27,647 nt of DNA from a virus. The translations under genes were made by a program, and so were the position numbers. Location: the IMG/VR virus record IMGVR_UViG_3300009285_000866, positions 1 through 27,647 of that record; one strand, written 5' to 3'. Below, piece by piece: positions 1 through 27,647 of the stretch (the stretch's first letter is position 1; every line of letters starts with the position of its first letter). The notes beneath the pieces are model-generated. The model did no database searches. It was not told the origin of the DNA and worked only from the letters and a program-made list of their open reading frames with translations.

Positions 1-15
1 AAAATTTTCGACGGC

Positions 16-38
16 ACAGCAGTAGGCGCTGCTGTTTT
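16..38 (+). terminator. probable Rho-independent terminator
   Basis: A perfect 7-bp stem, ACAGCAG (16-22) with CTGCTGT (29-35), closes a 6-base loop and runs straight into TTTT (35-38). It would end a transcript entering from the left before the promoter near 155. The U tract is short, so termination may be partial. Confidence 0.5.
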
Positions 39-70
39 GGCTACGGACGGAAGGCATGGTTATGAGGTGT

Positions 71-135
71 GGGGTGGGTTGCCGTGGGTGGAATGGGGTA
101 TGGTGTGTAGAGGGGGGGATGGGGTGGGGGGGGGG
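71..135 (+). other. G-run-rich stretch with G-quadruplex potential
   Basis: Bases 71-135 contain repeated G runs: 71-74, 76-78, 86-88, 95-98, 112-118, 121-124 and 126-135 (ten G). The strand is almost free of C here. Nothing in 40-150 reads as a gene. Four or more close G runs meet the usual sequence rule for an intramolecular quadruplex, and the stretch lies just upstream of the promoter at 155. Whether it folds or acts in regulation is not known. Confidence 0.4.
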
Positions 136-154
136 TTATTTTAAGGATTGGGTG

Positions 155-182
155 TTGACATGAATAGATATTATGATAGTAT
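155..182 (+). promoter_or_regulatory. sigma70-type promoter for the rightward operon
   Basis: A perfect -35 box TTGACA (155-160) is followed after 16 bp by TAGTAT (177-182), which matches four of six bases of the -10 consensus. The first gene starts at 204 with GAGGGG (191-196) at a 7-base spacing. It is the clearest promoter in the window and lies between the terminator at 16-38 and the long rightward gene block. Confidence 0.5.
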
Positions 183-203
183 GTATAGGTGAGGGGATAG
201 AAT

Positions 204-506
204 ATGGACGTGAAGTGGGATGAAGGGAAGGCGAAGGAGTTGAGGGTAAAGAGGCAGCGGGAATTACGTATTCAGGAGTTGACGAGTCAAAGGGCCACGG
301 TCGAGGATGGAGACAAGAAGGCGAAGATCACGATGCAGATTGCGGAGTTGGAGGGGTTGAAGGACAAGTCACAAAGGAAGGAAGAGGAAAAGGAATTGAA
401 GCTGGAGATCAGGACGGACGTATGCGCGAAGTGTGGGGGGGGGATTGGATTGCCAAATGAAGATAAAAAAGAAACTGGTGGATTGGAAGGAGTACCGCCC
501 CGTTGA
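204..506 (+). CDS. small charged protein with CxxC, unknown function
   Basis: A 100-residue protein that I do not recognise. Residues 1-70 are rich in Lys, Glu and Arg and look like one long helix or coiled coil. The end has a zinc-ribbon-like half site, CAKCGGG (C74 and C77). It starts at ATG 204 with a good ribosome site (GAGGGG, 7-base spacing) and is the first gene after the promoter at 155. A run of nine G at 435-443 follows the CxxC codons. After the run the C-terminal tail looks poor, while the +1 frame continues into a more protein-like sequence. The gene may therefore really extend into the 460-627 frame through slippage or a one-base sequencing error. Confidence 0.55.
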   Translation: MDVKWDEGKAKELRVKRQRELRIQELTSQRATVEDGDKKAKITMQIAELEGLKDKSQRKEEEKELKLEIRTDVCAKCGGGIGLPNEDKKETGGLEGVPPR

Positions 507-627
507 CGTCGGGGCTTGGGGGGAGTATTATCTAATTAGGAATCCAGAGACATGGGAAATCAAGAACGAGTGGAAAAGCTGTATTATTCCATCCCCGTTG
601 CCCGCCGACATGGCTTTGTCTCCTTGA
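460..627 (+). CDS. small hypothetical protein, start uncertain
   Basis: A 55-residue reading frame from ATG 460 (MKIKKKLVDWKEYRP...). It overlaps the end of the previous gene by 47 bases and the next gene by 76 bases. The middle, with motifs such as GEYYLIRNPETW, looks like real protein. The last 15 residues look like a shadow of the next gene. It has no clear ribosome site of its own. Two readings are possible: a translationally coupled small gene, or the true C-terminus of the 204 gene joined through the G9 run at 435-443. No function can be assigned. Confidence 0.35.
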   Translation, partial: KIKKKLVDWKEYRPVDVGAWGEYYLIRNPETWEIKNEWKSCIIPSPLPADMALSP

Positions 628-770
628 TTTGCGTGGAATGTAAATTTAGATTCCTGGCCACTGGGGACAGAAGCGGGCCAAATCCAAAATGCGACGATTG
701 TTTTGATGTGAAAATATTGGCTCCGGCGCATACGGGCTTGTGCGCCCGGCAAAGGGCAAAGTTGGTTTAA
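552..770 (+). CDS. small zinc-ribbon-like protein
   Basis: A 72-residue protein with two CxxC pairs, CVEC near residue 28 and CDDC near residue 48, about 17 residues apart. This is the spacing of a small zinc ribbon. Such proteins are common near phage packaging genes and may bind nucleic acid, but the substrate cannot be told from sequence. It starts at ATG 552 inside the end of the 460-627 frame with only a weak ribosome site. The next gene follows after 22 bases. It is unrelated to any family I can name. Confidence 0.5.
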   Translation: MGNQERVEKLYYSIPVARRHGFVSLICVECKFRFLATGDRSGPNPKCDDCFDVKILAPAHTGLCARQRAKLV

Positions 771-792
771 CCTCTTTTCAGGGAGTTGACGG

Positions 793-1485
793 ATGGGCAA
801 AATTCTGTACCGGCGCTGTCCAGGTGTCGTGTCGGAGACCGGCCGCCACAAGGAGCTTCTCGGAACCGTGATGGACGGCTGCTGGCTTCATTTGTCGATC
901 CGGGAGATTGATTTGCAGAAGGGCGGGGCGATCCGTTGCGTCCACTGTGGGGGGCATATGATGGAGTCCTCCCTCAAGGGCCATGAGAATTGCAAGGGAA
1001 GATTCTCCATTGCGCGTGTTGATATAGGGGAGGACGGGGACTTCGATTACAAGCCTTACGATATCGCCTGTTGCCACAATTCGGAATGCAGCAAGTTCTA
1101 TCTTAAGGCCGACGCGGCCCGTACTGACGCCCGGAATGACAAGGGGCAGCTGGTTCATTCGGGCACGGAATTTATCTGGCATAAGAATTCCGGGAAGTGG
1201 GGACAGGATTCATGGGAGTTTGGAGATGATTGCGGCGAGACCGATATGGAGACCAGTGAACCCCGGAAGGATGAGAATGGGGCCTCGTGGCGCAGGTGCC
1301 TCTTTTGCGGATCCCTTTTGAAGCTGCTGCGGAAGCATTCGGGCGGCCGGAAAATCTTCCGTGACCGCAATGACAATACTGTTTCGTGGAATTGGTGGGG
1401 GCCTGCCGCCACCTTCCGCATTTACCGCCAAGGCGAATGGGAGGACGCCAATAAAACCGCCGCTCAGGCGGTGGGGGCGAAATGA
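793..1485 (+). CDS. Cys/His-rich hypothetical protein
   Basis: A 230-residue protein that I do not recognise. It has a CCHC-like site (C49, C52, H64, C67), then a Cys cluster (ACCHNSEC, about residues 93-99) and a further CLFC with a following His near the C-terminus, so it probably binds two or three zinc ions. Its position directly before the terminase is where a small terminase or DNA-binding gene often lies, but I see no small-terminase helix-turn-helix, so that role is not claimed. Its stop overlaps the next start as ATGA (1482-1485), which implies translational coupling. Confidence 0.65.
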   Translation: MGKILYRRCPGVVSETGRHKELLGTVMDGCWLHLSIREIDLQKGGAIRCVHCGGHMMESSLKGHENCKGRFSIARVDIGEDGDFDYKPYDIACCHNSECSKFYLKADAARTDARNDKGQLVHSGTEFIWHKNSGKWGQDSWEFGDDCGETDMETSEPRKDENGASWRRCLFCGSLLKLLRKHSGGRKIFRDRNDNTVSWNWWGPAATFRIYRQGEWEDANKTAAQAVGAK

Positions 1486-1631
1486 ACAAGAAACGCGAAA
1501 TACAGGTGAAACCCAAGGTGGGTATCAAGCCTCCCGTGATCTTGACGCCGGGTTGTGAAAAGAGGGAAGTAATATATTTCAAGGGAGCGCCCATCGTCAT
1601 TCATCCCGGCAACTGTCCTTGTGGGTTGTAA
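1482..1631 (+). CDS. 49-residue hypothetical protein
   Basis: A short frame that starts in an ATGA overlap with the preceding gene and ends six bases before the terminase start. The product is 49 residues, with a Lys-rich start, a Pro/Val-rich middle and a C-terminal NCPCGL that could bind a metal with the earlier Cys. The exact coupling at both ends supports it as a real gene. I know of no family, and it is too short for a confident function. Confidence 0.5.
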   Translation: MNKKREIQVKPKVGIKPPVILTPGCEKREVIYFKGAPIVIHPGNCPCGL

Positions 1632-1637
1632 CGGAAA

Positions 1638-3899
1638 ATGAATTCCGTCTTCAACTGCCTTCCGAAACAAAAGCTGTTTCTTGAGGAGTGCGATAAGAAG
1701 AGATTCATTTTGTTCAACGGGGGGGTGCAGTCGGGGAAATCCCGCAGCGGAGCGTTGCAGGATTGGAGGGCGGTGATCGAAAACAAACCGCCTCACCTCG
1801 GTTGGGTGGTCGCCGGTTCTTATGCCCAGACGGAAACGGTGATGGGGGATTTCGAGGATTTGCTTCAGGGCGGCATCAAAAGAAAAACGACGATGGAGGG
1901 GGCGCGAGTCATCTTCGATATCTGGAATGGGCATCGGGTCGAATTCAGGACGGCTAGAAATCCGGATGCGCTTCGCGGCCCGCGTGTGGGCTGGGTTCAC
2001 GTCGATGAAGGACGTGAAGTCTCGAAAGAGTGCATGGACGTTCTTTATGGCCGGGTCTTGCGATACAAGGGAAAAATCTGGGTCACGAGCACGCCGAGCG
2101 GAAAACACTGGTGGGGCTACAAGGATTTCTATTTAAGAACCTGCCGCAATACGCCGTGGTTTGATGAAGACTATGGCTACATCCATTGCACAAGCCTTGA
2201 AAACTGGCATCTTGATCCGAAGGAGATCGAAAAACTCCGGGCCAAGTATACCGGAGCCTTCGCCGCTCAGGAGCTTGAGGCTCAATTCGTCGGATATGAG
2301 GGGCTTGTCTACAAGGACTTCGACCCCGGCGCTCATATCTGCGCGCCCGTTTCCCACACCGACCCGAACATCAAGCGCGTCCTCGCCGGTATCGACTTCG
2401 GACTTAACGACCCGTTCGTTCGCTTGATCGTCGCTTTGATCGACGGACGATGGAAAGTAGTGGAAGAATACTACTGGGACCAAGGCGGCAAGACGGTCGA
2501 TCACCATGCGCCCTATCTTCTGGAATCGGCTTGGAATAGCAAGATCGACGTTTGCTATTCCGACTACCACGACCCCGAAGGACAGGCCACGCTGCGGCGG
2601 TATGGGATTGCCAATGTTTCTGCCCCTCACCATGAAATCTATATCGGCATCCATGAGGTGACTCGGCTTCTAGGAACGCGGCTTAATGACGGCTTTCCGG
2701 CGTTGCAGGTGTGTTCCAATTGCCCCAAGACGATAGAGGAGTTTGGGCTTTATCGTTATCCGGAGGAGAGGGAGACGAAGAACGTGGGAGACAAGCCGCT
2801 GGATAAGTACAATCACTGTTTTGTCGCGGGCACGGAAATCGAGACGGATAAAGGGCCGCGTGACATCGAGGAAATACTTGAAGACGATCTGGTTTTAACG
2901 AGGGACGGATTCCATCCCGTCCGCAAAGCATGGATTACACGCCGGGATGCGCCTACGGTTGTTGTCACGCTTGATGATGGAAGGACACTGAGGGGTACGC
3001 CGGAGCACCGAGTGTGGGTGGATGAGACGGGATGGATAACGCTTGACACGCTGCGATATGGAGATAAGATTGTTACATGCAAAGAACGGTTTATCGCGGC
3101 CGAATCTTCAGGTTGTATCGCGGAGAGCGATATTTCAGCCGTGGAACGAAACGGCTGCATCGCGTCATCTGGAGTGACGCAAACGGCCCGATTCCTTCGG
3201 GATATCATGTACACCACTCAAACGGCAATCCCCTTGACAATCGGCTTGAAAACCTTGAGTTGTTGCAATCGAAGGCCCACGCGGGTTGCCACCGCCCAAC
3301 GGGCGAGCGGTTGCGAAAACTACGGGAGCATCTGGACGGAATTCGGGATAAGGCGGCTAGGTGGCATCGGTCGAAAGAGGGAAGACGCTGGCATGGCGAA
3401 AACGCCATCAAGGTTGCGGCAAAGAGAAAGAAAAGGCGTGCGGTCTGTTCCCGGTGTGGGGGGTCTTATTGGAGCAAAGCCCCAAAGCGGTTCTGCTCGA
3501 ACGCTTGCAAGTCTGCGAGTCGCCGCGCCGATGGGCGGGATAGAGTTTCCAGACAATGCCAGATATGCGGGATTGGATATTATTCCTGCCGATTCAAGCC
3601 CACGGAAACTTGCGGTCGCTCATGTGGTGCGCGTTTCCGATGGCAAGCCCGCCGATGTTTACGCGCTTCACGTTAAGACGTGTCACGAATTCTTTGCCAA
3701 TGGAATTCTTGCGGCCAACAGCCTCGACAGCTTAAGATACGCTCTTTTTGGCGAGAATCATTCCGTCTATCGTGGACCGAAGAAGGAAGAGAAGAAGGAG
3801 CCGGGCCCCGGAACCTATGGCTGGTGGCGGAAGCGCCGGCATATTCAACCTGTGGGATTGTTTCCCCGAAGGGGGAATGGATTCTCGATTCTTGGATAA
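1638..3899 (+). CDS. terL: large terminase (TerL) precursor containing an intein
   Basis: This is the motor ATPase and nuclease that packages DNA into the prohead. The 753-residue precursor has Walker A GGVQSGKS (28-35), Walker B HVDEG (D123, E124), the coupling motif TSTP (150-153) and the RNase H-like nuclease start GIDFG (D253). An intein fills residues 394-694. Joining residues 1-393 to 695-753 gives 452 residues, normal for TerL, and rebuilds the last nuclease motif, DKYNH/SLDSLRYAL. The intein therefore splits the nuclease site, and the unspliced protein should not cut DNA. ATG 1638 follows the 49-residue gene by six bases. The N-terminal 250 residues look intact. No small subunit is recognisable nearby. 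The family call is firm; packaging type (cos, pac or other) cannot be told. Confidence 0.95.
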   Translation: MNSVFNCLPKQKLFLEECDKKRFILFNGGVQSGKSRSGALQDWRAVIENKPPHLGWVVAGSYAQTETVMGDFEDLLQGGIKRKTTMEGARVIFDIWNGHRVEFRTARNPDALRGPRVGWVHVDEGREVSKECMDVLYGRVLRYKGKIWVTSTPSGKHWWGYKDFYLRTCRNTPWFDEDYGYIHCTSLENWHLDPKEIEKLRAKYTGAFAAQELEAQFVGYEGLVYKDFDPGAHICAPVSHTDPNIKRVLAGIDFGLNDPFVRLIVALIDGRWKVVEEYYWDQGGKTVDHHAPYLLESAWNSKIDVCYSDYHDPEGQATLRRYGIANVSAPHHEIYIGIHEVTRLLGTRLNDGFPALQVCSNCPKTIEEFGLYRYPEERETKNVGDKPLDKYNHCFVAGTEIETDKGPRDIEEILEDDLVLTRDGFHPVRKAWITRRDAPTVVVTLDDGRTLRGTPEHRVWVDETGWITLDTLRYGDKIVTCKERFIAAESSGCIAESDISAVERNGCIASSGVTQTARFLRDIMYTTQTAIPLTIGLKTLSCCNRRPTRVATAQRASGCENYGSIWTEFGIRRLGGIGRKREDAGMAKTPSRLRQRERKGVRSVPGVGGLIGAKPQSGSARTLASLRVAAPMGGIEFPDNARYAGLDIIPADSSPRKLAVAHVVRVSDGKPADVYALHVKTCHEFFANGILAANSLDSLRYALFGENHSVYRGPKKEEKKEPGPGTYGWWRKRRHIQPVGLFPRRGNGFSILG
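2817..3719 (+). mobile_element. intein in terL with an out-of-frame endonuclease
   Basis: A 301-residue Hint-type intein (precursor residues 394-694) in the terL frame. Block A starts at Cys1 (CFVAGTEIE). Block B has TxxH in GTPEHRVW, followed by a typical GWITLDTLRYGDKI. Block F is VYALHVKTCHEFFANG, and block G ends ILAAN before Ser+1. The penultimate residue is Ala, not the usual His. Between blocks B and F the terL frame encodes about 180 residues with no recognisable domain. The same DNA read in the -1 frame encodes an intact HNH endonuclease (3077-3676). Ser+1 is the first residue of the C-extein SLDSLRYAL. Intein boundaries are precise because the TerL motif is rebuilt exactly. Confidence 0.92.
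3077..3676 (+). CDS. HNH homing endonuclease nested in the terL intein (other frame)
   Basis: A 199-residue HNH endonuclease encoded wholly inside the intein but in the -1 frame. It would cut intein-free terL alleles and so spread the intein. The HNH core is GYHVHHSNGN (H46, H47), then DNRLENLELL and H68. The C-terminal part has two zinc knuckles, C124/C127 with C140/C144 and C161/C164 with C179/C183. It has its own ATG at 3077, where the endonuclease-like sequence begins, and its own TAA at 3674-3676. A GGAG at 3060-3063 could serve as a ribosome site, though its 13-base spacing is long. The codons for C179-C183 overlap intein block F, so conserved residues of both proteins share DNA. The family call is strong; independent translation is inferred. 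Confidence 0.87.
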   Translation: MQRTVYRGRIFRLYRGERYFSRGTKRLHRVIWSDANGPIPSGYHVHHSNGNPLDNRLENLELLQSKAHAGCHRPTGERLRKLREHLDGIRDKAARWHRSKEGRRWHGENAIKVAAKRKKRRAVCSRCGGSYWSKAPKRFCSNACKSASRRADGRDRVSRQCQICGIGYYSCRFKPTETCGRSCGARFRWQARRCLRASR

Positions 3900-3905
3900 G
3901 TTGAC

Positions 3906-4283
3906 ATGGTCGATTTCGCCTACACCAAAAAGATCGAACCGGAAGACTACCGGACTTGGCGGTTGGAGGTTGAAACATGCCGCCCGGTTCGTGGCGAGAC
4001 GTATGAACCGTGTTTCTTCTTCGGAAGAATAGTGGGATCGAAGGATACGCCGGAAGGAATGCTTCTTCTGTCTCAACCCCTATGGATCACCTTTCGGCAA
4101 ATGAGATTTGTCAAGACGCCAATGGATAAGGCTTCGGCCTTGGATTCCATGCTTGTCCAGGGGAAGCGATTGATAAAAATAAGCATTGACCGATGGCATA
4201 AAGGTTTGTTACGTATCGTCCCCAGCCCCAAGAGACAGAGGACGCTGGAAGAGATAGAAAAGAATCTTCGATTTACCGTTTGA
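3906..4283 (+). CDS. hypothetical protein between terL and portal
   Basis: A 125-residue basic protein with no motif that I recognise. It starts at ATG 3906, seven bases after the terL stop, and ends at 4283. The sequence is evenly charged, has no membrane segment or signal peptide and ends in a helical, Glu/Lys-rich tail. Small genes between terminase and portal are common in phages and vary widely. It has no clear ribosome site and may depend on coupling to terL translation. Confidence 0.6.
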   Translation: MVDFAYTKKIEPEDYRTWRLEVETCRPVRGETYEPCFFFGRIVGSKDTPEGMLLLSQPLWITFRQMRFVKTPMDKASALDSMLVQGKRLIKISIDRWHKGLLRIVPSPKRQRTLEEIEKNLRFTV

Positions 4284-4309
4284 CTTTTACCATTCTTCTT
4301 GGGTAAAGT
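4280..4309 (+). promoter_or_regulatory. possible weak promoter overlapping an inverted repeat
   Basis: TTGACT (4280-4285) and TAAAGT (4304-4309) lie 18 bp apart just before the ATG at 4316, like a weak sigma70 promoter. The same bases form an imperfect inverted repeat, ACTTTTACC (4283-4291) and GGTAAAGT (4302-4309), with one bulged T. The predicted start site would fall almost on the ATG, so a hairpin role is as likely as a promoter. Confidence 0.2.
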
Positions 4310-4315
4310 AGACGC

Positions 4316-4519
4316 ATGCTCCATAAAAGACTGAAAAAAGCCGGTTCCCATGCTCTCGATGTTCTTACCGCTCCAAGACGTGCCGCCGAATGGGCGGGAG
4401 AGAAACTTGCCGACACCGTCTATCCTGAATTCAGGAAAAATAAAAAGAGCAGGAAGAGCGGGAAGAGCAGGAGGCGTATTCATCCGATGGTCAAGGCGAT
4501 GATGAAGGACAAATACTGA
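4316..4519 (+). CDS. small strongly basic protein
   Basis: A 67-residue protein very rich in Lys and Arg, especially from residue 40 on (KKSRKSGKSRRR). The N-terminal part can form an amphipathic helix. It may bind nucleic acid or the acidic interior of the prohead, but no family is recognised. It ends four bases before the portal start, and the portal has only a weak ribosome site, so the two are probably coupled. No Shine-Dalgarno sequence is obvious upstream of its own ATG. Confidence 0.5.
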   Translation: MLHKRLKKAGSHALDVLTAPRRAAEWAGEKLADTVYPEFRKNKKSRKSGKSRRRIHPMVKAMMKDKY

Positions 4520-4523
4520 ACGA

Positions 4524-6563
4524 ATGGCGAGACGGAATCGGACGGACAAATCAGTGAAGGTGGGGGGTTCTGCCAAAAGATCAAAATACGAATTGTGGAA
4601 AGCGCGGCTGGATCGTTCACACCGGCTTTGGGACGATTACCGGACTGTAATCCAAAAATACTACGATTCCTACGAAGGCTATTTCGAGGAACAGGACAGC
4701 AATCCCAACTACATCCATATCCCTCTCGCGTTCGCGCACGTCAAGTTCCGCATTCCTTCCCTGCTTCTCAAGAATCCTTTCGTGAAAGTCACGGCCCGCA
4801 CTCCATTCGAGCGGGTCGATAGCCCCGGCGATTTCATCGCGTCCCAGTCTCAGGGCGTGCCTTCCTTGAATCCCGAAGGCCAGCCAGTGCGGGATAATGT
4901 TCTGGGCGCGGAGATTCTTGAGAACGCCTTGAATTACGAATTGAAGGCAATGCGATTCAAGGCGCAAGCAAAGCGGGCGATCATGGACGCGCTCTTTTGC
5001 TATGGCGTTATCAAGGTGGGCTACCACACGGAATACACCTACAACCCGGCTCAAACCCCCCTTGAGATTCAAGAAGCTGAATTGGCGGGAAGAAGCGATC
5101 GGGAAACCTTGGAATGGAATGCTTCGGTCAAGCGCGAAAGTGTTTGGGCCATCCGGGTCGATCCGTGGGATTTCCGATTCGATCCCGACATAAAAATGCT
5201 GGATGAGGAATTGTCTCAATGCCGCTGGGTGGCATTCAGAAGCATCCGCCCACTGGACGACGTGAAATCCGATCCTCTTTACAAGAATACAACCCTGCTT
5301 GAAGGCACCGCCTACCCCGACGATTTCGATTCGGATGAGGGAAAGAAGTCTTCCCAGCAGGATGCGCTCGAGGAGCCTTACGTCATTCTCTGGGAAATAT
5401 GGGACAAGAAGGAGCAGAAAATTTATGTCATTGCGGAGGGGCATGACGATTTCCTTCGGGAAGATGATTGGCCTTACGATATGGATGGTTTCCCTTGCTC
5501 ATTTTTGGCTTTTAACGATCTGCCTACTTTCCGTCGTTATCGCGGCATTCCTCAAGAACGCCGCGTCAGAGGCCCACTCCCGATTTCTGATCTGGCGGAA
5601 TGGCATGAGTTGAATCATATCGTCAATATCACCGAGTCGATGGCGGTGGAGTCGTATAAACGGAAGCTGGACAAGCTGGCCGTTCAGGAAGGAACGATAG
5701 ATGATGAGGAACTTGTTAATTTGACGAAGCCCTTGAGCAAGGGCGTTGTCAAAATGAAAGACCTTGCTGGAATCAAGGAGTTGAAGTCAACCCCTTCCAG
5801 CGGCGAGGAAAACGCGCTGATACAGCGGATGATGAATTGGGTCTTCCAGATTTCCGGCGTGTCGGCGCAACAGCGCGGAGTCAACACCGAATCGACCGCT
5901 ACCCAAAGCAATATCGTTCAGTCTCATGTCGAGGCCCGGCAGGCGGAAAGCGTTGACCGCGTGAAGGATTGGGCGCTGGTGGTCATTCAAAAGCTTGCCC
6001 AGTTGATGAAACAGTTTTTCGACAAGGAGCGGATTGTCCCGGTTATCGGCAGGGAGGATTTTGAGTGGATTCCCTACACCCGTGAAAACATTCAGGGCGA
6101 ATACGATATTAACATCGAGCTGCTTCCTTATGACCCCACCAAGAAGGAAGTCAAGGTCAAGCAGTTGACGGACCTTCTCGCCATTGCGCTCAAGTTCCCC
6201 AATGGGACAATCCCAAATGGAATGGGAGGATTTACCCAGGTCAACGTTGCCAAGCTGATCGAAATGCTTTTCCGGGAAATGGTCGATGGGGTAAGCATTC
6301 GGGAATTCCTTTCCCCCTCAATCGCTCCCCCAGCGAATCCCGCCGGGATGCCTCCTGGATCCGCCCCCTCTGGGGCACCCGGCGGGCCCGGGGGGGACGG
6401 CGCTCCCCTTCCTGGCGAAGGGAAGGGGGCGGACAAAAGAAGCATGGTTGCTTCTCAGGGGGCGGGGAATGCGCTTGTTCAGGCGTTGCGGCAGGATGGG
6501 GGGCCGCAAGCCGTATCGACTTCGATCAATACCGGGGCTTCGTCCCCAAGCCGGGGGTCTTGA
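4524..6563 (+). CDS. portal protein
   Basis: The 679-residue protein forms the dodecameric ring at one capsid vertex through which DNA is packaged and ejected. Position after terL and before scaffold and coat, length, and typical segments support the call: an N-terminal region with DSNPNYIHIPLAFAHVKF, a central VDPWDFRFDPD, the helical region around ISGVSAQQRGVNTESTATQS, and a low-complexity Gly/Pro/Ala tail from about residue 600. Length and order fit the long portals of P22-like podoviruses. It starts at ATG 4524 with a weak upstream AAGGAC and is probably coupled to the basic protein before it. The next gene begins one base after its stop. Confidence 0.85.
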   Translation: MARRNRTDKSVKVGGSAKRSKYELWKARLDRSHRLWDDYRTVIQKYYDSYEGYFEEQDSNPNYIHIPLAFAHVKFRIPSLLLKNPFVKVTARTPFERVDSPGDFIASQSQGVPSLNPEGQPVRDNVLGAEILENALNYELKAMRFKAQAKRAIMDALFCYGVIKVGYHTEYTYNPAQTPLEIQEAELAGRSDRETLEWNASVKRESVWAIRVDPWDFRFDPDIKMLDEELSQCRWVAFRSIRPLDDVKSDPLYKNTTLLEGTAYPDDFDSDEGKKSSQQDALEEPYVILWEIWDKKEQKIYVIAEGHDDFLREDDWPYDMDGFPCSFLAFNDLPTFRRYRGIPQERRVRGPLPISDLAEWHELNHIVNITESMAVESYKRKLDKLAVQEGTIDDEELVNLTKPLSKGVVKMKDLAGIKELKSTPSSGEENALIQRMMNWVFQISGVSAQQRGVNTESTATQSNIVQSHVEARQAESVDRVKDWALVVIQKLAQLMKQFFDKERIVPVIGREDFEWIPYTRENIQGEYDINIELLPYDPTKKEVKVKQLTDLLAIALKFPNGTIPNGMGGFTQVNVAKLIEMLFREMVDGVSIREFLSPSIAPPANPAGMPPGSAPSGAPGGPGGDGAPLPGEGKGADKRSMVASQGAGNALVQALRQDGGPQAVSTSINTGASSPSRGS

Positions 6564-6564
6564 T

Positions 6565-6852
6565 ATGCCCCTGTACGCTTACGATTGCCCCAATGGGCAT
6601 GAAGTAAATAGATTCGTGGTGGGGAATCCCTTCAGACGGGGTTTCAAAACGCCCAAAAGAATACCTTGCGATTTTTGCGCGAAGGTTGCGATACGAAAAG
6701 AAGTCAATCGTGTATCCATGCAGGTGGATCATGAATATATCAGTGAAAACATCCACCCGGAAGGAAAGCCGGTTCTGATAAAGAACCGGAGACACAAGAA
6801 GGAATTGATGAGGAAGTATGGATTGCGCGAAAAGGCCAATCCTTTCGGATAA
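6565..6852 (+). CDS. small FmdB-like zinc-ribbon protein
   Basis: A 95-residue protein beginning MPLYAYDCPNGHE, which resembles the start of the FmdB-type zinc-ribbon family (usually MPLYEYxCxxCG). The second pair is CDFC at about residues 35-38. The first half site has one Cys and a His (CPNGH) in place of CxxC. A longer in-frame start exists upstream but would overlap the portal by over 100 bases. ATG 6565 lies one base after the portal stop and gives the family N-terminus, so I chose it. Role in the phage is unknown; a structural or regulatory zinc protein is possible. Confidence 0.65.
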   Translation: MPLYAYDCPNGHEVNRFVVGNPFRRGFKTPKRIPCDFCAKVAIRKEVNRVSMQVDHEYISENIHPEGKPVLIKNRRHKKELMRKYGLREKANPFG

Positions 6853-6872
6853 AACCAGTCCCCAATGAATCA

Positions 6873-6889
6873 TCCCGCATGTTGCGGGA
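6873..6889 (+). promoter_or_regulatory. intergenic hairpin before the scaffold gene
   Basis: TCCCGCA (6873-6879) pairs perfectly with TGCGGGA (6883-6889) around a 3-base loop. CCCC just upstream and AGGGG at 6896-6900 may extend it. Only CTTCTC follows, so it is a weak terminator at best. It may stabilise the capsid-gene transcript or mark a processing point. Confidence 0.4.
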
Positions 6890-6922
6890 CTTCTCAGGGG
6901 TGGAATTTTCTGGAGTTGCGGA

Positions 6923-7759
6923 ATGACCAAGCCCTCCAATGTCGCCCCCGCCACTGGCGATCCGGCGACGGAACCGGCTGAGGACGAGTTGGACGTCGAT
7001 CCTGCGGTTTCCGATGGGACTCCCGATGGGGAATCTCCCGCGGAATCGGATGATCCGGCGTTGTTCAAAGAAGAGGACTTGAAGACTCTTCCAGAAGGAG
7101 ACGCCAAGCGTGTGCGGGGATTCCAGTCCACGTTCACGAAGGCGCAGCAGGATTTGAAGCGGAGGCAGAAAGAGACGGACGAGTTGAATGGCAAGCTACG
7201 CGAACAGCTTGAGCTTTTGGCCGCCGCCCAGGGTTCGGATGATCCGCCCACTGCCTCAACCGCGATCAAGTCAAGAATGCAGTCGCTTTTAGAAAAGGCG
7301 GCTCCCGGAGACCGTGAAACGCTCAAGGAGCTTGCCGAAGCCATTCGGGAGGACATGCGGAGCGAGTTCGCCCCTGTTACGGAATCCATCACCCAAACGC
7401 GATTGAATGTCGAGATCGAGGCGGCGCGTCAACGGCATCCGGACTTCGATTCTGTTATGAGGTCCCAGTCCGTTCAAGCCTTGGTCAGACGGCATCCCGA
7501 AATCGCGTCGCCGGAGCTTGCTTATCGTATCCTCAAGTTCGAGCAACTTGAACACGATAACAAAACGCAAGGTTCCGAATTGGCGAGGATTCTGGAACAG
7601 AAAAAGCGGGCGGCTCAAACCGAAACCCCCGGAGGCCCTTCGGGTGACATGGTTGATACCGATTGGTTTAACCGTCTTTCGAAGGAGAAGCGCAAGGCAA
7701 TGACGACTGCACAACTTTTTGATCTGACGGAAAGAAACAAGGAAAAGGGTTCGCGATAA
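6923..7759 (+). CDS. scaffolding protein
   Basis: Likely guides coat assembly into a prohead and then leaves. The call rests on position directly before the coat gene and on a typical composition. Residues 1-55 are acidic, with many Asp, Glu, Pro and Ser. Residues 60-140 are a charged coiled coil (TKAQQDLKRRQKETDELN). The C-terminal 40 residues are basic and helical, as in scaffold tails that bind coat. At 278 residues it is within the usual range. It shows no protease motif. ATG 6923 has TGGAG at a 7-base spacing. Sequence alone cannot separate scaffold from another internal head protein. Confidence 0.75.
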   Translation: MTKPSNVAPATGDPATEPAEDELDVDPAVSDGTPDGESPAESDDPALFKEEDLKTLPEGDAKRVRGFQSTFTKAQQDLKRRQKETDELNGKLREQLELLAAAQGSDDPPTASTAIKSRMQSLLEKAAPGDRETLKELAEAIREDMRSEFAPVTESITQTRLNVEIEAARQRHPDFDSVMRSQSVQALVRRHPEIASPELAYRILKFEQLEHDNKTQGSELARILEQKKRAAQTETPGGPSGDMVDTDWFNRLSKEKRKAMTTAQLFDLTERNKEKGSR

Positions 7760-7773
7760 TTGAGAGATAAACC

Positions 7774-8736
7774 ATGCCCGCCGTTTCAAAGTCGGATACG
7801 TATGACGCTCTGTTGACAACGACGCTTCCGTATCGTGCGCGGCAGCTTTGGGACAACCTCGAAGATGCGGTCACACTGTTTCGCCTCATCGAGAACACCA
7901 AGAGCGAGCAGTCGGGTCATCGGATCGAGATTCAGCTGCTTTACGGCGCAAATTCGACCGTGGGCCGCCGTAGCGACTACGACACGGTTGATATGTCGAA
8001 GCAGGACGGGATCACGATGGCCTTTGTCGATTGGAAAGACCTTGACGGGTCCATTTCGATTTCCGACCGCGAACGGGCGATGAACAGCGGCAAGCAGCAG
8101 GCGATTTCGCTGTTTGAAGCCAAGATGCAGCAGCTTGAAGTCACGATGCGAAATGAGATCAATTCCGACCTCTTTTCGCTCGGATCGACCTCCAACCAGA
8201 TTCAGGGCCTTCAGTATTGGCTTCGCACATCGACGGCGACGGTTGCGGGGATCGACGATTCCGTCAATACGTGGTGGCAGAATCAGTCGCAAACCTCGGT
8301 GGGGTCGTTTGCCACCAACGGACGCGACAAGTGGCGGACGCTGTACAACGATTGTTCGCTCGGCGCGAACGCGCAGCATCCGACCGATATTATCACCACG
8401 CAGACCGTTTACGAGGCTTTCGAGAAGACCTTTGAGCCTGCCGAACGGTATGCAGTGGATTCCGGCGCGAAGGCCCTTACCGCTGGAACGGAGTCGCTGA
8501 AGTTTAAGGGTTGCAAGGTGACGTGGGACGAGGACTGTCTCAGCGGGGCGGCGTACTTCCTCAACACTCGAGACAACCGGATTCAGTTCTGCGTCCTTCC
8601 CGACCACTACTTCAAGATGACTCCGAAGAACCGGCCTTCGGATCAGCGTATTGAAGGTTCCATCCTCACCGTGACCGGGAATCTTGTGTTCAAGACTCGG
8701 CGCAGGGTCGGGGTGGCGACTGGGATCGTGGCGTAA
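7774..8736 (+). CDS. major capsid protein
   Basis: The 320-residue protein is probably the HK97-fold coat subunit. It follows the scaffold gene by 14 bases, has the expected length, and shows an N-terminal helix region, a stretch like an E-loop (YGANSTVGRRSDYDTVDM) and a beta-rich C-terminal half ending in a repeated Thr/Val pattern (LTVTGNLVFKTRRRVGV). The sequence is regular and has no domain insertion. Codon use is even and the gene is followed by a strong hairpin, as is common for highly expressed coat genes. The ribosome site is weak (GAGAGATAA). The family call rests on position and general pattern rather than a signature motif. Confidence 0.8.
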   Translation: MPAVSKSDTYDALLTTTLPYRARQLWDNLEDAVTLFRLIENTKSEQSGHRIEIQLLYGANSTVGRRSDYDTVDMSKQDGITMAFVDWKDLDGSISISDRERAMNSGKQQAISLFEAKMQQLEVTMRNEINSDLFSLGSTSNQIQGLQYWLRTSTATVAGIDDSVNTWWQNQSQTSVGSFATNGRDKWRTLYNDCSLGANAQHPTDIITTQTVYEAFEKTFEPAERYAVDSGAKALTAGTESLKFKGCKVTWDEDCLSGAAYFLNTRDNRIQFCVLPDHYFKMTPKNRPSDQRIEGSILTVTGNLVFKTRRRVGVATGIVA

Positions 8737-8776
8737 GGCTTGTATCCGTAAAACCTCCTCTTCTTGTGGGGAGAGG

Positions 8777-8809
8777 GCCGACCCTCCGGGCTGTACCCCG
8801 GAGGGCGGC
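8777..8809 (+). promoter_or_regulatory. strong hairpin after the capsid gene
   Basis: CCCTCCGGG (8782-8790) pairs with CCCGGAGGG (8797-8805) around a 6-base loop. GCC (8777-8779) with GGC (8807-8809) extends it across a small internal loop. No T run follows. It would protect the 3' end of capsid mRNA or slow polymerase rather than act as a full terminator. Confidence 0.55.
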
Positions 8810-8841
8810 CCCGCCCCGGAAGAGCTTGAAGGAGCTTTGCA

Positions 8842-9366
8842 ATGGCACGCCCGCGAGCAGGACGCCTACCCCGCGATGTTTCAAGGATTGTCGGAACCAC
8901 GGCCATTGAATTCATTCCCATTCATCTATGGGGTGGGGTCAAGAATGGCGTGTGGCAACCGCGAGCCACAACCGAAACGGTGACGTATCTTTGGCATCAG
9001 CCAAAGTATGACGTTGCCAGCGCGTTGAATATCCGGGTGTTGTGGTCCACCAACAACACCACGACGACGAATTCGATCACTCCTCGAATTCTGTATGCCC
9101 GTCTTACGGAGGACACTACGGCGGTGGCTATCGGCTCCACGGCTCTTGACACGGTGATTGCGGCGGACAATCCCACCGCAACCGCGCATTCGTTGATGAA
9201 ATCAGCGGCGGGTGTTCTTGCCGCTGGAACCGTCACGGATGGGCAACTCCTTCTTCTTGCGCTCAATATCAATGCTGTGAGTGGCATTACATTGGGCGCT
9301 GGGAATTCCGACAACGTGAACGTCTACGGGGTCATTCTTGAGTTCGTACCCACGAATGTTGATTGA
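8842..9366 (+). CDS. beta-rich head protein, probable decoration or fibre
   Basis: A 174-residue protein, mostly beta and rich in Thr, Ala and Val, without Cys-pair, signal or membrane segments. It begins with a short basic stretch and ends ILEFVPTNVD. Its place directly after the coat gene suggests a capsid decoration or head-fibre protein. The style, Thr/Asn-rich strands closed by an LEF- or LEI-type terminal strand, is shared by the tail-region protein at 23702-24340, though I see no clear alignment. ATG 8842 has AAGGAG at a 7-base spacing. Confidence 0.6.
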   Translation: MARPRAGRLPRDVSRIVGTTAIEFIPIHLWGGVKNGVWQPRATTETVTYLWHQPKYDVASALNIRVLWSTNNTTTTNSITPRILYARLTEDTTAVAIGSTALDTVIAADNPTATAHSLMKSAAGVLAAGTVTDGQLLLLALNINAVSGITLGAGNSDNVNVYGVILEFVPTNVD

Positions 9367-9458
9367 TGTCGTATGCGGCCTTGCTAAATCCGCATGGAAT
9401 TAACGCAAACGGCAAGGGGTTTGCGAACAGAATAAATTGTTAATTCAGGAGACAGAAG

Positions 9459-9917
9459 ATGAGTCTTAAAGCTTACCCGGCCACTACCCTGACCGCTGAC
9501 GACGCGACCTCGAAGGAAGAGTTGGGGTCGATTCGGATCGAATCGGATGGGAAGATTTACCGGTACATCCAGAACAACGGATGCACCACGGCGGTCAAGG
9601 GCGATGTCCTGAAGTTCATGTCGAGCAACAACTATCAGGCAACGCGCTCGGCGACGGCTGCGCGACGGAACGCATTTGCGGGCGTTCTTACCTCCAGGCT
9701 TTCGAAGGCAAAGTACGGGTGGGGCCAGTTCGGTGGCTTCAACACGTACCTCTACACGGGGACGTCGGTTGCTGCTGGTGACGCGCTGGTTGTCAATTCG
9801 ACAACGAGCCGGATTGCCCGCACGATGTCTACCACGGTGAACCTTGCTGCTTTCGGGCGCACCCTTCGCGCTGACTCTGGCAGCACGCTTACCGCGTGCT
9901 TCTTGGGTGTTTCGTAA
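9459..9917 (+). CDS. probable capsid decoration (cement) protein
   Basis: A 152-residue protein with a small beta-barrel pattern: GSIRIESDGKIYRYIQN, then KGDVLKF, then TSVAAGDALVVN and a final GRTLRADSGSTLTACFLG. Alternating 'parent value' turns of this type are typical of phage head-decoration proteins that sit at coat symmetry points. It follows the coat gene with one gene between. ATG 9459 has AGGAG at a 7-base spacing. A strong composite hairpin begins at its stop codon. The role is inferred from place and pattern. Confidence 0.6.
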   Translation: MSLKAYPATTLTADDATSKEELGSIRIESDGKIYRYIQNNGCTTAVKGDVLKFMSSNNYQATRSATAARRNAFAGVLTSRLSKAKYGWGQFGGFNTYLYTGTSVAAGDALVVNSTTSRIARTMSTTVNLAAFGRTLRADSGSTLTACFLGVS

Positions 9918-9963
9918 TGGCACAAGGAGGGGGGAGGCAAAACCTCCCCCCAATTATGCCATT
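9916..9963 (+). promoter_or_regulatory. two-tier hairpin over the stop codon and upstream of the glycosyltransferase
   Basis: An outer stem, AATGGCA (9916-9922) with TGCCATT (9957-9963), encloses a perfect inner stem, GGGGGGAGG (9929-9937) with CCTCCCCCC (9943-9951) and loop CAAAA. The outer stem begins in the TAA stop of the decoration gene and ends right before the AAAGGAG ribosome site of the next gene (9964-9970). It lacks a U run, so pausing, processing or translational control is more likely than simple termination. Confidence 0.6.
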
Positions 9964-9975
9964 AAAGGAGAAACC

Positions 9976-11355
9976 ATGAAGATCGCCGTGTTTGTCAGCG
10001 ATTCGTCCTTGAGCAAATCCATTGGCGAATCCACAGTCAGGGCGCTTCGGGCGTTGAAACACGAAGCCGACATTTCATGGCATCCGGTGGATTTGCCGGA
10101 AAAGGCCGAATTCGATCTTGGGCTGGAAATCGGGTCTCGTTGTATCGGATGCAATGTTGGCGTTCCCTTTGTGCATTGGATTGTGGACGAATACGGGATA
10201 ATTCCGCCGGAATGGATTCAGGCGAATCTTCACGGTCATTTGTTTTTCTTTGTCGATCAGGAAACATCGGTCAGGGCGCATAAACAGGGGATTCGGGTTG
10301 CGGAGTATTTACCCTTGGGGGCGGATACGCTTGCGCCCCAGCAGGTTTTCAATGCGATCCAGAACAAGAATTCCGAATTGACTTCCGTTCAGCAGGCCAT
10401 TGAGGCGATCAAGCAGCAGATTGAAAACGATACGAAAGAAGGAAAGCTCGATGTTGTCGAGAAGAAGGCCGAATTGCTGAACGCGACGATTGCGAAGTGT
10501 CAGGAGTTGGACCGTGGACTCTCCGAATTGGAATCGAAGACCCGGATTTATGACGTCGGGCATTTTGGCAATCCGGCTCCGGCGATTATTTCCGTTCTGG
10601 ATGAGATTCGAGTGGCTTATCCGGCATGGAAAATCGGCGTATGGGGCAATCGGGAATCGTGGGCGAAAACGGCGTATGGTTCAAGCTGGATTGGCGGCAT
10701 TCCCAATACGAATGAAATGGGCGATGTCTTAAGCCAATGCCGGTATTACATGGCCGACCCGGAACGAAGAGAATTGGATTACTGGTATTGTCAGGCTTCG
10801 TTGTCGGCTTGCGTTGCTCTTACCGAGTCGAATACGATGGGGGCGTGCTGGGACGCCATGGAGTGGACGCGGACGATTTACACGAGGGGAAGTGTGGATC
10901 GGCTTTTTGCTTCGATCGGTCATTCGGCCGCCTACAAGGAGATCAAACGGCATCAGCCGAAGATTATGGGATTCAATTCCGGCGCATGGACAAAAGACAT
11001 TGAGATGAAACCTTCCGCGCTCTATCGCAATCGTTTCGTTGACCGGATGCAATATTTACTCATGCTTCTGGAAACGAAAAATCTATATGCAAACGCGAAG
11101 GGGAGTTGCAAGGAAGCGGTTTTGACGAAGCTGGCGCTCAAGGAAGAAGTGGCTTGGATGCGGTTGGCGTTTCCCAGTGACGAAGACAAGGCGATTTGCA
11201 GTCTTGATTTCAGCCGGAATATCAAGCCGGATGAAATCCCGGTGATTTTGCGGAGGGTGGCAAGAAGGTTTGAGTTGATGCTTGTCGATGACCTGGCATG
11301 GAGACAGCGGCTTGAGGAAGAGAAAAAAAATCTTCCGGCGGAGGCTGTCCATTGA
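9976..11355 (+). CDS. CgeB-like glycosyltransferase with a coiled-coil insertion
   Basis: A 459-residue GT-B-like protein. The N-terminal Rossmann half runs MKIAVFVSDSS to about residue 120, with VHWIVDEYG, FFFVDQETSV and YLPLGAD, the pattern of CgeB/DUF3880 enzymes. Residues about 124-190 form a Gln/Glu/Lys-rich coiled coil not usual in the family. A second Rossmann half follows, YDVGHFGNP, WKIGVWGNRESW, and then a region like the sugar-nucleotide site (CRYYMADPE, ALTESNTMGACWDA). It probably transfers a sugar, perhaps onto the virion or DNA; the acceptor is unknown. ATG 9976 has AAAGGAG at a 5-base spacing; longer upstream in-frame starts overlap the decoration gene and are rejected. Confidence 0.65.
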   Translation: MKIAVFVSDSSLSKSIGESTVRALRALKHEADISWHPVDLPEKAEFDLGLEIGSRCIGCNVGVPFVHWIVDEYGIIPPEWIQANLHGHLFFFVDQETSVRAHKQGIRVAEYLPLGADTLAPQQVFNAIQNKNSELTSVQQAIEAIKQQIENDTKEGKLDVVEKKAELLNATIAKCQELDRGLSELESKTRIYDVGHFGNPAPAIISVLDEIRVAYPAWKIGVWGNRESWAKTAYGSSWIGGIPNTNEMGDVLSQCRYYMADPERRELDYWYCQASLSACVALTESNTMGACWDAMEWTRTIYTRGSVDRLFASIGHSAAYKEIKRHQPKIMGFNSGAWTKDIEMKPSALYRNRFVDRMQYLLMLLETKNLYANAKGSCKEAVLTKLALKEEVAWMRLAFPSDEDKAICSLDFSRNIKPDEIPVILRRVARRFELMLVDDLAWRQRLEEEKKNLPAEAVH

Positions 11356-12353
11356 GAATTCAATACGACTTGCATGAATTGGGTTCCCGCTTTAATTATG
11401 GCGGCCAAGATTTGCTTGTGTGCGGCAAACAGGATAATCGGGAGGGGAGTTCAAGCGTATTGCTGGCCCGCCGGTGGAAGCGGGATAAGCCAGATATTTC
11501 GGTGGATTTCTTCACAAGCGACAATCATCTGTTTGCGCCGACGGTCAGGATGCTGAGAAAGGATCATGGCGATGCCCATGATGCCCATGCGGAACACGGA
11601 ATTACTGAGCTTTATGGTAAGCATGAGGGAAAGCCGGTTATCATTTTGGGTTGTGGACCGTCTCTTTCCAATGCGTTGCCATACGTCAAGGAATTGAGGG
11701 AAAAGCATGGGCATATTGTTATTGGCGCAAACTCGTGCATGCACGCCGGGTTTCGTCATTGTTTGGACTACTATTCCGTCCTTTGCTGGATGACCCAGGC
11801 TTGGTGGTGGAGGGGATTCGAAACAAAGGATTTGCCCTGCATCACATCCTTCCATACCCCACTGGAGGTTATCAGGGATTTTCCAATCCGGTATTATTAC
11901 GACGATACGTTTCTGGATGTCACGGCTAACAAGCCAGAAAGCAGACGCAAATATGGGACGCTGGATGGAGGAATGACTGTAATTTACTGTAATCTACACC
12001 TGGCTTTTAAAATGGGGGCGTCAAGGATTGTGTTTGTGGGGATGGACCTGGCCTATACGAATTTCATGGATCATAAGGACGATCCGCTAAACTGGGAGAA
12101 GGCCAAAGGCCGGCATCCTTTTGCGACAAGGGATATTCATGGAAACACGACATTGACAGACAAGAACATGACGGCGCAAAGGGATTTGCTCAAGGGACAG
12201 ACGGTATTTGTCGAGGAGGAGGGGGTTTCGGTTCTCAACATCACGGACAACGGGATTTTCGATATCGGCGGATGTATGTCTCCGGGCGATTACCTCGATT
12301 CCGTCAGGGCAAATGAAAATATCGTTCCGGTATTTCAAAAGGTTGGAGGATAA
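11352..12353 (+). CDS. DUF115/MptE-like Rossmann protein
   Basis: A 333-residue protein with the GCGPSL motif (100-105) after GKPVIIL, then IVIGANSC, GGMTVIYCNLHLAFKMGA and RIVFVGMDLAYT. This series marks the DUF115 or MptE-like family, found in pterin diphosphokinases and in proteins linked to flagellin glycosylation. Next to a glycosyltransferase, a glycan role is the better guess. The start is TTG 11352, which overlaps the previous stop as TTGA. It has GGAGG (11340-11344) at a 7-base spacing and no in-frame ATG until residue 67, so TTG is preferred. A short repeat encodes DAHDAHAEH near residue 74. Confidence 0.7.
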   Translation: MRIQYDLHELGSRFNYGGQDLLVCGKQDNREGSSSVLLARRWKRDKPDISVDFFTSDNHLFAPTVRMLRKDHGDAHDAHAEHGITELYGKHEGKPVIILGCGPSLSNALPYVKELREKHGHIVIGANSCMHAGFRHCLDYYSVLCWMTQAWWWRGFETKDLPCITSFHTPLEVIRDFPIRYYYDDTFLDVTANKPESRRKYGTLDGGMTVIYCNLHLAFKMGASRIVFVGMDLAYTNFMDHKDDPLNWEKAKGRHPFATRDIHGNTTLTDKNMTAQRDLLKGQTVFVEEEGVSVLNITDNGIFDIGGCMSPGDYLDSVRANENIVPVFQKVGG

Positions 12354-12356
12354 AAC

Positions 12357-12665
12357 ATGGCGGGCCAGTATGGCGCTCAGAAGATGGCGAGATTCACCGC
12401 CGATGGAAGTTTCGGCAGTACGGCAGGGGTCATTATTTCATCCTACGTTGTAAACCTCAAAAGCTCCGTGAGGGCAATCGCTCATATCCGAAGCGTATCG
12501 GTTGCCGGAGGCATTATCGTTCCGGCTGATTTGCAGGGTGCCGCCGCGCAAAGACGCTCGGCTTATTATTATTTCGGAGAACCCGGACTTGTCGTAGGAG
12601 CGCGTGGATTTATTGAAGTATCCGGGGCCAGCACGGTGGCAACGGTTTATTTCAGGAATATATAG
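12357..12665 (+). CDS. small structural protein, first of a paralogous pair
   Basis: A 102-residue beta-rich protein. Its end, GLVVGARGFIEVSGASTV followed by a YFRN sequence, matches the end of the next gene (GLKINGKGFVISSGASTV, YYRN), so the two are tandem paralogs. It has GGAGG (12345-12349) at a 7-base spacing and overlaps no gene. No signal peptide or membrane segment is present. By place and style it is a minor virion protein, but its position in the particle is unknown. Confidence 0.55.
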   Translation: MAGQYGAQKMARFTADGSFGSTAGVIISSYVVNLKSSVRAIAHIRSVSVAGGIIVPADLQGAAAQRRSAYYYFGEPGLVVGARGFIEVSGASTVATVYFRNI

Positions 12666-13040
12666 ATGGATGCGGTTAAAACTGTACGCTCAGTTCAGGG
12701 TGCCGCCAATTCAACCAATTCATTTGGCACGGCCAACGGCTGTTTTCTTGTTTCGATAGCGTCAAATTTTCTTATGACGGGTGGCGCGAGAAAGACTTGC
12801 ACAATCAGAAGCGGCAGCGCGGCAGGTGGAATTGTTTATACCATGGACGTTGCCGCCAGCGTGGTGCAGAGATGGTTGAATGATATTGACATTCCAGGCT
12901 TCGGGACGAAGGCGGGGAATGCGGGAGCAACCGTTTTCCTTGGTGCGCCGGGCCTTAAAATTAACGGCAAAGGATTTGTGATTTCATCCGGGGCCAGCAC
13001 GGTTTCCCACGTCTATTACCGGAATGCTTCCAATGCTTAA
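12666..13040 (+). CDS. small structural protein, second of a paralogous pair
   Basis: A 124-residue paralog of the preceding protein, sharing the C-terminal pattern GxxFxxSSGASTVxxVYYRN and the strand layout before it. The N-terminal half is longer (VRSVQGAANSTNSFGTANG). Its ATG directly follows the TAG of the first copy, and its end overlaps the neck adaptor gene by 17 bases. The pair sits between the DUF115 gene and the neck genes. Tandem duplication with divergence is the simplest origin. A capsid or neck accessory role is inferred. Confidence 0.55.
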   Translation: MDAVKTVRSVQGAANSTNSFGTANGCFLVSIASNFLMTGGARKTCTIRSGSAAGGIVYTMDVAASVVQRWLNDIDIPGFGTKAGNAGATVFLGAPGLKINGKGFVISSGASTVSHVYYRNASNA

Positions 13041-14160
13041 TTTTATCGACATTTACAAGTACGTCTCCCGAAGGCTTGGAGATCAATCCACGGCGGGCCT
13101 TGCCATTGCCAAGGCCAATGTCAACAGGGTTCAAAGGGAGATAGCACAGAAAGCCACATGGCCTTTTCTTGTAGACGAAAAATCATTCAATCTTGTCGCG
13201 CCTTATACAACCGGGACAGCAACTGTCACACTGAACAGTTTCACCATAACGGGCACAGGCACGGCGGATTGGGATCGGAATTTCCTTTTCAGGAAATTCA
13301 GGCTTGAGGATAGCGAGACTTTCTATCGAATCATGGATGTTGTCGCGGCAACGGAAACGATCCGGGTGGATCGTCCCTACAAGGATGCGAGTTCGACCCT
13401 CGAAGAATACGAAATCTGGAAGGACGCCTACGAGCTTGAGCGGGATACGATGGCGGTTCTTCGTGTAAGGATTCCAGAACAAAGCCGGGTTTTGCAGCCC
13501 ATCCCCGTTTCAAGGCGGTTCGACTTGGAGCAGGGAATTGAAGAGGCGGCCACGCCGGATGTTTATTACGATGCCGGACGCACGCCATTGGTTTACTACA
13601 ATACGGGAACGGTCACAACAACTGAAGGAAGCGGAACGATTGCGGGAGTGTCAACGGTGTGGGACAGCACAATGGTCGGCAGGCTGTTCCGGATCAAGGG
13701 GGAACGGCGTTTCTACAAGATCAGGGCAGTCGTCATACCGACACAACTGACCCTTGATGAAAATTACAGGGGCATGAATGGTTTTAATGTCGCCTATGAA
13801 ATTGACCCTCCCGGCGTTCCCTTGATTGGCGTGTATCCAAGGCCGAATGACGATTTGATGGTCTACTACCTTCGGAAACGCTCTCCTGCCGAGCTTGAAG
13901 ACGACGACCAGATTTCGGATTATCCCGATGATTTCCATGATGTTTTGGTGGCCGGCGGCACATACCATTGTCTCAACGAGCGGGCGGCGGAATTGGGGTT
14001 GATCGACCGGGCCAAGGTGGATTACGAAACGCTCTTGCGTGAACGAATCAACAAGAGCGCCATGACCGATCCCAATTTGATCCTTCAGGCCGGACAGTGG
14101 GGTGAAGTTCCCGTTAGAACCTCTTTCCCCGGCCAGTGGAATGCCATGTCAAGGATTTAG
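13024..14160 (+). CDS. head-tail adaptor (neck) protein with an internal repeat
   Basis: A 378-residue protein probably attached under the portal, as P22 gp4-type adaptors are. The N-terminus (MLNFIDIYKYVSRRLGD) and the C-terminal helical part (DDFHDVLVAGGTYHCLNERA) are like adaptor proteins. Two copies of a beta module, about residues 63-120 and 194-250, share TGTxTxxxxSxTIxGxxTxW, a Phe/Arg strand (FRKFRL, LFRIKG) and FYxI. They flank a central WKDAYELERD section. ATG 13024 lies 17 bases inside the previous gene. The stopper gene follows three bases after the stop. Order and pattern support a neck role; the exact family is not certain. Confidence 0.65.
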   Translation: MLPMLNFIDIYKYVSRRLGDQSTAGLAIAKANVNRVQREIAQKATWPFLVDEKSFNLVAPYTTGTATVTLNSFTITGTGTADWDRNFLFRKFRLEDSETFYRIMDVVAATETIRVDRPYKDASSTLEEYEIWKDAYELERDTMAVLRVRIPEQSRVLQPIPVSRRFDLEQGIEEAATPDVYYDAGRTPLVYYNTGTVTTTEGSGTIAGVSTVWDSTMVGRLFRIKGERRFYKIRAVVIPTQLTLDENYRGMNGFNVAYEIDPPGVPLIGVYPRPNDDLMVYYLRKRSPAELEDDDQISDYPDDFHDVLVAGGTYHCLNERAAELGLIDRAKVDYETLLRERINKSAMTDPNLILQAGQWGEVPVRTSFPGQWNAMSRI

Positions 14161-14163
14161 CCG

Positions 14164-15708
14164 GTGGGAAGCCAGAAGCCGGACTTTGAAGGCTCCTATT
14201 ACGATTTCCGGGGCGGCATCGACACAAAACATGCCGCCTACATGGTGTTTGACAACCAGTTGGTAACGGCGGAAGATTCCATTCTTCATCGGGGTGGGAT
14301 CAGGAAAACATCGGGACATTCGGCGGTTTTCGGAAGCATTCCAGCGGCAAGCCGGGGATTAAGTCTGTTCAGGGCTTACGATCTGGTCAGCGGAACGAAG
14401 CTGCTTTATCAGCTTGCCACAGGAAGGGCGTATCGTGTCAGCGGAACCACGGCGGCAGCGATTGGAAGCGGTTTCGGGGCTTCGGCCAAGCTGTCTTGGA
14501 CGGTCGCCAACAGAAAGGTTTATGCGGCAAATGGAACAGCCTATCGAGCTTATTCCGGGAATGCCGCCGTTGCGATGTATTCGGCTACCGCGCCGGCCCA
14601 AACCCCGCGATTTGTCTACTACCATCAGGATTCGAACCGCCTCTTTGCCGGTCGCGGAACGACCGCAGTTAACCGCGTCTACTTCTCCGATATCAATGCT
14701 TTTGAAACTTGGCCCTCTAATAATTTTTTCGACATACCCGAATCTCGAATGGGGGACCAGGTTACTGGATTCGCAAGGCTGTTTGGCAATCTTGTAATCT
14801 TCGGGGAGCGGACTATCAGCATCCTGTATGGGCGGGTTCCCTCCGACTACAGGTTGAGAACACTTGAATGGAATAACGGCTGTCCCTTTCCATTCTCCAT
14901 TGCGGAATTCGACGGCTATGTCATGTATGCCAGACCGAACGGCATATTCAAGTTCGATGGATCGGGTCCGGCACAAAAGCTGAGCGATTCGATTGACAGT
15001 ATTGTGGGGGATATCACGGTCAACGAGAATGGGCCGGTGGGGACTCCGACATCCGAAGGCTTTTACCTTCTCAGTTACAAGAGCAAGACGGCGACGCCCG
15101 CCAATAATGCCCTGCAAAATGATCGTGAAATAACGGTCATTCCTCCATCGCAGGAGGCCCCTTACTGGCACTTCCAAGGTCCGAACAAGAGGGGCTTCTC
15201 TCATTATTCCCGCTGGACAGGATCGACGGATTCCGATGAAACCTACGCCATTACATCCGATACGACAGGCCAGCTTGCGAAGTTGACCGGCCGGTATCTG
15301 TATCTGAATTCAGATATCGACATGGTGTTGGAGACCAAGCAATATGATTTGGGTTCGCCGTTCATCAGGAAGGTTTTCAGCGAAATCGAAATCCATGTCG
15401 AGGCGGTCGCCAATATAACGCTGCGGGCGCAATACAAGGTTGACAATGAAGTGGCGTGGAGGGATTTGGGGGCGATCAACCTTGGGAAAACCGGGCCGGT
15501 CTATGGAGACAAGTTGACCGATCAGACTGACCGGAACCGGATCATTCATCCGATTGTCATTGATGAATCTGCGGCTCCGGTGGGAAATTGCATTCAGTTG
15601 AGATTCAGGCAGCAGACCGTACATGGATCGACGGCAACCAACTTGACAACCAATATCCTTGGGTGGGCTATTCGTGGTTATCGGTGGGGAATTTCAAGGG
15701 GTAGATAA
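14164..15708 (+). CDS. gp10-like stopper/hub protein
   Basis: A 514-residue beta-propeller-like protein resembling P22 gp10, the packaged-DNA stabilisation or tail-hub protein. It starts with FRGGIDTKHAAYMV and carries repeating short strands ending in Trp or Tyr (FVYYHQDSNRLFAGRG, RLFGNLVIFGERTISILYGR, GYVMYARPNGIFKFDG). Such repeats and the order after the adaptor fit the P22 neck, but I have not traced each blade. The start is GTG 14164, with AAGGA (14151-14155) at an 8-base spacing. Its stop is immediately followed by the next ATG. Length is close to the family's usual range. Confidence 0.65.
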   Translation: MGSQKPDFEGSYYDFRGGIDTKHAAYMVFDNQLVTAEDSILHRGGIRKTSGHSAVFGSIPAASRGLSLFRAYDLVSGTKLLYQLATGRAYRVSGTTAAAIGSGFGASAKLSWTVANRKVYAANGTAYRAYSGNAAVAMYSATAPAQTPRFVYYHQDSNRLFAGRGTTAVNRVYFSDINAFETWPSNNFFDIPESRMGDQVTGFARLFGNLVIFGERTISILYGRVPSDYRLRTLEWNNGCPFPFSIAEFDGYVMYARPNGIFKFDGSGPAQKLSDSIDSIVGDITVNENGPVGTPTSEGFYLLSYKSKTATPANNALQNDREITVIPPSQEAPYWHFQGPNKRGFSHYSRWTGSTDSDETYAITSDTTGQLAKLTGRYLYLNSDIDMVLETKQYDLGSPFIRKVFSEIEIHVEAVANITLRAQYKVDNEVAWRDLGAINLGKTGPVYGDKLTDQTDRNRIIHPIVIDESAAPVGNCIQLRFRQQTVHGSTATNLTTNILGWAIRGYRWGISRGR

Positions 15709-17793
15709 ATGTCATACGTAGACCCGTATTACAGCTATTCGAATCCGCTGCTTCGTGGAAGGACTACCGCTTCATCCGGGAAGGGCAACGATCCGCCAAG
15801 GGCGGCGAGGTATGGAGGAGTGTCGCAACAGTCTGCGGTGGGCGAGATTCCACAGCCTCAGCAATATCAGCAGCCACAGCCGCCACAGCAACAGCAACAA
15901 CAGCAATCCAATCAGGGATCGGGTTTCGGATCGGATTTCGACGAGATATTCGAGGCTTTGCTTCAAAGCAGAATAAGGCAGCAGCAAAATCAGCAGCAAG
16001 CCCAAAATTACGAACCCAATGTAAACAGGAGTGTTTTCACGGCTGACAGGCCGTGGGGGGGGCAGGGAGCGGGGACGCGGCAGGTTTTTAATGTTGACCC
16101 CTACACAGGAGCAATAAGCCGGTTCGGGGAGCCTCCGGCATATAGCGGGCCTCCAATGGCTACGTCTTGGGAGCCGGGAAGAGGATACACACAGCGGACT
16201 ATTGATCCAAGGCGGTCCCTTATAGATCAAGGATTTGATCCAAAAAGACAGATGAACATTGGAACCACCATGCCGGGAGGTCCTGGAGCTTCCCCTCAAC
16301 AGGGACCTGTAAATCCGGCCTATCAAATGGCGGGTCTTTCGGGTCAGCCGGGCGGTGGGGGTGCAGGACAAACCGGAATATCCTCTCGAACAGAAGGAAC
16401 TGGCGGTGGTGTGGGAACTGGAGGTAGTGAACTGGGAATCAACACGGAATTCGATATCGCCCGGCGGAGGATGGGGGAGCAGCAGACAGAGCAAGAACGG
16501 CTGATTGGGGAGGATTATCAGCGGCGAGGATTGACCCAAAGCGGATTGCTTTCTCAGGGTATACAGGAAAGCCGAAATCGTTTTGGAACGGTGGGGGGAG
16601 ACTTGGAAGCCCGGCGCATTGCCATGATTGCCGGGTTAAGGGAACGGGATGCGATGAGAAATCAAAGCCGGTCGGACAGCTTGCTCAATCAGCGGGCTTA
16701 TGGAAATCAAATGTTGAATCAGATGGGCGCACAGGGGGGGGGCAACACCCGATACAGAGGCGGCGGCGGGGGAGGTGGGCAGTCGCTTGCCAATTACTTT
16801 CAATCTACTGGCCCAACGCAAAACGACGCCCGGTATGATTATGTAGCGGGACAGCAGCGGATGGCCGAGCAGGAGCAGGCACAGCGGGATTTGGGGCCGC
16901 TGCAACAGCAGATGCAACAGGAGGAATTTTTACAGGATATCTTGGGGCAAATGTCGGGACAGGAAGAGAGGGGATACAAGCGTGGATTTGAAGGCGGGAA
17001 AGAAAGAACCAGACAGGCGGAATTCCAGCAAAGGCAGGAAGGGATTGATTTACAGAGGCAGATTTCAAATTTCTTCAGGGAATTGGAGTTTACAAGGAGA
17101 GGTGAGAAGGAAGAGACGAGGATAAAAGAGCGGGGTGAGAATGCACAGGCAAAAGTGGCACGGGAGTTTGGAAAGATGTTTGGTGTTGAGATTCCCGCAC
17201 CCGTATTGGCCCAGCGCATTCTTGAGAAGGGAGGCGAAAGACTGAACAGGGCCATTGCCGTTCCGGGACAAAAAATTCATCGCATGGTTCGGGATATGAT
17301 TTCGGAGGCTGCTAGTAATCCAGAAGGAGAAATGAACTGGTATCAGGATGACGAGGCGAGAACCGGGACCGGAATGGAAATGCTTCAGGCTTTGGCGCGT
17401 GCGTCTGGTATTTCATCCGGAACGAAAGGGTTTTACGATATCGAAGAAAAGGAGAAAAAACAAGAAACGAGGGCGGAAGAAGCCACACAGGAGGCGAAGG
17501 ACAGTCTTAAAAATAGGTTCGAGCATCAGAAAAAGATGGACGATAGAACAGAAACAAGAGACTTGGCGGAAATGGGCGCAGCGCAATTGATGTCCGAACT
17601 TCTAAAAAGCTTTGCCAAGAGTATTCAGGAGGATGAGGAGGCACTTACAGGGAAGGATGAAGCGCGGGGGGATAGAAACGTTAAAAAGATTCAGGCGTTT
17701 CTTGACGCGCTTAAGGACGCACAGATGACACCAGAGATGTATGATTTGATGAATTCCATCCTCCAAGACCCCCCTAAACCTATGGGTTTCTAA
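15709..17793 (+). CDS. large Gln/Gly-rich virion protein
   Basis: A 694-residue protein that I do not recognise. Residues 45-100 are mainly Gln and Pro (QPQPPQQQQQQQ; CAG/CAA repeats at about 15855-15915). Residues 150-350 are Gly/Gln-rich and disordered, and residues 370-640 are charged coiled coil (KGFYDIEEKEKKQETRAEEA). After the hub gene such proteins are often ejection or internal virion proteins, which cross into the cell with the DNA. ATG 15709 abuts the previous stop with AAGGGG at a 7-base spacing; the end overlaps the next gene by one base (TAATG). Confidence 0.6.
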   Translation: MSYVDPYYSYSNPLLRGRTTASSGKGNDPPRAARYGGVSQQSAVGEIPQPQQYQQPQPPQQQQQQQSNQGSGFGSDFDEIFEALLQSRIRQQQNQQQAQNYEPNVNRSVFTADRPWGGQGAGTRQVFNVDPYTGAISRFGEPPAYSGPPMATSWEPGRGYTQRTIDPRRSLIDQGFDPKRQMNIGTTMPGGPGASPQQGPVNPAYQMAGLSGQPGGGGAGQTGISSRTEGTGGGVGTGGSELGINTEFDIARRRMGEQQTEQERLIGEDYQRRGLTQSGLLSQGIQESRNRFGTVGGDLEARRIAMIAGLRERDAMRNQSRSDSLLNQRAYGNQMLNQMGAQGGGNTRYRGGGGGGGQSLANYFQSTGPTQNDARYDYVAGQQRMAEQEQAQRDLGPLQQQMQQEEFLQDILGQMSGQEERGYKRGFEGGKERTRQAEFQQRQEGIDLQRQISNFFRELEFTRRGEKEETRIKERGENAQAKVAREFGKMFGVEIPAPVLAQRILEKGGERLNRAIAVPGQKIHRMVRDMISEAASNPEGEMNWYQDDEARTGTGMEMLQALARASGISSGTKGFYDIEEKEKKQETRAEEATQEAKDSLKNRFEHQKKMDDRTETRDLAEMGAAQLMSELLKSFAKSIQEDEEALTGKDEARGDRNVKKIQAFLDALKDAQMTPEMYDLMNSILQDPPKPMGF

Positions 17794-20700
17794 TGGCAAG
17801 AAGAAGACGGCGGCCAGCCTCAGAGTCAGAATCTCAGGCTTCGCCCGGAATCCTCAGTCGGCTTGGTAGTGGCACTCTTGCTACTCTTGAATCCTCTGCC
17901 ATACAGGTTCCGTTGCACATCCTCGATACTCCACGCCGTATCGTTGCCGAAGCGGGGAATGAATTTCTCCGTCAAGTCCAGCCGATCACCCCGGAGGATC
18001 AAAATAGAAGCATATTCGATTCGGCAAAGCAAATCGTCAAAGCAGGATTAAAACCCTCAAGGGCAAAGGCTCCAAGTGGATTTCAAGTTGCCAGAGGAAT
18101 TAGAGGGGGCGGCAGCAATTGGTCGAATATACTTTGGGGAGCGGGCCTTGAGTTGGGTCAAGACCCCACCACATTCCTTGGCGTTGGCTTGGGTACAAGG
18201 GGGGCAAGGCTCGTCACGGCTACTGGGCAGAAGGTATTAAAAACCGCAAAGGGCGAGGGGCTTTTCAAGCAGATATTTCAAAAGGAGCTTATCAAGGGAT
18301 TGACCAGAGAAGTCGCGGAGCTGTCGGCAGAGAGAAAACTGATGGGTCTTGCGGAAAAGACTCCGGGATTGATCGAGAAGGCTGGCCTTACGTTTACTCC
18401 CACCCCGCTTCTTCCCTTTGGCCCTGTTATCAAGGTCAAAGGAACGGAAAGGGCGGTGGAGGCCGCCGCCCAGCCGTTCAAGTCGCTCTGGAAGAGGATC
18501 AGCCCAAACTCCGAAGCAAAGTCGATTATTGCGGAAACCCTGCATAGGGAGAGAGTACGCAGGGGTGCTCAGGTGGCGGAGCAAATCAGGCTGGCCGCCC
18601 CCATGCTTAGGGCCGCAGCGCGAAAAGGGGACGATCCGATAGGTATCATGACAATGGTTACCAAGGCGGTTGAGGCCCCCGCCGGGACTCCTGCCTACCT
18701 TCGCGCACTGGAAGACGTACCTGATTATGCAAGGCCATACGTCGAGAGTTTGAAGTCAAGCCAGAAACAATTCCTGAAATCGGAACAGTATCTCGGCGTT
18801 CCAACATCGGAGCTTGGAGCGGCGGCAAAGGCTAAAATCATCAAGCGCGAAATGGACCTTGGGAATGTCGTGAAGGTATTGAGGGCGGCGGGAGGAAGCG
18901 TGACGGAAGCTGCGCCCAAAGACAGGCTGTCAATTTACCGTTCCCTTGAAGAGGCGGTATCGGGTCCGAAGGGCCGCGCTGGAATGCGCGAAATGAGGGG
19001 GGTTGAAAGGGGAATCAGGGGAATTGAGAGGGTTGAAGGCAAGTCGAAAAATGTGACTCTTGCAAGAGTGTCGAAGTTCATAAACAAGTTCATCGACAAG
19101 ACAATGTCCGATGCGGCGAGAAAGGTTGAAGGGCTGCACGGAAAGGGAATTGATACGGCAAAGGTGACTGCGAAGGCCGCACAGGTTCAATCTATACAGG
19201 GTGACATTCGGCAGATTGCAAGCGGAAAAATTTCGACCACAGGGCTGTCGGCATCTGAAATAAAGTCCCTTAAATCATCACGCGGGGCGCGGCAGTACCA
19301 GGAGCAGATGAAGTTGAATTTGAGCGAAAATCTAGTTGAGACCAGGGCAGACTTGAGGTCTTTGGGTCAAGAGGCTGTCGCACAAAAATCGCTGAAAGGG
19401 CTGAAGCAGTTTGTTCAGTCTGTTTTACCGAAAGAGGCGTGGTCGGAAGTTTATTCAGCCATAGACCGCCTTGAATCCTCGATCAACAATACTGTTACTC
19501 GCGCCGCCGGTAGAATGAAGAGCGCCAGGGACGTATTCGCTGCGACTCGCAAGGAGGTGGACACGGTTATTGATCGGATCGACCTTGCCCTTAAAACCGA
19601 AAAATCCCGCCTTTTTGGAAGGCAGGAGGCAGTGGGCGAGAGGCTGATTGCGACGATTGGCGATGAAATCCAGGCATTGAAGGGGGAGTTGGGTGACTAC
19701 GATTATTTCGAGCATTACCTTACTCCCGCATTCAGGGAATTTCTGGACAAGAATCCAACCTATCGCGGGATAAGCAAAATAGTCACGACTTCTCACGCCA
19801 GCCAACTTCACCGGAAGCTGTCAAAGTATGACATTGCAACCGCGAATCTTGAATCGAAGTCGGGAAGACTGTTCCCCGGATTCAATGAGGATATCTTTGT
19901 AACCGATCCGCGTGTGATTCAAATCACCCGCGTCTGGAAACATATTGACACGACCAACGCGGCGCAACTGGCGATGGACCTTCGGAAATTCGGGAAGTTT
20001 GCGGATGCGGAAGAAGTCATTGCCAATCCTAAGCTGTGGACCGCATTCCCCTATGAACATCCTTCCATTCCCAAGGGGTTGCTATTTCCAAAGGAAGTGG
20101 CGGATGCCGTTGCCAAAATGCGGGACAAGACAAGGATGGCCGGATCGTCATGGAAAGTCACCAAGGCTTTCGATGCGGCCAATAACTGGTTTAGAAAGGC
20201 GACCCTATTCCCGTTTCCGGGGACATGGGGACGAAACCTTATTAGTGCGATATCCGTCAATGCGATGGAAGGATCGACAAATCCACAAGATTACATCCAA
20301 TCCTTCCGGGCCATTACGAATGCCCACGGTACGATTGACGTGGGGAAATGGGGGAAGGCCACCTATAACGATATCCGTCAGTGGGCGACTGAACATGGAG
20401 TTATTGGCGGAAGGATCGGCGGCATGGAGGCAATGGCCGGGGCCATGTCTCCCGAAGACCAGCTTGCCGACCTTTTGCTTGGCAGCCAAGGGAGGGTCAA
20501 ATTCCTTGGCGCTCCGGTTGAACCAAAATCCTTTGCCGGTCGAATTGCGACGGGGACAAGCTACGCCGTTGGCGAGCGTAATCCAGTCATGCGTCTTGGC
20601 GCATATGCGATGAATTTTGGGGACGAGGGTACGAGGCTGGCTCATTTTATTGCCCGGATCAAGCAGGGAGATACGCTGGAGGCGGCTTCAAATTCAGCCC

Positions 20701-21545
20701 GAAAGTATCTTGGCAGTCCTTACCGCCTCACTCATTTCGAGAATGATTACGTCAACCGGACATTCTTTTTCTATCGGTGGCTTCGCCATAACGTTCCGCT
20801 TCAGGTTGTGGAAGCCGTCCGGCGTCCCGGCAGGACTGCCGCGCTGTTGCGGTTGGAGGCAGAAGCAAAGAGGGAGGTGATGCGACCGGAAGACGCCGAT
20901 TTCATTCCAAAGTTCTACCAAGCCACGATGGGAATTCCATATCGCTATAACAAAGAAAAGAAGTCCTACGAAATGTTACAGCTTGGCGGCTGGCTGGCGA
21001 CTGCCGATTTGGGGCTGCTTCGTATTCCGTTTATTGATGAACCTCAAGGAGCGGTGAGATTTGGACTTCAACAGATGTCCCCCCTTTGGACAGCCGGGCC
21101 GGACATTGCCACCAAGGGGCAATTCTTGCGGGGTGAAGCCGCAAGGCCAAGGGCCGGGGCTTACGAGGTTTTGAAGATGCCCCTTGTCAATCCGAACGGC
21201 TGGTTGATTGAAGACCCCCAATGGGCACCCCGGATTGACGTTGCCTTGAGGAAGGTAAGGCTTATCAATACCTTGGATTCAATGGTTGATCGGCCCAACG
21301 AATCCACGGGAATTCGGGGATCGCGTGCGTTAATCAATTACTTTACCGGAATCAAGCCGACAGAGTTGAGTATCCCAAGAGAAACATTTATTGCCAAGAT
21401 CAGAAAGATTGACTTGATGAACTCCTATCGGCGTAGATTGAGGGAGGCGATCCAAAACAAAGATCAGCGAGTTGTTGACAGTACCGTCAGAAACATGGTC
21501 CGTGACAGCGGCTTGCCCTTGGAGTATTTCACAAGGGGGTACTGA
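17793..21545 (+). CDS. giant internal virion/ejection-type protein
   Basis: A 1250-residue protein with a basic N-terminus (MARRRRRPASESE). Much of it is predicted helix with coiled-coil stretches (residues about 410-640), and the C-terminal third contains WFRKATLFPFPGTWGRNLI and RTFFFYRWLRHNVP, a pattern seen in large phage internal or polyvalent-type proteins. A TM-like segment is not clear. No lysozyme or protease motif is visible. It starts in a TAATG overlap and ends in a TGATG overlap. The gene is larger than its neighbours and may be injected with DNA; that role is inferred from place and size. Confidence 0.6.
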   Translation: MARRRRRPASESESQASPGILSRLGSGTLATLESSAIQVPLHILDTPRRIVAEAGNEFLRQVQPITPEDQNRSIFDSAKQIVKAGLKPSRAKAPSGFQVARGIRGGGSNWSNILWGAGLELGQDPTTFLGVGLGTRGARLVTATGQKVLKTAKGEGLFKQIFQKELIKGLTREVAELSAERKLMGLAEKTPGLIEKAGLTFTPTPLLPFGPVIKVKGTERAVEAAAQPFKSLWKRISPNSEAKSIIAETLHRERVRRGAQVAEQIRLAAPMLRAAARKGDDPIGIMTMVTKAVEAPAGTPAYLRALEDVPDYARPYVESLKSSQKQFLKSEQYLGVPTSELGAAAKAKIIKREMDLGNVVKVLRAAGGSVTEAAPKDRLSIYRSLEEAVSGPKGRAGMREMRGVERGIRGIERVEGKSKNVTLARVSKFINKFIDKTMSDAARKVEGLHGKGIDTAKVTAKAAQVQSIQGDIRQIASGKISTTGLSASEIKSLKSSRGARQYQEQMKLNLSENLVETRADLRSLGQEAVAQKSLKGLKQFVQSVLPKEAWSEVYSAIDRLESSINNTVTRAAGRMKSARDVFAATRKEVDTVIDRIDLALKTEKSRLFGRQEAVGERLIATIGDEIQALKGELGDYDYFEHYLTPAFREFLDKNPTYRGISKIVTTSHASQLHRKLSKYDIATANLESKSGRLFPGFNEDIFVTDPRVIQITRVWKHIDTTNAAQLAMDLRKFGKFADAEEVIANPKLWTAFPYEHPSIPKGLLFPKEVADAVAKMRDKTRMAGSSWKVTKAFDAANNWFRKATLFPFPGTWGRNLISAISVNAMEGSTNPQDYIQSFRAITNAHGTIDVGKWGKATYNDIRQWATEHGVIGGRIGGMEAMAGAMSPEDQLADLLLGSQGRVKFLGAPVEPKSFAGRIATGTSYAVGERNPVMRLGAYAMNFGDEGTRLAHFIARIKQGDTLEAASNSARKYLGSPYRLTHFENDYVNRTFFFYRWLRHNVPLQVVEAVRRPGRTAALLRLEAEAKREVMRPEDADFIPKFYQATMGIPYRYNKEKKSYEMLQLGGWLATADLGLLRIPFIDEPQGAVRFGLQQMSPLWTAGPDIATKGQFLRGEAARPRAGAYEVLKMPLVNPNGWLIEDPQWAPRIDVALRKVRLINTLDSMVDRPNESTGIRGSRALINYFTGIKPTELSIPRETFIAKIRKIDLMNSYRRRLREAIQNKDQRVVDSTVRNMVRDSGLPLEYFTRGY

Positions 21546-22165
21546 TGATCCTTGGATGTATTCTGACAAAGACAAGCCGGAAGATAGAGCCGGGAATGTC
21601 TTCCCTGCTTGTGGTTTGCGATCAGATTCAGCCGGTTTACGACCACAGCAAGAAACTGTGGGAGCGGCCGGAATACCTGATGCGGCAGGAGTATGTCGAT
21701 TACGCGATTGAATCTCATGCCGACTGGGCGGTGTGTCTTGACGATGACGAGCAATTCAGCGACCCCTTGTTGTTCCGGTCGATCTTGAAAAAACTGGATG
21801 ATGATGTAAAATGCGTCCAGCTTGTGCATCTGGATTTATGGGATGACAAATGCAGATGGCGGTATCCTTGGAATGGGCAACCCCAATACTTCCCGTTTGC
21901 GTGGAGGCCATGCGCCGGGCAGTTGATCGAAAAGAAGCCCCTGCATTGTGGGCGCGCTCCGGCGAGCGTTTTCCATGAAGGGAAGGTTCATAACGTCCCG
22001 TTTGAAATCTGCCATGTAATCCATCACGGATACAAGCTCCGGGGGGATAGAATAGAGAAAGAAGCCCGGTGGCGCGAAATCGACCCAAATGGGTCAATGT
22101 GCGCTTGCAACTACAACGTGTATTGGAGCAATGTTTACGTCGAGGATTATCCGGTTAAGGGATAG
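21545..22165 (+). CDS. GT-A (GT2-like) glycosyltransferase
   Basis: A 206-residue protein with HADWAVCLDDDEQF, in which D66-D68 would be the DxD metal and nucleotide-sugar site. Near the end, HHGYKLRGDRIEKEARW with DPNGS resembles the acceptor-side region of GT2 enzymes. It is short for the family: the nucleotide-binding first strand is only partial, so it may be a compact or truncated enzyme. ATG 21545 overlaps the previous stop (TGATG), with AAGGGGG at a 5-base spacing. It lies among tail genes and so may modify the tail or the host surface; the substrate is unknown. Confidence 0.6.
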   Translation: MILGCILTKTSRKIEPGMSSLLVVCDQIQPVYDHSKKLWERPEYLMRQEYVDYAIESHADWAVCLDDDEQFSDPLLFRSILKKLDDDVKCVQLVHLDLWDDKCRWRYPWNGQPQYFPFAWRPCAGQLIEKKPLHCGRAPASVFHEGKVHNVPFEICHVIHHGYKLRGDRIEKEARWREIDPNGSMCACNYNVYWSNVYVEDYPVKG

Positions 22166-22168
22166 AGA

Positions 22169-22216
22169 ATGCCCGTTAGTGACCTGCCAAGAGGATCGTC
22201 TAGGGGGATGGTATGA
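22169..22216 (+). pseudogene. orphan 15-codon gene start left of the endonuclease
   Basis: ATG 22169 with a good ribosome site, AAGGG (22156-22160), opens a frame MPVSDLPRGSSRGMV that stops at 22214-22216, overlapping the endonuclease ATG at 22213. Just past that gene, DNA at 22628-22645 reads IPVPDL before an in-frame stop, and CCCGT..TGACCT matches on both sides at 11 of 14 bases. It looks like the original start of the following tail gene, cut off by the endonuclease insertion. Confidence 0.4.
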
Positions 22217-22626
22217 AACCGGATGAGGGGACAAAACAGCGGTGTTATGTTTGCAAGCGCACGAAGAACACTAGTTGTTTTAGTCTAAAAAACTCTGGCA
22301 AGTGGAAGGGCCACTTCAGGTATGACTGCAAGCGATGCAATGCAATCAGTAGCAAGAGATATGCCAAAGAAACTGGGTATCACAGAAAACACAAATATGG
22401 CATTGGGCTACACGAATACGAGAATATGATAAGAACCTGCGGGGGAAGATGTGAGCTTTGTGGGGAATTTCCAAAACCAAATAAAATGTTACATTTGGAT
22501 CACAATCACAAGACAAGAAAGGTTCGGGGTCTTTTGTGTCCGTCCTGTAATCTTGGGCTGGGATTATTCAAGGATAATCCAGCAACACTTCAACTGGCAA
22601 TTAATTACCTTCTAAGGAGAAACTGA
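22213..22626 (+). CDS. endonuclease VII-like HNH protein
   Basis: A 137-residue protein with the endonuclease VII signature: zinc pairs CYVC and CELC with a later CPSC, and the catalytic MLHLDHNHKTRKVRGLLC. A first Cys-rich half (CYVCKRTKN, YDCKRCN) precedes it. In T4 this family resolves branched DNA, but free-standing copies in phages often act as mobile homing-type genes. This copy splits two parts of a tail gene (orphan start 22169-22216; next gene at 22673), which supports the mobile reading. ATG 22213 has AGGGGGA at a 4-base spacing. The family call is firm; mobility is inferred. Confidence 0.8.
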   Translation: MKPDEGTKQRCYVCKRTKNTSCFSLKNSGKWKGHFRYDCKRCNAISSKRYAKETGYHRKHKYGIGLHEYENMIRTCGGRCELCGEFPKPNKMLHLDHNHKTRKVRGLLCPSCNLGLGLFKDNPATLQLAINYLLRRN

Positions 22627-22672
22627 AATTCCCGTACCTGACCTCTGAGACTTTGGGCCACATGCGCCAGTT

Positions 22673-23698
22673 TTGGCGCTTATCCCTCTTCCTCCTCCAG
22701 AGGATGAACGCTATCTCTCTGTCCAGAAGGAGAATGAACGGTGGCAGGAAGGATGGGAGAATCGGATGTCGGCAAGAAGCTCGATGCCCATTCTTGTGAA
22801 CGGGGATTTCGGACACCTTGGCACGGCAAACCTTCCCGATGGTTGGAGTCTTGTCAGCACCCCTACCATATCGAGTGTCACGTCAACAGGGCTTGGCAAT
22901 GGAATTAGCATGTCCGGTACGGTTGGGCATGGCATTCAGTACACTTTCAATGTCAAGCCTTGCACCCATTACACGGTTGTTCTTGATATCAAGGGGAAGG
23001 GGAAGGCGGTCGTTGGCCGCAGTGGATGTTCATTCACCGAATTGGCTTCCAACACCTTCGATGTCGGCACGTCCACATGGTCAAGAATCCCGGCAATCAA
23101 TCTTGGCATTCTGACCTTTGAATCGAATTCGTCCGATTCAAGTCTCGTCATCCGGCTGTTGATCAACGACGCATCGACAGCAGCCCAATACGCCCAAGTC
23201 CAGATTTGGGAAGGGTCGTGGCCGAGGCCCTTTCAGGATTTGAGGCAGGCCCTATCTACGTATTTCGCTCTTTCCAAATTTACTTCCAGAGCCATCCCGT
23301 TTGCGAATTCAAATGGAAAACTTACGGAATCCGCGGCTCTTACTTTCGATTCAGAGGTCTATGGGGGACTGCTTCGTACGGTTTACTTCTCTACATCCGG
23401 GTTCGATGCCGGGATAGTATCCGTCAGTATCGACACCACCTTGGATCATACTCATTTCACGGTTTTGGTCGATGCCAGCGGAGGCAACAGGACAATAACC
23501 CTTCCGACTGGCAGTGGTCTTGACGGAAGAATCTATACGATCAAAAAGACGGATTCTTCATTGAATACCGTTACGATAGACGGGGACGGGACGGAAACGA
23601 TAGACGGGGCGACGACGAAGGTTTTGACCACTCAATACGAATCCGCCATGATTCAGTATACATTCGGCCCCCTCGGCATATGGCATGTTTTGGCATAG
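22673..23698 (+). CDS. tail fibre-like protein, start unclear
   Basis: A 341-residue reading frame with a lectin-like beta domain (PILVNGDFGHLGTA to about residue 190) and a C-terminal module typical of phage tail proteins (DASGGNRTITLPTGSGLDG, IKKTDSSLNTVTIDGDG, ETIDG). The first in-frame start codon is TTG 22673, without a Shine-Dalgarno site; upstream DNA in this frame is open only back to a stop at 22646. The likely original start was separated by the endonuclease gene. Translation may start at TTG 22673 or at an internal ATG such as 22766. It probably binds host surface sugars. Confidence 0.65.
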   Translation: MALIPLPPPEDERYLSVQKENERWQEGWENRMSARSSMPILVNGDFGHLGTANLPDGWSLVSTPTISSVTSTGLGNGISMSGTVGHGIQYTFNVKPCTHYTVVLDIKGKGKAVVGRSGCSFTELASNTFDVGTSTWSRIPAINLGILTFESNSSDSSLVIRLLINDASTAAQYAQVQIWEGSWPRPFQDLRQALSTYFALSKFTSRAIPFANSNGKLTESAALTFDSEVYGGLLRTVYFSTSGFDAGIVSVSIDTTLDHTHFTVLVDASGGNRTITLPTGSGLDGRIYTIKKTDSSLNTVTIDGDGTETIDGATTKVLTTQYESAMIQYTFGPLGIWHVLA

Positions 23699-23701
23699 CC
23701 C

Positions 23702-24340
23702 ATGACAATCCCACTGACTATCAATAACGATGGAACCCGCGTGGCGATGAGGACTCGCCATAACAATGCGGGCACCGTCTTGACTTCGGACCTTCCAATC
23801 CTTCCGGTGGCGGGCATTGCCCCGCTTGTCATCTTCACTCAGACGGCTACCGCGACCGTTGGCAATACGGGCACCGAAACAACCCTTACAGGATCGGGGG
23901 TTGGAACGCTCACCCTTCCCGCGAATACACTGGTCGCCGGACGCGCGCTCCGGTTGAAAGCGAACGGAACGTTTTCCACGAATGCGCTTGCCAATCCGCT
24001 TGTCATCAGGGTGAAACTGGGATCGACCGCCGTTTTACTCACAGTGGCAACGGCGGCGGCAACCCTGCTTGTCGATAGGATGTGGAGCGTATCGGCAATT
24101 ATTACATGCAGGACAACCGGAGCGCTGGGAACGGTACAAAGCCAATCTGATTCCGGGTTCTTCCACATGGAAACCGCAACGGCGGCCGGGACGCCTACGG
24201 TATGGGAAATGACCGATTTGCTTGCGGTTGTCATAGACACAACAGCATCTCTTGTCGTCGATTTAACCGCCGATTGGACCACGGCTGCGGCTCTGGCAAC
24301 GATCAATTGCACCAACCTAACATTGGAAATTCTGAATTAA
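23702..24340 (+). CDS. beta-rich tail structural protein
   Basis: A 212-residue protein almost wholly of Thr/Ala/Val-rich strands. Typical segments are TLTLPANTLVAGRALRLKAN, PLVIRVKLGSTAV and WEMTDLLAVVIDTTASLVVD. This pattern is common in phage tail-fibre and accessory structural proteins that form trimeric beta folds. It shares style with 8842-9366, including a final LEF/LEI strand, but I claim no homology. It starts three bases after the previous stop, without a clear ribosome site, and so may depend on coupling. A 59-residue gene follows 12 bases later. Confidence 0.55.
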   Translation: MTIPLTINNDGTRVAMRTRHNNAGTVLTSDLPILPVAGIAPLVIFTQTATATVGNTGTETTLTGSGVGTLTLPANTLVAGRALRLKANGTFSTNALANPLVIRVKLGSTAVLLTVATAAATLLVDRMWSVSAIITCRTTGALGTVQSQSDSGFFHMETATAAGTPTVWEMTDLLAVVIDTTASLVVDLTADWTTAAALATINCTNLTLEILN

Positions 24341-24352
24341 AGGAGACTTGGC

Positions 24353-24532
24353 ATGACCCCATTAAAATCGGAAGTTCCCAAGTGGTTTCTTTATCTTGCC
24401 GCAATCGGTTTCGTCGCCATTGGGGGATATATGTTAAGCGATATTTACGTCACGGTCAAAAGGACAGATCAACGGGTTACTTCCCTCGAAGCGCGATTCG
24501 ACATGCTCCTTTCTTTGGGTCATAAGCCATAG
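24353..24532 (+). CDS. 59-residue single-membrane-segment protein
   Basis: A small protein with one membrane segment near its N-terminus (WFLYLAAIGFVAIGGYML, about residues 11-28), followed by a charged helix with LEARFDMLLSLG. The layout (short cytoplasmic lead, TM, helical tail) fits a small holin or inner-membrane spanin component. ATG 24353 has AAGGAG (24339-24344) at an 8-base spacing; the stop TAG overlaps the AGGAG site of the lipoprotein gene. It is too short for a standard ORF call. Lysis is inferred from the neighbour; no endolysin is seen in the window. Confidence 0.5.
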   Translation: MTPLKSEVPKWFLYLAAIGFVAIGGYMLSDIYVTVKRTDQRVTSLEARFDMLLSLGHKP

Positions 24533-24542
24533 GAGAATTGCC

Positions 24543-25061
24543 ATGCAAAGGCTGATGCTGGTTGCGATTCTGGTTCTAGCTGGATGCACTCCTTCAATCG
24601 TGAAGGAGAACATCGGTCATATCAAGGCGGAGTTTGGGACGATCAAAGCCGAGGATGCCGCCAATGAGCATGCCCAAGTGGGGGAGGCTCTGGCCGTGTC
24701 ATTGGAGGAATGGGCGGGCCCGGCGGACTTTCCGGTTCAGCATAATCACCCTGCGGCTCTGGCCGTCGCAAAGGCGACAAGCGAGGAGGCAAAGAATCCT
24801 TCTTGGCTTGGCTTTGCGGATGGATTGGTAGGGCACCTTCCTTGGGGGGGGGCTTTGATTACAGCCCTTGGATTCCTTCATCGTTCACGAAAGCATGTTC
24901 GTGCGCTCGTAACGGGAGTGGAGGCGATCCGGAACAAGAAGCCTGGATGGAAAGAGGATATCTACGCGGCAATCAAGCAAGCGTCCGTCGATGCGGGAGT
25001 ACGGGATTCTCTTGCTTCGACAGTCGCAGCGATCAAGACCAAGATTCGGAAGGAGGATTGA
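24543..25061 (+). CDS. lipoprotein with a TM-like segment, possible lysis role
   Basis: A 172-residue protein with a lipoprotein signal: charged start, hydrophobic MLVAILVLAGC and Cys at residue 15 (LAGC lipobox). The mature part is helical. A weakly hydrophobic stretch, GLVGHLPWGGALITALGFLH, is near residue 100. It follows the 59-residue membrane protein with AGGAG at a 7-base spacing, so the pair could be a spanin-like or membrane-anchored accessory set. A tail-associated lipoprotein is the other option. No peptidoglycan-cutting motif is present. Confidence 0.55.
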   Translation: MQRLMLVAILVLAGCTPSIVKENIGHIKAEFGTIKAEDAANEHAQVGEALAVSLEEWAGPADFPVQHNHPAALAVAKATSEEAKNPSWLGFADGLVGHLPWGGALITALGFLHRSRKHVRALVTGVEAIRNKKPGWKEDIYAAIKQASVDAGVRDSLASTVAAIKTKIRKED

Positions 25062-25063
25062 AT

Positions 25064-25441
25064 ATGCCCATCATTTCAGTCGATACCACGGATGGAGTCA
25101 TTCAACCGGTAAACGCAAGGACGGATACTTCTTTGCGTATCCGGGTGCTTGACCCGGTAGGCGCGGCAAAGAACATTACAAGCTATGCTTTCCGCGCAAC
25201 CTTCCGGCTGAATAACGGTGGGAGGGTAATCAAGAATTATCATACGAGCACAGGGGGGATAGCCTTAACTTCATCTACCAATGGCAGATTGACTATTACG
25301 GTTGATGCCAGCGACCTGCCCCCGGCTCCGTTTGGATTTTTGGAATTGGTCGAATATTCAGGTGGGAGCTTGGCCGGTGATCCAACCGACCGCTTTCGCT
25401 TCCGCGTCCCGATTTCTGGTGGCAGCGGGGAAAGCTATTGA
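25064..25441 (+). CDS. small beta-sandwich tail or fibre protein
   Basis: A 125-residue protein with an immunoglobulin-like strand order: DTSLRIRVLDPVG, SYAFRATFRLNNGG, GRLTITVDASDLP, FLELVEYSGG and FRFRVPISGG. The pattern resembles N-terminal attachment domains of phage baseplate upper proteins, but it stands alone here. The excellent AAGGAGG (25050-25056, 7-base spacing) picks ATG 25064 over the much longer in-frame frame from 24803, which is a shadow of the lipoprotein gene. Its stop overlaps the radical SAM ATG (TGATG). Confidence 0.55.
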   Translation: MPIISVDTTDGVIQPVNARTDTSLRIRVLDPVGAAKNITSYAFRATFRLNNGGRVIKNYHTSTGGIALTSSTNGRLTITVDASDLPPAPFGFLELVEYSGGSLAGDPTDRFRFRVPISGGSGESY

Positions 25442-27621
25442 TGTCGATTTCAGACGTGGCCGAAAGACTGGTGTTGGATGACTCCAAGATTCAATACCAC
25501 ATGGATCGAGTGAAGCAGTGGGATCGGGGGGAACGGATTGCTCCCATTACGATTGACATGGCCTTAACTCAAGCGTGTACCGCCGGATGCGGTTTTTGCA
25601 TCCGTGGAGATCAAAGAATTCTTCTTTCAGGTGGTTTGTCAGTACCGATAAAAGAAATTAAAACTGGCGACTGTGTTGTCTCTCTGGGAAAAGACGGGTC
25701 TCTTTCCACATCAATCGTCACCGCGTCTTGGATGAGTCATCCCAATAAAAAAACATTGACAATTTTCGTGCAAGGCGATATGCTTGTTTGCACATATGAT
25801 CACCCAATCCTCACAAGACAAGGTTGGAAGCTGGCGGGTCAACTCACCCCCGGCGAGAAAATCGCATGTATCCCCGGAAGGTCGCGCCGCCATGTCCGCA
25901 AAGATGATTGGCGACAAAAACCCGATGAGGAATCCAGACGTTGTCAGGCGTCAAGGCGAAACCATGAGGCTTCGGCACGCCAAGAAGATTTCAGAATGGT
26001 CGAAACGCATGTGGAAGGCTGGACGAATGAACCCGACGGGCATGGGGATGGAAAGCAGGAAAGCCGCCGCCAAGAGAATGAGAGAAAACAATCCGATGCG
26101 ACGCAAGGAGGTTGCAGAGAAATCACGGAGTTCCTTTTCGCCGGAAAGAAGGAAGTCCTTGTCGGAAAGAATGAAATTGTCTTGGAAAACCGGGGCAATA
26201 AAGCCAAGGACTTATGGACAGGGAATAAACAGTCAGGAGAAGATATTGAATGCCACGTTGGCCCCGATGGGATTTACTTACATGGGGGACGGAAAGTTTT
26301 GGGTCAATCCGACCAAGAGCGGTATTCGGAGAAATCCAGATTTCATGTACACGGCGCAGAAAGATTTGCGCCTGGTTGTTCTCTTGAATTCAACGTATCA
26401 TCACCGGGACAAAGAGAAATTCGATCAGGAAATGGAAGATTACATTGTGGCAAAATGGAATGTGTTGGTTCTTTGGTTAAAGAACCGGATTACGTTGCTT
26501 CATCGAGAAGAAGTAGAGAAGATCGTCTGCGGGGAGTTGTCTATTGTAAAGTCGAATCTATTGAGGCTTCCTCAAGTTGCCCAGTATACGATATTGAGTG
26601 CTGGCCGCATCACAATTTCATCGCCTCTGGCGTAGTTGTTCATAATTGCTATGCCGCCCTTCAAGCTAACAAGCCAAGGCGTATCACAACGGAGATCATG
26701 CGGCAGTTCCTGGATGACTGCTTTGAGATCGGCGTCAAGGCGGTATCGTTCGTGTCGGACGGCGAATCAACCCTGTCCCCCGCCTATGCCCCCTCCATAG
26801 AACACGGCCATTTCATAGGGTTGGATATGGCCTCTGGGACGTGGGGGGGTCCACTAACCAGGCCGATCATCGACCGGGTATTGCCCTGCCTGACATACCT
26901 CCGATTCAATATCAGTGGTGGAACCCCCGAAAGAACAGCCGAAATCATGGGGATCAGCATCCCGCAGCATCTAAAGGTGCTGGAAACGGTCCGCTATTGC
27001 GTCGATAGGAAGGCGGAAAGGGGTCTAGGAGTGACGATAGGCATCCAGATGGTACTTCGACCCCAAGATGCAGACCAGATCATCCCATTTGCGAAATTAG
27101 GCGTTTCTCTTGGCGTAACATATGCCATAATTAAGCACTGTTCAGACGATGAATCTGGTAGCCTTGGGGTGGATTACGACAAATATCCCCTATTTTACGA
27201 CAAGCTGCAAGAGGCGGAATCATTAAGCACGGATACAACCAAAGTGGTAATCAAGTGGAACAAGATCAAACAGGGGGGGACAAATCGAAGACCCTACGAC
27301 CGATGCTTTGGACCTCCATTCATCATGCAGATTTCAGGCTCTGGTTTGGTGGCTCCGTGTGGAATGTTGTTTAACGAGAAGTACAGCCGATTCCATATCG
27401 GGAACATCTGCAAAACCCGATTCAAGGATATCTGGCAATCGGAGAAATACTGGGAAGTGATGAATTTGATTGCCGATCCGAACCGGTTCGATCCTCGAAA
27501 GGCTTGCGGGTCATTGTGTTTGCAGGATCGCACCAACGTGGCTCTGTGGAATCACAAGGTTAACGGCGTTTCGCTTGTTGAACCCTCCGAAGCCGATCCC
27601 GCCCATGTTAATTTCGTTTAG
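25441..27621 (+). CDS. radical SAM/SPASM enzyme precursor containing an intein
   Basis: A 726-residue precursor of an iron-sulphur enzyme that uses S-adenosylmethionine radicals. The CxxxCxxC motif is C46, C50 and the third Cys, which is split off by an intein (residues 53-402); Cys403 becomes the third ligand after splicing. The spliced form is 376 residues. Downstream, SFVSDGESTL and YLRFNISGG fit the partial TIM barrel. The C-terminal SPASM-type region has C622, C640, C689 and C693 (RCFGP, VAPCGM, ACGSLC) for extra clusters. ATG 25441 overlaps the previous stop. Substrate is unknown; peptide or glycan modification is plausible. It could still be an anaerobic-activating type enzyme. Confidence 0.85.
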   Translation: MSISDVAERLVLDDSKIQYHMDRVKQWDRGERIAPITIDMALTQACTAGCGFCIRGDQRILLSGGLSVPIKEIKTGDCVVSLGKDGSLSTSIVTASWMSHPNKKTLTIFVQGDMLVCTYDHPILTRQGWKLAGQLTPGEKIACIPGRSRRHVRKDDWRQKPDEESRRCQASRRNHEASARQEDFRMVETHVEGWTNEPDGHGDGKQESRRQENERKQSDATQGGCREITEFLFAGKKEVLVGKNEIVLENRGNKAKDLWTGNKQSGEDIECHVGPDGIYLHGGRKVLGQSDQERYSEKSRFHVHGAERFAPGCSLEFNVSSPGQREIRSGNGRLHCGKMECVGSLVKEPDYVASSRRSREDRLRGVVYCKVESIEASSSCPVYDIECWPHHNFIASGVVVHNCYAALQANKPRRITTEIMRQFLDDCFEIGVKAVSFVSDGESTLSPAYAPSIEHGHFIGLDMASGTWGGPLTRPIIDRVLPCLTYLRFNISGGTPERTAEIMGISIPQHLKVLETVRYCVDRKAERGLGVTIGIQMVLRPQDADQIIPFAKLGVSLGVTYAIIKHCSDDESGSLGVDYDKYPLFYDKLQEAESLSTDTTKVVIKWNKIKQGGTNRRPYDRCFGPPFIMQISGSGLVAPCGMLFNEKYSRFHIGNICKTRFKDIWQSEKYWEVMNLIADPNRFDPRKACGSLCLQDRTNVALWNHKVNGVSLVEPSEADPAHVNFV
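25597..26646 (+). mobile_element. intein in the radical SAM gene with an out-of-frame endonuclease
   Basis: A 350-residue Hint-type intein (precursor residues 53-402). Block A starts at Cys1 (CIRGDQRILLSGG). Block B has TYDHPILTRQGW with T and H of TxxH, then LTPGEKIACIPG. Block F is YDIECWPHHNFIASG, and block G ends VVVHN before Cys+1. The splicing frame between blocks B and F encodes about 195 hydrophilic residues with no recognisable domain. The same DNA read in the +1 frame encodes a NUMOD3/Vsr-like endonuclease. Boundaries are exact because removal rebuilds the CTAGCGF/CYAAL iron-sulphur motif. Confidence 0.92.
25796..26635 (+). CDS. NUMOD3 + Vsr/EDxHD-like homing endonuclease nested in the intein (other frame)
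   Basis: A nuclease frame inside the second intein, +1 relative to it. NUMOD3-type repeats come first (SPEGRAAMSAKMIGDKNPM, MNPTGMGMESRKAA, NNPMRRKEVAEK). A Vsr-like or EDxHD-type core follows: SQEKIL (Glu), GFTYMGDGKFW, RRNPDF (Asp), a hydrophobic strand, TYHHRD (His and Asp) and WNVLVLW. The start is uncertain: ATG 25796 lies in block B DNA, while ATG 25892 has GGAAGG at a 10-base spacing but cuts into the first repeat. The last 40 codons look like a shadow of intein block F. It differs in family and frame from the terL intein enzyme. Independent expression is inferred. Confidence 0.75.
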   Translation: MITQSSQDKVGSWRVNSPPARKSHVSPEGRAAMSAKMIGDKNPMRNPDVVRRQGETMRLRHAKKISEWSKRMWKAGRMNPTGMGMESRKAAAKRMRENNPMRRKEVAEKSRSSFSPERRKSLSERMKLSWKTGAIKPRTYGQGINSQEKILNATLAPMGFTYMGDGKFWVNPTKSGIRRNPDFMYTAQKDLRLVVLLNSTYHHRDKEKFDQEMEDYIVAKWNVLVLWLKNRITLLHREEVEKIVCGELSIVKSNLLRLPQVAQYTILSAGRITISSPLA

Positions 27622-27646
27622 GACCAACGTGGCCCTATGGAATCAC
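27532..27646 (+). repeat. direct repeat of the radical SAM 3' end
   Basis: Bases 27532-27555 (coding TNVALWNH near the end of the enzyme) recur 91 bases later at 27623-27646, just after the stop codon, with 22 of 24 bases equal. Both differences are at third codon positions (GCT/GCC and CTG/CTA), yet the second copy is in another frame relative to the gene. The window ends inside or just after it. Confidence 0.7.
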
Positions 27647-27647
27647 C

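Follow-up and report, generated by a model that had tools for sequence, protein, structure and literature searches.

The window, that is, the whole 27,647-nucleotide stretch of IMG/VR virus record IMGVR_UViG_3300009285_000866, carries on its plus strand a terminase large subunit gene, terL (1638–3899, 753 amino acids; Terminase_6N 1.1e-11, phrog_2 1.4e-39), whose single open frame runs unbroken through an intein of 301 residues (2817–3719, plus strand). The intein begins with Cys1 at 2817, ends with Asn301 at 3717–3719 and is followed by the nucleophilic residue Ser+1; it separates DKYNH from SLDSLRYA in TerL, an insertion motif common to relatives. A preliminary description, made from the sequence alone, had placed splicing blocks A, B, F and G in the terL frame. 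Profile searches bear this out, with matches to Pfam Hint_2 (1.1e-7, above its cut-off), Intein_splicing (3e-8; 34 bits in the protein and 36 bits in the DNA search against a cut-off of 35.8) and TIGR01445 (1.8e-4; score 22.4 against a cut-off of 24.5), as does the AlphaFold model. Residues 1–90 of this model, with blocks A and B (2817–3086; pLDDT 93–98 per 10-residue block), and residues 261–301, with blocks F and G (3597–3719), form a Hint fold predicted with high confidence, while the linker of residues 91–260 (3087–3596) is predicted to be disordered (pLDDT 40–52 per 10-residue block, mostly below 50). The best PDB match of the Hint model is the gp41-1 intein (6qaz, target TM 0.88), with NrdJ-1 third; both are split inteins, reportedly from the 2009 work of Dassa et al. 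Inteins usually end in His-Asn, but here the penultimate His is replaced by Ala, so that the terminus reads Ala-Asn. An Rfam scan of 2500–4200 matched no RNA family, which speaks against a known intron family there.

The DNA of the linker also encodes, in the −1 frame relative to terL, an HNH endonuclease (HEN) of 199 amino acids with its own ATG and TAA (3077–3676, plus strand). The ORF matches HNH_3 (7.5e-17) and, over residues 12–190, phrog_15471 (1.6e-30), and its AlphaFold model is confident (mean pLDDT 96.6). By sequence, it has the HNH catalytic motif and the DNA-binding parts of an HNH homing endonuclease, with an HNH_3 core at residues 26–68 (3152–3280) and two CxxC-CxxxC zinc motifs (C124, C127, C140 and C144 at 3446–3508; C161, C164, C179 and C183 at 3557–3625). 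Residues H28, H46, H47, N55, N59 and H68 and the cysteines of both zinc motifs are invariant across 51 HENs nested in the same way, that of the window included. The closest fold match, albeit a weak one (Foldseek E 0.28; profile match E 0.98), is the intron-borne endonuclease I-HmuI (1u3e), which resembles HEN in its HNH core and differs in its flanking domains. The third forward frame holds a single 60-codon ORF (3361–3543), and of 20,000 synonymous shuffles of the terL-frame codons, one left the HEN frame open (mean 8.2 stops). The observation of a terL intein with an intact out-of-frame endonuclease in the same DNA is thus confirmed, as is the near-empty third frame. The further claim that the final zinc Cys pair is encoded over block F holds in part: its codons (3611–3613 and 3623–3625) do overlap the C-terminal Hint beta-strand in the other frame (model residues 265–286, 3609–3674), but they sit just upstream of block F proper, which we take to begin with VYALHV at about 3657, and the part of HEN that overlaps block F itself is its tail with the stop codon.

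Relatives of HEN were found by an alignment-based search of viral_contigs; when the window HEN alone served as query against the same collection, no relative was confirmed. Among 172 rows scored, 127 were full length (score at least 140), and the viral part of this sample comprises the best 80 of 564 confirmed stretches, so its proportions are not a census. The 127 full-length HENs listed include 69 nested at −1 with the host frame fully open, one nested at +1 (L094), 22 in the fractured arrangement, i.e., between the halves of a split terL intein with stops or differing frames between these halves, 34 free-standing and one partial. The −1 nested phase occurs in four named phage records, 50 IMG/VR loci and 14 genome-contig loci; named terL records with the nested layout are phages TJE1, Highwayman and LS06-2018-MD07. 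Other phases are used by L094, L132 and L155. Among the matches listed, 92 full-length HENs have two recognizable Hint halves around them, and none of these is in frame; the window likewise lacks the in-frame endonuclease that a bifunctional intein would have between blocks B and F. The 51 nested HENs are 29–43% identical to that of the window, 43% being the best value among nested rows. The window HEN sits on a long branch of the HEN tree with no near relative found, and a search with the TerL N-extein returned one weak match and no close empty site for the window phage.

Possible start signals lie just before the HEN ATG. In the window, a TAA in the HEN frame (3065–3067) lies 9 nucleotides before the ATG, a weak Shine-Dalgarno (SD)-like GGAG (3060–3063) lies 13 nucleotides before it, and a promoter-like TTGACA-16-TAAGAT (3043–3070) lies just upstream, all on the plus strand; the last is a consensus match only, one being found against 0.4 expected in shuffles. 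Across the family, an SD of at least 4 nt precedes the first HEN ATG in 38 of 65 nested loci versus 22.0% of 2170 control internal ATGs, and one of at least 5 nt in 23 of 65 versus 6.7% of the controls. The 4-nt signal is missing in the other 27 of the 65 loci, and 4 of the 69 lack an ATG in the region of the start, so other modes of initiation are likely in part. All 69 loci of the main class are at −1, the direction of −1 frameshifting, and a phased slippery heptamer occurs between the HEN-frame stop and HEN in 9 of them; HEN might accordingly have no start of its own and be reached by programmed −1 frameshifting from terL, which would yield a TerL-N/intein-N/endonuclease fusion. We consider this very improbable overall, although it may happen at those nine loci. 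The HEN-frame stop lies a median of 12 nt before the first ATG (at most 30 nt in 51 of 66 loci), which confines a shift to a very short stretch and makes frameshifting from upstream terL unlikely in the window; the heptamer is missing there in 60 of 69 loci, the window included; ATG and SD are enriched exactly at the HEN start; and L094, L132 and L155 are in another phase.

The two frames of the overlap differ in the selection acting on them. Host-frame stops number 0 in 56 nested HENs, versus a mean of 6.5 (range 1–12) in 27 free-standing rows (26 full length and one 69-codon fragment). Because an open host frame was the criterion for the nested class, the zero is partly true by definition; what gives the comparison force is the contrast with free-standing HENs, together with the fact that 69 of 92 Hint-flanked HENs fall into this class. 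Third-frame stops differ little (19.2 nested, 21.9 free-standing). NTA codons are avoided in nested HENs (Ile ATA 0.13 versus 0.36 in free ones, Leu TTA 0.07 versus 0.25). In five close nested pairs (L038/L040/L043; L011 or L016/L017), dN/dS was 0.07–0.20 in the HEN frame and 0.97–1.71 in the host frame, values obtained with NG86, which is biased in overlapping frames, from close nested relatives other than the window copy. Across the computable pairs, the HEN-frame value was 0.07–0.27, except for 0.36 in the near-identical L062/L066. Close pairs thus show purifying selection on the HEN frame (dN/dS about 0.1–0.2) but not on the host-frame linker (about 1). In nested and free HENs alike, and to an equal degree, HEN identity is higher than shadow-frame identity. 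Were the HEN ORF a dead relic, open only for lack of time to decay, the missing near relative of the window copy and the eroded look of a second nested ORF in the window at its Vsr-like residues relative to L095 (see below) would be in keeping with it; yet low dN/dS, the invariance of all HNH and zinc residues in 51 nested HENs and the stops that an unconstrained frame would have gained at such divergence from the window copy make a relic highly improbable. It had also been suggested that a separately translated nuclease can evolve apart from splicing, which turned out half true: the more two HENs diverge, the more their Hint parts tend to do so as well (r 0.50 among pairs with HEN identity under 90%, against at most 0.11 in 1000 permutations), indicating that the two parts mostly travel together.

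An out-of-frame HNH endonuclease without an intein is already on record. According to the available text of PMC11855218, the ShiLan element lies in a phage methylase gene; like HEN, it is a zinc-finger HNH protein (about 195 aa) encoded out of frame within a phage gene whose own reading frame is kept open, and its disjunct distribution is read there as homing. As far as this text goes, ShiLan has no detectable splicing domain, starts with GTG and has no reported ribosome-binding site, whereas in the window full Hint blocks flank HEN and the host is terL, and HEN starts in the present family are mostly ATG, often with an SD. An out-of-frame HNH in a methylase is also mentioned in the accessible part of a genome note (PMC12613952). 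With such a precedent, the terL insert might be an inert ShiLan-type insertion retained in the protein as a loop rather than an active intein, and the Ala-Asn terminus could point the same way. This is very unlikely, given that the insert has all four splicing blocks (A, B, F and G) as well as the C-terminal Asn and is followed by Ser+1, that the high-confidence Hint model finds gp41-1 as its best PDB match, and that it sits in the nuclease motif of TerL, where keeping 300 extra residues should do harm. Assembly or sequencing error, by which two indels would shift an in-frame endonuclease into an apparent second frame in a virus record taken from a collection of contigs, has virtually no chance of being the explanation and is rejected at the family level, since the same phase recurs in 69 of 127 full-length HENs, four named phage records included, above a host frame that is wholly stop-free in all of them, which random errors cannot yield.

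In the TerL nuclease motif, there is thus very probably a mini-intein of splicing-competent appearance, its linker overprinted in the −1 frame with a complete gene for an independently translated, terL-targeting homing endonuclease of the HNH/zinc-finger type, as sequence and structural models suggest. The preliminary proposal of a separately translated endonuclease overprinted on an intein is supported in this qualified sense; of the two findings it had named as contrary, compensating indels and relatives with an in-frame endonuclease, neither was made. The primary product of terL would have a floppy linker of some 170 residues between Hint-N and Hint-C, themselves flanked by TerL-N and TerL-C, and TerL would be restored when the intein splices itself out. 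HEN would be made separately from its own start codon within the intein and would cut intein-less terL alleles near the insertion site, whereupon repair of the cut allele would copy the whole intein in. In the overlap, selection would preserve the HEN sequence, and the host frame would only have to avoid stop codons, making the linker peptide mere filler. The target is suggested by the neighborhood of the free-standing relatives, 32 of 34 of which adjoin an intein-less terL among the matches listed; in phages PAE1, SN1 and EauM-23, phrog_15471 endonucleases of the same family, matching over nearly full length, stand by terL as separate genes and, unlike in the window, do not overlap it. One pair of alleles, L075 and L169, with and without HEN, is near-identical in DNA outside the replaced middle.

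Other inteins combine the same parts differently. In the terL intein of mycobacteriophages, the endonuclease domain lies between blocks B and F, as in the window, but in frame. In 2009, Dassa et al. reportedly described "fractured genes", in which a free-standing endonuclease gene lies between the halves of a split intein, as it does in the 22 fractured HEN relatives among the matches listed; in the window, host gene and intein are continuous rather than divided into two ORFs, so the endonuclease overlaps instead of interrupting. That mycobacteriophage terL can carry an intein with a homing endonuclease is stated in the available text of PMC5050341. An intein with an out-of-frame endonuclease is not described in the accessible portions of PMC5050341, PMC10448857 and PMC3229294, nor elsewhere in the literature searched; a preprint by Gosselin et al., which lay outside the search and is cited in the available text of PMC11855218 for overlapping frames in actinobacteriophages, may describe one. 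The statement that this layout has no standard description thus stands for inteins in the literature searched, but ShiLan is a precedent for the out-of-frame HNH as such.

The same HEN family occurs free-standing by intein-less terL and between split intein halves, which suggests that nesting is just one of a few states among which the element interconverts. On a quick HEN tree with 60 of 118 inner branches open, the nested label needs at least 18 changes (shuffled mean 42), 6 of them forced by starred branches, so that it is clustered yet has changed on several occasions; the fractured L063 is placed with nested rows, and L094 (nested at +1) near fractured ones. On balance, we lean slightly towards the view that overprinting ranks with in-frame fusion and fracture as a third general means by which an intein can carry an endonuclease: a terL HNH would have been captured by mini-inteins in antiphase, spread in viruses of bacteria and archaea, and interconverted with free and fractured forms. 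If so, the steps that unite a splicing element and an endonuclease as one mobile unit could be read and directly tested within one gene. Its recurrence makes this gene-within-gene layout an addition to intein biology and more than a curiosity. To an annotator, such an intein looks like a mini-intein whose linker is junk, and the endonuclease beneath it goes unannotated, as in the terL records of phages TJE1, Highwayman and LS06-2018-MD07. The family also offers a clean natural overlap, with one frame under amino-acid selection and the other only avoiding stops, and, since the layout recurs across numerous unrelated phages and prophages, it lends itself to the study of how mobile splicing elements and their DNA-cutting genes are joined in nature.

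Antiphase cases outside terL occur in a polymerase-like gene (L155), a head-like gene (L132) and a radical SAM gene of the window itself; if unrelated, they would show that the arrangement arose repeatedly. The last is a radical SAM/SPASM ORF on the plus strand (25438–27621; SPASM 3.4e-9, Intein_splicing 3.2e-12, and rSAM_Rv_intein 1.1e-17, under its cut-off) with a second intein of 350 aa (25597–26646), placed before the third Cys of the CxxxCxxC motif. Within it, an endonuclease-like ORF of 283 aa lies in the +1 frame (25784–26635, plus strand). It had no Pfam or PHROG match, tblastn in phages returned nothing, and a PDB sequence search gave only a chance-level match. This ORF, which we take to consist of NUMOD3-like repeats and a Vsr-like part, is unrelated to the terL HEN; it is homologous to an in-frame copy in locus L095, compared with which it looks eroded at the Vsr-like residues.

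The terL gene of the window occupies an uninterrupted reading frame at 1638-3899, which includes an intein running from a Cys at 2817 to an Asn at 3717-3719, followed by Ser, and matched in the terL frame by both intein models and models of the Hint splicing fold. Beneath the intein linker, in the -1 frame, an ORF of 199 aa extends from ATG to TAA at 3077-3676 and encodes an HNH homing endonuclease (HEN), which matches HNH_3 (7.5e-17) and, over almost its full length, phrog_15471 (1.6e-30). When the terL codons were dealt out synonymously, the HEN frame stayed open in 1 of 20,000 trials; because of this result and the Hint and HNH matches, both frames are real. In a predicted structure of the intein, built with an alignment of 40 inteins in the host frame (that of the intein-bearing gene), the Hint domain comprises residues 1-90 and 261-301, with the gp41-1 intein as top PDB match, and residues 91-260 are predicted to be disordered. 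At its 5' end the HEN overlaps folded Hint sequence by about 10 nt, and at its 3' end by about 80 nt.

The ORFs and domain matches confirm the coordinates given in the preliminary description for the intein and its out-of-frame HNH endonuclease, and the related phages with the same arrangement for which it called were also found. A tblastn search of 50,697 phage records with the HEN matched 18 records, and in four of the 12 inspected, each time with phase -1, the HEN lies out of frame in a terL intein. These are Tetrasphaera phage TJE1, Acinetobacter phage Highwayman, Rhodobacteraceae phage LS06-2018-MD07, and faecal phage contig MT838676. The last carries no annotation, and in the other three terL is the sole annotated gene at the site. 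A profile from 12 HENs returned 80 viral-contig loci (the best 80 of 564 confirmed) and 68 loci in bacterial and archaeal genome contigs. Flanking Hint halves were scored for 172 HEN matches, of which 127 (score at least 140) were kept and 45 weaker ones dropped. With the viral part limited to the best 80 of 564, 69 of the 127 full-length HENs are nested between Hint halves in the -1 phase with a wholly open host frame; one more (L094) is nested in the other phase, 22 show stops or differing frames between the Hint halves, 34 are without Hint, and one is partial. An in-frame endonuclease among relatives, which would have spoken against the arrangement, was found in none of these 127 HENs scored for Hint halves, the viral loci again being the best 80 of 564. 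Nested HENs from genome contigs occur in archaea (Thermoplasmatota and Nitrososphaerota among them) and bacteria (among them Bacteroidota, Nitrospirota, Chloroflexota, Pseudomonadota, and Bacillota).

The two frames differ in the selection they bear. Host-frame stops under the HEN number zero in 56 nested HENs, where an open host frame is part of the definition, versus a mean of 6.5 (range 1-12) in the same frame of 27 free-standing rows (26 full length and one 69-codon fragment), and third-frame stops are alike (19.2 nested versus 21.9 free-standing). Nested HEN genes avoid codons that create host-frame stops. In the 40-50% identity bin, the first, second, and third positions of HEN codons differ by 0.45, 0.42, and 0.64 in nested pairs and by 0.45, 0.41, and 0.65 in free pairs, and the host-frame product under nested HENs has no extra conservation (0.22 nested versus 0.21 free). 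For five pairs among loci L038/L040/L043 and L011 or L016/L017, dN/dS is 0.07-0.20 in the HEN frame and 0.97-1.71 in the host frame; the near-identical pair L062/L066, with very few changes, gives 0.36 and 0.44, respectively. Stop counts, codon avoidance, position differences, and dN/dS therefore indicate that the HEN is maintained as a protein and that the linker need only remain open.

The HEN-frame stop sits a median of 12 nt upstream of the first HEN ATG. Among the nested HENs, 65 have such an ATG; Shine-Dalgarno matches of at least 4 nt precede 38 of these 65, versus 22.0% of 2170 control ATGs at internal positions, and matches of at least 5 nt precede 23 of the 65 versus 6.7% of the controls. 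The window HEN's own motif is weak (GGAG, 13 nt). Phased slippery sites are present in 9 of 69 nested loci, the window being without one, and in all 69 the intein continues for 31-91 nt past the HEN stop. As judged from sequence, frameshifting appears unneeded for HEN expression and has little room. Separately, a promoter-like TTGACA-16-TAAGAT at 3043-3070, directly before the HEN start, is a lead only; it could yield a near-leaderless transcript or be chance.

Nearly all of the 56 nested inteins listed are inserted in TerL at a motif of the form NH|xxDAxRY, the final conserved acidic motif in its nuclease domain. One terL (L072, 647-3865) holds two nested-HEN inteins at different motifs, the second at DWGFS|CDPF. 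An intein-less terL adjoins 32 of the 34 free-standing HENs, mostly less than 100 nt away (exceptions L041 and L113). Nested or free-standing, the HEN is therefore tied to terL.

Across the 69 nested loci, the divergence of HEN and Hint correlates (r 0.50 for pairs below 90% HEN identity; permutation maximum 0.11). L169 (2353-3150), in an archaeal-virus record, is a TerL mini-intein that lacks a HEN. Apart from a replaced middle, its DNA is nearly the same as that of the nested locus L075 (2560-3990), as would be expected of HEN-plus and HEN-minus alleles. Split inteins with endonucleases between their halves were reportedly described by Dassa et al. in 2009, and a split terL intein of this kind, with the HEN between the halves, is found in 22 relatives; at L067 the second intein half begins on the HEN stop. 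Two of the 22 may be nested cases. In L099, from a Methanimicrococcus genome, the terL-intein frame (1963-4242) and the HEN frame (3492-4106) both contain TAG codons and are continuous when TAG is read as a residue, presumably as in a pyrrolysine user. L106 has zero host-frame stops under the HEN, and may carry an indel because its N and C halves differ in frame only. In locus L014 of Lactobacillus phage CL2 (455-1954, 1967-2590, 2487-2774), terL is apparently divided by a split intein that has an HNH gene between its halves, and the C-terminal half of terL is unannotated. Nested rows cluster in the HEN tree (at least 18 changes versus a shuffled mean of 42) yet do not form one group, and whether change ran from free through fractured to nested or in reverse is not settled.

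The literature searched yielded no description of a complete intein whose endonuclease lies out of frame; one suggestively titled preprint lies outside that search. An out-of-frame HNH endonuclease inside a phage gene has already been published for ShiLan; in the portion of that account consulted it is without splicing domains (PMC11855218), whereas the window HEN lies within a Hint-bearing intein.

The window bears a second intein (25597-26646) in a radical SAM/SPASM ORF (25438-27621), inserted before the third Cys of the CxxxCxxC motif. Its +1 frame holds a 283-aa endonuclease-like ORF (25784-26635), unrelated to the terL HEN, with homologues in frame within the intein of L095 and between split halves in L096. 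This ORF may be inactive, since acidic residues present in L095 seem to be missing. HNH ORFs also lie in the +1 frame of intein-bearing genes at L132 (2267-2989 in 1537-3213, head-like by eye) and L155 (3219-3767 in 1277-4831, DNA-polymerase-like by eye). A free-standing endonuclease VII-like gene (Endonuclease_7, 1.4e-21) is located at 22213-22626 of the window.

Follow-up and report, generated by a model that had tools for sequence, protein, structure and literature searches.

Phage inteins with homing-endonuclease genes in a second reading frame: a recurrent and probably mobile design

Inteins that carry a nuclease gene in a different reading frame from their own splicing domain recur across phage and other viral contigs and across bacterial and archaeal contigs, and they probably constitute a general class of mobile element, not described before, in which one stretch of DNA encodes two separately translated proteins. 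This class has probably arisen several times with different nucleases, and it is probably the prevailing form in one large family of inteins in the phage terminase gene terL. Two members lie in the window, by which we mean the whole stretch of DNA analysed here, a virus record of 27,647 bases whose structural genes, including terL, portal and major head protein, follow the usual order. Two inteins with other-frame nucleases in two host genes had been proposed for this DNA from the letters alone, and profile searches bear both out. The relevant features are:

1638..3899, + strand: terL (terminase large subunit), interrupted by an intein and open end to end (Terminase_6N, E 1e-11; phrog_2, E 1e-39)
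2817..3719, + strand: intein 1, 301 aa (Intein_splicing, PF14890, E 3e-8 in the terL frame; block HMMs; AF2/Foldseek Hint fold)
2817-3080, + strand: intein 1, blocks A-B (block HMMs)
3077..3676, + strand: ORF of an HNH homing endonuclease of 199 aa, offset by +2 from the terL frame (HNH_3, E 7.5e-17; phrog_15471, E 1.6e-30)
3615-3719, + strand: intein 1, blocks F-G (block HMMs)
3720-3722, + strand: +1 residue of intein 1, Ser
25438..27621, + strand: radical-SAM/SPASM gene, host of intein 2 (SPASM, E 3e-9; Radical_SAM, E 0.002; intein-free relatives)
25597..26646, + strand: intein 2, 350 aa (Intein_splicing, E 3e-12; block HMMs)
25597-25872, + strand: intein 2, blocks A-B (block HMMs)
~25796..26635, + strand: ORF of a NUMOD3 and tentatively Vsr/EDxHD-like nuclease, in the +1 frame (same-frame homologues in loci L118 and L159)
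26542-26646, + strand: intein 2, blocks F-G (block HMMs)
26647-26649, + strand: +1 residue of intein 2, Cys

We infer that each element is very probably a cis-splicing intein and that its nuclease, made separately from a start codon within the insert, brings about homing. The host frame would be read straight through as N-intein, disordered shadow linker and C-intein, and the intein would then excise itself to leave a functional TerL or radical-SAM enzyme. An internal start codon would allow the nuclease to be made independently; the nuclease would cleave intein-less host alleles, and recombination would copy the whole element in. Under such an arrangement, the linker would be selected in the intein frame only for being open and tolerable, and in the nuclease frame for a working enzyme.

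Relatives of the window HNH were reached by alignment queries or tblastn; scans with the single HNH sequence gave no confirmed relative. A tblastn search with the window HNH led to the annotated TerL genes of Tetrasphaera phage TJE1, Acinetobacter phage Highwayman and Rhodobacteraceae phage LS06-2018-MD07, cultured phages of unrelated hosts, and in all three (3/3) the intein blocks lie in the TerL frame and the HNH at +2, matching the placing in the window. Identity to the window in these phages is 37-38% for the HNH and 22-27% for the whole TerL, and the HNH catalytic motif is present, with H46, H47, N55, N59, H68 and H72 invariant over four phages. An IMG/VR scan with an HNH alignment gave 350 relatives, of which the best 80 were taken, and intein halves were placed by block HMMs. 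Among the 72 HNHs with both intein halves present (loci from these best 80 of 350, the phage records and the window), 63 form an open overlap, of which 62 lie at +2 and one at +1; the other nine are fractured, and there is no in-frame member. The overlap cases of this set all split terL just 5' of the C-terminal catalytic region, typically at a D-A/S-x-R-Y motif.

Scans that were blind to the nuclease returned the same architecture. A consensus TerL mini-intein found 22 two-block loci, some of them earlier records again, which comprise three mini-inteins, 18 overlaps and one in-frame HNH. A broader intein alignment yielded seven overlaps, namely two query elements (L155, which is the L118 record, and L160, which is FoX3) and five others; the same scan also gave about ten mini-inteins, at least six inteins whose nuclease is in-frame, and fractured forms. 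Contigs in GTDB added eight further overlaps, in bins of Bacteroides, Parabacteroides, Pseudomonadota, Acidobacteria, Patescibacteria and Berkelbacteria and of one Thermoplasmatales archaeon; these bins may hold viral contigs. Overall, at least 98 overlap inteins were identified, falling into at least 86 clusters at 95% identity (80 at +2, six at +1) and spanning phage and viral contigs as well as contigs of bacterial and archaeal MAGs. Three nuclease types are represented (HNH, Vsr/EDxHD-like and LAGLIDADG): besides the family described above, a different HNH lies at +1 in the Walker B region of TerL in two loci (L166 and L182), and the intein of an SF2-helicase gene in Xanthomonas phage FoX3 holds a LAGLIDADG_2 nuclease (E 1e-21) at +2. 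The suggestion that overlapping-frame inteins are a recurring design, for which the proposed screen has now been run in part, is thus upheld by these non-redundant clusters, by offsets that are constant within lineages and by the range of nucleases.

Intein 2 is inserted directly 5' of the third Cys of the CxxxCxxC motif of its radical-SAM host. Its nuclease is roughly 250-280 aa long, with NUMOD3-like repeats, a conserved core at about 25871-26539 and candidate starts at TTG 25784, ATG 25796 or ATG 25892. The nuclease ORF alone matched no Pfam or PHROG family, a PDB profile search with it gave no match, and a single-sequence scan recovered no phage record and, besides L118 itself, only NUMOD3-repeat matches. 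L118, from another phage, encodes a homologous nuclease (33% identity over 253 aa, BLASTP E 2e-41) in the same +1 frame and at the same intein site. L159, a B12-binding radical-SAM gene of a different radical-SAM family, contains a further +1 nuclease homologue (hhalign probability 99.4), and its intein again falls between CxxxCxx and the last C. We found 19 radical-SAM relatives, and the intein-free ones examined have an unbroken CxxxCxxCY site. The three radical-SAM-type nucleases have in common NUMOD3-like repeats and a conserved E (E132), NPD and YxH, which hint at a resemblance to the Vsr-like EDxHD type; Vsr matches in relatives are weak (E 0.041 and 0.048), and a single-sequence AF2 model of the window protein is poor (mean pLDDT 43).

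Several known systems resemble these elements in part. The ShiLan domain and the Pacc40 insert place an out-of-frame HNH in phage DNA methylases, and the authors found no self-splicing domain, either intein or intron, in ShiLan (Arsenault, Gosselin and Gogarten 2025, PMC11855218). Both systems consist of a stop-free, mobile insert in a phage host gene that hides an HNH in another frame, and both pose the puzzle of how that nuclease is translated, but the inserts described here are complete inteins with all their blocks, occupy terL, radical-SAM and helicase genes, and use three nuclease types. Conventional large inteins also have a Hint domain with a nuclease between blocks B and F and occur in phage TerL hosts, as in mycobacteriophages, where the LAGLIDADG nuclease is in-frame (PMC5050341). 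There the product is one polypeptide, whereas here the nuclease is a separate ORF at +2 or +1 relative to the splicing blocks. Fractured genes, in which split inteins have a free-standing nuclease between their halves, were reportedly described by Dassa et al. in 2009 (cited in PMC10448857). These share with the present elements a nuclease as an ORF of its own between intein halves, phage hosts and, for our second nuclease, a possible EDxHD-like type, and gp41-1, whose solved fold comes closest to that of the window intein, presumably belongs to that group; by contrast, host gene and intein here form one continuous, unbroken ORF through the nuclease gene, with no stops between the blocks in the window or in the at least 86 clusters. 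Homing endonuclease genes of group I introns are likewise separate nuclease genes inside a self-removing element, but removal here would take place in the protein, and Rfam revealed no intron RNA in the window. An engineered analogue has been made by frame entanglement with an intein-interrupted meganuclease (PMC12455656). A search of the full-text literature, with most subscription journals outside its coverage, returned ShiLan as the only overlapping-frame nuclease candidate in this context, and the overlapping-frame intein-nuclease design found here appears to be previously undescribed.

As regards translation of the nuclease, a start codon is present close to the HNH N-terminus in every one of the 59 distinct overlapping HNH genes examined. 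A Shine-Dalgarno-like motif accompanies 33% of starts in this position, against 13% of internal codons in the HNH frame and 19% in the extein frame, and 31 of the 59 genes have at least one start with such a motif. The window HNH start lacks a Shine-Dalgarno motif at the usual spacing and has GGAGA 12 nt upstream. At the other end of the gene, the HNH stop codon lies within block F in 61 of 62 cases. When the Tyr of the block F motif V-Y-D/N-L is encoded by TAT, a stop results in the HNH frame (TAT GAN gives TGA, TAT AAN gives TAA), a route that supplies the stop in about 21 cases (12 YD, 9 YN); this service of the motif may help to explain why the +2 offset prevails. Programmed ribosomal frameshifting could instead yield an N-intein-nuclease fusion, with +2 reached by a -1 shift. 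Such a mechanism would suit the preponderance of +2 (80/86 clusters), the roughly half of genes that lack a Shine-Dalgarno motif, and the 13 of 62 cases with an upstream slippery heptamer, but we regard it as unlikely, given that the entry window contains no heptamer in the other 49 of 62, that Shine-Dalgarno motifs are enriched at the starts, and that six clusters sit at +1. Internal initiation would be the simplest reading for translation of the nuclease.

Mobility, which had also been proposed for these elements, finds support in an exact presence/absence difference between near-identical phages. Compared with the terL of Acinetobacter phage Acba_21, that of Highwayman contains an in-frame insertion of 981 nt between DA and LRYA, with flanks that are 99.4% identical over 1214 nt upstream and 90.9% identical over 88 nt downstream. 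This 981-nt element represents one recent site-specific insertion, and the lower identity of the short downstream flank fits co-conversion. The Highwayman terL region is shared by 42 Acinetobacter records; among the matches listed in the HNH protein search, Highwayman is the only one of the Acinetobacter group with an HNH inside TerL, and the terL of MRABphi22, inspected individually besides that of Acba_21, is also unbroken. BP10 was considered as an empty-site relative of Highwayman and ruled out, the two TerLs being 25% identical, and Acba_21 is the proper comparison.

This difference is an indirect sign that the HNH may cleave the intein-less allele site-specifically. A role in packaging is conceivable for an HNH within terL, in which case it would partner TerL, like the HNH proteins encoded next to terminases, and not be a homing enzyme; free-standing relatives are often found adjoining terL. 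We consider this unlikely, since the HNH is sporadic and missing from near-identical Acinetobacter phage terL genes, and since the same architecture occurs with other nucleases in radical-SAM and helicase genes.

C1, the TxxH of block B and the terminal Asn are invariant among the aligned intein copies, and the features of a class 1 Hint intein are present: an N-terminal Cys/Ser, TxxH, a C-terminal Asn, a +1 Cys/Ser/Thr and one open host frame. In an AF2 model of the window terL intein frame, built with 27 homologues, residues 1-91 and 261-301 have a pLDDT of ~95, whereas residues 92-260, essentially the segment overlapped by the HNH, have a pLDDT of 32-45 and are nearly all coil. Foldseek with this model retrieved the gp41-1, RecA and DnaB mini-inteins in the PDB (TMt about 0.8-0.88, best 0.87-0.88). 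The flanks are therefore predicted to form a complete Hint fold and the shadow segment to be disordered. The inserts might alternatively be tolerated loops that have lost splicing, as proposed for the ShiLan insert, and the window TerL intein does have its penultimate His replaced by Ala. We give this only a slim chance in view of the three invariant elements, and because a loop of ~300 residues would hardly be tolerated at a CxxxCxxC cluster or among the catalytic motifs of TerL.

Whether the intein frame could be open by accident differs between the two window cases. The odds originally put forward, of order 1e-4 for each, hold in order of magnitude for the radical-SAM case, in which none of 20,000 shuffles was open and 9.6 stops were expected, but not for terL, where synonymous codon shuffling of the HNH leaves the intein frame free of stops with P = 0.09, or 0.15 when the codon usage of the phage itself is applied. 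The accompanying caution on long shadow frames named a 222-codon ORF at 19945-20613, and there are five other long shadow ORFs in the window. A Pfam search of all six gave no family match, so the two window cases are marked by nuclease homology and not by openness. For terL, openness alone is unremarkable, and what makes the case remarkable is its relatives and the nuclease homology itself.

Stop counts across relatives address openness more generally. The intein frame of 58 distinct cases at +2 contains no stops against 103.8 expected from shuffles, and across the at least 86 clusters none against 148 (+2) and 62 (+1) expected, but as openness defines the class these zeros arise partly by construction, and the fair comparison is that 63 of 72 are open against none of 19 relatives outside the open-intein class. 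In those 19, which include a few loci with one intein block found (L044, L052, L078), the equivalent frame has 115 stops against 112.3 expected, and the third frame of the overlapping genes has 1013 against 1012.1. The nuclease could be real and the open intein frame a chance shadow that makes the intein reading incidental, as the probability of about 0.09-0.15 for the window HNH and the other long shadow ORFs of the window would permit. This is very improbable when at least 86 clusters have two recognisable intein halves that share one frame, and it is opposed both by the 63/72 against 0/19 contrast and by the radical-SAM shuffles.

Substitution patterns distinguish the two frames. Between close relatives, substitutions at HNH codon positions 1/2/3 number 57/49/107 and 8/5/29, nuclease position 3 being position 2 of the intein frame. 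Identity is higher for the HNH than for the shadow (0.60 vs 0.30 in one pair), with a similar excess in free-standing controls. The position-3 bias and the higher nuclease identity indicate that the nuclease frame is under purifying selection, and that the intein frame overlying it is only kept open.

Two further explanations have negligible probability. An indel or sequencing artefact, the circumstance named at the outset as one that would undo the proposal, would require an in-frame nuclease to have been shifted by two compensating frameshifts; in-frame nuclease inteins do exist here (L150 and L174), but dozens of assemblies made independently, some of them of cultured phages, show an identical offset, and in-frame members are absent from the 72 close HNH relatives. 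Phage HNH genes are commonly housed in self-splicing RNA introns, and carriage of the nuclease gene by such an intron is just as improbable, as an Rfam search of the window up to E 0.5 gave no match, and hence no group I intron RNA, and the insert contains no stop and its product is predicted to form a complete Hint fold.

Inteins are usually described as mini-inteins or as in-frame nuclease fusions. If the reading of a cis-splicing intein with a separately translated nuclease is true, many seemingly nuclease-free phage inteins carry a hidden, separately expressed nuclease; should the proposed workings hold, intein mobility would be underestimated, and annotation with one ORF per locus would miss the nuclease. 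The elements would also provide a large collection of natural genes with two coding frames on one strand, one of them constrained only to openness, and thus a test bed for the evolution of overlapping genes.

As to origin, it seems likeliest that a mini- or split intein captured a free-standing nuclease from its neighbourhood. The original prediction, that a free-standing nuclease entered the linker of a mini-intein, agrees with the occurrence side by side of mini-inteins and of free-standing, fractured and overlapping forms, although the direction of change is uncertain. On a tree of 96 HNHs, label changes number 11 for overlap, 10 for free-standing and six for fractured, of which well-supported branches force three, five and four, respectively; with few changes well supported, the states appear to interconvert, in uncertain number and direction. 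The elements link contiguous inteins with fractured split inteins and free-standing nucleases in one family, which would make the acquisition of endonucleases by inteins, a long-standing question, testable. Fractured examples among phages are Lactobacillus phage CL2, Vibrio phage 1.245.O and Pectobacterium phage Ymer, and fractured relatives also coexist at loci L020, L152, L153, L190-L192 and L196.

Among the related loci (L-numbers; coordinates local to each locus) and in the window, the following features bear on inteins and their nucleases, with frame offsets given relative to the intein or host gene:

L055, 3152-4189: terL intein with HNH_3 at +1, not +2
L052, 2506-3400: terL intein with HNH_3 at +1, not +2
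L151, Xanthomonas phage FoX3, 2180-4546: SF2 helicase (ResIII, Helicase_C) with intein
L138, IMGVR_UViG_3300032242_002717, 1798-3807: tandem intein pair, TerL Walker B motif (AWC-DEL-CKW)
L178, IMGVR_UViG_3300046360_000144, 1834-6064: single TerL ORF, three intein N-block matches
L152, Vibrio phage 1.245.O, 2537-3389: split terL
Window, 22213-22626: stand-alone ORF of the endonuclease VII type (PF02945, E 1.4e-21)
Window, 19945-20613: 222-codon +1 shadow ORF within gene 17793-21545

The two +1 HNH_3 terL inteins apparently have separate origins; the HMM detected no C block in that of L052. The FoX3 helicase, whose CDS is annotated as 'head morphogenesis', carries an out-of-frame LAGLIDADG_2 nuclease in its intein.

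The tandem TerL inteins lie about 3 residues apart, each with its own +2-frame HNH, and in the TerL with three N-block matches a +2 HNH lies in the third intein. In Vibrio phage 1.245.O the terL CDS has the N-intein half as its end, an unannotated HNH sits between the halves, and the C-intein half carries the annotation 'hedgehog/hint domain protein'.

In the window's terL intein, at 3714-3719, the residue preceding the C-terminal Asn is Ala instead of the usual His, and splicing may be slow or compensated. The endonuclease VII-type ORF is possibly a further homing or resolving nuclease. The shadow ORF, without a match in the Pfam search, is probably due to chance.

What the first reader, a model, noticed from the sequence alone, without database searches (positions are those of the whole stretch)
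25597..26646. Second intein with the same layout, another nuclease and another frame offset
Seen: Hint blocks are in the radical SAM frame, while a NUMOD3 plus Vsr/EDxHD-like nuclease is in the +1 frame between blocks B and F. The splicing frame stays open for about 195 overlapping codons; the third forward frame holds no open stretch of comparable length. The offset and nuclease family differ from the terL intein, so a single assembly error or one shared origin cannot explain both. The intein-frame linker is very hydrophilic and would probably be a flexible loop.
Basis: partly seen in the sequence, partly recalled or inferred. Interest (0 to 1): 0.9.

Follow-up and report, generated by a model that had tools for sequence, protein, structure and literature searches.

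The report
Intein with hidden out-of-frame nuclease gene
A phage gene is interrupted by a self-removing protein insert (an intein), and the DNA-cutting enzyme that should help it spread is written over the same DNA in a second reading frame instead of being fused to the insert, a layout that recurs in other phages but that I did not find described for inteins.

Summary
Window 25597-26646 is a complete class-1-like intein in a radical SAM/SPASM gene (ORF 25441-27621), before the third Cys of the CxxxCxxC motif. A NUMOD3-like plus Vsr/EDxHD-like nuclease gene lies in the +1 frame: open 25784-26635, probable start ATG 25892 with a GGAAGG ribosome site. Assembly error is excluded because the layout recurs: L006 has the same gene, site and offset, with intein and nuclease only 27-32% identical; L026 has it in a B12-type radical SAM gene. 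The splicing frame holds 0 stops where about 8 (window), 21 (L006) and 4 (L026) are expected after calibration. Intein-frame linker similarity does not exceed what the conserved nuclease forces, so the linker appears selected only for staying open. AlphaFold2 gives an ordered Hint fold (Z 22.8 to the Mtu RecA intein), a disordered linker, and a nuclease domain matching I-Bth0305I (Z 9.9) and Vsr. The terL intein is a parallel class: HNH at +2, recurring in Highwayman, TJE1, LS06 and MT838676; Lactobacillus phage CL2 has a fractured counterpart. Hidden out-of-frame HNH insertions are known (ShiLan domain), but without splicing domains. Splicing, expression and cleavage are untested.

The parts
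25441..27621 (+). Host gene: radical SAM/SPASM protein interrupted by the intein (ORF listed from TTG 25438; ATG at 25441 overlaps the stop of the gene before)
   Evidence: PF04055 E 0.0023 and PF13186 E 3.4e-9; 23 of 24 related IMG/VR genes are uninterrupted
25597..26646 (+). Intein, 350 aa, C1 to N350, Cys+1 at 26647; inserted before the third Cys of the CxxxCxxC cluster motif
   Evidence: PF14890 E 3.2e-12; C1, T66-x-x-H69, H349-N350-C+1 present; empty sites in relatives
25597..25881 (+). N-terminal part of the Hint fold
   Evidence: AlphaFold2 residues 1-95 pLDDT mostly 80-91; Z 22.8 to Mtu RecA intein 3ifj over 134 residues
25882..26532 (+). Intein-frame linker (residues 96-312), predicted disordered; same DNA as the nuclease
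   Evidence: pLDDT below 50 over 96-312; no similarity beyond that forced by the nuclease frame
26533..26646 (+). C-terminal part of the Hint fold (blocks F and G)
   Evidence: TIGR01443 intein C-terminal region E 1.7e-5
25784..26635 (+). Nested nuclease ORF in the +1 frame, maximal extent (283 codons)
   Evidence: homologues in the same layout, L006:5392-6228 and L026:3698-4702
25892..26635 (+). Probable translated nuclease gene (ATG start, 247 aa), beginning at the Hint/linker boundary
   Evidence: Shine-Dalgarno pairing -6.3 kcal/mol, between the 5% and 10% quantiles of internal ATGs; boundary
25876..25881 (+). GGAAGG, putative ribosome-binding site, 10 nt before ATG 25892
25892..26188 (+). 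NUMOD3-like DNA-binding repeats (GDKNPM, RENNPM motifs), helical
   Evidence: alignment with L006, L026 and other NUMOD3-type proteins; no Pfam match for the window sequence itself
26228..26554 (+). Vsr/EDxHD-like catalytic domain (E152, D186, H207; the position of Vsr H64 is N202)
   Evidence: I-Bth0305I 3r3p Z 9.9, 92 aligned, rmsd 2.2; Vsr 1cw0 Z 9.7; profile E 1.7e-8 and 1.3e-4

Best explanation
A mobile intein with two products from one stretch of DNA. (1) The ribosome reads the radical SAM frame through the whole element; the Hint domain folds with a long disordered linker and excises itself, restoring the CxxxCxxC motif (splicing inferred from intact motifs and fold). (2) A second ribosome starts inside the intein, probably at ATG 25892, and makes a free-standing NUMOD3-like, Vsr/EDxHD-like homing endonuclease in the +1 frame (independent start inferred). 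(3) The nuclease cuts intein-less alleles at the CxxxCxxC codons and repair copies the intein in (inferred from sporadic distribution and empty sites). Selection keeps the nuclease sequence and keeps the splicing frame merely free of stops (shown statistically). The same solution exists for HNH nucleases in terL inteins at +2.
For: Both frames assigned by homology and fold. Same layout, gene, site and offset in L006; same site and offset in another gene in L026. Splicing frame purged of stops: 0 against calibrated about 8 / 20.6 / 4.3. In the overlap, mismatches between the nested ORFs are highest at nuclease codon position 3 and lowest at position 2, which is position 3 of the intein frame (0.54/0.43/0.65). 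Intein-frame similarity equals the null (P 0.41-0.52). Six of 8 nested genes have a start with Shine-Dalgarno pairing of -6.2 kcal/mol or stronger. Sporadic presence with exact empty sites. Parallel HNH class in four more phage records, all +2.
Against: No expression, splicing or cleavage data. The residue equivalent to Vsr H64 is N in the window, H in L006, S in L026, so activity in the window is uncertain. The window nuclease alone has no Pfam, NCBIfam or PHROG match; the assignment rests on relatives and the model (Foldseek alone gave no E below 0.001). The chance-openness signal for the window terL HNH alone is weak (P 0.14). Flank co-conversion in L026 is only a modest dip.
Confidence: 0.8

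Rival explanations
1. The nuclease frame is a decaying relic: an in-frame or free nuclease put out of frame by indels, now unselected, in a functional mini-intein.
For: N202 replaces the Vsr H64 residue; no Pfam match for the single sequence.
Against: ORF intact over 247-283 codons in three divergent carriers with the same offset; coding-type substitution pattern in the nuclease frame; E152, D186, H207 kept; ribosome sites.
Confidence: 0.1
2. The nuclease is made by +1 programmed ribosomal frameshifting from the host frame, giving an N-extein/Int-N/nuclease fusion rather than a free protein.
For: Same strand, +1 offset; programmed frameshifting is known in phages (general knowledge).
Against: Good start sites within the nested ORFs; no stop in the host frame at the overlap to stall the ribosome; the fusion would lose the C-extein. 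No frameshift signal was searched for systematically.
Confidence: 0.08
3. Assembly or sequencing frameshifts broke an ordinary in-frame nuclease intein.
For: Metagenomic contig; in-frame NUMOD3/Vsr-like inteins exist (L027-L031).
Against: Two compensating errors would be needed, and the same layout recurs in L006, L026 and, for HNH, in cultured phages; the host frame is itself open across the nuclease.
Confidence: 0.02
4. The region is an intron (RNA splicing) with its own nuclease, and the Hint motifs are incidental.
For: Nucleases of this kind sit in introns (I-Bth0305I).
Against: No Rfam match at gathering threshold in the window or at E up to 1 in 25400-26850; Hint fold Z 22.8.
Confidence: 0.01

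Closest known systems
ShiLan domain / hidden HNH insertions in phage methylases (Arsenault, Gosselin, Gogarten 2025, PMC11855218)
   Same: Homing-type endonuclease encoded out of frame inside an insertion that leaves the host frame open; sporadic distribution.
   Different: The authors report no intein splicing domain or motifs and predict that the insertion stays in the protein; different host gene and, for the radical SAM case, a different nuclease family.
Fractured genes: split inteins with free-standing EDxHD nuclease (Dassa et al. 2009; text not held, content from general knowledge)
   Same: Vsr/EDxHD nuclease as a separate gene located between intein halves.
   Different: There the host gene and intein are broken in two and splice in trans; here the splicing ORF is one open frame across the nuclease. 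Lactobacillus phage CL2 terL looks fractured with HNH.
Canonical full-length inteins with in-frame homing endonuclease domain
   Same: Hint domain, insertion in a conserved motif, nuclease at the usual insertion point after the N-terminal Hint part.
   Different: Nuclease is in another reading frame and is a separate protein, not a domain of the intein.
I-Bth0305I / Vsr endonucleases
   Same: Predicted catalytic fold (Z 9.9 and 9.4-9.7), E, D and His equivalents.
   Different: H64 equivalent replaced by N; overlapped with an intein rather than in an intron or stand-alone.

Membership tests
Class 1 intein | C1, block B TxxH, penultimate His, terminal Asn, nucleophilic +1 residue | tested here: met
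   C1, T66YDH69, H349 N350, C+1
Class 1 intein | Hint fold | tested here: met
   PF14890 E 3.2e-12; model Z 22.8, 134 residues, rmsd 1.4
Class 1 intein | Precise insertion in a conserved site with uninterrupted alleles | tested here: met
   23 of 24 IMG/VR relatives empty at the same codon
Class 1 intein | Protein splicing | not testable with these tools
   needs expression
Canonical full-length intein | Endonuclease in frame with the splicing domain | tested here: not met
   nuclease at +1; intein frame predicted disordered there
EDxHD/Vsr homing endonuclease | Vsr-like catalytic fold | tested here: met
   3r3p Z 9.9, 1cw0 Z 9.7; profile E 1.7e-8
EDxHD/Vsr homing endonuclease | Catalytic E, D and His (Vsr E25, D51, H69) | tested here: met
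   E152, D186 invariant in 8 relatives; H207 kept in the three nested ones
EDxHD/Vsr homing endonuclease | Second His of the xHD position (Vsr H64) | tested here: not met
   N202 in the window; H in L006, S in L026. For this reason I call it Vsr/EDxHD-like, not a confirmed member.
EDxHD/Vsr homing endonuclease | Site-specific cleavage and homing | not testable with these tools
   needs purified protein and crosses
NUMOD3 DNA-binding repeats | Match to PF07460 | tested here: inconclusive
   window sequence has none; one of 8 relatives matches, E 1.2e-8
Fractured gene / split intein | Splicing ORF broken into two genes | tested here: not met
   single open frame 25438-27621
ShiLan-type hidden HNH insertion | Out-of-frame endonuclease in an open host frame | tested here: met
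ShiLan-type hidden HNH insertion | No splicing domain | tested here: not met
   complete Hint domain
Group I or II intron | Intron RNA structure | tested here: not met
   no Rfam match

The most novel reading that the evidence does not exclude
Inteins whose homing endonuclease is an independently translated gene overprinted in another frame form a recurrent class in phages, with at least two lineages (EDxHD-like at +1 in radical SAM genes; HNH at +2 in terL genes), each with a fixed offset and often with ribosome sites built from conserved Hint codons. They link free-standing nucleases, in-frame inteins and fractured split inteins.
Probability: 0.7. Interest if true: 0.82.

Novelty: new variant of a known kind. 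Interest (0 to 1): 0.74.

Why it matters
Intein nucleases are normally described as domains fused in frame. Here one DNA stretch encodes a self-splicing protein and a separate nuclease, conserved across divergent phages. It offers a testable route between free-standing nucleases, mini-inteins, in-frame inteins and split inteins. It also shows that annotation misses nucleases: three annotated phage genomes (Highwayman, TJE1, LS06) carry one inside terL with no separate feature listed for it. The carriers are natural overlapping genes, and the disordered linker suggests where inteins tolerate insertions of about 200 residues.

Tried and rejected
tblastn of the three nested EDxHD-like nucleases against 50,697 phage records found nothing, and genome contigs gave only one free-standing NUMOD3-type protein. 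An intein-profile scan of viral contigs found only L006; a scan with the terL HNH found none. Foldseek alone gave no convincing nuclease match; the realignment of its candidates did. I expected a clear co-conversion tract around the L026 intein but found only a modest identity dip. A host-gene tree did not resolve whether window and L006 share one invasion. My first stop-codon null was too harsh for this offset and was recalibrated on ordinary genes. Openness of a second frame alone is weak evidence: a chance 222-aa alternative ORF lies at 19945-20613. One codon-position comparison (Hint C) used a wrong frame and is not used.

Full report
The sequence. The window is an IMG/VR virus record of 27,647 bases. 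ORF 25438-27621 (ATG at 25441) encodes a radical SAM protein with a SPASM domain. It contains a 350-residue intein at exactly 25597-26646. Pfam Intein_splicing matches at E 3.2e-12. The catalytic positions of a class 1 intein are present: C1, T66-Y-D-H69, H349-N350, C+1. The intein lies before the third Cys of the CxxxCxxC motif, so splicing would rejoin C47-x3-C51-x2-C404.

The nested frame. In the +1 frame, 25784-26635 is open (283 codons; 247 from ATG 25892), while the third frame has 16 stops. The single sequence has no Pfam, NCBIfam or PHROG match. With relatives it aligns to NUMOD3-type nucleases, and the profile matches the I-Bth0305I catalytic domain at E 1.7e-8 and Vsr at 1.3e-4 (the profile includes free-standing relatives, which help). 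The AlphaFold2 model (mean pLDDT 70.6, catalytic part mostly 80-92) gives I-Bth0305I Z 9.9 (92 residues, rmsd 2.2) and Vsr Z 9.7 and 9.4 as the best three chains. E152, D186 and H207 match Vsr E25, D51 and H69 (Vsr numbering from general knowledge). N202 replaces H64.

The same DNA in the intein frame. The intein model has residues 1-95 and 313-353 confident and 96-312 below 50. It matches the Mtu RecA intein at Z 22.8. The disordered linker, 25882-26532, is nearly the same stretch as the nuclease from ATG 25892. The nuclease thus sits at the usual nuclease insertion point of inteins, but out of frame.

Relatives. L006 (IMGVR_UViG_3300020123_000077) has the same gene, insertion site and +1 offset: intein ORF 4968-7256, nested ORF 5392-6228. 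Its nuclease is 32% identical (E 3e-41) and its intein 27% (E 1e-35). L026 (IMGVR_UViG_3300050821_017996) has an intein before the third Cys of the motif in a B12-binding radical SAM gene, again with the nested nuclease at +1. Its host gene has 16 uninterrupted relatives, up to 90% identical at protein level. Of 24 IMG/VR relatives of the window's host gene with the site covered, 23 are empty and only L006 is occupied. A tree does not settle whether window and L006 descend from one invasion. Distant relatives L027-L031 carry Vsr-like nucleases in frame in inteins.

Selection on both frames. Synonymous resampling of the nuclease predicts 13.4 stops in the splicing frame for the window, 21.0 for L006 and 5.15 for L026; all have 0. 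Applied to ordinary genes, this null over-predicts for this offset in the window phage (about 185 seen, 308 predicted). After calibration the expectations are about 8, 20.6 and 4.3, with P about 3e-4, 1e-9 and 0.013. The nuclease frame shows a coding pattern: mismatches at codon positions 1/2/3 are 0.54/0.43/0.65 between window and L006. Position 2, the most conserved, is position 3 of the intein frame. Given the nuclease alignment, intein-frame similarity is what chance gives (P 0.51, 0.41, 0.52). So the linker is under selection to stay open and, as far as these data show, for nothing else. Its hydrophilicity follows from the nuclease sequence.

Expression. ATG 25892 has GGAAGG ten bases upstream (-6.3 kcal/mol). 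L006 TTG 5392 has GGAG (-6.4), L026 ATG 3737 AAGGA (-6.2), the window terL HNH ATG 3077 GGAGA (-6.4), L082 ATG 2776 GGAGGGA (-10.0) and L083 GTG 2770 GGGGA (-7.1). L080 and L081 are weak. The 10% quantile for internal ATGs in the window phage is -5.9. In L006, window terL and L083 the ribosome site is formed by the codons of the Gly-Asp of a conserved Hint motif (LxxGDxI-like). Independent initiation is likely but inferred.

The parallel terL class. The window's terL intein carries an HNH_3 nuclease at +2. The same arrangement and offset is found in terL of Acinetobacter phage Highwayman (OZ038341), Tetrasphaera phage TJE1 (HQ225832), Rhodobacteraceae phage LS06-2018-MD07 (OP947163) and the unannotated record MT838676; Hint and HNH_3 matches are. 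For this offset few stops are expected, so openness alone is modest evidence (combined Fisher P about 3e-4 from uncalibrated values, phylogeny ignored; calibrated single values 0.008-0.19). Lactobacillus phage CL2 terL has Int-N ending in a stop, an HNH gene, then Int-C in another frame: a fractured, probably trans-splicing version. vir335 has a mini-intein without nuclease. The series suggests that an autonomous nuclease gene sits inside an intein and the splicing frame is either kept open across it or broken into a split intein. Direction is not established.

Literature. Arsenault et al. 2025 (PMC11855218) describe hidden out-of-frame HNH nucleases in phage methylase insertions, explicitly without splicing domains. 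Split inteins with a free EDxHD nuclease are known (Dassa 2009, cited in PMC12350094). EDxHD enzymes and NUMODs are reviewed in PMC3943268. Full-text searches found no report of a complete intein with an out-of-frame nuclease; the library lacks most subscription papers.

Shown: the two overlapping frames, homology and predicted folds, recurrence, stop avoidance, coding pattern in the nuclease frame, empty sites. Inferred: splicing, separate translation, cleavage, homing.

Noticed in passing
window 1638-3899, nested 3077-3676: terL intein with HNH_3 nuclease at +2 frame; same layout and offset in Highwayman (L080), TJE1 (L081), LS06 (L082) and MT838676 (L083), where the deposited annotation, if any, lists only terL.
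   Followed up: yes
L088 (Lactobacillus phage CL2, NC_028835.1) 506-2690: Fractured terL: Int-N ends in a stop, an HNH gene follows, Int-C plus a short C-extein lies in another frame and is not annotated.
   Followed up: partly
L006 5382-5392, window 3060-3077, L083 2750-2770: The ribosome-binding site of the nested nuclease gene coincides with the Gly-Asp codons of a conserved Hint motif.
   Followed up: partly
L027-L030 (L027 2462-4657); L031 3296-5152: In-frame NUMOD3/Vsr-like nucleases in inteins of a Mu-F-like head protein and a QueE-like radical SAM gene; the QueE-like intein also sits at a cluster Cys.
   Followed up: partly
L011, L015, L017, L020, L022: Many phages carry two tandem radical SAM/SPASM genes of this family; function unknown.
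   Followed up: no
window 22213-22626: Free-standing Endonuclease VII-type (PF02945, E 1.4e-21) ORF between structural genes, possibly a third mobile nuclease.
   Followed up: no
window 25597-26646: NCBIfam NF038136 (intein-containing Rv2578c radical SAM family) aligns across the intein (E 1.1e-17), suggesting a related intein at a similar radical SAM site in bacteria.
   Followed up: no
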